In this document: piece by piece, positions 1 through 64,000 of the stretch
Numbering within the stretch: the first letter of the stretch is position 1
Layout: each line of letters begins with the position of its first letter
Assembly: GCA_947561715.1 (NCBI GenBank)
Contig: OX387198.1
Coordinates: 5,332,001 to 5,396,000, forward strand
Source: Ascidia mentula
Taxonomy: Eukaryota > Chordata > Ascidiacea > Phlebobranchia > Ascidiidae
DNA length: 64,000 bases
Direction of reading: 5' to 3'
Notes under the pieces: model-generated
What the model was told of the DNA's origin: nothing
The model's database searches: none
Seen by the model: the letters and a program-made list of their open reading frames with translations, nothing else
Program-made: the position numbers and the translations under genes

Positions 1-479
1 CAAGTTGTTTCGTTTCCCATGTTCCGTTTAACGTAAAAACCACACCAGGGGTTTGGTTCTGTGCTTGAATACTTTTCTATGTCTTGGTATGTAATTTCTT
101 TCTCTAAAAATGTGTATTTAGCGTTGATGTTTGGAATAAAAACATGTGAATTAACTTTGGTTTACCGTCTGGTAACGTAACGGTTGTTGAGCCTCTCCAA
201 CTATTATCCATTTTGTAATGTAGACTAAACGTAATTGCCACTATTGCATCATTTTTAATGTCTTTTGCACCAAGCATCCACACGCAAGATTCCAAATTAT
301 TGTGTGGTGCACTGTACACCAGGTAACCAAAAAATCCTGCGGCGTTTCGCGGACATGCTGCTCCCGTTGTACTCCATAAAATAACTGCAATAACAATTGT
401 ATTGTTAGTAAAATTACAATGTTCTGCTTTAAAATTGAACTTTTCTACCGAAGGTAATAAGTTGCTGTTGTGACATCAT
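1..479 (-). CDS. Type 1 array receptor, 5' part only (cut by the window edge)
   Basis: Only the first three exons are in the window. S is 449-479 (reads MMSQQQLITF, donor gtagaa). A is 166-384, starting after a TTGCAG acceptor with VILWSTTGAACP and carrying CVWMLGAKDIKNDAIVAI. B begins at 103 and runs off the left edge after WCGFYVKRNMGNETT. The signal peptide is completed across the S/A splice. The closest paralogue is the gene at 30494-31791, with matching flanks. The product should be a type I receptor, but stalk, membrane segment and tail lie outside. S and A lengths and phases match the complete paralogues, so nothing suggests it is broken. Confidence 0.72.
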
Positions 480-2641
480 TATTCAAATATTTCGTGTTTC
501 CCAAATCCTGGTAAGAAAAAGCAGCTAAGAATTTATAAAAATCTATCAACAAAATAAACCACGGTTTCAAATCAAAACCGAATCCATTGTTGATTGTGAA
601 AAAAAGCAACTACGCATATGAACAAAATGCAACAGATATAAAATGGCATGGCGCACCAATAAAACCATAAAGGTTGTCGAGTCAGGCGCCCATGTAAAGG
701 CGATCTGACGAAGAATAACCGTCTGCTGTAAAATCGCAGCAAGTCGCACCGTAGGCGGTGATGGGTTGCAACAAGCCGCATATTTCAACTATAATGCAAC
801 AGGTTTCCACCCAAAATGTCTGGGTCCTACTATGTAGTAATGTTGCTTGCAATCCAATTGATAAACTGACGTATGCGAAGTGCAATATACCTAATTTTAC
901 ACCATGTTTTATACTTTTACTCTGTTCAGTACAACTGTTTTCCGAACACACACCAAAGTTTTAGCTTCACAGCAGAATAGATGGCTGCGTGTCACCCATC
1001 CATAACGTCCTGTTTGGCCCCAATGTATTTACTGCTTCTTCTAACTTAAGCAAAGTTTAACCATTCTCTCTGCAACAATTTCCCATCCAATGACTGCCTT
1101 TTGACCTATCGTGAATACATTCTAAATACAAATCTATACTATATCAGTTAACGAGAACCACCTAACGACCACCTTTCCTCAACCGTTTGTGTTATTATGC
1201 GCTAATGTAGGCACAGAAACTACTAAGTAACTGTGGACAAATTTATACACGACAACAAATTTATACACGACGGTTCGCATCTATAGTTGTTTTTCTTTAA
1301 AACACCACAGTGCTCTTTAAAGCGAACAGAAAAGCGTAATGCCCTATAGTTCGCATAAATAACATACATAATTTCTACATCATGTGTGTTCTTATAAAAT
1401 GGCCCAACCTCATTCAGATACAAGCAAACTTTATCCAATTTCTCCGCAGAGAAAATAACTGTACTATTCCTAGACTTATCCCAACGTTTCGGACATTTCA
1501 ACGCAAATCTTCAGTTGATTACGCTCATACTTTATCAATGATTCAATTTGCAGAATGGCAGCCTTTGCTGAAAAAGCTCAAACCCTTCCGCCAACCCTCT
1601 CTTACTGAACCCGTGAAGATCATTAGTCTTGTCACTTTATGTTGCTTGCGCTTACACTCTCAGCATATCCTGATAATAACGTGGTACTAAACAGGTCATA
1701 GAATATTCGCATATGTAAATAGCAGTAAAAGGTCTCATCCAAACGAAAATAAATGTGGAGTCTATGAATAACAAATGACATGTTGTTTGCTCTGGACAAA
1801 AAAAAAACGAAAAATCTCAGCTGTCCAACTGACCCCCCACAAAAAATTCGCATGTCGTGTTGTTTGTGTTGTTATTGATTGGAACCTGTCTTGTCTGCTT
1901 CCACGCGCGCACGCATTTCACACGAGAGGTAGATCACGCGCCACTAGATAGAGAAATCGTATATGGTACCAAATAATAACTCTATTTCATTTTTCCCTGG
2001 TGAATGGTACTCTGTATCAGCAAAATGTTATGTTTGAATTCGAACGAATGCAAAAGACTTTATAGTCGTCCATACTCTCTAAGTTTTTACCTATTAGTTA
2101 TCAATGAAAGCCCGAATCTATATTTCGGAATAGTTCATTGCAACGAAATGCGAAAAAGCCCCCCAGCAGTATTATTTGACCGTGTTCTCCGTATTGTGCG
2201 TCTAAATCCACATTTTCTATCACAAGATGCATTTTATTGTAAGGCAATCACAGTTCATGACTGAGGCTAAATACACATGACATAGATTTTCGAAGCATCC
2301 ATGTTTTTTCAATCCATGTAAATCAAACATGCGTAATAAATACACGAAAGGCAAGCACGACAATGGTTTCGCAAGGACAAAAAACTCACCGCCAAGTTTG
2401 TTTTGTTAATAAGACGTTCGTTTCCGTCTGCAACTAATAACATTTCGTCACCTATAAGTAATATTTTAACACTTAGAAGAAATAAGAATACATGAATCGT
2501 AATTACATCCCTGAGTGTATACAGTCACGTGTTTAAATATAGATGTCTTATCAGCAGAGAATCATAAATAACAATTTGACAATAAAAAAGCGCTTGGTTT
2601 CTGGCATATGGAATGCACATCCTTAAGTAAAGCACGACATT
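480..2641. repeat. Duplicated intergenic block between type 1 and type 2 receptors (copy 1)
   Basis: No receptor exons on either strand. The block recurs nearly intact at 7466-9732 and 21879-24150, and its first part again at 31792-33050. Short plus-strand open frames (around 1382-1690 and 2004-2264) are shared between copies, but that is expected from recent duplication and they show no domain or start context I trust. This is a useful stretch for dating the duplications. Confidence 0.7.
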
Positions 2642-4196
2642 TCAGCTCATATGGTAAAGCTCATTGTTGACAGTTTGTTTGGTTTGACCCGAGTGATAGA
2701 TTTGGTTGTCAACCATTTCTCTTTCCTGTTCAGCCAAGGCGAGGTTACCGCTCAATCCTGTATTATAGTTGTGGGTTTTATGAAGGTGTTCCTCACCATC
2801 TGGTGATTTTTCCTTCTTTGATCTACAAGACATAGCACGTTTTTTTTGTTGACTTCATAACATCACAGCAAATCAGTGTATTAGATGCATGCCACTATAT
2901 TTCATACTTTGTGCAACCTCTAGTTTAACCTATGGTTTCTAAATTTGTATGGGTCCGTGGACTACATGGTCAATATAGTAAACTCTGTGGATCCCCATCT
3001 CCTGCAAATGTTTTGACAACCTTTTTGGTGATCTACGTATGCAAAAAGACCTTCTTCACTTAAAATAACACTGATTGAAAAAGTCCTGTGTGCCCCAGCG
3101 ATATATGGGTACTTTAAGGTACAGTAACCCGCGGTTGAGAAGCCCTGTACAAACCCCTTTCTGGGTAGCAACACAGCAATTCCTTGTATTGTTGTTACAC
3201 AAAAGATATATTGCAAACTTCTAACCTGTTTCTGATCAGTAACACAGCAATAATAATGATTGTCATAACTAGCAGTAAACCGAGAGTTATTGCTGCAATC
3301 ATTGAGTCGTTCTCTCTTTCTTTTCTCGTAATGAGTGATTTGTTGCTCTGTGTTGTTACGACAGTTGTTGTGTGGGATACGTTTGCAGGTATGGCCGAAA
3401 CGTTTGTTCGTTCTGAAACAAATTGGTTCAAATATTGTGAGTCAAGTTATTTATTACCGAATCGTTTGGTTCGTTTTAAGGTTTCTCGAATTAATTTGAT
3501 TTGTAAGGAAATAATTTGTATTCACTGAGCTACTTGCCTGTTGGTATCACAGCGTTCATTGTTGTTGTTGGTTTTATAAGGTTGTCTGTACATGGAATAA
3601 CTGCATACGTTAGATCTGTGTGTGTGTTTTTCATGTGAGAGGTCATGCGAGGTGGCCATGTTTTGCTTACCACCGAGACGTGCTGGTTGCGACAAGCGTC
3701 TTTTACTGCAATTCCTGGTGCGCAAGTTGTTTCGTTTCCCAAGTTCTGTTTAACGTACAAACCACACCAGGGGTTTGGTTCGCTGGGCGTAGGACTTGTT
3801 ATGGCATCTCCAATTATTGTTTTCCCTGAAATGTTGAAATAATAAATGAGATGTAATATTGACGAAGAAAACACTTAATTACCTTTTGGTAGCGTAACGA
3901 CTGCTGAAGCTTCCTTCCCGTTACTGATGTTATAATGTCTTGAGAATTTAATAGCTACCATTACGTCGCTTTTAATGTCTTTTGCTCCGAGCACCCATAC
4001 ACAGGTTTGTATGCTATATTTCAGTTCCCAATACCGTATGTAGCCAAACAACCCTGTGGCGTTTCGTGGACATTTTGCTTCCGTTGAGCTCCACAAAAAA
4101 ATAACTGCAAAAACGATTGTATTGTTACACATCTGCAGCGTTGTAACGAAGTTATTTTATCCTACCGAAAGTAATAAGCCAAATTTGTGCAAACAT
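2642..4196 (-). CDS. Type 2 array receptor, complete, about 302 aa
   Basis: Exons in transcription order: S 4166-4196 (MFAQIWLITF), A 3883-4104 (VIFLWSSTEAKCPRN, CVWVLGAKDIKSDVMVAI), B 3538-3825 (WCGLYVKQNLGNETTC, then CRN, then WPPRM), T 3226-3412, C 2642-2822. Phases 1-1-1-2 keep one frame throughout. The B exon ends in a GC donor (ACAG/gcaagt). T encodes a Thr-rich stalk and one hydrophobic segment (MIAAITLGLLLVMTIIIIAVLL) followed by basic residues. The tail ends MVDNQIYHSGQTKQTVNNEL then YHMS, with two N-x-x-Y tyrosines. Predicted type I plasma-membrane receptor; the ligand is unknown. Sister copies lie at 24151-25696 and 9733-10985. Confidence 0.78.
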
Positions 4197-5385
4197 CGGT
4201 CAACTGTTTGAGTTGCTTAAAACCTAAACATCGAAGAATTGACCTTTATACACAAGAAAGAGAAAGAAAATTTTAACACGCCATGATTTCAACGACAGCA
4301 ATACAACAGAATTCTGAAGAAAGAAATTACCCAACGAATTGGTAAACTGACATTCTTTACGGTAGTATTGCCATTACTTAGGGCCCACAAAAGTAAATGC
4401 AGCAAGTGAGGCGCACGGCCAATACAACTCTATATGGGGAACCCATAGATATCAAGGGGGGAGTTAAATGGTAAAGACTAAGTTACCACCACTATGTGCT
4501 GTTCTACACGCTGCAGAAAATTTGGATTCAATAATTCATGCGTCTCTAGATAACAAGACATAATTCGAGTTGAATGGTGCAAAAACAAGAAGGAAACGTC
4601 ATGAACAAAGTGTTACTCACTGCACGTGTACACAGTAATTGTACATTATTTACTAAATATGTACAAAATTGTTGACAGGGTTTTTTTCAGATTATTTATA
4701 ACATAGGATGTGTAAATATACCGTAGTCACATATTTATAAGTTAATTAGGGTCTCTACTAGACATAAATCACGGATGTATTTATGCAGGAAAGTATGGGT
4801 CTAACACAGCACGACTAACTTAACTACCATACGACAAAGGTTTCTAACTGTATCATGCACATGTGTCCACAACTACACCTGGCATATGCAACCCAAAACT
4901 TCAACTGCAAAACGGATATGACTTTTCTAAGATATCGACACAGCACAAGACAAGGCATTTAACTCCATGTACTGCTTTGTTTTGGCAGGTACACTAGCAA
5001 AAAAGTTATAAAAACGGTGTATGTCAGAAAGAGTTGACCTTCTATATTAAATTTCCTGGTAGTTGCAAACAAAAGACCCTACGCTGTCTTCCTCTGCGTA
5101 CTTCCGTTGAATGATTTCTCCTAGCTCAGCAGGTTGATGATAGTCTATAGGGCATACGATCTATTCAATGATTGATGCGGTTTTTATGCTTATACAGAAA
5201 GCTACAGCCTTAGCAGCATGTTACTTTCACAGCATATAGCCTAGTCTTTAAAGTGTGAAACTATACATACTCGTTCTTATGGTTTGTATGTTGCGGCACA
5301 ACTGAAACAAAAAGTACAAACAACGAAGTATTAGGCAAATTGACGCATGGTTTCGGTGATGCAGTTTCTTTCGTCGACGTGAAAA
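4197..5385. other. Intergenic, no gene seen
   Basis: No exon of the receptor family and no convincing open frame. The stretch at about 5080-5300 is homologous to 13470-13600 and 26330-26540, so it belongs to the same duplicated block. Confidence 0.6.
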
Positions 5386-5648
5386 TGGCAATCGTAAGAA
5401 TTACGTCAGTTGCAATATTTTCCTGGCCAAGTATCCATGTACATTTGTCATGATGATACTTGTGGTATTCTATTGAACCATTATTGTTGACGACATCACC
5501 CGGACATCAATCACAAACTCCACAAACAAAAATAAACCAGAGAAAATTTTGTTTGTTGGAGCAAGAGAAATACATGCTTATAAATACAGGTCGATACTAT
5601 CCCTTACCACAAAGAACTAAGATGATGTAGTTCGCTGTATCTTGCATC
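5386..5648 (-). pseudogene. Relic of a type 3 receptor: S and A exons only
   Basis: On the minus strand an S-like exon near 5610-5648 reads MQDTANYIILVLC before a gtaagg donor. An A-like stretch at about 5386-5517 is very close to the A exon at 29563-29748 (same CTWILGQENIATDVIL type). A TGA sits just before the first CP pair, replacing the Gly of the paralogue, and the 3' end of A diverges. No B, T or C exon follows before 4197. It is the leftover of a deleted type 3 gene between the first type 2 gene and the next type 1 gene, exactly where the other units have their type 3 copies. Confidence 0.62.
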
Positions 5649-5659
5649 GCACTTTTATG

Positions 5660-6186
5660 TATTAAACACAGCAAAAAAAAAACGATTCGATTAACATGCC
5701 TTTTATATACAGCTATCATACGATGTCCTATTTTCGCAAAATATGTTCATCGAACACACTAAACATTTTCATTAGTCAAATCTTTTGTAAATGCATTGAT
5801 AATCAACAAGATGATAACGTAGCACACGATTAACGCATGCCTAGAAAGATTTGTTATGTGTTGCAATATAATGCGCAAAAGAAGTGATACATCGTATAAA
5901 TGTTGGCTGTTTAGAAAGTTATAGAAATGTAAAACAAGTAAGATGCCCTATTTCAAGAATGTTGATCAACATACAATGCTGTTATTCCCAAATAAAATAT
6001 CACGTGTAGTCATCTGACCAAATAAATCTTTCAGTCGCGGAAAAATGCACAATAATATGAATCACAGTTAGAGCCACATAATTTACTGGGAATGTGCAAT
6101 GATGCTTTATCATATCATATCGCGGGTCGAGCAACCCTTGCTTGCCATGGGATTGTGTTTAAACATAAAGAGACAACAACGACATT
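5660..6186. other. Intergenic, no gene seen
   Basis: AT-rich. Homologous to the sequence upstream of 20508 and 30406, so it is part of the duplicated unit. No exon or RNA gene detected. Confidence 0.55.
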
Positions 6187-7465
6187 TCAGCTCATATGGT
6201 AAAGCTCATTGTGGACAGTTTGTTTACTTTGACCCGAGTCATAAATTTGGTTGTCAACCATTTCTCTTTCCTGATCAGCCAAGGCATAAGGATTTTCGTG
6301 GTTAGCGTTGGTTCCCGTTGTTCGGTCGTGGGTTTCAGGCAGCTGTTCATTGCCTGGCAGATTTTTCTTTTTTGATCTACAAAACATTTGTTTACCGTTG
6401 GTCCTCGCATGATTGGTAAAATTGCAACGTTTATTTCGATATTTCGTCGTTTTATTTGGATTGTTGATTTAAACTTTGCAAACCTCTAACCTCATTTTCA
6501 TCAGTAACACAGCAATAATAATGATAGCCACAACCAACAATGAGCCAAGAGTTATTTCTGCAATCATTGCTGCTTTTCCATCATTAATCTGAATGGCAGC
6601 ATTGAAGGTTTCTGTCTTTGCAGTGGTTGATGTGCCTGAATCGACTGTTCCGTTTGCAGGTAGAAGTTGGGATGATGAATTTGTAACAAAGTGAGTCATG
6701 GTACTTTGGCCCCCTTGTGTGGTTGTTTGTTCTGGATTAAATTGTTTGATACAAGTTGTATTATTTATTCTTGATTTATTGTTGATCAACCATATGACTT
6801 GCCTGTTGATACCGCTTCGGTCTTCGTTGTTGTCGGTTGGATAAGATTGTCTTTGCTGCACGGAAAAACTGCGTATGATAGAACTGTGTATGTGTATTTC
6901 ATTTTGAAGATGAAGATTGGTGGCCAAGTCTTGCTTTCTACAGTATAGACCTTCTGGTTGCGACAAGCATCCAACATTGGAATTCTTGTTCCACAAGTTG
7001 TTTCGTTTCCCATGTTTCGTTTGACGTACAAACCACACCATGGGTTTGGTTCTGTACTTGAAAACATTTTTATATCTTGGTATGTAATTTCCTTCTCTAA
7101 AAATGTGTGATTGGCGTTGATGTTTTTAATAAAACCACGTAAGTTAACTTTGGTTTACCGTCAGCCAATATAACGTTTGATGTGCTTTCCCAACCAATTT
7201 TGTAATGTAAGCTAAACGTAATTGCCACTATTGCATCATTTTTTATATCTTTTGCACCAAGCATCCACACACAAGTTTCCAAATTATTTTCTGGGGAAAG
7301 GTACAGCAGAGAACCAAACAATCCTGTGGCGTTTTGTGGACATGCTGCTCCCGCTGTGTTCCATAAAATAACTGCAATAACAATTGCATTGTTACAAAAC
7401 TGTAGTATTTTGCTTTGACATTGAGCTTTTTTACCGAAAGTAATAAGTTGCTGTTGTGACATCAT
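6187..7465 (-). CDS. Type 1 array receptor, complete, about 322 aa
   Basis: Exons: S 7435-7465 (MMSQQQLITF), A 7159-7371 (VILWNTAGAACPQN, CVWMLGAKDIKNDAIVAI), B 6803-7096 (WCGLYVKRNMGNETTC, CRNQ, WPP), T 6491-6731, C 6187-6376. Phases 1-1-1-2. The B donor is GC (ACAG/gcaagt). The B exon differs from sisters after WPP (IFIF in place of IMTS). The stalk is rich in Thr, Ser and Asn with N-glycosylation sites. The membrane segment reads ITLGSLLVVAIIIIAVLL. The tail has ENP, then MVDNQIYDSGQSKQTVHNEL then YHMS. Single-pass cell-surface receptor by architecture; ligand unknown. Confidence 0.78.
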
Positions 7466-9732
7466 TACTCAAATAATTCGTCTTTCCCCAATCCTGGCAG
7501 GAAAAATCATCTAAAAATTTAAAAAAATCTATCAACAAAATAAACCATGATTTCTATAATGCAACAGGTTTCCATCTCAGAAACGTTGGTCCTACGATGT
7601 AGTAATATTGTTTGCCATCCAATTTATAAACTGACAAATTCGAAGTGCAATATACTTATTTTTACACCTCTGGCGGTGCAGATTTGTTTATCCATTCTCA
7701 CGCACCCAAAATTGGTTTGGCCCCAATGTCTTTACTACTTCCGCTAACTCCAGCAAAGTTCAACCCTTCTCTCTGCAACGATTTCCGAGACTATGACTGT
7801 TTTTCGACCTATCGTGAGTTCAGGGCACCCAACTTCACCTTCGTGGTATGACTAATCTGTGTATGTTGCCATATCATTGCCTTGGACAAATACATTTATA
7901 TAGCGATACCGACTCAATGCCAACAAAAGCTTTATCGATTCGTATTCAGGCGATTGGAATCAAAACTAGGCGCAATATTCGACAACTACTTAATTTGGTT
8001 AAATTTTGTTCCTTTTAGGTACTTTGACACAATACAATTTCAACATTCTACCAACATTGCGCAGGTAGAGATTTTACCTGTACGAATGATCTGAAAACAT
8101 TCTAAATACGAGGCTTTTACAGCACTATACTATATCAACTAGAAACACCTAACGACCACCTTCCTCAACCGTTTTGTGGTATTATGAAACGAAGCACAAG
8201 CATGCGATGCCCTAATGTAGGCACAGAAAATGTAGTACTTAGTGACTGTGGACAAATTTATACCTGGCGAGAATAACGGTTAACATTTAAAGTTGTTTTT
8301 CTTTAACACAAAACAATGTCGCTAAAAGCGAAAAGATATGCTTAATGTCCTATAGTTCGCATAAACAAAATACATACTTTCTACATCATGTGTGTTCTTA
8401 AAAATGGCCCCACCTCATTCAGATGCATGCAAACAAACTTGATTAAATTTCTCCGCAGAGAAAATAACTGTACTGTTCCTAGACTTATCCCAACGTTTCG
8501 GACATTTCAATGCAAATCTTCAGTTGATTACGCTCATTCTTTATCAATGATTCAATTTGCAGAATGGCAGCCTTTGCTGAAAGAGCTCAAACCCTTCCGC
8601 CAACCCTCTCTTACTGAACCCGTGAAGACCATTAGTCTTGTCACTTTGTGTTGCTTGCGCTTATACTCACAGCATATGCTAATAACGTGGTACTAAACTG
8701 GTCATAGAATATTTGCATATGTAAATAGCAGTAAAATTTTCGGTAATAAAACACCACCCCTATATACAATGCTTTTTGTCACCAACCACTCTACAATGGA
8801 TTATTTCGATTTGCTGAAGGTCTCATCCAAACGAAAATAAATGTAGAATCTATAAATAACAAATGACATTTTGTTTGCTCTGGACAATAAAAAAACGAAA
8901 AATCATAGCTGTCCAACTGACTCAAAAAAACTATAGGCATGTCGTGTTGTTTGTGTTGCTATTGATTGGAACCTGTCTTGTCTACTTCCACGCTTGCACG
9001 CATTTCACACGAGAGGTAGATCACGCGCCACTAGATAGAGAAATCGTATATGGTACCAAATAATAACTCTATTTCATCTTTCCCTGGTGAATGGTACTCT
9101 CTATCAGCTAAATGTTATGTTTGAATTCGACCGAATGCAAAAGACTTTATAATCGTCCATACTCTCTAAGTTTTTACCTATTAGTTATCAATGAAAGCCC
9201 GAATCTATATTTCGGAATAGTTCATTGCAACGAAATGCGAAAAAGGCCCCCAGCAGTATTATTTGACCGTGTTCTCCGTATTGTGCGTCTAAATCCACAT
9301 TTTCTATCACATATATCACAAGATGCATTTTATTGTAAGGCAATCACAGTTTATGACTGAGGCTAAACACACATGACATAGATTTTCGAAGCATCCATGT
9401 TTTTTCAATCCATGTAAATCAAACATGCGTAATAAATACATGAAAGGCAAGCACGACAATGGTTTCGCAAGGACAAAAAACTCACCGCCAAGTTTGTTTT
9501 GTTAATAAGACGTTCGTTTCCGTCTGCAACTAATAACATTTCGTCACCTATAAGTAATATTTTAACACTTAAATAAAAATACATGAATCGTAACTGCATC
9601 CCTGAGTGTATACAGTCACGTGTTTAAATATAGATGTCTCATCAGCAGAGAATCATAAATAACAATTTGACAATAAAAAAGCGCTTGGTTTCTGGCATAT
9701 GGAATGCACATCCTTTAGTAAAGCACGACATT
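7466..9732. repeat. Duplicated intergenic block between type 1 and type 2 receptors (copy 2)
   Basis: Near-identical over long stretches to 480-2641 and 21879-24150, with small indels. No gene supported. The plus-strand frames here are the paralogous copies of those in the first block. Confidence 0.7.
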
Positions 9733-10985
9733 TCAGCTCATATGGTAAAGCTCATTGTTGACGGTTTGTTTGGTTTGACCCGAGTGATAGATTTGGTTGT
9801 CAACCATTTCTCTTTCCTGTTCAGCCAAGGCGAGGTTACCGCTCAATCCTGTATTTTGGTTGTGGGTTTTATGAAGGTGTTCCTCACCATCTGGTGATTT
9901 TTCCTTCATTGATCTACAACACATTGCACGTTTTTTTTGTTGACTTCACAACATCACAGCAAATCAGTGTATTATATGCATGCCACTATATTTCATACTT
10001 TGTGCAACTTCTAGTTTAACCTATGGTTTCTAAATTTGTATGGGTCCGTGAACTACATGGTCAATATAGTAAACTCTGTGGATCCCCATCTCCTGCAAAA
10101 GTTTTGACAACCTTTTTGGTGATCTACGTATGCAAAAAGACCTTTTTCACTTAAAACAACACTGATTGAAAAAGTCCTGTGCGCCCCAGCGATTTATGGG
10201 TACTTTAAGGTACAGTAACCCGCGGTTGAGAAGCCCTGTACAAACCCCTTTCTGGCTAGCAACACAGCAATTGCTTGTATTGTTGTTGCACAAAAGATAT
10301 ATTGCAAACTTCTAACCTGTTTCTCATCAGTAACACAGCAATAATAATGATTGTCATAACTAGTAGTAAACCGAGAGTTGTTGCTGCAATCATTGAGTCG
10401 TTCTCTCTTTCTTTTCCCTTAATGAGTGATTTGTTGCTCTGTGTTGTTACCACAGTTGTTGTGTGGGATACGTTTGCCGGTATGGCCGAAACGTTTGTTC
10501 GTTCTGAAACAAATTGGTTCAAATAATATGAGTCTAGTTATTTATTGACGAATCGTTTGGTTCGTTTTAAGGTTTCTCGAATTAATTTGATTTGTAAGGA
10601 AATAATTTGTATTCACTGAGCTACTTGCCTGTTGGTATCACAGCCTTCATTGTTGTTGTTGGTTGTATAAGGTGTCCCGTGCATGGAATAACTGCATACG
10701 TTAGATCTGTGTGTGTGTTTTTCATGTGAGAGGTCATGCGAGGTGGCCATGTTTCGCTTACCACCGAGACGTGCTTGTTGCGACAAGCGTCTTTTACTGA
10801 AATTCCTGGTGCGCAAGTTGTTTCGTTTCCAAAGTTCTGTTTAACGAACAAACCACACCAGGGGTTCGGTTCGCTGGGCGTAGGGCGCGATATGGCGTCT
10901 CCATTTCTTGTTTTCCCTGAAATGTTGAAATAATAAATGAGATGTAATATTAACGAAGAAAACACGTAATTACCGTTTGGTAGCT
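9733..10985 (-). pseudogene. Type 2 receptor missing S and nearly all of A
   Basis: C (9733-9913), T (10317-10503) and B (10629-10916) are intact and in phase with the sister genes: the tail ends in MVDNQIYHSGQTKQTVNNEL, B has WCGLFVKQNFGNETTC and WPPRM, and B uses the GC donor. Upstream, only the last dozen bases of exon A remain (10974-10985). The sequence then changes to the Ty3/gypsy insertion region. S, the signal peptide, most of A and the promoter are gone, along with about 1 kb that the sister locus (25382-26370) still has. Probably non-functional unless a new first exon from the inserted DNA is used. Confidence 0.75.
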
Positions 10986-11217
10986 TAAGAATGATAAAAC
11001 GATAAAACTGGCCGAACAGTAGAAACCTCTGGTGCTAACATACTGCACGATTTTTAGCGTCTAACTATGTCTTTTCTGTTTATTTTGTTTGTAGAACTGA
11101 AGATGCTTTAATAAAAAGCGAAACATGTTTTCTAAAACCAGAAGCGTGGACACAAAGTTGTTCTAGTAACATTTAAAATTGAATTGATGGTTAACTTGTG
11201 TCACGTGAAAGAAGTGC

Positions 11218-12730
11218 TGCTGGTTAGGTAGATTTCATGAAGTAAAAACATTTTATTGCTACAACTGTGGTGTACGTGGCCATATGGCAAGAGATTGTTG
11301 TCGACCACGCGGTGGCGATAGGACGTTCAAATCCATACCTTTTAGACCAAGTCAACAACCCACATCGCAGGTGGTGAACATAGCCCAGCAAAGACCGACA
11401 CTGCCATTCCGGGCCAACACTTCTTACGGCACACACGGTCGCCGCAACGGTAGAGGAGAAGTTTATTCCTTGGACTTGCGTCGCTCCATTGGACTGTCAT
11501 ATGAGGAAATATTTAAAGCCCAACACGACGATCCCGAAATTTCCCCGGCTTTCAGGTGGTTAAACCTTGGCAAGAGGCCACCTTACAGAACTGTTAGGTC
11601 TGCCTCGACGACGACCAAGCACCTTTGGGGTCAATTCGGGCGATTAATCGTTCAAAACAACTTGTTGTATCAAAAAAGTGAAATCTTACATCAACCGGGC
11701 GCGTGTGTGTACCGTTTTATCACTCCACAAACCACTAGAGAAATGATTATGTCCGTTCTGCACGACGCACCACTTGACGGTGGCCATCTCGGGATGGCAA
11801 AAACCTGTTCGAAGATCGAAGAAAGACACTTCTGGCCCGGCTGGAGGCCCGACGTGGAGGCTTATGTCCGTTCCTGTCGCCACTGCCAAAGAAGTAAGAA
11901 GTTTACAGCAAGGCCCCGTGCTCCGTTGGTTCCTTCCGGGGAGATGCAACCAATGGAGCGGGTCGAGGTGGACATAATGGGGCCACTCCCGGCGGCCTCC
12001 AGTGGTAATCAATACGTATTGGTTGCATGCGACATATTCACTAAATACGTGCGCGCATGGCCACTCAGGACGCAAAGGGCAGAAGACGTAGCCGGGACAA
12101 TGTTTCATCGTTGGTTTACGGTACACGGCGTCCCGGACGTAATCCATTCCGATCAAGGTGCAAACTTTGAATCTATTTTATTTAAAGAGCTAGCACGGTT
12201 GATGGGCTGCCAAAAGACCCGGACGACCGCGTATCATCCGCAAGGAAACGGTGCGTGCGAACGCAACAACCGAACAATACTCTCCATGATACGGAATTAC
12301 GTGCAGCGCGATGAACGGTGCTGGGATGAGGCGCTGTCGGCGGTGGTCGCCGCCTATAATGCGATTGTCCATGAAAGTACAGGTGTGTCACCACATTATT
12401 TGTTAAATGGCCACGCTCTACGACTCCCAGCAGATTTATTCGGTGCTCCCGCCCAGCGCGATCCATTCCCGGCACCACTGGAAGGTCTACGCGCTAGGTG
12501 AGACGTTGCGGAAACAAAGACGGCGCATGGCGTCGCAGTACGACCGACATAAGAGGGGCAAACCGCTGAATGTGGGTGATTTTGTTCTCTTAACAGACCC
12601 CGCGGTGAAGCCAGGGATGGCGAGGAAATTCCACCTTCCGTTCAAAGGCCCGTACAAAGTGGTGGACATCAAGTCAGCCGTGACGTAGGAGATCGAGGAC
12701 GAAGAAGGACACCGAAAAGTCGTCCATCAT
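11218..12730 (+). pseudogene. Degenerate gag zinc knuckle - integrase frame of the gypsy element
   Basis: The frame is open through the zinc knuckle to 12501 and contains the HHCC motif (H-x-GHLGMAKT to CRHCQRSK), VDIMGPLP and CDIFTKYVRAWP for the first Asp region, IHSDQGANFES for the second and HPQGNGACERNNR for the Glu. A frameshift near 12480-12500 moves the C-terminal part (MASQYDRHKRGKPLNVGDFV, KFHLPFKGPYKVVDIKS) to another frame, and a TAG stop follows at about 12686. The Gag-type motif lies directly upstream of integrase, so an internal deletion has removed the rest of pol. Confidence 0.82.
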
Positions 12731-12999
12731 AATCGCCTCAAACAAACTCAAGGTGGAGGGGCGGACAAGACGGAGGGACGACCAGCCGTGGAAGAGGAAG
12801 TCCGGACATTGCAACCTACGGGAGACCCCACGACACAGGTGGTGACCTGGACCAATATACCGAAAACGAAGAAAATGCGCAGGCACCGAACTCTCGCGAT
12901 GACAACGGAATTGCCAGTCGCCTTCGCGTAAATCGCCGTCCCACTCAGCGCTATTCCCCATAAGTCTGCACGGGAGTGCCTCGACATAGAGGGGGGAGT

Positions 13000-13469
13000 G
13001 TGTAGCGCAAAAGAATTTGCCCACTTGTTCCGTTTCATTTTCAAGTTGCACGCTTTGTTATATCACGTATTCTTTTACGCCACGTTCTTTTTCACCTTTT
13101 GTTATTTCACCTTCCACCTGTTCATTTAAATGTTTTGTGTTGATTTATATTTTTATTTACGAAGTGTCTCGAACGCACCAGTCACCACACGTTGATTTTA
13201 TATCGCAGCGCTAGCTCCCTTTCTCTCACGTGACACGGTTGGGCCAATGACGGGGGAGACCAAAGATAAACCGGGCTAACACGAGACTCTAAGAAAAGAT
13301 CGCGAGACAGACCGTTTTTGGCAGATTGTGATTCGTCTGTGGCATTTTTAGAGTTTTTATGAACAAGATTGAATTGAATTGTTTAACCGTTGTGCTGGAA
13401 CAGGCTTGTAGTTGGCCGTTAATGCAGCGTCCTGAGGACCTTGGAAAGCGTTAATTAAGAAGTGTAACA
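13000..13469 (+). repeat. 3' LTR of the gypsy element
   Basis: The LTR begins with TGTGTAG right after a run of G and A, and ends GTGTAACA. It is about 470 bp, a usual size for this superfamily. The host sequence that resumes after it is the same as at about 5130 and 26375. Only one LTR is present, so insertion age cannot be read from LTR divergence. Confidence 0.7.
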
Positions 13470-14270
13470 GGTTTATGATAGTCTATGGGGCATGATGCAT
13501 TCAATGATTGCAACAGCCTTATCAGCACAGTATATTCTTTAAAGTGTGGAAACTATACATACTGGACCTTATGGTTTGTTTGTTGCGGCACAATTGAAAC
13601 AGAAAGGCAACATAAGCGATTTTGAACTCCAAAATTAAGTCGAGTTTTACAAAAATATATTTACCAATCACCAAATTAAACACTTCCTGCTTATGTCATT
13701 GATTTGAAAGACGACATTCTTCTTTTAACGTCAGATCAGTCGCTGACCCTTTTTAAAAAAAATCTGCTTGTGCTGATATTAATGTCCATGTTCAAACAAC
13801 AAGATATACATACAAATTGACAGATGGTTTCGGTGACGCAATTTCTTGACAACGGCAAAATATATGCATTTTGACCCCAAGTGAAAACGTATTACTAGCA
13901 AATGTCGTGTCGTTTTGAGGATTTAAAGATCTGAAATTTCTCACTGAATGTTCTGGCAAGTAAAATACCCTGCTCTATCCCCCTATACGCACTTCCGTTG
14001 GTTGGTTAGCACGACAGGTTTGTATAGCAATAAACATAATGACGTGATTCAGTGAACTTTGCCCTCTGATTTCTGCTGCTTTGTTGCAACAGTGTCGGAA
14101 CTATACACGTACTTGTCGTTGTGGTGCTTGATCTATTTGAAAACAAACTTTTTACAAACGAGTATTAAAACAATCAAGCGTCAAATTAAACATTATCCAC
14201 TTATGTCTTTTGTTAGTAAAGCAAGAGTGCTTTCACAACAAGTTAATATAAAGCTGTTTTGTTGCATCAA
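13470..14270. other. Intergenic, duplicated, no gene seen
   Basis: Homologous to 26380-27190 (same order, small indels). It ties the region downstream of the gypsy element to the third unit and shows the native order of the locus before the insertion. Confidence 0.6.
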
Positions 14271-15210
14271 AGTAGCATTACGACTGTCCAGTATAGATTG
14301 TCAACCATTTATCTCTTCAACTCATCAGAAATGTATGAGTTGGTGGCTTTTTCATTAAAATTGTTTTGCATTGAGTTTTTGAACCAGTTTTTAATCTTCG
14401 ACATTTAAAGCCGATATTTTTTGTGTTATGCACTTCCCTAAACAAATTGATACTGCCAAAATGTCCTTTATTAAAAAACATGACCAATGCAACATACTAG
14501 CAATACACCAAGGGATATTGCTGAAGTGCCCGGATGTTTGTTACGGCATCATCATTCCCTTGAAGAAATGAAATTATTGTGTTGGTTGTATCCAATATCA
14601 TGTTACGAAGTCATAAAATTAATAGGTAACATTAAAAATACCGCTATACCTTTGTTAGTAGTTGGTTGTGTTGTATTAATGGCAGATGTAACAGAAAAAG
14701 CAAAGTTTCCGAAGCATCTATGTTCTTCATATTCCACTTTCAAATCCATGCTCCTTGAATTAGTTTTCATGACCGGTGGCCAGTCATTACTTACAGTTGG
14801 GGTTGGATTGTTTCTACAACCGGTGCGAAATGGAATGCTGGGCTTGCAAGATTTTTCATTGCCCGAGTTTACGTACGATCTACACCGACACCAGGGTTTG
14901 TTGTAATATCTTTCATTGGACAAATTGTGATCCTCGAATGAATCGCCTTCAGAAAATCATAACTTTGACACTGCTTGTTAAATAAACCACAAACATCTAC
15001 CATTCGGCAGTGTTCCAGTTCCATGGCCTCCCGTCGTGCTGTAGTAATTTTCAAACCTTACAATTATTACGTCAGTTGGTCTAGTTTCCCTGCCAAATAT
15101 CCATGTGCATTTTTCATATTCATAGGTGGGAGAATAATGAGCTATTCCACCCCCTGATGCTGCTGGCAAGCCTCTGGAATCCTTCATAGTCAACTGCCAA
15201 AGTCAACAGT
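14271..15210 (-). pseudogene. Degenerate type 3-like receptor
   Basis: B (14650-14946) is open: NKPWCRCRSYVNSGNEKSCK, then CRNN, then WPPVM. A (15001 to about 15208) carries EYEKCTWIFGRETRPTDVII, but relative to the copy at 27928-28119 it has one extra G in a run near its 5' end, so the splice phase used by the family leads to a stop. The membrane exon (about 14480-14600) and tail (about 14280-14330, only a fragment of the MVDN-Y motif after an in-frame TAA) are decayed. No good signal-peptide exon was found. Paralogue of the pseudogene at 27190-28210. Confidence 0.66.
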
Positions 15211-15543
15211 AAAATTGAAGTTTGCTTTTCGCTTAACCTTGCATCGCAATAGTTTTTATCAACCACGAAGCGTAAGTCGATTGTTTTTTGTGTCACACAA
15301 TAACGAAGAATAAACTCCAATGAAAATAAAGTTATTAATTGTTTTTGATAAGAAGCCATACAAAGTGTATCGCACACTCTTTGCATCGCACTTACCCATT
15401 AAAGTTTCGCTCACTTAAATAGCAAAATATGCTTAACTACAGTATACTGTAGGGTACCCTGCAGTTCGATGTTGACCGAAAGGTACCACGAAGTGGAGAC
15501 TAGTGTGCATGCTAGTGTAAAAGCTAGCACAGTGCCACTTAAC

Positions 15544-15603
15544 AGCTGCACTGATGAGACCTTACAGGTCGAAACAGTGCGTGCACCTACCCTGTCTGCA
15601 GCT
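15544..15603 (+). ncRNA. Type I hammerhead ribozyme
   Basis: Stem I AGCTGCA (15544-15550) pairs with TGCAGCT (15597-15603). The conserved CTGATGA is at 15551-15557. Stem II is GACCT / AGGTC with a 3-base loop. GAAA is at 15571-15574. Stem III is CAG / CTG with a 14-base loop. The cleavage triplet GTC ends at 15596. All core bases of the family are present. The loop of stem III is longer than in the copies at 53-57 kb. Likely a remnant of a ribozyme-bearing retroelement. It recurs at 28541-28600. Confidence 0.85.
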
Positions 15604-15609
15604 TTGCAA

Positions 15610-16241
15610 TAATATGGCTTTTTTTGCATATATGCTTAACTACGTTTGTCCATTACACCTTCACATGTTTGCAGTTTACAACATGCGTGTAGTACACACT
15701 TGATTTGCACGGTAGCACCAAAAGTTTAAAATTTCGCATCGCTTGATGAGAATTTTCCAAACTGTCTGCCGAAAGTTTAAGAATTGTATACATTAAAAAA
15801 AACTTTGATTTCGTTTGTGCAAAATTAATATTGGTGTTGATTGTGATGATATAATATCGCACTGGTGCTGATCGTCTGCCACTCATTCGTGCGTATTTTT
15901 GGATATCTGACAATAAAAGACAGATACGGTGGCATTAATAAACATAACTGTACATACTTCAATCAATAGACCACCTGACTTTTTTGTGTAGCGCGTTGTC
16001 ACTTGCCTCCTACACTGGTTGTGTGACGAGTGAAACTGTTGTGCGCGCGCAAACGTGACATGGCGTGTGCGGATGTCACAGCAGCTATGTAGCAAGCTCA
16101 AAGGCGTGTTTGAGCCACAAGCAGGTATTTACACAAAATGTTTCCTCCTCACTCTCCAATAACACTCAGTTTGGCAAAAGTATTGGCAAAAGTTTGCATA
16201 TATTTACATGGTACGCACGTAAATGATGGAAGATACTTTTA
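15610..16241. other. Intergenic, no gene seen
   Basis: AT-rich. No family exon, domain or structured RNA recognised on either strand. Confidence 0.5.
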
Positions 16242-16471
16242 CACCGGGTCACAAAGTTTTTTCTAAACTTGATCCACGTATAAGCCCATGTAACAAAGAA
16301 ATCTGTGCAAATATTAACGATACAATTCCGTGTAATATTTCAACTCAAATTTATAAACAAAAATAACAGGTGGTGGCCCTGTTCACGCCTAATCATAAAA
16401 ATTCACAAAGATTTGTGTTCTACACATACTTATATGTGGATTAAGTTAGAAAAAAGCTTTGTGACCCGGTG
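16242..16471. mobile_element. Tc1/mariner-like MITE with ~45-bp terminal inverted repeats
   Basis: The left end CACCGGGTCACAAAG continues through a T-run to ...ATCCACGTATAAG. The right end is its reverse complement with a few differences. Both ends are flanked by TA, the target preference of the Tc1/mariner superfamily. The element is 230 bp with no open frame, so it is non-autonomous. It lies upstream (3' side) of the type 3 receptor tail exon. Confidence 0.75.
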
Positions 16472-16896
16472 TAGTAGCATTTTCCGTAAATGATAGTAGC
16501 TGATATGCTTCTACAAACCTACTTGACAACAAATTTTGTCACGCGTACGTTTAGTGCCAATGACCAGAGAGTATAATGCTACTATCTGGACAAAAGCTTT
16601 TATAACAAAGAACAGTTACGTGATAGATGGCAAATATACAAGACATTATCCCAAAGTCGTTTACGTTGCGATTCCTGGAACTTGTAGGCCTATATGTTGT
16701 CCCAACCAACTGTTGTTTGTAAGAGCAGTACAAATAGGAAGTGTAGGCCATGCTCAACAACGCAAAACTTTAAAAACAGCAATACAGAATCTTTGTTAAT
16801 TAGTTTTTGAATAATGTTGACGTGGAAGATTCAATGAATGTTGTTTGTTTGTATTTATATCCAAAACACTGCCGTCTTCTACAGCGAGTAATTCGC

Positions 16897-18069
16897 TTAT
16901 GATGTATGATATATCTCGTTGTAAACAGTCTGTTTGGTTTCATTTCCAGAGCCGTAGATTTCATTGTTAACCATTCCTCTTCCGGACCCACCGACGATGT
17001 GTGAGTTGGTATTGCCATTTTCCTCCGCTGAGTTGATGTAACTGTTTTTATTCCTTAAACTTTAAGTAATGATAAATGATGCTGTGTATTTCCTTTAAAC
17101 GATGTGATTCTACCAACTGGTTCAAAGATCTCACCTTAATTTAAAAGCAAGAATTCCGATTCCGATAAGTGCAATTATTAGCAATACACCAAGTGATAAT
17201 GCTGCGGTAAACGAATCGCTGAAGCTTTGCCACATATTTTTATAATCTGGATCTTGGTTCAATAATGTTGTTGTATTGGTTGTAGCCAATGTCACGTTGT
17301 TGACGATGGATGTTTGTCTGTTTTGATACTGAAATTCTGTAAAAAATGTAGTTACATTATTAATTTTGGAAGTGGTCAATCTTGAAAATTATCGCAATAC
17401 CTTTTGCTGTAGTAACGATTGGCTGTGTTGTTTTTATAGCAGTTGTTATAGAAAAAACGTGGTTTTCGGGGCATTGGGATATTTGGTATTTTAGCCTGAT
17501 ACGAAAGTTCCCAGCAATGGTTTTCATCACCGGTGGCCATTGATTACTTATAGTTGTGTTTGGATTATTCCTGCAAGAGGTGGGAAGTGGAATATCGGGT
17601 TTGCAGGTTTTTTCACTCCCTGAGTTACTTTTTACGTACAATCCACACCAAGGTTGGGTGGAAGAGCTGTATCTGTACAAATTCTGATCCCCGGGTGCAC
17701 CACCTTGTGGAAAAAATTTATGTTGGCACTACCCTTAAAAAACTACAGACAATTACCGTTTGGCAAAGTTACTTTTGATTCACCACCATCCCATCTGTAG
17801 TACCGCAAAAAGGTAATCTTAACAATTGCGTTAGATTCGATATTTTCCTGGCCAAGTATCCATGTACATTTTTCTTGTTCATACGCGTAGTAATCTTTTG
17901 AACCTCCGTTGTTGACGACATCACCCGGACATCCATCACAAACTTCCAGAATAAAAAGTAAACCTAAAAAACGAGATTTTTTAATTGAACAGCGTACATG
18001 CTGGTACAAGCAACAATACTGCTCACCACAGAAAATTGTAAAGGTGTGCTTAGCTTTATTTTGCATCAT
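16897..18069 (-). CDS. Type 3 array receptor, complete, about 305 aa
   Basis: Exons: S 18027-18069 (MMQNKAKHTFTIFC), A 17757-17963 (LLFILEVCDGCPGD, CTWILGQENIESNAIVKI), B 17401-17703 (WCGLYVKSNSGSEKTCK, CRNN, WPPVM), T 17135-17336, C 16897-17059. Phases 1-1-1-2; all donors GT. The stalk has several N-x-T sites. The membrane segment is ALSLGVLLIIALIGIGILAF. The tail ends MVNNEIYGSGNETKQTVYNE then IYHTS, so its second half also contains a Y-x-x-I pattern. It is the only complete type 3 copy: the others (5.4, 14.3, 27.2 and 28.7 kb) carry lesions. Confidence 0.78.
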
Positions 18070-19358
18070 AACAGTTTTATTTAATCAAAAGAGAAGCACC
18101 AAGGGCATATTCCCTGTCTATTTTTGACGCATAATACTAAACAGAAAATCTAATGAAAATAAAACACATTTCTACTTGAATGGCCTGCAGTCCATGTGTG
18201 TGGTGAACTGCAAGTCAGGTTGTTTTACGCAGTCTTACAATCAATTTAGGACTGCGCATTCATGCAGTGTCGGCATAGGTAATGTATAACTTTCACAAAT
18301 TTAGCATGTTACTCCAACCACCAAATAACTTCACTATTAGTCCTTACAGTACCGGGGCGTTTGTTTTGAAATATTTGCTGACAGCACAGCAGTTACAATT
18401 GCATAGCCCCTAAGCTTCGCTATACATATATACAACATATCCCACCGGAGTATCGTGAGGGTTATTACCACACGACAAGAATTGAGAAGAAAAAGAGAAA
18501 ACTCGCCTCAAAGCACGAGAAAGCTGTTCGTTTCTGTACTGCAAATACACTTCCTAACTGACGCAAATATGTTAAAACATTACATCAAGTGCACTATCTT
18601 TGTCAGTTTACTTAACAGTTATATGTGTTCGATCACACATAAATACAAGCACCATAACGAACTACAAAGAGATGAGCCTGAGTAAGCTGTTTATAGACCT
18701 ATCTAAACATTTCTAACACTGGTATGTTCGTCATCAGTGGGCCAGTGACGCAAAGGTTCTTTGAATGATTCACCACGCTGAAGTCCAACACTTCCTTCTG
18801 TAGAAGGTACTTCCGTCACCTCTCACTACACACAGTGAGGCGTTTATTTACTATGCTTGTGTATACACACTTTGCAGATGGATAGAGTTATAGAACAAAT
18901 ATTTACTGGGGCAAAAGATTAAGTGCAAAATTCCCCCATACAAAAGCGTTTTATCAAAAAACTGAGACTGTTTCAAACATATTACAAAACGCTTTTGTTA
19001 AGCAAACAAATTGTGTGAATTATGCATTTGAAGACGGTGCGTCGTTTGGTTTGGAAAACAATGTACTAACAAAGACAACACTGAAGATAGACCTGTAGTT
19101 TATTTATCTTCTGTTGAATGGTCGCCTACCTGTTATGCCGACACCAACGCGTGTACGCATTTCACACGATATTAGAGCTATAGTTTATGATGCGCCACTA
19201 AACATACAAGCGTGTTGCATTAAATCATGTAAGTCTTGTAATTCTTGTAATTGGCACCAAAGGAGGAAAATGTCATTGTATATGCACTAATTGTATGTCG
19301 TTGTACAAATTTTGAGGTATTTCATTTGCGAAAGATCCACAAATAATACCACACGATA
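18070..19358. repeat. Intergenic block, second copy at about 33080-34560
   Basis: No gene. From about 18200 to 19340 this matches 33110-34560, including the stretch around the sequence AAAGCGTTTTATC. At the second site part of it is tandemly doubled. It marks the boundary of the large duplicated unit. Confidence 0.6.
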
Positions 19359-19521
19359 CCACAGAGAACCAATCAATCCTTTGGCGTTTTGTGGACATGT
19401 TGCTCCCGTTGTGCTCCATAAAATAACTGCAATAACAGTTGTATTGTTAATAAAATTTCAATGTTTTGCTTTAACATTGAGCTTCTCTACCGAAGGTAAT
19501 AAGTTGTTGTTGTGACATCAT
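19359..19521 (-). pseudogene. Relic of a type 1 receptor: S exon and 5' part of A
   Basis: S at 19491-19521 is intact (MMSQQQLITF, donor gtagag). The A acceptor at 19426 and the start of A (VILWSTTGATCPQN) are intact. The similarity then stops at about 19359 after roughly 20 codons. The rest of A, and B, T and C, are missing. A truncated duplication end, placed next to the full type 1 gene at 20596-21878. Confidence 0.7.
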
Positions 19522-20595
19522 TGGTCAAATAATTCGTAAAAACAGCATCTAAGAATGTACAAAAATCTACCAACAAAATAAACTATGATTTCTACAATGC
19601 AACAGGTTTCCATCCAAAAAATGTTTGTCCTGCGATGCAGTTATGTTGCTTTCAATACGATTGATAAACTGACATATGCGAAGTGCAATATACCTATTTT
19701 TATACTTTTACACTCTTCAGCACAACTGTTTTTCGAACACACAAAAGCTTTAGGTTTACAGCAATACATCGGCGCAGTTTTGTTTATCCATTGTCATCCA
19801 CCCATACTGTATTGTTTGGTCCCAATGTATTTACTACGTCCACTAACTCAAGCAAAGTTTAACCATTCTGTCTGCAACAATTTCCGTCCCTATAGCTGCT
19901 TTTTGACCTATCGTGAGTACAGGACATCTTAGGTTGACATATACTGGGCATCCTTCACAAACTCCCAGATAAAAAGTAAACCTGGGAAATATTTTGCTTT
20001 ATCGTGCATCGCACTCGTATTTATCAAACACAGCACTTTAAAAGAAGTCTCATAAATTTTGTCACACTACAGAAATGACCTGATGAATATGAAACCTTTC
20101 ATTTGCCTTTCATTCATAAAGCTATCACCCATAATATGTTCTAAGAGCACAATAAACAATACCCTTAGTCAAATCTATGGTATAAAATAAATTAACAATG
20201 AAAGACGCCAACGTAGCACATGACTAACGCTTGCTATAGCTTCAACGAAATGTAATCGGTGAAAACTTTTGTACAGTGTCGCTGCCCACAAGGAAGCCAT
20301 ACAGCGGGTAGTTTCGAACGCGTTGGCTCTTTAGAAAGTTATTGAAATGTCAATCAAGTAAAGTAAGACGTTAACTTCAAGAAAGCTGGTCGACATACAG
20401 TAATGTGATTCCACAAATGAATTCTCCCATCATGTTGAGCCTGGCCCAGATAAATTAAAAATAATAAAAATCGCAGCAATAACAACATAATTTATTGGGA
20501 ATGAGCAATGATGCTTTATCATATCATATCGAGGGTCGAGCAACCCTTGTTGGGCATGGAATTGTGTTTAAACATAAAGAGACAACAACGACATT
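19522..20595. other. Intergenic, duplicated, no gene seen
   Basis: The first part resembles the flank upstream of the type 1 genes (as at 480 and 31792). The last part matches the sequence before 6187 and 30494. No gene supported. Confidence 0.5.
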
Positions 20596-21878
20596 TCAGC
20601 TCATATGGTAAAGCTCATTGTAGACAGTTTGTTTGGTTTGACCCGAGTCATAGATTTGGTTTTCAACCATTTCTCTTTCCTGATCAGCCAAGGCATAAGG
20701 ATTTTCGTGGTTAGCGTTGGTTCCCGTTGTTCGGTCGTGGGTTTCAGGCAGCTGTTCATTGCCTGGCAGATTTTTCTTTTTTGATCTACAAAACATTTGT
20801 TTACCGTTGGTCCTCGCATGATTGGTAAAATTGCAACGTTTATTTCGATATTTCGTCGTTTGAATTGGATTGTTGATTTAAACTTTGCAAACCTCTAACC
20901 TCGTTCTTATCAGCAACACAGCAATAATAATGATTGCCACAACCAACAATGAGCCGAGAGTTATTGCTGCAATCATTGCTGCTTTTCCATCATTAATCTG
21001 AATGGCATCATTATGGGGGTTTGTATTTGCAGCGGTTGATGTGCCTGAATCGACTGTTCCGTTTGCAGGTAGAAGTTTGGATGATGAATTTGTAGAAAAG
21101 TTAGTCATGGTACTTTGGTGCCCTCTTGTGGTTGTTTGTTCTGGATTAAAATGTTTTGACATAAATTGTACCATTTATTCTTGATTGATTATTGATCAAC
21201 CATATGACTTGCCTGTTGATACCGCTTCGGTCTTCGTTGTTATCGGTTGGACAGGGTTGTCTTTGCAGCACGAAAAAACTGCGTATGATAGAGCCGTGTA
21301 TGTGTTTCTCATTTGAGAAGTCATGATTGGTGGCCAAGTCTTGCTTTGTACAGTAACGACTTTCTTGTTGCGACAAGCATCCAACATCGAAATTCCTGTT
21401 GCACAAGTTGTTTCGTTTCCCATGTTCCGTTTAACGTACAAACCACACCAGGGGTTTGGTTTTGTGCTTGAATACTTTATGTCTTGGTATTTAATTTCTT
21501 TGTCTAAAAATGTGTGTTTGGTGTTGATGTTGGGAATAAAAACATGTAAATTAACTTCGATTTACCGTCTGGCAATTTAACGTTTGTTGAGCCTCCTAGG
21601 CCGTTATTAAATTTGTAATGTAGGTTAAACGTAATTGCCACTATTGCTTCATTTTTAATGTCTTTTGCACCAAGCATCCACACGCAAATTTCCGAACGTT
21701 CTTTTGGTGCTTGGTACCACAGAGAACCAAACAATGCTGTGGTGTTTTGTGGACATCTTGCTCCCGTTGTACTCCATAAAATAACTGCAATAACAATTGT
21801 ATTGTTACAAAACTGTAGTATTTTGCTTTGACATTGAACTTTTTTACCGAAAGTAATAAGTTGTTGTTGTGACATCAT
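20596..21878 (-). CDS. Type 1 array receptor, complete, about 323 aa
   Basis: Exons: S 21848-21878 (MMSQQQLITF), A 21566-21784 (VILWSTTGARCPQN, CVWMLGAKDIKNEAIVAI), B 21213-21503 (WCGLYVKRNMGNETTC, CRNKK, WPPIM), T 20900-21140, C 20596-20785. Phases 1-1-1-2, GC donor after B. The stalk holds NSS and NGT sites. The tail reads EREMVENQIYDSG and then TKQTVYNELYHMS, so the second tyrosine region contains Y-N-E-L (a Y-x-x-L pattern) as well as N-E-L-Y. Close paralogue of the genes at 6187 and 30494. Confidence 0.78.
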
Positions 21879-24150
21879 TACTCAAATAATTCGTCTTTCC
21901 CCAATCCTAGCAGGAAAAATCATCCAAAAATTTATAAAAATCTATCAACAAAATAAACCATGATTTCTATAATGCAACAGGTTTCATCCAAAAATGTTGG
22001 TCCTACGATGTAGTAATATTGTTTGCCATCTAATTTATAAACTGACAAATACGAAGTGCAATATACTTATTTTTACACCTCTGGCGGTGCAGAATTGTTT
22101 ATCCATTCTCACGCACCCAAAATTGGTTTGGCCCCAATGTCTTTACTACTTCCGCTAACTCCAGCAAAGTTCAACCCTTCTTTCTACAACGATTTCCGAG
22201 ACTATGGCTGTTTTTTGACCTATCGTGAGTTCAGGGCACCCAACGTCACCTTCGTGGTATGACTAATCTGTGTCTGTTGCCATATCATTGCCTTGAACAA
22301 ATACATTTATATAGCGATATCGACTCAATGCCAACAATAGCTTTATAGAGTCTTATATGGACGATTGGAATCAAAACTGAGCATAATATTCAGCAACTAC
22401 TTAATTTGGTTAAATTTTGTTCCTGTTAGGTGCTTTGACACAATACAAGTTTAACATTCTACCAACATTGCGCAGGTAGAGATTTTACCTGTACCAATGA
22501 TCTGAAAACATTCTAAATACGAGGCTTTTACAACACTATAATATATCAGTTAACTAGAAACACCTAACGACCACCTTCCTCAACCGTTTTGTGGTATTAT
22601 GAAACGAAGCACAAGCATGCGATGCCCTAATGTAGGCACAGAAAATGTAGTACTTAGTGACTGTGGACAAATTTATACCTGGCGAGAATAACGGTTAACA
22701 TTTAAAGTTGTTTTTCTTCAACACAAAACAATGCCGTTTAAAGCGAAAAGATATGCTTAATGCCCCATAGTTAGCATAAACAAAATACATACTTTCTACA
22801 TCATGTGTTCTTAAAAATGGCCCCACCTCATTCAGATGCATGCAAACAAACTTGATTAAATTTCTCCGCAGAGAAAATAACTGTACTGTTCCTAGACTTA
22901 TCCCAACGTTTCGGACATTTTAATGCAAATCTTCAGTTGATTACGCTCATACTATATCAATGATTCAATTTGCAGAATGGCAGCCGTTGGTAAAAAAAAC
23001 TCAAACTCTTCCACCAACCCTCTCTTACTGAACCCGTGAAGACCATTAGTCTTGTCACTTTGTGTTGCTTGCGCTTATACTCACAGCATATGCTAATAAC
23101 GTGGTACTAAACTGGTCATAGAATATTTGCATATGTAAATAGCAGTAAAATTTTCGGTAATAAAACACCACCCCTATATACAATGCTTTTTGTCACCAAC
23201 CACTCACAATGGATTATTTCGATTTGCTGAAGGTCTCATCCAAACGAAAATAAATGTAGAATCTATAAATAACAAATGACATTTTGTTTGCTCTGGACAA
23301 TAAAAAAACGAAAAATCATAGCTGTCCAACTGACCCAAAAAAACTATAGGCATGTCGTGTTGTTTGTGTTGCTATTGATTGGAACCTGTCTTGTCTACTT
23401 CCACGCGCGCACGCATTTCACACGAGAGGTAGATCACGCGCCACTAGATAGAGAAATCGTATATGGTACCAAATAATAACTCTATTTCATCTTTCCCTGG
23501 TGAATGGTACTCTCTATCAGCTAAATGTAATGTTTGAATTCGACCGAATGCAAAAGACTTTATAATCGTCCATACTCTCTAAGTTTTTACCTATTAGTTA
23601 TCAATGAAAGCCCGAATCTATATTTCGGAATAGTTCATTGCAACGAAATGCGAAAAAGCCCCCCAGCAGTATTATTTGACCGTGTTCTCCGTATTGTGCG
23701 TCTAAATCCACATTTTCTATCACATATATCACAAGATGCATTTTATTGTAAGGCAATCACAGTTCATGACTGAGGCTAAACACACATGACACAGATTTTC
23801 GAAGCATCCATGTTTTTTCAATCCATGTAAATCAAACATGCGTAATAAATACACGAAAGGCAAGCACGACAATGGTTTCGCAAGGACAAAAAACTCACCG
23901 CCAAGTTTGTTTTGTTAATAAGACGTTCGTTTCCGTCTGCAACTAATAACATTTCGTCACCTATAAGTAATATTTTAACACTTTAAAGAAATAAAAATAC
24001 ATGAATCGTAATTACATCCCTGAGTGTAGACAGTCACGTGTTTAAATATAGATGTCTTATCAGCAGAGAATCATAAATAACAAGTTGACAATAAAAAAGC
24101 GCTTGGTTCCTGGCATATGGAAAGCACATCCTTAAGCAAAGCACGACATT
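21879..24150. repeat. Duplicated intergenic block between type 1 and type 2 receptors (copy 3)
   Basis: Aligns with 480-2641 and 7466-9732. No gene. The frame that is open at 1382 and 8388 is interrupted here by small deletions, which argues that it is not a conserved coding region. Confidence 0.7.
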
Positions 24151-25696
24151 TCAGCTCATATGGTAAAGCTCATTGTTGACGGTTTGTTTGGTTTGACCCG
24201 AGTGATAGATTTGGTTGTCAACCATTTCTCTTTCGTGTTCAGCCAAGGCGAGGTTACCGCTCAATCCTCTATTATGGTTGTGGGTTTTATGAAGGTGTTC
24301 CTCGCCATCTGGTGATTTTTCCTTCATTGATCTACAACACATACCACGTTTTTTTTTGTCGACTTCTTAACACCACAGCAAATCAGTGTATTAGATGCAT
24401 GCCACTATATTTCATACTTTGTGCAACCTCTAGTTTAACCTATAGTTTCTAAATTTGTATGGGTCCGTGGACTACATGGTCAATATAGTAAACTCTGTGG
24501 ATCCCCATCTCCTGCAAAAGTTTTGACAACCTTTTTGGTGATCTACGTATGCAAAAAGACCTTCTTCACTTAAAATAACACTGATTGAAAAAGTCCTGTG
24601 TGCCCCAGCGATATATGGGTACTTTAAGGTACAGTAACCCGCGGTTAAGAAGCCCTGTACAAACCCCTTTCTTGCAATTGCTTGTATTGTTGTTACACAA
24701 AAGATATATTGCAAACTTCTAACCTGTTTCTCATCAGTAACACAGCAATAATAATGATTGTCATAACTAGTAGTAAACCGAGAGTTATTGCTGCAATCAT
24801 GGAGTCGTTCTCTCTTTCTTTTCCCTTAATGAGTGATTTGTTGCTCTGTGTTTTTACGACAGTTGTTGTGTGGGATACGTTTGCAGGAATAGCCGGAACG
24901 TTTGTTCGCTCTGAAACAAATTGGTTCAAATATTATGAGTTAAGTTATTTATTAACGAATCGTTTGGTTCGTTTTAAGGTTTCTCGAATTAATTTGATTT
25001 GTAAGGAAATAATTTGTATTCACTGAGCTACTTGCCTGTTGGTATCACAGCGTTCATTGTTGTTGTTGGTTGTATAAGGTGCCCAGTGCATGGAATAACT
25101 GCATACGTTAGATCTGTTTGTGTGTTTTTCATGTGAGAGGTCATGCGAGGTGGCCATGTTTCGCTTACCACCGAGACATGCTGGTTGCGACAAGCGTCTT
25201 TAACTGTAATTCCTGGTGCGCAAGTTGTTTCGTTTCCCAAGTTTTGTTTAATGTACAAACCACACCAGGGGTTCGGTTCGCTGGGAGTAGGACTTGTTAT
25301 GGCATCTCCATTTATTGTTCTCCCTGAAATGTTGAAATAATAAATGAGATGTAATATTGAAGAAAGGAAACACGCAATTACCGTTTGGTAGCGTAACGAC
25401 TGCTGAAGCTTCCTTCCCGTTATTGATGTTATAATGTCTTGAGAATTTAATAGCTACCATTACGTCGCTTTTAATGTCTTTTGCTCCGAGCACCCACACA
25501 CAAGTTTGTAAGCTATATTTCAGTTCCCAATACCGTATGTAGCCAAACAACCCTGTGGCGTTTCGTGGACATTTTGCTTCCGTTGAGCTCCAGAAAAAAA
25601 TAACTGCAAAATCGATTGTATTGTTATATATCTGCAGCGTTGTAACAAAGTTATTTTTTTCCTACCGAAAGTAATAAGCCAAATTTGTGCAAACAT
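24151..25696 (-). CDS. Type 2 array receptor, complete, about 302 aa
   Basis: Exons: S 25666-25696 (MFAQIWLITF), A 25382-25603 (VIFFWSSTEAKCPRN, CVWVLGAKDIKSDVMVAI), B 25036-25323 (WCGLYIKQNLGNETTC, CRNQ, WPPRM), T 24724-24910, C 24151-24331. Phases 1-1-1-2, GC donor after B. The stalk is short and Thr-rich. Membrane segment MIAAITLGLLLVMTIIIIAVLL. The tail carries MVDNQIYHSGQTKQTVNNEL then YHMS. Nearly identical in layout to the gene at 2642-4196. Confidence 0.78.
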
Positions 25697-27189
25697 CAGC
25701 CAACTGTTTGAATTGCTTAAAACCTAAACATCGAACAATTTACCTTTATACACAAGAAAAGGAAAGAAAATTTTAACACGCCATGATTTCAACGACAGCA
25801 ATACAACAGAATTCTGAAGAAAAAAATAACTTTATGGTAAATTGACATTCTTTGCAGCCAACACAATTCTATGTAGGGTTGAACGGTAAAGACTAAGTTA
25901 CTTATCTATAAGTTGATTAGGCTCTCTACTAGATATCAATCACAAATGTATTTAAGCAGGAAAAAGTATGGGTCTAACACAGCATGAATAACATAACTAC
26001 CATACTACAAAGGTTTCTAACTTTATCATACACATGTGTCCACTATTACACCTGGCATACGCAACCCAAAACTTCAACTGCCAAACGGGTTTGACTTTGC
26101 TAAGATATCAACAGAGCACAAAACAAGGCATTTAACTCTATGTACTGCGTAGACTCATAATAACATCGTGAAACACAGTTAACCAGGCACATCAGGACAA
26201 TTCCTTTCTGCTACTGTAAACTTTGCTTTGGCAGATACACTGGCAAAAAAGTTCTAAAAACGGTGTATGTCGGGAAGAGTTGACCTTCTATATTAAATCT
26301 CCTTGTTGTTGCAACCAAATTACCCTACGCTGTCTTCCTCTGCGTACTTCCGTTGAATGATTTCTCCTAGCTCAGCAGGTTTATGATAGTCTATAGGGCA
26401 TACGATCTATTCAATGATTGATACGGTTTTTATGCTTGTACAAAAAGCTGCAGCCTTAGTAGCACGTTTTTTTCACAGTATAGTCTTTGAAGTGTGGAAA
26501 CTATACATACTGGTCCTTATGGTTTGTTTGTTGCGGTATAATTGAAACAGAAACGCAGAAACATAAGCGATTTTGAACTCCAAAATTAAATCAAGTTTTG
26601 CAAAAATACATTTATCAATCACCAAATTAAACAGTCCCTGCTTATGTCATTTATTTGAAAGACGACATACTCCTTTTAACGTCAGACCAGTCGCTGACCC
26701 TTTTTTTAAAAAAATCTGCTTGCGCTGATATTAATGTCCATGTTCAAACAACAAGATATACATACAAATTGACACATGGTTTCGGTGACGCAATTTCTTG
26801 AAAATGGCAAAATATATGCATTTTGACCCCAAGTGAAAACGTATTACTAGCGAATGTCGTGTCGTATTGAGGATTTAAAGATCTGAAATTTCGCACTGAA
26901 TGTTCTTGCAAGTAAAATACCCTGCTCTATCCCCCTATACGCACTTCCGTTGGTTGGTTAGCACGACAGGTTTGTAGCAATGAACACAGTGACGTGATTC
27001 AGTGAACTTTGCTCTCTGATTCCTGCTGCTTTGTTGCTACAGTGTCGAAACTATATTGAACTTTGAACTTTTTTCAAACGAGTATTAAAACAATCAAGCA
27101 TCAAATTAAACATGATCCACTTATGTCTTTTGTTAGTAAAGCAAGAATGCTTTCACTACAAGTTAATATAAAGCTGTTTTGTTGCATCA
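25697..27189. other. Intergenic, duplicated, no gene seen
   Basis: The first part is a shortened copy of 4197-5300. The part from 26380 matches 13470-14270. It preserves the undisturbed sequence that the gypsy-associated rearrangement removed from unit 2. Confidence 0.55.
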
Positions 27190-28210
27190 AAGTAGCATTA
27201 CGACTGTCCAGTATAGATTGTCAACCATTTCTCTCTTCAACTCATCAGAAATGTAGGGGTTGGTGGCTTTTTCATTAAAATTGTTTTGCATTGAGTTTTT
27301 GAACCAGTTTTTGATCTTTGACCTTTAAAGCCGACATTTTTTGTGTTATGCACTTCCCTAAACAAATTGATGCTGCCAAAATGTCCTACCTTTATTAAAA
27401 AACAATCATGACCAATGCAACTACTAGCAATACACCAAGGGATATTGCTGCAGCGCCGGATGGTTGTTACGGCATCATCATTCCCTTGAAGAAATGAAAT
27501 TATTGTTTTGGTTGTATCCAATATCATGTTACGAAGTCATAAAATTAATAGTTAACCTTTAAAAATACCGCAATACCTTTGCTAGTAGTTGGTTGTGTTG
27601 TATTAATGGCAGATGTAACAGGAAAAGCAAAGTTTCCGAAGCATCTATGTTCTTCATATTCCACTTTCAAATCCATGCTCCTTAAATTAGTTTTCATGAC
27701 CGGTGGCTAGTCATTACTTACAGTTGGGGTTGGATTGTTTCTACAACCGGTGCGAAATGAAATGCTGGGCCTGCGAGATTTTTCATTGCCCGAGTTTACG
27801 TACGATCTACACCGACACCAGGGTTTGTTATAATATCTTTCATTGTACAAATTGTGATCCTCGAATGAATCGCCTTCAGAAAATCATAACTTTGACACTG
27901 CTTGTTAAATAAACCGCAAACATCTACCATTCGGCAGTGTTCCAGTTCCATGGCCTCCCGTCGTGCTGTAGTAAATTTCAAACCTTACGATTATTACGTC
28001 AGTTGGTCTAGTTTCCCTGTCAAATGTCCATGTGCATTTTTCATATTCATAGGTGGGAGAATAATGAGCTATTCCACCCCTGATGCTGCTGGCAAGCCTC
28101 TGGCATGCTTTATTGTCAACTGCCAAAGTCAACAGTAAAACTGCGAAACGTCTTCTGGGTTAATAATGGTACATACGTATCGCTACAAGATGCTAATATC
28201 CATTACCACA
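27190..28210 (-). pseudogene. Degenerate type 3-like receptor with a stop in the WPP motif
   Basis: A (27928-28119) is open in the family phase (EYEKCTWTFDRETRPTDVII). B (about 27580-27870) has TAG in place of the Trp of WPPVM at about 27703, plus changes at conserved cysteines. The membrane exon (about 27395-27470) reads AAAISLGVLLVVALVMIV and then stops. A tail fragment near 27190-27255 has ELKREMVDNLYW. The S-like exon near 28200 has no usable ATG frame. Counterpart of the pseudogene at 14271-15210, but with different lesions. Confidence 0.7.
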
Positions 28211-28540
28211 AAGAGCAATGAAGTTGCTTTTCGCTTAACCTTGCATCGCAATAGTTTTTATCAACCACGAAGCGTAAGTCGATTGTTTTTTGTGTCACAC
28301 AATAACGAAGAATAAACTCTTATGAAAATAAAGTTATTAATTGTTTTTGATAACAAGCTATACAAACTGTATCGCACACTCCTTGCATCGCACTTACCCG
28401 ATAAAGTTTCGCTTACTTAAATTGCAAAATATGCTTAAGTACAGTATAGGGTACCCTGCAGTTCGATGTTGACCGAAAGGTACCACAAAGTGGAGATTAG
28501 TGTGCCTGCTAGTGTAAAAGCTAGCACAGTGCCACTCAAC

Positions 28541-28600
28541 AGCTGCACTGATGAGACCTTACAGGTCGAAATAGTGCGTGCACCCACCCTGTCTGCAGCT
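28541..28600 (+). ncRNA. Type I hammerhead ribozyme (copy of the one at 15.5 kb)
   Basis: Stem I AGCTGCA (28541-28547) with TGCAGCT (28594-28600). CTGATGA 28548-28554. Stem II GACCT/AGGTC. GAAA 28568-28571. Stem III TAG/CTG, one pair now a G-U wobble. Cleavage triplet ends at 28593. The core is intact. It sits between the degenerate type 3 gene and the next type 3 gene, the same place as at 15.5 kb, so it was copied with the block. Confidence 0.83.
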
Positions 28601-28734
28601 TTTCAATAAACGAGTATTACAAGCAACGACAAGTAGTTGTATTTCACGAGAGGATATTCGTATCATGGTATTTTGTGTCACTAAAATAATAACAACGTAA
28701 ATATTCCGAATTTTACAATAAATTGGCATTGTAC

Positions 28735-29879
28735 CTATGAGTTATGGTATATATCGTTGTAAACAGTCTGTTTGGTTTCATTTCCAGAGTTGTAGATTTC
28801 ATTGTCAATTATTTCTCTTCCGGACGCACTGACGATGTGTGAGTTGGTATTGCCATTTTCCTCCGTTGCGTTGATGCAGCTGTGTTTATTCCTTGAGTAT
28901 GGTGAATGATTCTGTGTACTTTCCTTCAAACGAAGTGATTCTACCAACTGGTTCAAATATCTCACCTTAATTTGAAAGCAAGAATTCCGATTCCGCAATT
29001 ATTAAGATTACACCTGCTGTGGTGAATGTTTTGTTGCTGAAGCTTTGACTTATATTTTTCTCATTTGGATCTTGGTGCAACAACGTTACTGTGTTTGTTG
29101 TAGCCAATGTCACGTTGTTGACGATAGACGTTGGACTGTTAATAATAAATATATAAGTACATCATTACAGCATCAATTTTGGAAGTGGTCAATCTTCAAA
29201 ATGATCGTAATATAACCTTTGGTTGTTGTAACGATGCGTTGCGTTGTTTTAATAGGAGTTGTTATAGAAATAACTTGGTTTCCGGAGCATTGAGATATTT
29301 CGTATTGCAGCGCAATATAGGTGTTCTTAGCTATGGTTTTCATAACCGGTGGCCAGTCATTACTTATAGTTGTGGTTGGATTATTTCTATAAGATGTGGG
29401 AAGTGGAATATCGGGTTTGCAGGTTTTTTCACTTCCTGAGTTCTTTTTTACGTACAATCCACACCAATATCCGTCGTTGTACAAATTTTGATCCTCGAGT
29501 GCATCGCCTTGTAAAAAAGATTTTATTTTGGCACTGTCTTGAAAAAAACTACAGACATTTACCGTTTGGTAAAGTTCTGTTTGATTGACCACCTCGCAAG
29601 CTGTGGTACCGCAGAAAGGTAATCGGAAGAATTACGTCAGTTGCAATATTTTCCTGGCCAAGTATCCATGTACACTTGTCATGATGATACTTGTGGCATT
29701 CCATTGAACCATTGTTGTTGACGACATCACCCGGACATCCATCACAAACTCCCCAAATAAAAATTAAACAAGAGAAAATTTTGTTTGTTGGAGCGAGAGA
29801 AATACATGCTTATAAATACAGGTCGATACTATCCCTCACCACAAAGAAATAAAATGATGTAGTTCACTGTATCTTGCAT
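28735..29879 (-). pseudogene. Type 3 receptor with disrupted membrane exon
   Basis: S 29840-29879 (MQDTVNYIILFLC), A 29563-29748 (CTWILGQENIATDVILPI), B 29217-29507 (WCGLYVKKNSGSEKTCK; the usual Cys-Arg-Asn is Tyr-Arg-Asn, so one of six cysteines is lost) and C 28735-28891 (IIDNEIYNSGNETKQTVYND then IYHNS) look sound. The T exon (28966 to about 29140) has lost about 7 bases in the membrane segment compared with the gene at 17135, shifting the frame, and its acceptor is out of phase. Read through, the protein would stop inside the membrane segment. A secreted or truncated product cannot be excluded. Confidence 0.7.
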
Positions 29880-30493
29880 CGCACTTTAATGTATTAAACA
29901 CAGCAATTCAATCAGGTCTAATAAATACTGGACTTTCTGTCGCGATAGAAAATATATCTAATAAAAATTAAAAAAAAACGATACGAGTAACATGCCTTTT
30001 ATATACAGCTATCATACGATGTCCTTGTTCCGAAAAATATTGTCAAATCTTTTATAAATGTATTTATAATAAACATGACGCTAACGTAGCACACGATTGA
30101 CGCTTGATTAGGCTGCAAAGTAATGATATCAGTGGAAGGATTTGTTCCGTGTTCCTATTTATAATGCTCACAAGGAAGTGATTCATCGTATAGTTTCGAA
30201 CATGTGGACTGTTTAGAAAGTTGTTGAAATGTCAATGAAGTAAAGTAAGACGCTTTATTTCAAGAACGCTGATCAACAAACTATGCTGCTATTCTCAAAT
30301 AAAAAATCACGTGTAGTTATCTGACCGAATAAGCCTTTCAGTCGCGGAAAAATAAATAATAATATGAATCACAGTTAGAGCCACAAAATTGACTGGGAAT
30401 GAGCAATGATGCTTTATCATACCATATCGCGGGTCGAGCAACCCTTGGTGGCCATAGGACTGTGTTTAAACATAAAGAGACAACAACGACATT
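29880..30493. other. Intergenic, no gene seen
   Basis: Copy of the 5660-6186 sequence that precedes type 1 genes. No exon or RNA gene detected. Confidence 0.5.
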
Positions 30494-31791
30494 TCAGCTC
30501 ATATGGTAAAGCTCATTGTGGACAGTTTCTTTGGTTTGACCCGAGTCATAGATTTGGTTTTCAACCATTTCTCTTTCCTGATCAGCCAAGATGTAAGGAT
30601 TTTCATGGTTAACGTTGCTTCCTGTTGTTTGGTTGTGGGTTTCAGGCAGCTGTTCACTGCCTGGTAGATTTTCCTTTTTTAATCTACAAAACACTTTGTT
30701 TCTGCGTTGGTCCTCGCATGATTAGTAAAATTGCAACGTTTTATTTTGAGATTTCGTCGTTTTATTTGGTTTGTTGATAAAAGAAACACAAAATTTTCAA
30801 ACCTCTAACCTCATTCTCATCAGCAACACAGCAATAAAAATGATTGCCACAACCAACAATGAGCCAAGGGTTATTGCTGCAATCATTGATTCTTTTCCAT
30901 CAATAAACAGAATGGCCTCATTGTGGGGGACTTTATTTGCAGTGGTTAATGTGCCTGAATCGACTGTTCCGTTTGCAGGTTGAAGTTGGGATGATGAATT
31001 TGTAACAAAGTTAGTCATGGTACTTTGGCGCCCTTGTGTGGTTGTTTGTTCTGGATTAAATTGTTTGATATAAGTTGTATTATTTATTCTTGATTTATTG
31101 TTGATCGACCATATGACTTGCCTGTTGATATAGCGTCGGTCGTCGTTGTTATCGGTTGGACAAGGTTGTCTTTGCAGCACGGAAAAACTGCGTATGGTAG
31201 AACTGTGTATGTGTTTTTCATTTGAGAAGTCATGATTGGTGGCCAAGTCTTGCTTTGTACAGTAACTACTTTCTTGTTGCGACAAGCATCCCACACTGGA
31301 ATTCCTGTTGCACAAGTTGTTTCGTTTCCCATGTTTCGTTTAACGTACAAACCACACCAGGGGTTTGGTTCTGTGCTTGAATATTTTATGTCTTGGTATG
31401 TAATTTCATTCTCTAAAAATGTGTATTTAGCGTTGATGTTTGGAATAAAAACATGTGAATTAACTTTGGTTTACCGTCTGGCAACGTAACGGTTGTTGAG
31501 CCTCTCCAACCATTATCCTCTTTGTAATGTAGGCTAAACGTAATTGCCACCATTGCATCATTTTTAATGTCTTTTGCACCAAGCATCCACACGCAAGATT
31601 CCAACTTTTTTTGTGGGGCACTGTACACCAGGTAACCAAAAAATCCTGTGGCGTTTCGCGGACATGCTGCTCCCGTTGTGCTCCATAAAATAACTGCAAT
31701 AACAATTGTATTGTTAGTAAAACTACAATGTTCTGCTTTGACATTGAACTTTTCTACCAAAGGTAATTAGTTGTTGTTGTTGTGACATCAT
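30494..31791 (-). CDS. Type 1 array receptor, complete, about 324 aa
   Basis: Exons: S 31758-31791 (MMSQQQQLITF, one Gln more than its sisters), A 31475-31693 (VILWSTTGAACPRN, CVWMLGAKDIKNDAMVAI), B 31122-31412 (WCGLYVKRNMGNETTC, CRNKK, WPPIM), T 30810-31050, C 30494-30683. Phases 1-1-1-2, GC donor after B. A second frame across the S/A region also reads as a hydrophobic leader, but it does not join to the cysteine-bearing frame, so the spliced model is preferred. The tail ends MVENQIYDSGQTKETVHNEL then YHMS. Nearest relative of the partial gene at the left edge. Confidence 0.78.
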
Positions 31792-34755
31792 TATTCAAAT
31801 AATTCGTGTTTCCCAAATCCTGGTAAGAAAAAGCAGCTAAGAATTTATAAAAATCTATCAACAAAATAAACCGCGGTTTCAAATCAAAACCAAATCCATT
31901 GTAGATTGCGAAAAAAGCAACTGCGCATATGAACAAAATGCAACAGATATAAAATGGCATGGGCACCGATAAAACCATAAAGGTTGTCGAGTCAGGCGCC
32001 TATGTAAAGTTGATCTGACGGAGAAAACCCGTCTGCTGTAAAATCGCAGCCAGTCGCACTGTAGGCGGTGATGGGTTGCAACAAGCCGCATATTTCAACT
32101 ATAATGCAACAGGTTTCCACCCAAAATGTCTGGGTCCTGCGATGCAGTTATGTTGCTTGCAATCCAATTGATAAACTGACATATGCTAAGTGCAATATGC
32201 CTAATTTTACACCATTTTTTATACTTTTACTCTGTTCAGTACAACTGTTTTCCGAACACACACCAAAGTTTTAGGTTCACAGCAGGATAGATGGCTGCGT
32301 GTCAGCCATCCATAATGTCCTGTTTGGTCCCAATGTATTTACTGCTTCTTCTAACTTAAGCAAAGTTTAACCATTCTCTCTACAACAATTTCCGACCCTA
32401 TAGCTGCTTTTTGACCTATCGTGAGTACAGGACATCTTGGGTTCACGTGGTAGGCGACGTCAAGTACGTGGTATGACTAATTTGTTTCTGTTTTCATATC
32501 CTTGCCTTGAACAAATATAATTATATAGCGACGATGCAGCTTCACGTTCTGTTGCCATGCCGACTCAACGCCAACAAAAGCTTTATAGAGTCTTATATGG
32601 ACGATTGGAATCAAAACTAAGCGTAATAATCAGAAACTACTTAACTCCTGCTTATATGTTGCAACTTTTTAAGTTCTTTGGCACGATGCAAGTTTAACAT
32701 TTTACCAACATTGCGCAGGTACAGATTTTACTTGTACCAATGATGTGATCTTAACTGAAAACATTCTAAATACGAGGCTTTTACAACACTATACTACATC
32801 AGTTAACTAGAAACACCTAAGGACCAAATTCCTCAACCGTTTTGTGTTATTATGTAACGGAGCACAAGCGTGCTATGCGCTAATGTAGGCACAGAAATGT
32901 AGTACTTAGTAACTGTGGACAAATATACACGTGACAAGATAACGGTTATCATTTAAGTTTTTCTCCAACACACCACAATGCTTTTAATGCGAACAGAAAT
33001 GTTTAATGCCTACAGTTCTCATAAATAACATACACACTTTCTGCATCAAGTATGTTTTTAAAAATGGCTCAATTGCGTCAAATTGGTTTACGCAGTCGTA
33101 CAATTAATTTAGAACTGAAGTTCATAAAGTGTCGACAAAGGTAATGTATAACAATCACAAATTGAGCATGTTACTCCAACCCACCAATAAACTTCACTAT
33201 TAGCCCTTACAATTCCTGGGAGATTGTCTTGCTGAAAGCACAGCAGTTACAATTGCACAGTTATGCAACATAGCCTACCAGAGTACCGTAAAGGATTTTA
33301 CCAAATGAAAACTATTGCCCAGAAATACCACACTAACTCTTAATAAAGTGAAGATTTGCCACGAAGCAAGAGAAAACTCTTCGTTTCTTTGCTGAAAGTA
33401 CACTTCCTTACTGAAATACGTTAAAACAATGTAACAAGTGCACTATCTTTGTCGGTTTACTTAACAGTTATGAGTGTTCGATCACATATAAATACAAGCA
33501 CACCATAACGAACTGCAAATAGTTTAGCCTGAGTAAGCTGTTTACAGACATGTCTAAGCATTTCTTAGTAGTTCGTTGTTTTGAGATATTTGCTGATAGC
33601 ACAGCAGTCACAATTGCACAGCCCCTTAGCTTTGTTTTACATATTTACAATAGTCCAGCGGAGTATCGTGAAGGATATTACCACATGACATGAATTGAGA
33701 AGATATACCAGACTAACTGTAAATAAAGTGAAAATTCGCCTCAAAGCACGAGAAAGCTGTTCGTTTCTGTACTGCAAATACACTTCCTCACTGACGCAAA
33801 TACGTTAAAAAATATGTCACTATCTTTGTCGGTTTGCTTAACAGTTATGAGTGTTCGATCACATATAAATACAAGCACCGTAACGAACTGCAAAGAGATG
33901 AGCCTGAGTAAGCTGTTTATAGACATATCTATAGATTTCTAACACTGGTATGTTCGTCATCAGTGGGCCAATGACGCTAAGGTTCTTTGAATGATTCACC
34001 ACGCTGAATTCCAACACTTCCTTCTGTATAAGGTACTTCCGTTACCTCTCACTACATACAGTGAGGCGTTTATTTACTATGCTTGTGTATACGCAATTTG
34101 CAGATGGATAGAGTTATAGAACAAATACTTACTGGGGCTAAAGAGTAAGCGCAAAATCGCCCCATACAAAAGCGTTTTATCAAAAAACTGAGACTGTTTC
34201 AAACATATTACAAAACACTTTTGTTAAGCAAGCAAATTGTATGAATTATGCATTTGAAGACGGTGCGTCGTTTGGTTTGGAAAACAATGCACTAACAAAG
34301 ACAACACTGAAGATGGACCTATAGTTTATTTATCTTCTGTTGAATGGTCGCCTACCTGTTATGCCGACACCAACGCGTGCACGTATTTCACACGATAATA
34401 GAGCTATAGTTTATGATGCGCCACTAAATATAAAAAGCGTGTTGCATTAAATCTTGTAAGTTCTGTACTAGGAAAATGTCAGCGTATATGCGCTGATTGT
34501 ACATCGTTGTACGAACTTTGACAATATTTCACTACAGAGGTATTTCATTTACGATAGATCCATTACAGTGAATAACAATATTATATAACCATAAATATAT
34601 AACTGCAAATTGGACCGATGTTATAGTGAGTATTTTGGATTATGTGCTTGGATAAAAGCAACCTTCTACATTAGAATTAGGTCTGACGTCACAACAAACA
34701 AGTGAACCAAAAACGGCATTCATTTCAGTCAAATCCTAAAGCAAGCGTGACATTT
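31792..34755. repeat. Intergenic: two duplicated blocks, no gene
   Basis: 31792 to about 33050 is the type 1 upstream block (compare 480-1400). 33080-34560 matches 18190-19340. Inside it about 370 bp is tandemly doubled (33225-33560 and 33590-33930; both begin near the sequence ACAGCAGT-ACAATTGCACAG). No coding frame supported. Confidence 0.6.
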
Positions 34756-34806
34756 GAGCTAATATGGTAAAGCTCATTGTGGACAATTTGTTTAGTTTGT
34801 CTCAGA
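34756..34806 (-). pseudogene. Isolated relic of a receptor tail exon
   Basis: The minus strand reads RQTKQIVHNELYHIS, the second half of the type 1/2 tail. The first tyrosine motif and the rest of the exon are absent and no other exon is near. It marks the right end of the duplicated half of the array, where a fourth type 2-like copy would be expected. Confidence 0.62.
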
Positions 34807-36193
34807 AGAATACAACCCAGGTTACAATTTTATCAAATGCGAAATACAAAATTTTGCTCAATGTATTATGTAAACAGTAGCATTTGCACTGAAGTCTATC
34901 TCTATACACACCTGTGACGCGAAATGCTGTACGTCACATACTGAACATCGAACAAACGTTTTGCATAGATATTACTAATCGACCGAAACACATATTACTC
35001 AGAAACGCAGTTGCTAGCTATGACCACCCGATTATGTGCAATGATCGCCTTTCAACGATTACCAAACAATTTCTTTTCACGTATAACATACTCATCGCCT
35101 TTACGGTCATATTCCGTCGCGTGGTCTTGCTTGCGTATATGTGAATGCTTCTCAACAGCAAATAACCAATAAAGTAACCGGACACTTGATCTTAACGGAT
35201 AAAATTAATTTACTGCTGTAAAAGAAAGTACTCAAAGAAGTAGAGTGCCAGCAACAGGTATACATAACATTTAGTTCCGAAGGCGATGGTGTTTTGCACG
35301 AAAACGGAATTAGACACAATAAGTCTTTCGCAGAATGGTTTAGTCATTAGTCGTAAGACGATAGTGATGCACCACAAAAGTCAATTTCTTCGGCGAGTAT
35401 GGTTTAACAAATTGAAACGTTCTTGCCATTTGTAAAACTGTCACAAAGCATGGAAACGCTATGACTCACTTAGCAACTTGTCATGCCTCCAACTCTGGTG
35501 ACTAGACAAGCGAAACTGTCTTCGACGAGTACACGTGGCATGACTTGTGCGGGTGTCACAGCGAATACGTAGCAAGATATATTTTGGTGTCTTGGAAGTG
35601 TGACAAATTGCGACTCGTTTTGTTGTCTTTCACTTTGTTGGTCTTTACTTTCACTTTACCTTCTTACCCAGTGTTCCTCACATATATTTCCCGTATTTTG
35701 CACACATAAACTGTTATTCAGTGTTTATACATCGTTTCAGTTTACTATCGGCATCCGAGTGGTTATGCTTGAATGGGTAGCTTACAACCCGCTGATTGGT
35801 GGGAATATCTGCGGGGAAACTAGCGGTTGAAGTGTGGGTAATTCTTTAGTGGCCTTTGAAGGTTTATACGCTGTATTGTTTTGGTTGTGAGTCACTATCT
35901 TTCATTATTTTGTGACATTATTTGGGTATCAGCGTCAACCCTTTTTAATACGAATGTATAGAAACCGCGGCTCATGTTTTGGCGAAAGACCTTTAATAAA
36001 GTTCTTCTATGCGTACAAGATGAGAATTTCAATTATTTATTATACTCAAAACAAGGTACAGTAAATTCCAACCAACGTAGAGATAAAATTCACTTTATTA
36101 ACAATAACACGTTTACATTAAAAACAATGCAAAAATACTTAAATGATTCCATGCGTGACAGAATATGTCACACTCCAGTACACATGTGGAGTT
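34807..36193. other. Intergenic, no gene seen
   Basis: Boundary between the young duplicated half and the older divergent half of the array. No family exon, RNA or clear transposon was found. Confidence 0.5.
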
Positions 36194-37565
36194 TCAGATA
36201 TGGTAGAGTTCATTATTGACAGTTTGTTTGGTTTCATCTAAGTTATAGATTTGGTTTTCAACAATTTCTTTTTCCTGGTCAGCCATTACGTATGGATTTT
36301 CGTGGTTTCCGTCGAGAGCCGTTGTTCGGTTGTTGCTAACATAAAGTTGCCTCACGCCGAGGAGTTTTGCTTTGTCGGATCTGGAAAATAATTTAGCGTT
36401 GTTCAGCAATCTTTTAACTGTATTGTTTGAGCTTCAGAATGGTGGTTTTCGTCGGCTTCGTCGGAAAGTAGTTTATTAGTTAAATTATTTAAATGAGAAA
36501 TAAAAAATTGTAACATCGGGATCTCCTGTTACCTTCATGACCAACAAGGACTTAGTAACAGATTTATAAAATTTATAAAAATATAAATAAAATGCAACCT
36601 TATTATGGCCAGCAGCACAGCAATAATAATGATTGCAACAGCCAACAATATGCCGAGAGGTATTATTACATCATTCCTCCCACTGGCTGCTTTGTTGTTC
36701 TGTGTGGCTATGATGTTTGTTTTCGAGCCATTTGGCGTGTAAGCTTGAGTTGTTGAGTTTGCAATAAAGCCAGATGAAGTCTGTGCTTTGCGTCCTTGAC
36801 TTGTTTTTTGTTCTGAGAAATATATCTGCGTAAGTTAGCAGCACAAATAATTCGTTGCCTTTTAAATTACCCGTTTATTACAATTTCAACACAATTTTTA
36901 ACAACACCGAGATACACACCTGTCGACATAATTTGAGTCACCGTGGTTGTTGTTGGTCCTGTGAGGTTCCCTTTGCATGGTAAAACTGTGTATATAATTT
37001 CTATAAGTGTGTTTTGCATGTGTGAGGTCATGATGGGTGGCCATGTCTCGCTTGATACAGTCAAATTATGGCAAGTATCCAATACTGAAATTCCTGTGGC
37101 ACAAGTTGGTTCGTTTCCCATGTTTCGTTTAACGTACAAACCACACCACGTCGTTCGGTCTATCGAAGCTGTTGAGTTTTCAATTGAAACTCCTAACAAA
37201 TACGTCAGCTCGTTAAAACACAGTAAACAATTTGCAAATCACTTTCGGTGTACCGTTTGGTAAAGTAATGTTTGCTACTGCTGCAGGTTCTTCATTTTTG
37301 CTCTTAAAATGTCTGCCGAATTTAATTGCCACAATAACATCGGTTTTAATGCTTTTAGGTCCGAGCATCAACTTACAACTTTCTAATGGTTTTTTGAGTA
37401 CATTGTGCAACACTCTGCCAAACAAGCCTTTTGCGTTTTGTGGGCAACTTGCTTCAGTTGAATTCCACAAGATTGCGACTGCAAAAGGTAAAATGTCATC
37501 CACGTGCAGCTCTTAGTACTTCGTCAAACTTTCTTACCGAAAATAAGCCGATGGAATGAAAACAT
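36194..37565 (-). CDS. Array receptor, type 1-like but single copy, about 308 aa
   Basis: Exons: S 37538-37565 (MFSFHRLIF), A 37254-37478 (VAILWNSTEASCPQN; the usual C-x-W is C-K-L, then MLGPKSIKTDVIVAI), B 36920-37192 (WCGLYVKRNMGNEPTC, CHN, WPPIM), T 36599-36812, C 36194-36380. Phases 1-1-1-2. The B donor is an ordinary GT (gtgtgt), unlike the close type 1 and 2 relatives. The tail is EKEIVENQIYNLDETKQTVN then NELYHI. Membrane segment VIIPLGILLAVAIIIIAVLLAI. Loss of Trp after the second cysteine is unusual. Confidence 0.74.
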
Positions 37566-38603
37566 TTGTGGAGTTTATTGAAGGTATTTTATGTCACACT
37601 TAGGTATTGTTAAAACACTTTCACAATTTCTCTGCGTCTTCATCACACAAATTATAATCGAAGAAGTCAAAATATGTAAGGTTATATACCATCTACAATT
37701 AATCAAAACACAAGTATTGTTGCTTCATTGTATATTCAACTACATATTCTTGGATTGGCCAATCATGGTTTTAGACTAATGTTCAGCAATGCGGCCAAAT
37801 TTTTGCAATTTTTTTGTCTTCACGTGGCCGGGGATACTTCGGACATCATAGCAAAAAATGGCGAGAAGAGAACACTTCTTGAGTTTAGGCAAAATTCTAG
37901 CCCCAAACTTTAAAATTCATTTCACAGCTGCAAATCTATGTGCTGCATAAGAAGTACTCGGGAAGAATTGGAAAATCTGGTCTATTGAAACTTACTGTCC
38001 TACCTTATTAAACCAAGTCTGCAAATATCTTTCTTTACTTTCTTTTCTTTGTCTTTCGTTAGTACATACTCTTACATTTTATCGGTTAGCTTAACAATGA
38101 GTGTTTAATCACGCATGAGCTACAACAAAGAAATATGCCATTGCAAACTGTTTATAGACATACTCCATCATCTCAAACACTGCAACGTTCATCATCAGTG
38201 GACTCATGACGTTGTGACTCTCCAAATAATTCACTACGCAGAACACTAACAATTCCTGGCGTGGCAAACACTTCCGCCATCTATTGCTAAACTCTGTGAC
38301 GTTATACCTGCTATGCTTGCATGGTCGTTGGCAAAGCTATGTTCGATAGGAAACTGGTATAAGATCATCATACACAATAACAACAATACTGGTTTAAAGA
38401 AGAACGGTATTTCACATAGTGGGAAATTCGTAAAAGTCACCATGACTTAAAAAAAGGCAAAAAGACCTCCAAGACAGTATTTTTGATAAATATTACATTT
38501 CTTCTGCGTTTGGATTTGATATTTTAGTCCATTATTCATGATTATACGACAAGTCAATTTGAACTTGCAAATTATCTACAATTTACAGTAATAATTCGAT
38601 GAC
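37566..38603. other. Intergenic, no gene seen
   Basis: AT-rich, no supported exon on either strand. Confidence 0.5.
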
Positions 38604-40712
38604 TCATGTCGTGTCACATAATTCCTCGTAAAGAGTCTGTTCAGTATGTTCTGGAGTTGCTGACTTATAAATCACATTTTCCATCATTTTCGTTTCACAA
38701 TGGAACGAATTCCGGTTTGTGGTTGGCCGATTGTGCGGGTGGTGTTTCAGTTCTGTCTTCAGTGACCTTAAGAAAACAATTTGTGGGTGGCACAATATAC
38801 GTAATAGTTATTCCATGTCAAATAACATTTATGTTATAGGCATAGGCATAGTGCAAATAGATTTGTCGCGACATCGTGTGATAAACCATACGATAGAAGG
38901 GTGCAGTATATGATCTCGTCTCTAAGTCAAACATCCGTCACGATTTCAAACTGTAGGTTGTTATAAAATTTCAAGGTATACAACTTTATAGCAAGGAAAA
39001 AGGGGCCTATGTTTAAACTGAATTCCTAGACTTCTTCGTCTCTCCGGGTTCAACTTACCTAACTTTAATTGCCAGAACGGATATGACGCCCAATGCGGCG
39101 CACAGCAACACGCCAAGCAGTATCACAGTAATCAATAACTGGTAACTTGAAGCTCTTTTGTCGAATGACGGTTCTTCTGCTGTGGTTGTGACAGTACTTG
39201 TGCCGAATGTCGTGCTTCCTTCGCTGATTAAACTTGTTCGCCCCGTTGAACTTTCCATAGCATTTTCCGTTGTTTCTGCTCCTATCGTTTTGGGTTCTGT
39301 ACATGGGTCACAATCTGTTACGGGCCTTGTGTAGTATGTCATGTTACTAAGAGGTGCTACTAAGACCATCAGATCTATATGCATACAGCATATTCACAGC
39401 TAGGAAATATATCCCCGGTCGAGGATTCCGCCCAACGACAACTATAACTAGAAAAGTTACTCTGCTGCAGCAACTACGGATTTTGCAAAGGCAGAAACAC
39501 TACACGTGCTTCGTGTGACCAAAAACATATTATTTGTTTTTCAATAAAAGTTCGCATTTTGTCATAAATTTCTATGATAGTTTTGCACGAATAAGAGCTA
39601 CCAGGTGGCTATGATGTTTAACACTTGTTTATTTGTAGGTGCGTACAGTGGTGTGTATTGTGTGGAAAACTACAATAAGAAATTTAATCACGAAATCAAA
39701 CAAAAACACAACTCTATGTGAAACACACCTGATTTGGTTACGGTGGAGCACGTTGGCAGATATGTAGTTGTCAAAGCTGTTGAACCAAAGGTTGTCCAAT
39801 GTTGTAGGGTTGTGTGACGCTCTGTTTGAGGTTTCTCAGTAGTAACTGAAGGAGTTGTTGTGATTGCGTACTCAAGATGATCACCACAGTCCAGAAATGC
39901 GTATGCCAAGTGAACGACGACGTTTTTTGTGTGTAACGTCATGCGAGGTGGCCATTCGTGGCTTGCTGTAGTCACTACGGAGTTGCTGCATTTCCCTGGA
40001 ATCTGTACGCCGGTTTGACAGGTGGTCTCGTTACCCCACGCCCTTTTGACGTACAGGTAGCACCATGGGTCGGTGTGTCCTTCTTTTACCACCTGTGGCA
40101 ATGCTTCCCCTAGATAATGTGAGTAGATGTATTTAAACATGGAAGGACAACGCATATAGTTCATTCCATCTACTTTGCAGACGTTTTGTGGGATCACGAC
40201 ACGGGTATGTCACTGGAAAATGCGTAAAAGACTTTGTCTTAATCTACTTTTTACTAATATGTTAAGGACAGCAAGGCATCCTGTACAATTCCATTGATAA
40301 GCGGAACAAGCGTACAATTCGAAATAAGAGCGGGTCAGACGTTGATACGCAAGATACGGTCACATTATCCCCCAAAGTAACTGTTTGCAAAACGGGTATT
40401 TATACATAACTTACCGTTGGGCAACGTAATCGAAGCAAAGTTGTCAGCATATGCGTAATAATCAACAACCATAATAGACAGGATTGCGTCACTTCCAAGT
40501 TCAACATTTCCAAAAGTCCAGACGCACGTGCTTTCATCTGCTTCGTAGTGAAATATTGTACCGTAACTACCAGTTACCGGGTCCGGGCACTTTCCCTCCA
40601 AACGTTTGAATAAGACGATGCCTGACGCAGTATGGTGAGGTTACAAAAATATATAAATACAATAATCCTTACCTAACACGACTACTCCAACCCACGCGGA
40701 TAGTTTTCCCAT
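38604..40712 (-). CDS. Array receptor with the longest ectodomain and stalk, about 389 aa
   Basis: Exons: S 40673-40712 (MGKLSAWVGVVVL), A 40415-40621 (CPDPVTGSYG, CVWTFGNVELGSDAILSI), B 39729-40172 (444 bp, with a long N-terminal extension and Thr-rich C-terminal part around WCYLYVKRAWGNETTC and WPPRM), T 39059-39374 (316 bp, long Thr/Ser stalk then LLITVILLGVLLCAALGVI), C 38604-38766. Phases 1-1-1-2. The extra length is low-complexity Thr/Ser/Pro, likely O-glycosylated (inference). The tail has MMENVIYKSATPEHTEQT then LYEELCDTT: the first N-x-x-Y is kept, the second tyrosine is shifted to give a Y-x-x-L pattern. Confidence 0.74.
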
Positions 40713-42585
40713 TCTGGACAGAACAGGCGTAGCTTATATGTTGTTCAGCGTCGGTGCAGTTACTGACAAACTTTCTTCACACTTTTACCAACTTGTACCA
40801 AGCACTGTATTTTCTGATAAAATTTTTGATCGAACGAAGTGTTTGTTAACAACTCCACAGCATCAACTAGACAGTAAAAAAATTGTTCAGTAAAAAATTG
40901 TTTTGGGAATACAAGTCATGGTAAATAAATTCCCTCATATTTCGTATTATACGGAATGCGGGTTTTGTCACCGCTTAAGGCACTGTTTGCATCTTTTACA
41001 TCTCTAGTGTAGTGGTTCTTAACCAGGGGTGCTCGGAACCGCTAGTGGTGCGAAGAACAAAACCGTTTGGGATTAATTAAACAACAATTTGCATCTCATC
41101 TATATCATTAGTCAGTGATAAAACTAGTTGATGATTTCAGATAATCAGCAAGTTCCACTGGATATGATAGAAACCGCTGATATCTAAACGTTTTAAATAG
41201 ATAAACGTTTCCAATATACTGCCAAATTTCGACGTAAACAGTCTGTGAGTGGTTTAGTTTAATTGCCCTCACTCCCATTCTTTGCTCTGTAACGTTTTAC
41301 TACCAAAAGAATACCATTATAGCTGTTGTATTAAAACTGAGCTGTTGCTCTGCTATAGCCTACTGTTAGTATTAGTGTAAAGTGTACAATTTATCGTCTG
41401 CCAACAGATATAGAGCATTCCTGCATACGCGCGATGACGCAGTTTAGCAGTTTCACAACCGTTATTTGCGAAATACACCTTCGCTTCCGCTGGTTTTAAT
41501 TACTGTGACGTAATCTTATACGTTAAATTGCCCACTCCAATCACACGCTTAATTTATAATTGCGCCATCTGAGCGGAACAACTTCAGTACATGTTCTTAT
41601 CAGTCTATGCTCTCGTTTATCCTTCATAAATACAACAAGACACCTGTTAATTTAAACAAAACGAAACCAGACCTTTATTATCAAGTTTTGACATATTTTA
41701 TCCGAGCACAGTATAGTATATATATATAGCATGAGTAAATGCTGAGATCTCAAACTGTTAGATATAACTTCATACAGCAACAGAATATATTGCCAGAATT
41801 TGCAAATCGCAGGTAATGAGATATGAACGATTTCATTTCAATTGAGGTCAGTTGCAATGGGTAAGCGAAAAGCGTCATTAGTCATTCTTTGGTAAGTAGA
41901 AGTTGCGACACTGGCGTTGATTAATGAAAGTTCGTTTTTACGCTGCTTGCTTTGATTTCTTTTACGCTGCTTGCATGTTCCTTTTTTCATTAATATATTG
42001 TCATATGCAGTGCTCTGTATATGCGAAAATGTTGTTGGACAATTTCGTCTACTTTGTACCCACTTTCTCATCTCCACAGTGAAGCAGAATGTAGCAGTAA
42101 ATTTAGTTGCGAAACATTTACATTCCACGCAATTTCAAATACGAGGACGTTTATTTCCCAAACAACAGTTGCATTATGTGACAAGATGAATTAGGCTGTA
42201 GATGGAAGTAAAGCGTCATTGATTAAGCCCCGTGATCAGGAACTTGTAGCCTATACAGTACTTTCGATCAGCATTGCAACTTTATATTGCATCATATCAC
42301 GCACACACCTGTCACAAACAGTGCGAAGACTGGTGTAATTTAGTGCTTGAACAAAATCTGTTAAATTGCATTATGTTGTTACATTACTGCATTATAACAT
42401 AAAAGTTATGACTTCTTCGTTCTTTAATCGGTAGCAATAAATAAACACACGCTAACATAAATTTTAAACGCAATGACTATATAGCCTCTATACAGTAATT
42501 TGCGTCTCGCTTGTGATTTGAATTTTCCGTTTAAAATACGTTTCAATAAATATCAAATTAAAAACGCACAACGCATCACATCAAC
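40713..42585. other. Intergenic, no gene; possible hAT-type transposon end near 41005
   Basis: At about 41010-41050 the sequence AGTGGTTCTTAACCAGGGG resembles terminal repeats of hAT-type elements, but I could not define the partner end. The open frame at 41838-42128 on the minus strand has no domain or splice support. Confidence 0.4.
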
Positions 42586-43970
42586 CTAAGTATCTAGGTT
42601 GTAGATTTCGTTCGCAACAGTTTCAGAGCGAAAATGCATAGCCACCATGCTCTGCAATGCAGGCTCCGGATTAACAACGACAGGTTGCCGCTTTTGACTT
42701 GCCATCAACTTTCTGTCAATCAAGACCACAGCTTAGAACAAAATATGAGTTTGAAATAGGCAACTGTTATTTACCTTATGTTGATGACCAGAAACACATT
42801 AATCAATACTAACAGAAATAGTATCGCTCCCAGTATGATTGATAAGACGTTTAAACGGTTTCCTTTCACCACTGCCTTGTCTGGTGCTATCTTTACAGTT
42901 TCATTGTATACTGTAGTCGTTTCAGTTCCCCGGTTGCGACTTGTTTCTATGAGCAACAATAATGTGTCTTTAGGTCTATACTTCATTTCTAAATAGTTTT
43001 GCGCATTTTCTTGCTTCGCAATTGGAATACTAGTTATGCATATAATAACCATAGTAACGTCATAGAGATTTTACGACTATTTACCTGCATCTGTTTTAAC
43101 TGTAGTTGTGACGTGAACCTGTTTTTTCTGTAAAGGGAACAACTTTGTCCCGCGGCATTCAAGATACGTTGTGAAAAGCTTAATTGCCCATAATTTAAAA
43201 TGTGTTGTGATGCGAGGTGGCCATTCGTTGCTCTCTGTAGTTTTGGTTTTATTGCCACATCCACCGATGGAGAAGGACATTCCTGATTTGCAAGTAGCTT
43301 CCTTGGAGTTTGCTTTCTTCACATACAGAAAGCAAAATGACTCGGACGACCGACCTTTCACTCCTTGAATGATTTTTCCTACGTTTATGAAAATAAACAA
43401 TAACAACTAGTATCTGTAAGCATGGCACAGTCCGCTAAGCAGTATTGTAGAACCCTTGGCAAGAAAATTAAGATTTCGTGCAGCTAACATTATTTACCCA
43501 TTTTAGCCTGACTTGGATATTTGATTTTCCACTTTCCATATTTTTTAGTTTATGTAAAGTTAAAATTAGAACTGCTTTGCTTTGTTAAATTAGAAGAACT
43601 AGTAAGCATCTGTCCATCGAAGATCTTAGAGACCAAACTAAGGAGATTTAGTGTTTCCTATGGCTGCGGGGGCCTATATATGGTTATGATATTATTTACA
43701 TGTATCTAGCAAATCTTATACAATTAGCATACCATCAGGTAAGTGTATAGTGCACGAACTGTTTTCTCTCTCCCTTACATAAAAAGAATTAATCATCACA
43801 AACACTACAATGTCGCTCCGGTTGTTTTTCCCCAACTGATAGTTGCAGCTTTCATTTACGTGGTCTATTTCCTGATAAGACTGCACACCATAGTTTTGAG
43901 TGTCACCAGGACAAAATGCAGATACGTAGAACGTGAAGCAACCGATAAAAATTGTCGCCCTCAAAAGCAT
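42586..43970 (-). CDS. Divergent array receptor with a one-tyrosine tail, about 276 aa
   Basis: S and A are merged in one exon, 43733-43970 (MLLRATIFIGCFTFYVSA, then FCPGD, CNYQLGKNNRSDIVVFV); an ATG farther up at 44042 is also in frame. B 43085-43378 has FCFLYVKKANSKEATCK (Phe in place of the usual Trp), CGN and WPPRI. T 42775-42946 has a hydrophobic stretch LSIILGAILFLLVLINVFLV. C 42586-42712 ends SETVANEIYNLDT: only the first N-x-x-Y unit remains and the second is gone. Phases 1-1-2. Confidence 0.7.
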
Positions 43971-44393
43971 CACGAAATTACACTGAACTAGTCTTCCCAG
44001 TAATGCAACTTTAGACCCGAGTGTTGTAACCGCGTACCCCATTTCCGTGTACAGCCGTGCAAATATCGAAAGTTCACGAAACTCATATGCTTATCAGGAA
44101 ACCAACCATTAATTCTTCACGTGTGACACAGCGAGCGTTGCCCAACTGAGTACATAGACATAATACATTGTTTGAAATCGATTGCAGTTCTTAACGACTC
44201 TTCGATCCTCATTAACATTTCTCTATGTTTTCTTTTTAGCAGAGGTTTATTGCTGTATATTTTCTTCTGGCTCTGTTCTACCGTCTTTTTGCCACAACCT
44301 GCAAGCATGTGATCTTGCCGCGTTTTAATAAAAAATATTTTACTTTTTCAATCAATTCGGTCATGTTTGTTCAAATGCCGGAGCAAAAATGGA

Positions 44394-45496
44394 TCAAGAC
44401 GCATGATATAGGACATTATTAGCGGCTTGCTTGCTTTGATTCGCCACCACGGTGTCATAAATTTCGTTTTCCATCATTCGCTTCTCCGGATTCGATAACC
44501 CTTCGTCGCGATCAGTCCTCATCGTTTTGGTTTTTGATCTGTTAGGACAATTAGCGCGTAACTAAAATCCAAGTGGCCATTTTCTTCAAACTTGGGCTAC
44601 TATGCCATGTGTTGAATGTTGGGTTAAAATGAATGTGTTTATTTGCACTGTGCACGGTTTGTGTTACCTTTGCTTCAGCAGTAACGTCGTAATTGCGCTG
44701 AAAGCTACCAGTAGTAGTACCGCCAACACGATGACAGCAACTGTTGAAACTGATACTTTTGATAGATTGTCCACATCACCTGTGGTAGTATCGCTAGCGT
44801 CTGATGAAAAAGTTTACTGTTTATAGAAACAATATTAGCATGCCAACAAAAACATTTGTTACATTTTTGAGCAATAACCACCTGTTGACTCTTTGTCTGC
44901 ACACTCGTAAAAGGCGTGGGCAACTCTTATACTGGTTCGTTTTAAATGTATATTTAGGCGCGGTGGCCATTGTTGACTGGTTGCTATTATTGGTTTGTTG
45001 CTGCATTGAACTGGAAATGTTCTGCCAGGATTAAACGTTGTCTTCAATCCTCGCCCTTTCTTTACATAGAAACCACACCAAGGATCTGCAGTGGACCAAT
45101 ACGGCCTCTGCGCTACGGAGTAGTTAAGTTGTTTACCTTAAAGAGAACACGGTGGTTTTATCATTAGATCCTTCCCTGTTGTATAACCTTACCATCTGGC
45201 AGAATACCAACAGCAAATGAGAATGTAATATTCTTTTTGTAGAATTCCAGAATCATGATTGACAGAACAGCGTCCGCGGAAAGGTTTTGCGATCCAAACT
45301 TAACAGTGCAGTTTGCTAGTTGATTTCTTTGCCGATAGTTGAAATAACCGAAATTTGTGTTCGTGTCGCTAGGACAGACCGCGCTTGTAGACAAATATAG
45401 CGGAAAGCCTGAAATTAAAGTTTGGTGTTGTGTAAATCAAAGTATATCGTACACCTGACTCTGCTTACCATAGGCAGCTGCAATCCAAGCCGACAT
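44394..45496 (-). CDS. Divergent array receptor, about 258 aa
   Basis: Exons: S 45469-45496 (MSAWIAAAY), A 45193-45408 (VCPSDTNTNFGYF, CTVKFGSQNLSADAVLSI), B 44882-45136 (WCGFYVKKGRGLKTTFNPG, CSN, WPPRL), T 44668-44800, C 44394-44538. Phases 1-1-1-2. The second conserved cysteine of B is Phe here and the Trp after C in A is Val, so one disulphide of the family is probably missing. The membrane segment is VSTVAVIVLAVLLLVAFSAI. The tail has MMENEIYDTVVANQSKQAAN then NVLYHAS, both N-x-x-Y units kept. Confidence 0.72.
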
Positions 45497-46033
45497 TTTT
45501 CTATGCCAGTCAAGTAAAGACTTCTGTGCGAGACAAAATAGCTCGAACACTATGCTACTACGCTTCTGTGTGTGGCTTAAACAAACAGGTAGTTACCTCC
45601 TACAGGATGAAACCGACTCCTACCCATGCAAAGCGGACGTGACATAATATCGTGTGTTGACTTGTATTGAGGTTGGCTTCATTACAAAGCAATGTAGGTA
45701 ACTCACAATACATTGTGAACATTTGAAAGTAAAAGATATATACGATGAAATACAAAAACTTTTCAGGTTTCCATTTTGCTATACGTTGTATCAAACAATG
45801 CACATAATCAACAATACATCGCGGCTTAACATGTATATAGAAAATGTGTTGGTTCCTTTAGTCATGACAGTGTTTTTTTTTGCACACAGTACGGTAAATC
45901 GCACTATTATCTATTACATGTTCCCACATTCTAAATCAAACTAGACATTTTCCAAATTTGGCAAATGTTTAACTGCAATTCTTGTGCTTTTATTTTTACA
46001 AAACCATGACAAGACACCAGCTCTTCCTTTAGG

Positions 46034-47440
46034 CTATAAATTGTACAGCTCGTTGTTCACTGTTTGTTTTGTTTCATCCACAGCCGTCGTGCCGTATATG
46101 ACGTTGTTCACCATTCCTCTTCCTGGTAGCTCGTGGTCTGTGTAAAGATTATTTTGTTGTTCACTCGCTCCACCCCCTCTGTTGTTTGAGGAAGATTCAG
46201 TAACATCTCTTTTCAGTGTTCTGCGAATTCCATCACAATATAAACGCATGTAAAGCACAGAACATGAATTTCGTTTGAAAGATTTTTAAAACACTCTTCT
46301 ACAGTTGACAAAATAAACAACCTGTTGGCAAAATTTTATTTGGCCAAATATTTAAATAATAGAACATGATAGCAACCTAAAAACATTACGACCTATCATA
46401 AAAGTCACCTCATTTTTGCAAGTAGGACCAAAATTGAACACATGGCGACTAAAAGCAAAGCAGCCAAGGTTACAGCCAGAATCACAAAAAGATCAGCATG
46501 GTTTGTAATCGTGCTTTGGTTCATTACTTCACCCCGAAGTGTAACTGCAAAGAACTATGTAAGCCTTTGTGCGACCAAACCTACTGATTTTGACATTTGT
46601 TACCAGCTGTTGAAGTTGCTGGCAAAAACGTTTCATTTTTTGGGCATTCCAAAAACACGAAAACAAGTTTTAAAATCCAGTTCCGCATCGTTGTTGTCAT
46701 ACGTGGTGGCCAATGCTTGCTTTCTGTTGTATGCGGATTATTGTAACATTTGTTAGGGATGGTTACACCAGACTTACACGCTGTTTCGGAATTGTTACTT
46801 CGCTTCACATAAAGTCCACACCAGGAATTTCCATTTACCTGTGTGAGGTTCTCAATAACCATCGGTTGGCCTAAAATTAACATTGTTTTTAATCTAAGAA
46901 ATTTCTTTATTTTTACAAAAATGCACACTGTTTTGGTCGCTTGGATGAAGCTTAATGTAATGTCGGGGATTATTTTAGCCGCTTAACCTCGGTTTACACG
47001 ATTCTGAACGTTGCCATTATTAAATGTACCCGAATACACTACAAAAATTTATGTCTACACTTCTACATTTCTACACTTTCAATGGAAATATACTCAGTGG
47101 AAATGGCGTCGTATTGTGTCTTTTCATACGAACAATGCGTCGCACACTACAAAGCTCTTATACCATCAGGTAGCAATCCGCTGGGAAATATACGACGCTG
47201 GCTCCTTTCTCTTTTCCGAAATACATCAAATTTAATGAATAAAATAACATCTGGTCTTAGATATTGCTCTCCAAGCGACCAAGTACAGTTCATTGTTTCG
47301 TTTTTGATGTTGTAATGGATTAAACCCAACGTCTCTGTCACATTGCTCGGACAAGATGCTTCACCTTTCGCAAGAAACATCACCAAACCTACAAAACACA
47401 GCAACAATCTCAGCATGGAACATACGTTAAGTTTTTCCAT
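46034..47440 (-). CDS. Array receptor, about 288 aa
   Basis: The first exon 47164-47440 holds signal peptide and A together (MLRLLLCFVGLVMFLAKG, ASCPSN, CTWSLGEQYLRPDVILFI); a second ATG at 47416 would also serve. B 46604-46870 (WCGLYVKRSNNSETACK, CYNN, WPPRM), T 46409-46544 (short stalk; LFVILAVTLAALLLVAMCSI), C 46034-46220. Phases 1-1-2. The tail ends GRGMVNNVIYGTTAVDETKQ then TVNNELYNL, both tyrosine units kept. The T acceptor was chosen as the one giving an open frame. Confidence 0.73.
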
Positions 47441-48101
47441 CAGTTCCCTCACCGCAGGTCAAAGTTGTAGTCCATATGTACATATTTGCTGCTAGTCCAC
47501 AAAACAAAAGCTGTACAAAAGCTGTAAAGTCCACAAAATCATCTGTATGTTGCTACAGGCCTGCAACACGTAGTCTTTCAACACACTAATGCACGTAGGC
47601 AGCAACAAAAATCAACATTGCGTCTCTCCGCCTGGTTTATTTAGACATTCCTAATTTAAAAAAAAAATTTCGATCCTACATTAATTCATAGAAGTACTTC
47701 AAACGTTTGCCGGAGCCGGTTACATAACTCACGGACCTATTTCACTCGGCGCGACCCAGTGTTTGTTAACCCCTGATCTAAACAGAAAATCCTCATAGCA
47801 CTCAATATTTAGGACAAAAGACAATGACTAACACGGAGCATGTACGCGTCCTTTTTGCCAGGGGAATTTTATGTTTTCTAGCCAGCGCTAAAATCAACTC
47901 ACGCGAAACTGTTTTGCATCACGGGACAAGGGGAAATCCCCACGTGAGTTTCAAAAGGTTTCACGCAACCTTTCATATGAACACCAAATAATGATTAAAA
48001 CATGAACGGTGCTGTAAAGTTAAGTGTTGACCCCATTTTTGTCGTTCAATAAAGCAAACAAACATTAATCTTCATAGTCATCCGTTTGGTTGCTATTACT
48101 T
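47441..48101. other. Intergenic, no gene seen
   Basis: A short stretch at about 47755-47782 (CAGTGTTTGTTAACCCCTG) resembles a hAT-type terminal repeat. No exon detected. Confidence 0.4.
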
Positions 48102-49842
48102 CTATGTAAGCTGTGCACTGTACAGCTCATTGTTCACAGTTTGTTTGGTTTGATCCGCAGCGGTAGAGTCGTAAATTCTGTTCTTCACCATTTCTCTTCC
48201 GGGTTCGGCGAATGTGTAGATGTGCCCCTGCTGATCTCGATTTGCGTTGCGTTCGATTTCTGCAACTTGATTATAACTTTTGTTTGCCGATGCATCGTTT
48301 AGTGTTCTGCAGAAAACAACAAAAGATATTTTTAAGAGTCTCCCCACCGGAAAATATGCTCTAACCCAGTGATTCCCAAACTTTTTGTGGTTGCGCAACA
48401 CTTCGAGGTAAAATAATTTCGACGCGTACCACCTAGTTGAATGTTACAAAGTAACTTAGTGGATGAAGTAACAAACATTTTGTAATCACTTCCGATTTTT
48501 TAAATTCGAACTATATCCGCAAACTAATGAAAGGTGCTCGATACCACCTGTAATGCCGTCGCGTACCAGCACCGGTTGGGAAACACTTCTCTTATCCCAT
48601 ACAACAATTTAACTGTTTGTACAGTTTGCGTTGTACTTTATTTGTCCTGATGAAGGTCAGTTCAATAACGACCGAAACGTCGCCCGAATAGGTTTTTCTT
48701 TTTTGCCAGAAGAGCCTTACATTACCAAATTAAACTGTTTGTATTGGGTTCTAAAAGTTATGGATTTTTTTGTCGAGTAAGTTACATGGAAACTCAGCCT
48801 ACCTTTGTTTGAATACCAGAACGAGAATTACAAATAGCGAAGCAAGAAGAAAAACTGCGAGGATTACAGCTGCAACCAATACAGGATCGAAACCGGGATC
48901 TTCATTAGCTTTGTTGGTATTTTGATCTCCATACACAGTTGTACTTGCTTTTGTTGTACTCCTGCTGTTGTCGTATTTACTGGTCGCTTGTACGCTAGTC
49001 CGCAAATCTGCTCGAAATAATTGACAACATAATTGTTCAAATGCTCGACCCATATACCAAGGAGAAAACCTGATCGCGATTAATGGCTAGAATAACGAAT
49101 CTCGATGTGGTAATATACGAATTGCTTCTGGTAGCTCACGTTGGTAATAAGGTGTAAAAAAAACACAATATAATTCCAGTATACCTTGAGTGCTTGGGAC
49201 GCTGGTCCAATTCGTATGTATTTGGTTGCTGGGGCATTTCAAAAAAGCATACGCTAGGTTTGTATACCATTGCCGTAGTTCTGTTTCCATCTTAGGAGGC
49301 CAACTCTCGCTCTCCACTGTGACTGGTTTGTTTCTACATTGATTGGGAATCTCGAATCCACTTCTACAGGTCGTTTCATTGCCCTGATTCTTTTTGACAT
49401 AAAATCCGCACCACGGTTTGGTTGAAGAAAAGTCGGTTTGTGTCACATTCTTAATCCACAATGTGTTTCCTGCAATGTTCCAATAAAGTGTTGCTTTTCA
49501 AATGCAAAAAGTTTGTATCGAATAATGACATCCTTACCATCGGGAAGCCTGCCTTGTGCTTCAGGGTCAGCCTTATTTTGTCTTGCTCGGTATTCTATAA
49601 ACATGACTGTCAAAACGACGTCACTTGGTAAACTTTGACTTCCGAAAGTCCACGTGCAGTTCGTTTTAACCTCGCGCTGTCTGTAGTACACGGCGCCGAA
49701 AGTTGCTGTTAAATTTTTAGGGCAATCGCCGCGAACCAACGCACTCGAAAAAACACCTGAAACAAAATCTTGGGTATGACTTGAATCGGAATTAAGGCAT
49801 ATTTTCCTCACCACAGACAAACACAGCAACCCAAGCGGTCAT
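48102..49842 (-). CDS. Array receptor, about 314 aa
   Basis: Exons: S 49812-49842 (MTAWVAVFVC), A 49538-49756 (DCPKNLTATFGAVYY, CTWTFGSQSLPSDVVLTV), B 49185-49469 (WCGFYVKKNQGNETTC, CRNK, WPPKM), T 48803-49007 (Thr/Ser stalk; VLVAAVILAVFLLASLFVIL), C 48102-48306. Phases 1-1-1-2 with consensus sites. It keeps the six cysteines and both Trp of the family and so is a good reference member. The tail is GREMVKNRIYDSTAADQTKQ then TVNNELYSAQLT. Transposon-like and ribozyme-like sequence lies in its T-C intron. Confidence 0.77.
48366..48590. mobile_element. Possible hAT-like MITE in the intron of the 48.1-49.8 kb gene
   Basis: The left end CAGTGATTCCCAAACTTTTT has the typical hAT-type sequence. At the right, GGTTGGGAAACACTTC is roughly its inverse. 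No coding frame and no clean 8-bp duplication could be defined. Confidence 0.4.
48646..48681 (+). ncRNA. Hammerhead-like motif of the minimal Penelope-type (relic)
   Basis: CTGATGA (48647-48653), a stem II of GGTC/GACC enclosing a loop, then GAAA and CGTC. This CTGATGA...CGAAACGTC pattern is that of the minimal hammerhead variants described for Penelope-like retroelements, where stem III is only about one pair. No clear stem I is visible, so activity is doubtful. Confidence 0.42.
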
Positions 49843-50714
49843 GGCTTCTTCTTTCGTCCAGCGACTGTTGTACATTTAGTTCGTGATTCTGTTTAAATCC
49901 TCGTTAAAACTCACAAAACGCTTCTGATCACTATTCAGCCAGTATTTCTGATAGGCGGTTAGTCCATGTAAAAGTAGCATTTCTGAGTTAACAAACTTCC
50001 GACGAAACCAAAGTCATCGCACGAACCGAAATCGAACAAGACTTTTGCAACGTACGTTAGAAGACTGTAGACACATTTCAGGGAATACATTTTTTGTACA
50101 AACCACAGAATAAACTTATCGACCTGTGTAACTTTTCTAAGTGATTTGAAGTGACTCATTTTCCGCAACGACAAACAAATTTCTAATTTATGCAAAGCGG
50201 TACTGGCCCAACGTCATCATGCAAATCACTTAGCAATCAGATTCGTGGCATGAATCACCACGGTGACCAATCTCGATTGATCTTCAATGCAAGTAGGTGT
50301 TGTGAATCAAGTTTTTTTCTGACTTATTTTATGTGGTATACAATATAGCGTTTCCCCAAATTATTATTCTGGGCATTCCAGGCATTACAGACATTATATG
50401 CCACTAAACATCCAGCATTCTGGCCATTGAACCTTCAAAAACTAACTTCGATCCCAAACCTGACAACCACAATGCTTGCAATGGGTTTTAGAGACAGTAA
50501 ATGACACAATTTTTTTCCTGTCTCGTTCTGTAAGGCTTGACACACTTTGGCCTAAATGCCGCTCTTTGCAATTGCTTGTAGAAGTGGTTTTGACGAAACC
50601 TTACATAATTGCACGTATTATATCAAAACGGATACGGAAAATTATTTTATTACAGTTTTTGCTAATGCCGATTACTTTTTTCCGAAATATATTATCTGTT
50701 GATGTTGGTAAAAT
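49843..50714. other. Intergenic, no gene seen
   Basis: No exon, RNA or repeat recognised on either strand. Confidence 0.5.
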
Positions 50715-51431
50715 CTATAAACGTGGATTGTATATATCGTAGTAGATAGTTTGATTCTCTTGGTCCGGGTGTGTGGGGGCGTATATTTGATTGTTGACCA
50801 TCTCCCTGCCGGTGTCAGCAAACTCGTATTGAAAGCTTGGTTGCAAATGGGAAGAAACTGTGCTGTCGATGCTGGTTAACACATCTCGGCGGCTATTCTG
50901 GGAGATCGCCTCTATGACTGAATTCCTGTAAATATTTCTCGTTTTTAAACTTAACACATCCTATAAAGCCATAACTAATAGTGACTTTGTAGAAGCATAT
51001 GATCGTTGACCAAAGCTTTCAACGACACTCAGTTTACCTGTATTTGAGGAAAAGTGCAATAATAATCCCAAGTGTTGTTAAAAGCAGCAGGGCCAGTAGG
51101 ATAGCAGCTACCGTAGAACCGGATAATCCGGTATACGAAGTTTCGCTCATGTGTGAAACCGTCGATGTCTCCGCAACTATAAGTTAATTGAAAAATGTTG
51201 TACATTGTAAAGAATAGGAAAGATAATAAAACCTGTCTTTGTCATGTTTTTGTTCCTTCGACAATGTATCAAACACCAACGTAGTCTCGTTCGAATCGGA
51301 AGTGTTGCGTTTGCTCCACAGCAAAGTGTTTCTAAATACGAAAAGCAAAAACCGACTTCACGTCAAGCAAAAGATTTATTTTCCCATTTGAAAAACTTAC
51401 CGAAAAGTACGGTTAACACCAAAAAGTACAT
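50715..51431 (-). CDS. Array-type membrane protein without the A/B ectodomain, about 159 aa
   Basis: Exons: S 51401-51431 (MYFLVLTVLF, donor gtaagt), a 99-bp exon 51233-51331 with no similarity to A or B (starts ETLCCGANATLP), T 51038-51176 (STVAAILLALLLLTTLGIII then a basic stop-transfer) and C 50715-50925 (GREMVNNQIYAPTHPDQENQ then TIYYDIYNPRL). Phases 1-1-2 fit perfectly, which supports the model, but the 99-bp exon rests on splice sites alone. No A or B exon lies in the 600 bp upstream. Either a decayed receptor that lost its ectodomain or a short signalling subunit; no charged residue in the membrane segment would pair it with a partner. Confidence 0.55.
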
Positions 51432-52036
51432 GATGAGAAAGTCAAACTTGTCAAATCACATGTCATGTCCTGACCTGCCGCTTACTGTGGACTGACCAAA
51501 AATGTCGGAAAAAATATTTTAAGGACGTTTATCGTGATGGTTATGCAAAGCCGCGTCTACGCGTGCATTGACAATCTAGGCAATGTCTCAAGCGGACAAG
51601 TTTTGTGTGCGTTTCTTCCAAATCAGAACATGGTTTTGTCTCTCGTGCATGTCCCTGTCTCTCGCATAGAACTACGTATGGAATACGTTTTCAAGTTCGC
51701 ATTGGTGATATAAATTACTCCAAGCAGTGTTTCAAAATGAGTTTTAAACTAAGGAACATTGCTCATGTCAGGTTTTCTTTTTGCATAAATTTTGTTAGAT
51801 TTGCTGCCTATCTATACTACTAGTTTGAATAATGTTGTGCTTTTCCCTACAAAACCTTTTAGAGCAGGTCACAAGATATTTGATACATCAGATTTCTCGT
51901 TTGAAAAAAACGGACAAAGTTGGCTCGTGCGTTTCATTTTCAAATGTCAAAACAGGTCGGTGTCGAACCACAGTACAAGAACTGGGAGAACAATATCAAA
52001 CGATTAAAAGACGCACATTTCGTGTGGAAACGAGCT
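51432..52036. other. Intergenic, no gene seen
   Basis: Searched for missing A or B exons of the gene at 50715; none found on the minus strand. Confidence 0.5.
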
Positions 52037-53323
52037 TTACATATTGTACAGTACGTTATGGACAATTTCTTTTTCTTGTGTTACAGCATTGGAATCATAG
52101 ATTGGATTGGGAACAATTTTCCTTGGTTGAGTGACAGACGAACTTTCCTTATCTTTGCTGCTGCAGTTTGCTGTTCCTGCTTTCTTACTGTAAAAACAAT
52201 AATCTTGAACTTCTTTTTTTGGTAATAACGCTGACATACGAAATTTAATTGGCGGGTACGCGTAGCTGCATCAGGTAAGTGTGGTTATAATTCTGTACCT
52301 GTTTAACCTGTAGAGTAGTACATTGCATGCCAGGGATATGAGAAGTAAACAAGACAGCAGAATTGCGGCAATCTTTGACTGCTCCAAACCGGTGCTGACA
52401 GCAAGGTAGGCCGGTGTGTTTGCGGTCGTGGGCTTTATTTGTTCTATTCCCACAGCAGGTAGTTATTGAGAGTTTTTACAGAAACCAAGTGTTCAGGTGG
52501 CGTTTAACACAATACACAATAACACACAAAAACACTGTCATAAACATATAGCGTGCTTAGCCCAAACTAATTTAAGGCTTCTTCTCACATTTGCCGTGAT
52601 TTTTTTTAATTTTTTAAGTGTCGGCTATAACAACACCTTGAATCAGAACCATGGTATTAAACGCAAGATTATTTTTCTCGCTGCACCTCTGTAACAAGAA
52701 ATTTGAAGGGATTTCTTACCTGGGCATTTCACGTACTTGTATTCAACAAGTATCATCCAGTTTTTCATTGTAGTTTGCATCTGAGGTGGCCAATCCAAAC
52801 TAACCTTTGCTACTGCTGTGTTTCGGCAAGTGTCGTTCAGAGTGACACCAGGGGCACATGTGGTTTCCCTTCCTTCGTTTGATTTTACATAGAGCCCACA
52901 CCATGGTTTGTTTTGGCTCCACGTCGGTTGGCGTTCAGTTGTTAACTTTTCACCTTTACATTGGAAGTAACAATGGTTAGGCGCTTCGATAATCTATAAC
53001 GACAAGAAATAAACCCACTTACCATCAGGTAATGTTACAGTGTTCTGCCTATCAGGATACCGTATTTGCGTGTAGTAAATGAATTTAACAACCAGGATCC
53101 TGTCGCTGAATTGTTGTTCGTTCCCAAATCTCCAAGTGCAGTTTTTCGCTGTGTTTTGACTGCTAAACATGTAGCCGTACGTACCATTCCCGGGCGGTGG
53201 ACATTCGCTGACAGCACTTGTCACGGTATCTAAGGTTTAAAAAAAGGAGTTAAAATCCTCCAGAATATTTTGGAAACACTTACCGCAAACTAACAACAGA
53301 ATCAACCAATTCCCGGTGTGCAT
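52037..53323 (-). CDS. Array receptor with an NPxY motif in its tail, about 258 aa
   Basis: Exons: S 53284-53323 (MHTGNWLILLLVC), A 53023-53229 (CPPPGNGTYGYMF, CTWRFGNEQQFSDRILVV), B 52720-52953 (WCGLYVKSNEGRETTC, CRNT, WPPQM), T 52299-52443 (SKIAAILLSCLLLISLACNV), C 52037-52187. Phases 1-1-1-2, all consensus sites. The tail is KIVPNPIYDSNAVTQEKE then IVHNVLYNM: the first unit is a textbook NPxY, which suggests that N-x-x-Y is the functional core in the whole family. Closest relative is the frameshifted gene at 54186-55650. Confidence 0.77.
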
Positions 53324-53379
53324 CGTATTCAGAAGCAAATCTCAACAATTTTTCTCAGCATGCAGCAATTTCATACATA

Positions 53380-53512
53380 AGCAAAGTGGAGCAAATAATA
53401 TGAATTGTGTAAGCTGCAGACAGATGGCCACTGATTTGACCAAAAAGGTTACACCAGCTGCACTGATGAGATCTTTTAGGTCGAAACAGTGGGCATTTGT
53501 CTGCAGCTTACA
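53380..53512. mobile_element. Small retrozyme-like element, two ribozyme units head to head
   Basis: The left arm (to about 53445) is a minus-strand partial ribozyme unit. The right arm is a plus-strand unit with the whole ribozyme. The element is flanked by CAATTTCATACATA at 53366-53379 and again at 53513-53526 (14 bp; part of the match may belong to the element, so the duplication is 9-14 bp). Same family as 56491-57376. Confidence 0.75.
53456..53508 (+). ncRNA. Type I hammerhead ribozyme
   Basis: Stem I AGCTGCA (53456-53462) with TGCAGCT (53502-53508). CTGATGA 53463-53469. Stem II GATC/GGTC with one G-U pair. GAAA 53483-53486. Stem III CAG/TTG. Cleavage triplet ends at 53501. The core is intact but both stems II and III have a weakened pair. 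Confidence 0.8.
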
Positions 53513-53526
53513 CAATTTCATACATA

Positions 53527-54185
53527 CACACTAACTACTAACTAAATGACTCCATGTTACGGTTTGGGCACCGGTAGTGCAAGGAGTATGTACTGCTGCG
53601 ATGACTCACTCTAGGAAGTACTTGGAATGTAACACATGAGTTCTGCCGTCAGACAACATGTGACGAACGTGAGAGTTAGCTATGAATTAGTCACTGTGTT
53701 TTTTGGATTACTGCGTAACGTCAATCCAAAGAAACCAGGGGAGCAAAATAACTCTTGTACGTGGTATTTTTGAAATGCTTGGGCTCGTAACCTTTATAGT
53801 TTGCTTTCGCCACGAAAAAGCGATATATCAATTGGTGTAGTTAATTACAAGTCTCCATATGAAAACAAATACATATTAGTGGATCTTGGTGATAAAATAA
53901 TAACCTATAATATGGTTTTATTTATAAATGGAATCGTTACTGATAACGAACCGTGAACTTTGATACGGTAATTAACTGCCAATCATACGAAAGAGAAACA
54001 GGTCCAGTACACGCGTTAATTTTACTCGTGCTAACGATTTCCCCAACTTCCGTCACGGAGTTAAGTGTTGTTTCACTTTACAAAAACGCAAAATTTTGAA
54101 GATGTACATACAGTGTGGTTTGCAACAAAAATCTGCAAATTTACAGCGATATAAATAAACATATTGTTTCTTATAGAAGCAGCAA
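53527..54185. other. Intergenic, no gene seen
   Basis: AT-rich, no supported exon on either strand. Confidence 0.45.
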
Positions 54186-55650
54186 TCACATGTGGTACAA
54201 ATCGTTGTAGACCGTTTGTTTTTCCTGTTTTGCAGCACCCGGTTTATAATTTTGGTTTTTTTACACATTTCTTGCTCAATCTGTTCAATTGTTCGTTACA
54301 ACCTTTGACTAGATGTTCGAATCCACTCAAAGAGGTAGAAAACTTCATAATTGTAAAAATGTTAAAAATAAAGTGCTCGGGATACCTGTTTAACTTGTAC
54401 AACAACGTATTTAATAGCAGGGATATGAAAAGTAAACAAGCCAGTACAATTGCAGCAATCGTCGGACCGCCTACTGCAGTACTTTGCGTTGACTGCTCCA
54501 AACCGGTGTTGGCTGTGGAGGAGGCAGGCGAGTTTGCTCTCGTAGGTGTTATCTTTTCTATATTCACAGGATGTCGTGAATAAAAGATGTTACAAAGATG
54601 AAATATACTTCTGCTTAATACAACAAATGTGCCAATCTTATGTAAGAAAAAAAATGCATTATGTTTTGCAACTAATTGAAAAATGCAGTAATATTTCATG
54701 CAATGGCATGATTGGCAGGATCGCCCCACTGCGCAGGTCCTTGCTTGGCGATCACAGCTTTCGTATCGCGATCATTAGGTTTGCAGGCTTGGTAGCCCAG
54801 TACAAAACTTACCGGAAGCTTGATTTTTCAAATCTCGCTCCGACTTGTCAGGAAAAAGTGGCTGATTCAGCTAGGCTGCAATGCCTGGTCTGCCAAGCCT
54901 GCAAAGCTAATTTAAGAATGTGTAGTATTTTTGCTGTGGTTTTTAAACTGGTATCGGATATTTTCAACAATACTTAAATTCAAGAAGCCAGCAGTATAAC
55001 GGCACCTATGTTACAAAGAGACTTTTACCTTGGCAATCCACGAACTTGTATTCAACAAGTATCATCGAGTTTTCCGTTGTAATTTGCATCCGAGGAGGCC
55101 AATCCAAACTAACCTTTGCTACTGCTGTGTTTCGGCAAGTGTCGTTCACGGTGACACCAGGGGCACATGTTGTTTCCCTACCTTGGTTTGATTTACATAG
55201 AGGCCACACCACGGTTTGTATGTGCTCCATATTGTTCGGAATTCAAATGATGAATTTATCCCTTCACATTAAAAGATAGACGTGTAGGTCGCTAACGTGC
55301 ACGTTACCCTTGCAAAAATTACACTTACCGTGAGGCAAAACTACAGACACGCTTTTTGGAGCAGAATTTTCTATATACATGTTGTAGATAGTTTTAACCA
55401 CAAGCATCCTGTCACTGCGCTGTTGATCGTTTCCAAATTTCCAAGCACAGGCTTGCAATTTGTTAGCCGGCACACTGCTCCACATGTAACCGTATGGAAC
55501 ATTCCCGGGTGGTGGACAACTACTGCTGGCAGCCATTCCAAATATACCTTAGAAGGATTAGCAAAAAAAGTTATATTCTGTAGCCACGTACGTACAATAC
55601 TTACCGCAAACCAACAACAAAATCCACCAAGTCTGGGTGACACTACACAT
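54186..55650 (-). pseudogene. Array receptor with two frameshifts in base runs
   Basis: S 55605-55650 (MCSVTQTWWILLLVC) and A 55329-55547 (CPPPGNVPYGYMW, CAWKFGNDQQRSDRMLVV) are intact. B 55029-55261 is 233 bp, one less than the sister gene: an A is missing right after WCGLYV, so the reading frame soon ends. T 54386-54557 (IAAIVLACLLFISLLLNTLL) is fine. In C (from 54186) a run of seven A separates the upstream frame from the conserved NQNYKPGAAKQEKQTVYNDL then YHM. All splice sites remain. Either a young pseudogene or errors in homopolymers of the assembly; both shifts being in A runs makes the second possible. Confidence 0.68.
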
Positions 55651-56476
55651 TCTATTTCATAGAAAGTACAATACCGGCACCTTGCAACAAACTTTCATTC
55701 TCTAAGAGGAAGACTATCGGACAACTGATAGTGGCTATACGTTATCCTGCTTGTTTGGTATGACGTATTATGTACCCATAGAGCTATGACTCACTCTAGG
55801 AAGTATAAACCCTGAAGTCGTGACACCAGATAACATAGTCTGGCATGAGGTATTACGATAAACAAGTTTGTAGTCCCTACCATCATGCTAATTTTGCGAA
55901 AGTAACCATGACATCTAAAGATATAATGCATATCACTTACAAATACTAATTGAAAATACCCCTGTGGCTAAATAAATATTCTTGAAAAACTTAAGGCACG
56001 GTCCTGATTTCAACTGTTTGCTGCGTACTACCAAATATGGCATATCGTCGGTTGCAGTTTTAGGTTTTAATAAAGATACAAATGCACACCACAATGAACC
56101 GCGTTCAGCGTTGACGTGTGAATCTAAATGAAGTCGTCGCCATTTGTTACTTGTGGCATATCACAAGCTAAATTGTTGAAAACATTCGTCTCTATCGTTC
56201 CATTTGGATTGATCAGCAGTGGTTGTGAAGCTTTCAATGTGTGGCCCACGAGGCTGAGTTCTTCGATAACAGCGCTGTACGCATATATATTGTGAGAAGA
56301 AAGACGGTTGACCTTCGATCCCTCGTGATAACATTTACTGCTGATATTTTGGCGTGTGTATGTAAACTGACGTATAAGTAACGAAACTTGCCGTTAATGT
56401 ACAAGTGCAAAGACTTGCAATTGCCACGATTTCAAAACAAATACGTCTTGACAAATTTCCGTACTGTTATGCGAGG
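55651..56476. other. Intergenic, no gene seen
   Basis: Right boundary of the receptor array. No exon or RNA gene recognised. Confidence 0.5.
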
Positions 56477-56498
56477 TATTATCCGGTATTTGTGTATA

Positions 56499-56551
56499 AG
56501 CTGCAGACAGATGGCCACTGTTTCGACCTAAAAGGTCTCATCAGTGCAGCT
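56499..56551 (-). ncRNA. Type I hammerhead ribozyme, array unit 1
   Basis: On the minus strand: stem I AGCTGCA/TGCAGCT, CTGATGA, stem II GACCT/AGGTC with a TTT loop, GAAA, stem III CAG/CTG with a 7-base loop, cleavage triplet GTC. All core bases present. Confidence 0.9.
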
Positions 56552-56783
56552 GGTGTGACTATTAGACGAACTTTGCAGACCAAACGGCCAAGCAAAGACT
56601 TCCACTTTGTGGTGACTATACAGTCACCGTCATCCGTTGGGCACCAAACTAGGTGCAACCTTACGGAGCAAACAAGGTGGAAACACTACGGCCAAGCAAG
56701 CTTAACCAATAGTGCCGTCAGGCCCCGTGTCACAATAATCATATGATAAGCAAAGTGGAGCCAATAATATGAATTTGTGTATA

Positions 56784-56836
56784 AGCTGCAGACAGATGGC
56801 CACTGTTTCGACCTAAAAGGTCTCATCAGTGCAGCT
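56784..56836 (-). ncRNA. Type I hammerhead ribozyme, array unit 2
   Basis: Identical to unit 1, exactly 285 bp downstream. Cleavage at both sites of a transcript would release a 285-nt RNA. Confidence 0.9.
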
Positions 56837-57068
56837 GGTGTGACTATTAGACGAACTTTGCAGACCAAACGGCCAAGCAAAGACTTCCACTTTGTGGTGA
56901 CTATACAGTCACCGTCATCCGTTGGGCACCAAACTAGGTGCAACCTTACGGAGCAAACAAGGTGGAAACACTACGGCCAAGCAAGCTTAACCAATAGTGC
57001 CGTCAGGCCCCGTGTCACAATAATCATATGATAAGCAAAGTGGAGCCAATAATATGAATTTGTGTATA

Positions 57069-57121
57069 AGCTGCAGACAGATGGCCACTGTTTCGACCTA
57101 AAAGGTCTCATCAGTGCAGCT
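57069..57121 (-). ncRNA. Type I hammerhead ribozyme, array unit 3
   Basis: Identical in sequence to units 1 and 2. The rest of the third unit is cut at about 57176 where the inverted unit begins. Confidence 0.9.
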
Positions 57122-57288
57122 GGTGTGACTATTAGACGAACTTTGCAGACCAAACGGCCAAGCAAAGACTTCCACGTAAGGTTGCACCTAGTTTGGTGCC
57201 CAACGGATGACGGTGACTGTATAGTCACCACAAAGTGGAAGTCTTTGCTTGGCCGTTTGGTCTGCAAAGTTCGTCTAATAATCACACC

Positions 57289-57341
57289 AGCTGCACTGAT
57301 GAGACCTTTTAGGTCGAAACAGTGGCCATCTGTCTGCAGCT
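57289..57341 (+). ncRNA. Type I hammerhead ribozyme, inverted unit 4
   Basis: Same motif on the plus strand: AGCTGCA 57289-57295, CTGATGA 57296-57302, GACCT/AGGTC, GAAA 57316-57319, CAG/CTG, cleavage after 57334, TGCAGCT 57335-57341. Confidence 0.9.
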
Positions 57342-57390
57342 TATACACAAATTCATATTATTGGCTCCACTTTGCTTATTATCCGGTATT

Positions 57391-57998
57391 GTTGCATATT
57401 AAGAACTGGATTTTGCAGGATGTAAAAACCGCTGACAGTAAAGCAGTTGCAATGCCATTTTCACGTCTCCCACGTTTTGGCAGAAAGGTTAGGAAACTAA
57501 TGTTGTTGGCTGTTGTTATAATTGATCCGGTGATTATACATTCATTAACCTTCGCCGGATAATTCTTGTATGCAAAAACAGCAAAAAGAATAAGTTTGAA
57601 TTCTAACAGTTGAAGCCAAGGCAGCATTAACAGAAAGCAATCGGATTTTCCTTGACATACCGACAACACAGTTATTTCGAGACAACTGATGGGACTGCGG
57701 GAGCGGGAGACATATGGGCAAACAATGTGTTAGCGTTGGCCGTCAAATTATCGTTAGCTTGCAAAATTCATATCAAGGAAATGACACTCAATTTATTCGT
57801 GTCGGCTGAAGAAGAAGTTGATCAGAAAGTCAACCATATTGATGCAGCGCATTCAAGCACGTATTGTACCAGACATGCCAATCACCATGAATATATTGAG
57901 TGTCAAGTTCTCTTTTTAACACATAGTCTATGTAAACCGTTGAGGGAGTATCTTTTAGGCAGACTTGGCGAGTGTTTGTTTTATTACAAGGTAATTTG
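57391..57998. other. Intergenic, no gene seen
   Basis: Open frames here run in several directions without splice or domain support. It probably contains the promoter of the pentraxin gene that starts at about 57999-58011. Confidence 0.45.
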
Positions 57999-59564
57999 AT
58001 GCCTGTAAGAATGGCGTCACTTTTATTTATGATAAACCTGGTATTGGTGTTTTCACCAATGCTGTCTGATGGCCAAGCTTGTTCCCGAAGCTCCACATAC
58101 AAAGGTGTGTGTTTAAGTAAAATTGACACTATATCTTTAAATGCGAAAATGTAGGATTTGCAACTTAAGCAACGATTTTTGATCTACTTAATTATCCTTT
58201 GACTCATTGATAAACAACTTTTAACCTAATTTTAAGCAAGATTGTCTTTACAAATAACAATTATATAAAAGTAAACTTTATCTGATTTTCATTAAGGTCA
58301 AAACCATTATTTAGCAGATATTTACAGCGAGAAACTAAACGAAATTATGTCGTGAAATTTCTATCCCTGTTATGTTTGCGTTTGACAGCTCAGATGGACG
58401 CACTGAAAGAGATGGTGGTTGATCTCAGTGAGGGATTGTCGCAAAACTGCGAAACAACAGTTGTTGGTAAGTTCTTGTGGCGTGTACATGCAAGACATAG
58501 CTTTCCAAATACCGATGGTATTTCGTTTGAACTGACCTGCTCGCGTTTGGACAGTTATACAAAGAACCATCACCCTACAATGTGCCTGGCAGCAACAGCT
58601 ACACTAAGATTCGTTTTATTCCATTCCTAGATTGTCCTCGTTCTCATTACGTTATATCTCGCGGAAGCAACATTCAAGATTACATCCAGTATAGCCGCCA
58701 TTTTCCCAGACTCACTGCCGCCACCATGTGTATCTGGATAAACTTGGTTGATGTCAGTCATCTCGGTCCCATAATGGGCTATGAATCGTTAGGTTTTCCC
58801 AACCACATCCTGATGGAGTTGGTGCCGGATAGATCGGTAATTCGGCTCATTATAGCCGAAAGTTTGAAGGACTTCACTTTCAGGGCAAATGCAAATCAAA
58901 CTGTGAGTGCTTTTGAATCAACTGGGATATTCCCTTACCTTTATTTTCTTGTCAATGCATTTTGTAAAACAGTTATAATTTCTATGAGCTGCAGACAGAT
59001 TATTGCCTTGTTGCTTGTACAACCAATAGATTACGTCATTCTGTTCAGTACCACATCTGCGGTTGGTTTGATTCGGCCGCTTCCAAGATGGGTTACTTTA
59101 TTGACGGGGAATCGATCGGGACACAAACATACACTGGGGCAATCGTTGGAGGAGGAGGAAATTTTGTTCTTGGTCAAGATGAAGATCGTAATGTTGCGAA
59201 TAGATTTTGGGCAAACCGCTCAGTCAGGTACAAAAAATCCTTGTTTATTTCCTGTTATATTCTCTTAGCGTAACAACACCTAAGCGTGTGTTTACGAAGC
59301 TAGATTTTATTTCACATAACAATAATTAGTGTCATTTCCTCGCTCAAGCGTTGAAATTTATCAATGATTCTGACATAGTCTGTGAATATTAGGGGATCTT
59401 TGGCCAACGCCGTTATATTTCCACGGGTTCTCACTAAAAATGAAATAAGGAAGATGCGGCTCTACTGCAAGTGTCCAGCTGACTATCAGGTTGCCATGAC
59501 CTTAGACAAGGTGGAACTACACGGTGAAGCAAGCTACAGCACTCACATGCCATGCCCGTTTTAA
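57999..59564 (+). CDS. Secreted pentraxin-domain protein, about 286 aa
   Basis: Exons: 58011-58104 (MASLLFMINLVLVFSPMLSD signal peptide; an in-frame ATG lies at 57999), 58389-58466, 58565-58902, 59049-59227, 59393-59564. Phases 1-1-0-2 join into one frame. After a short linker the pentraxin fold runs from LTAATMCIWINLVD through GYESLGF to YHICGWFDS, IDGESIGT, NFVLGQDEDRN and LANAVIFPRVLTKNEI, ending in a Cys-rich tail (YCKCPADY). GQDED matches the calcium-binding loop of pentraxins. The usual H-x-C-x-[ST]-W-x-[ST] signature is HICGWFDS, one residue short. Pentraxins are soluble pattern-recognition proteins that form rings; that role here is by family only. Convergent with the lectin-like receptor. 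Confidence 0.85.
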
Positions 59565-60003
59565 ATCCGACGTTCGTTAAATTCAAAAAAGGAAGTAGAA
59601 CTTGTATAAGTACAACGTGACACGTAAAATTGTACAGAAAAATGTACCTACACACATGTTTATCTTGTCATTTATTCGTAGTTATCAGTGGTCATTTTTC
59701 AACATCACTGATGTGTTTGTGTTACGCTGTTTAAGGTATTATATTCTGGGACTGATTGTAACTGCTTCTTGATGGAAATCTACTTTTTTGAGCAAGTTTC
59801 TGCAGTACTTAATCAGACAATGCGCAAAAAATTTTCAACTCATAATTCATTTCGACTAAACTTTTAATTCCAGCATTGCAGCAGTTTCCAACAACACAAT
59901 TGATTGCGGCAGTCAGTTTTGTAAATATTTTTACAAAAACGGTTGGCTATAGAAAAGTCTTCGTTTTCAACTGACTTTCCACGTGTAAAACGTAGTCGTT
60001 GTT
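59565..60003. other. Short convergent intergenic region
   Basis: 3' ends of the pentraxin gene (+) and the lectin-like receptor (-) face each other. Nothing else recognised. Confidence 0.5.
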
Positions 60004-63000
60004 TCATTCTTGGTAGTTTACGTATGCCTGGGTAATCGGTTGCTCGTAATGGTGATAGTCATCTGCAATACAGTTTAACGAATCAAATTTTCTACACGTT
60101 AAAATGGGGAGATTAAAAATGGTATGGTAATACCGTCCAAGCTGAAATAATCTACTGCTGGGTCGTGATTGGCGGGTTCGTGAAAACGTTCGCCTGCAAT
60201 CGAAAAAATAACACCCAATCAGTGTCGATGTACCAGGTACTGTTCTATATAGAATACAATAGAATAGGGTTTCCTAAACTGGAGTCACTGGAACAATGCC
60301 GCTACAATTTTACAAAAATGTCAAAAATTATTTCTTAAGCTTCAGCGATCATAAATCCAAGTTGTTGGGTTATTTATTTTGTGCTTTCTTGAGCTGTAAA
60401 ATTAAGTTGCATTCGACTAGGGTCCCCAGAACCACACTATAGTATTGTACCTAAATACAATCTTTTGCATTATAACCTTCAAAAGACATACATGGATAAT
60501 CAAAAAAAGCAGCAAGCGAGCTTTATCTTCCAGCAACTTTCACTGTGTTTTTTTCATGTGCGTTTGATATGAAATAGTTCACTTAACACTCGCTAAGAGT
60601 TTATTTCCTTGTCAATACTCGAATAGGGAATTATCGACCCGAAGCACTGGTTACGTACCCGAATCGAAATGTCGCTCGACCACAGGGTTAGTTTCCCCTG
60701 CAAAAAGAAATTGTTGGGTAATTCAATTTATCTACGTATGTAACAACTAACCTTGCGTTTCTGTATCAACCTCAGACGTCTTGTTGTTTTTCGCTTTCCT
60801 GCACATATATTTTCGTGTATGTGGTAATGAAATAGCAAAACATCGTCAGACACCTACCTGCTAATCACGCAATAAGCGGCAATGACCACCAGCATTAGAA
60901 AAATGATGGATCCGACTACTGCTACAGCATATAGGGTAGCTGGAGTTCCTTATGTGACAAAAGTGATAACAAACACAAAAATCGCATTTCAATTTAGATT
61001 TCACTGATACTTTACCTGCTGATTCTAAATTCACGTCTTTGAAGGTTGATGGCGGTGCACTGCAATTTCCTTCTACGATACCATTCTCACTATCGCCAAA
61101 CTTGTTGATCGCTGAAATCTGAAATATTGCAAATATTTTAATCCACGCGTTATAAGGGTATTGTACTAGAACGAAAACAGCTGCATTCAACTGGGTTATA
61201 CATGCTGCCACCCAAAAGCAAACACTTGGAACTTCTACAGAGTTACAATGACCATTGCAATACCGTAATAGTTTCGTTTAGAAGTGACTCGAGGGGAAAC
61301 GACCAACGACTCTCGTTTGCCGCAATCTTTACTTTCACCTTGGTACTCCGTATCTGAAATATCATCTCAAGAAAATGTCCCATATCGAGTCGAGGTCAAA
61401 TTTCCAAGAAGGAAAAAACTCAATTACCTGGTACAGGGAAACTCCCTCGTTTAGCATGTCCCGGTGATTGAGTATTTCCACAACACAAGACCGGGAGCTT
61501 GCCGATAGTCTGGCCAGAACACGTGGTTGTATCATTGTTGGCAACAGAACACTCGACTTGACACGCAAACACTGATCCACGACCAACGTAACCTGTTGTA
61601 AAAATGCAAAAAGGCATAAATGCACCCCTTGGAATTAATAATGCTTAGTTTTATTGATACCAGTGTACATCTTGGCCATAGTCAGCTAAAATTAATCCAG
61701 TGCATACTTTTTAGTACAGTTTTGACCTTTAATCGAATCTTACGGTATGTTACCTGTATTGTGTTGTTTCGTTTCATCAGCAAACCACTTAAATTTGCAT
61801 AATTAGTTTTGTGATTGGTAATCAACATTTCGGAACCAAGTTTTCCCAAACCATAAATCTAGCAAAGGCAATTTTTTGATGATAGTTTAAAAAGTTTTTG
61901 CGCCATAAAATCCTTACCAATACATTCGCGCTCATGTTTCCTGGAAGGGTCAAGTTTTTCCAATTAATTAAAAGATGGTTCCTGTTCCTTCCTGTCAAAG
62001 CCGCACTAAGTTTAACTGAATAAAAACAAACTCATTTGTAAATATTAATCCAGTTGTGGTTTTTGTTAGGGCGGGCAATAAATACATGCATTCGTTTTTG
62101 ACGTTTCAACTTCAGCAGCAAATTTTATCCCATATTAATTGTCACAGCTAATGGCATATTTGTTTACTGGCCTTTACGTTATTCCAGGTGCTTGCGATAA
62201 GTAAAAATGTACGCATGCCGCAGTAATATTTTACGCAACTGGCATTTAATGGGAATACTTACATTTATACTGACATACATATCTCGCATTTGTGGCACAA
62301 TCTGCCGTCTTTTGAGCCCAGGAAATTCCAAGATATCGAACAGTTTGATTGCAAGATACTTGATTTACTTCACGATTTCCTTCGGCCCAAGTTCCGGTTA
62401 TCATTTCAACATCTAAACAAATGTCAATTACTTCATCATTACGTTTTTAAGGTGCTCTTAAAGATTAGGTTTAAATATATTCGTCGTTGGTTGTATTTTT
62501 ATTCTCGCAAGCTTAAAGATCAAAGCAATCCTTGCGTCACTGTGCAAATTACCTGGCACATACATGAAGATATTAAGTTTTCCTTGGCGCTGTTTCGTCA
62601 CCTTGGCCGAGTAATCGGTTTCCAGAAAAATAAAAAGTTTTTGTGTTTGGGATTTCTTTGTTTTGTACCCATACAGAAAAAAGGCTTGAAACCAACCAAG
62701 ATCTGTGATAAAAACTTGCAATATTTCCGCGTAAACATTAACTTTACCTGCGCCTACCCTCGTTACATCGTAGACCAACAAAAATTGTCCATTTTCTTCG
62801 TAATCTGTCGTGGCAAAACGAAACCCTTACCCTATCTGTTGCATAACTGCCAAACAAAACAAACCATGTCTGTCCAGCGTTTTCAGTTCCCATTTAAAGC
62901 AGACAATAAACATAACAAACCTGGTATAGAGATAGAAATAGGAGGGAACTAATGTATCACTGACATTTCTAACTCCATTCGTCAACGTTGTCAGAGAATA

Positions 63001-63460
63001 TCGGTATCTGCTATTTATTCGATTTGAATTGCTTTCATATACGTAGACAATCTGCATGCCTGAAATCAATTGTAATTATATATCATAAGCCAAACATGAG
63101 ACGCATACTTTGCACAAAGTTTTGCCTTTGGTATATTTGTCAGCAATTGCCCTTCGTACAACTTTGTTCGTAGTGTAGTCTGTGAACGAGGCAAGTTCCC
63201 CTCCCATTAAAGAACATTTCTGTTTTGCAGCTGCAAAGTCTGATATATTTTCTGAAACAACGAACAAACTCTTTCCATCGCTTGCAACTCCTGGACTGCT
63301 GCAGTTAGACGTTTGGGCTGTGCAAAAAGCATTTTTGTAAAGGTTTAAAAAATATGCACATCTGTTGCACATGGTATAAAATGCAATACATACCGTTGAC
63401 TTTTATCTTCACAGCTATGACAGCTCCTATCAACAAAAACATATACTTGCACGGTTGCAT
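60004..63460 (-). CDS. C-type-lectin-like / FN3-like transmembrane receptor with ITIM-type motif
   Basis: Exons, high to low: 63394-63460 signal (MQPCKYMFLLIGAVIAVKI); 63126-63317 (AAKQKCSLMGGELASFTDY, the start of a CTLD-like fold; GC donor); one or two small exons about 62550-62835 with uncertain borders; 62263-62412 (VSCNQTVRYLGISWAQKT then DCATNARYVCQYK, the CTLD end); 61918-62015, 61428-61592, 61264-61353 and 61016-61118 (FN3-like, ending ISAINKFGDSENG); 60858-60948 transmembrane (AVAVVGSIIFLMLVVIAAYC); tail exons 60752-60798, about 60660-60697, 60134-60193 and 60004-60062. The tail has DPAVDYFSLD, whose VDYFSL fits the ITIM consensus, and QAYVNYQE at the end. Inferred cell-surface sugar or ligand receptor with phosphatase-recruiting tail. 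Confidence 0.7.
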
Positions 63461-64000
63461 TGCTGGACCGTGCAATACTGCTGTTTACCCGTAGTGCGAT
63501 CCGCACACATCACATTACTCTTGTTGATGTAAAACAGTGAGTTTATTTCTTAGTTAAAAGATTGATGACAAAAAACACGAAACGAAATAAGACGTCACAT
63601 TTTGTGCCACGCGCAACTGCACGTACGAATCAAGCGTATGGATTTAATGCAGACTACAACTGCTTCCATCTAATTTAGGAAAATGAAACTTTAGTCAAAA
63701 GAAGCGTGCAGTGCTTCAAAGTTTATTTTTGTAACAAAACAGGCCCAATCTCCATATTTGTCAAACTCCAAATAGATTAATTAGCTGAATGCCAAAAAGG
63801 TCATCAGAAACAACAAGTATTGAGCATCCAAATTATTAATTTTAAAACAGTTGAGTGCAAATGCGATGAGTGTCGGTTGGACATTTTATCCCAAAACTAG
63901 ATTTGTCTTCATCACGTAATTATTTTACTCCTTGATGTAGATTTCTGTTTAAGTTTTGGGTGAAGTCTAAAAGCGACTTTTTAATGCTCAGGCTTTAAAA
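63461..64000. other. Upstream region of the lectin-like receptor, no other gene seen
   Basis: Should include the promoter of the minus-strand receptor. No TATA element or further exon can be asserted. Confidence 0.4.

Follow-up and report, generated by a model that had tools for sequence, protein, structure and literature searches.

A tandem array of type I receptor genes with a probably CUB-like ectodomain in the ascidian Ascidia mentula

Genes of the array and their exon plan

The stretch of Ascidia mentula DNA analysed here, referred to as the window, spans 64,000 nucleotides (C2:5332001-5396000) and carries 14 complete genes, one gene cut by its edge, five broken copies and three relics of a receptor array, all on the minus strand. 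The predicted product of an intact gene is a type I membrane receptor some 258-363 residues long, encoded by five exons, namely S (signal), A and B (ectodomain), T (stalk) and C (tail). From right to left, the complete genes with this plan are g53 (52037..53323; tail NPIY...HNVLY), g49 (48102..49842), g47 (46034..47483), g45 (44394..45496), g43 (42586..43970; a single N-x-x-Y motif in the tail), g40 (38604..40712; a long Thr-rich stalk), g37 (36194..37565), g31 (30494..31693), g25 (24151..25696), g21 (20596..21878; tail TVYNELY), g17 (16897..18069; tail TVYNEIY), g7 (6187..7465; tail TVHNELY) and g4 (2642..4196). The model of g31 covers exons A to C, and its S exon (MMSQQQQLITF) was recognized by eye just upstream, outside the model. 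The remaining complete gene (50715..51431) is devoid of A and B; inspection by eye indicates a signal exon and, in the place of A and B, a small exon with four cysteines, with a membrane exon at 51176-51038 and a tail reading NNQIY...TIYYDIY. In the edge-cut gene (1..384), exon A occupies 384-166, B extends to -162 and T runs from -262 to -502, beyond the window.

The broken copies have decayed in different ways. In g55 (54195..55547) exon B is split over two frames; g29 (28735..29767) has its membrane exon disrupted by a frameshift, as judged by eye, and has lost one cysteine; g28 (27577..28119) has a stop in B and a lost cysteine; g15 (14650..15154) has a truncated A, with no T or C exon found; and g10 (9733..10916) has lost its A exon beside a retroelement. 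The relics are two A exons, at 5330..5506 (tblastn and HMM) and 19350..19427 (HMM), and a tail exon at 34767..34799 (tblastn). The retroelement adjoining g10 (11209-12501, plus strand), which we take to be Ty3-like, encodes a CCHC knuckle, an H2C2 motif and an rve integrase, and lies within a stretch of raised G+C content (0.44-0.46). At the other end of the window, positions 56488-57175 hold 2.4 copies of a 285-bp tandem repeat with 100% matches, and a laminin-G/pentraxin-like exon scoring under the Pfam cut-offs adjoins the array at 58968-59270 (plus strand).

Thirteen spliced models could be built, all in frame and with every intron of the GT-AG or GC-AG type; together with the gene devoid of A and B they make up the 14 complete members. 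Exon S measures 28-43 nt, A 207-225 and B 234-303 (381 in g40), followed by T and C, and the intron phases are 1 (S-A), 1 (A-B), 1 (B-T) and 2 (T-C). In g43 the S-A intron is missing, so that S and A form a single exon. A GC-AG intron at the B-T junction is common to one subgroup of the array (g4, g7, g21, g25, g31 and the broken g10). An earlier sequence-only reading had proposed an array of about 20 members on one strand, with a shared S-A-B-T-C plan and a type I receptor architecture. All of its counts (14/1/5/3) were reproduced by motif, tblastn and HMM scans together with the gene models; the architecture and the plan are supported as well, the splicing being predicted from DNA alone.

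Every significant A and B exon in the window found by these scans lies on the minus strand. The E-values of the HMM scans are stronger than those of tblastn, the scored sequences having been used in part to build the HMMs. With tblastn, the B exon of g49 by itself recovers other window genes at E-values down to 7.5e-25, and the array is therefore not a product of chance.

Extent of the family and its turnover

The family is much larger than the window. When the genome (195.8 Mb) was searched with B-exon queries, 53 places were found at E <= 1. The main array accounts for 34, comprising intact genes and fragments, of which 19 lie within the window or at its edge and another 15 on its left side, reaching 5.293 Mb. 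It extends over ~94 kb, with the window covering the right-hand 55 kb and ~39 kb more lying to the left. A second cluster at C2 5.92-5.96 Mb contributes 11 places and a third at C2 5.68-5.69 Mb three, while five are isolated, on C1, C2, C67 (two) and C70. The B exons of the 5.92-5.96 Mb cluster are 28-41% identical to that of g49, counting the matched part only; since queries taken from both diverged clusters return the main array reciprocally, all three belong to one family. Among the distant paralogs, that at C67:20.54 Mb (L034, about 5540-4813, minus strand) has an in-frame stop right after its B match (by eye) and is probably a secreted form, while that on C1 (L031) keeps A, B, the membrane exon and the tail (by eye). 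Beside the C1 members, on the plus strand of L064 (492-3409), C-type lectin-like exons were noticed by eye, after which come a membrane segment and a long open reading frame with many tyrosine motifs (NPLY, TYSEVK, NPYDEV).

Over the 66 pairs formed by 12 genes, mean pairwise identity is 0.34 for A, 0.38 for B, 0.27 for T and 0.38 for C, and thus only the motifs of the tail, not the tail as a whole, are more alike than the ectodomain. In the closely related trio g7/g21/g31, the ratio dN/dS amounts to 0.76-0.95 for A, 0.44-0.63 for B, 1.5-2.0 for T and 0.36-0.65 for C. Values for the pair g4/g25 stay within 0.36-0.54 in all four exons, and none of six older pairs exceeds 0.87 where the ratio is computable. 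These ten pairs do not demonstrate strong positive or diversifying selection, the ectodomain value not being above 1; the ratios suggest loose constraint on A and the stalk in one subgroup.

Identity between g7 and g21 is patchy: their tails match at 98-100%, the region surrounding the second half of A at 77-82%, and a maximum chi-square analysis places a breakpoint near 6598 (permutation p 0.0005; 0.04 and 0.07 for the other two site classes). Left of the window, C2:5295.2-5300.8 kb and the segment 5,388 bp to its right (L043/L044) form a tandem duplication holding family genes. In bins of 200 bp, the two copies are 97-99.5% identical from 5,295,200 and 100% identical from 5,296,000 up to 5,300,600, the last bin covered; the cause may be a duplication of very recent date or a fault of the assembly. 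The pseudogenes, the mosaic pattern of identity and the identical copies in tandem all speak for birth-and-death evolution with gene conversion, in line with the birth-and-death locus first suggested.

A divergent ectodomain and a tail with tyrosine motifs

The six cysteines of the ectodomain, two in A and four in B, had been noted beforehand together with the signatures WC-x-[LF]-YVK and WPP-x-M, and an alignment of ten models confirms them all: C22, C44, C104, C128 and C162 are invariant, C118 is nearly so and both signatures are present. Searches for known relatives gave little. In 12 proteins no Pfam family passes its cut-off, and Ig and sushi domains give no match at all; matches below the cut-offs include DUF4690 (19.4 bits versus 30.7, spanning stalk and membrane helix in g49), SIT (16.1 versus 27.6, in the membrane portion of g53), a SHP2-interacting membrane adaptor, and, in one paralog, the ML domain (13.0 versus 22.7). 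A PDB sequence profile search yields just five weak matches, all in the membrane region. In a protein database that includes Ciona and Clavelina proteins, searched by a method that requires shared five-residue words, no relative was returned for one model at E <= 10 or for a ten-sequence alignment at E <= 1. This absence is informative, because another gene of the same genome recovers 31 relatives there, the best named ones being Ciona and Clavelina proteins at 37-39% identity. The window has no Rfam match at gathering scores, and no description of this receptor family turned up among the open PMC papers listed by literature searches. Elsewhere in the genome, two matches to glycosyl hydrolase 6 (32.0 and 27.8 bits versus a cut-off of 27) were observed; among animals, this enzyme is not known outside tunicates, where it accompanies cellulose synthase, and both these matches and the nearest relatives of the other gene are those expected of a tunicate genome.

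The structural comparison suggested at the outset brings the ectodomain closer to known proteins. For AlphaFold2 models of two different genes, CUB chains take structural matches 1-44 and 1-18, with spermadhesins at ranks 7 and 22. By hhalign, A follows the register of the first half of CUB, C-x-W ... [LI]-x-DG, with a score of 22.2 versus a maximum of 19.3 in 100 shuffles; a second comparison gives 25.5 (P 5e-4), or 21.0 when trimmed, versus a maximum of 20.3 in 100 shuffles. The second half of the ectodomain does not align to the CUB profile. Pfam CUB (PF00431) has no match up to E 10 in the 12 proteins, HMMER filters dropping most matches above 0.1, and none of the PF00431 matches listed for the genome (150 of 876 candidates scored) falls within the array. 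A shared intron was dismissed as proof of CUB origin, the intron phase being 1 versus 0 in CUB. CUB domains usually carry four cysteines forming two disulfides. Compared with neuropilin a1/a2, MASP, C1r/s, spermadhesins and cubilin, the array receptors share a predicted beta-sandwich and the C-x-W with a first-half strand pattern ending in DG, but differ in having six cysteines where CUB usually has four, in their two signatures, in the intron phase and lack of a Pfam CUB match, and in a layout that places a single domain on a short stalk and ends in a tail of signalling type. Another beta-sandwich (GOLD-, SIDT- or lectin-like), resembling CUB only in its common arrangement, is unlikely, given that CUB chains lead the matches for the models of both genes and that an independent profile alignment shows the CUB-like register in A. 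Exons A and B probably encode a divergent CUB domain, a view of moderate strength drawn from two models and the profile comparison. The ectodomain, first described as unrecognized, remains so as regards sequence families, but its predicted fold points to CUB and it is probably not a new one.

N-x-x-Y motifs serve as recognition sites for PTB adaptors, while T-x-Y-x-x-[IL] resembles SH2 docking sites. At least two N-x-x-Y motifs occur in 11 of the 14 complete window genes and one in the other three, so that the twin-tyrosine tail announced initially holds for most members and is of PTB type rather than an ITAM. In a set of 24 tails (16 from the window, seven from its left and one from C1), all have at least one such motif and 21 at least two, whereas in shuffled sets the number of tails with at least two averages 1.5 and never exceeds 5 of 24. 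Many of these tails were collected by a two-N-x-x-Y pattern, which biases the set toward the motif and makes the window count the fairer one; the set omits g55, g28, g15, the other clusters, one exact duplicate and, left of the window, three or more tails of the main array (5310048, 5329380, 5331215). An ITAM (Yxx[IL]x(6-12)Yxx[IL]) is found in none of the 24, and canonical NPxY in one. The canonical ITIM was likewise rejected, since the pattern applied admits T at -2 as well, and T is what every one of the ten matches carries there (by eye). In these 10 tails, including four of the 14 complete window genes, T-x-Y-x-x-[IL] overlaps the second N-x-x-Y motif; the remaining 14 tails have H, N, D or A in place of that tyrosine. 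Close paralogs differ at this position, with TVYNELY in g21 versus TVHNELY in g7 and g31, and TVNNELY or TVDNELY elsewhere. The 5.92-5.96 Mb cluster retains the tail RELVDNELYHNHQPTERQTVHNELYNA, and the change between TVYNELY and TVHNELY recurs in that separate cluster.

A genome-wide tail search gave 31 matches. A tail module common to other receptor families was rejected by inspection: outside the clusters, the matches are relic fragments within repeats (C70:10.687 Mb), a broken copy (C1:22.90 Mb), a weak one in similar repeats (C70:3.52 Mb) and a chance-like one on C52. On another contig (L061, 4164-4964, plus strand), duplicated relic tail exons (NNVIY...QTKQTV[HY]NELYGN) lie in repeats.

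Possible roles and known receptor systems

The reading that we favour, with a probability of about 0.6, is that the array encodes lineage-restricted CUB-like type I recognition receptors acting in engulfment, allorecognition or pathogen recognition, and a recognition role is plausible. The predicted signal peptide, CUB-like A+B domain, Thr/Ser stalk, single membrane helix and short tail would make up a surface receptor whose CUB-like domain would bind an external ligand, be it a self marker, a microbe, a dying cell or a gamete surface. Clustering of the receptors would lead to phosphorylation of the tail tyrosines; N-x-x-Y would then recruit PTB adaptors of the GULP/CED-6, Dab or Shc type for uptake or signalling. 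Paralogs with T-x-Y-x-x-[LI] may gain an SH2-type docking site, so that the repertoire may hold two output classes, and copy turnover with gene conversion would renew ligand specificity.

The receptors might instead be phagocytic or scavenger receptors of blood cells or gut, comparable to CED-1/Draper/Megf10, with N-x-x-Y serving mainly endocytosis and without self/non-self discrimination. Draper, CED-1 and Megf10 genes are not known to form tandem arrays. N-x-x-Y being a PTB/endocytic-type motif and ITAMs being absent from the 24 tails both speak for such a role. These single-pass engulfment receptors pair NPxY with YxxL or ITAM motifs and have PTB readers such as CED-6 (PMC8092387), which recalls the PTB-type motifs of the array and the Y-x-x-[LI] of some paralogs; their ectodomains, however, are EMI/EGF-like, whereas here there is one CUB-like domain, and their canonical NPxY is seen here in a single tail, which makes this alternative somewhat unlikely. 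Gamete recognition or self-sterility receptors on sperm or egg, evolving by birth-and-death, would fit the copy turnover and the CUB-like fold with spermadhesins among its structural matches, but tails with conserved tyrosine motifs are seen more typically in receptors for immunity or uptake, and this alternative appears quite improbable.

Within the favoured reading of recognition receptors, a more specific and rather doubtful version is an unnamed, lineage-restricted tunicate CUB-like repertoire with a one-base output switch at the tail tyrosine, where Y versus H, N or D would add or remove an SH2-type T-x-Y-x-x-[LI] overlapping the constant N-x-x-Y. In mammals, KIR and LILR genes form tandem birth-and-death arrays whose tail motifs differ among close paralogs; they encode Ig domains and ITIMs, and the human loci are polymorphic. 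The present array shares with them its tandem birth-and-death layout and paralog-variable tail motifs and differs from them as to Ig domains and ITIMs. Among tunicates, the sister group of vertebrates, the recognition repertoire studied best is that of Botryllus, with Ig/sushi receptors. This fester/FcoR system, the nearest tunicate repertoire found, combines Ig and sushi domains, with an ITIM or hemITAM in FcoR (PMC12065747). The array resembles it as a clustered multigene receptor family of a tunicate under birth-and-death evolution and, as regards FcoR, in tyrosine motifs that vary between loci, but has one CUB-like domain and twin N-x-x-Y motifs, with ITAMs in none of 24 tails, in place of Ig/sushi domains (PMC12065747).

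If true, the switch would imply germline-encoded recognition receptors with two outputs, analogous to KIR/LILR or FcoR but built on a CUB scaffold. More generally, a large CUB-like array undergoing duplication and decay, with conserved PTB-type tails, in a tunicate other than Botryllus would demonstrate that another kind of ectodomain scaffold has been recruited for such a repertoire, and the array supplies candidate allorecognition, pathogen or engulfment receptors.
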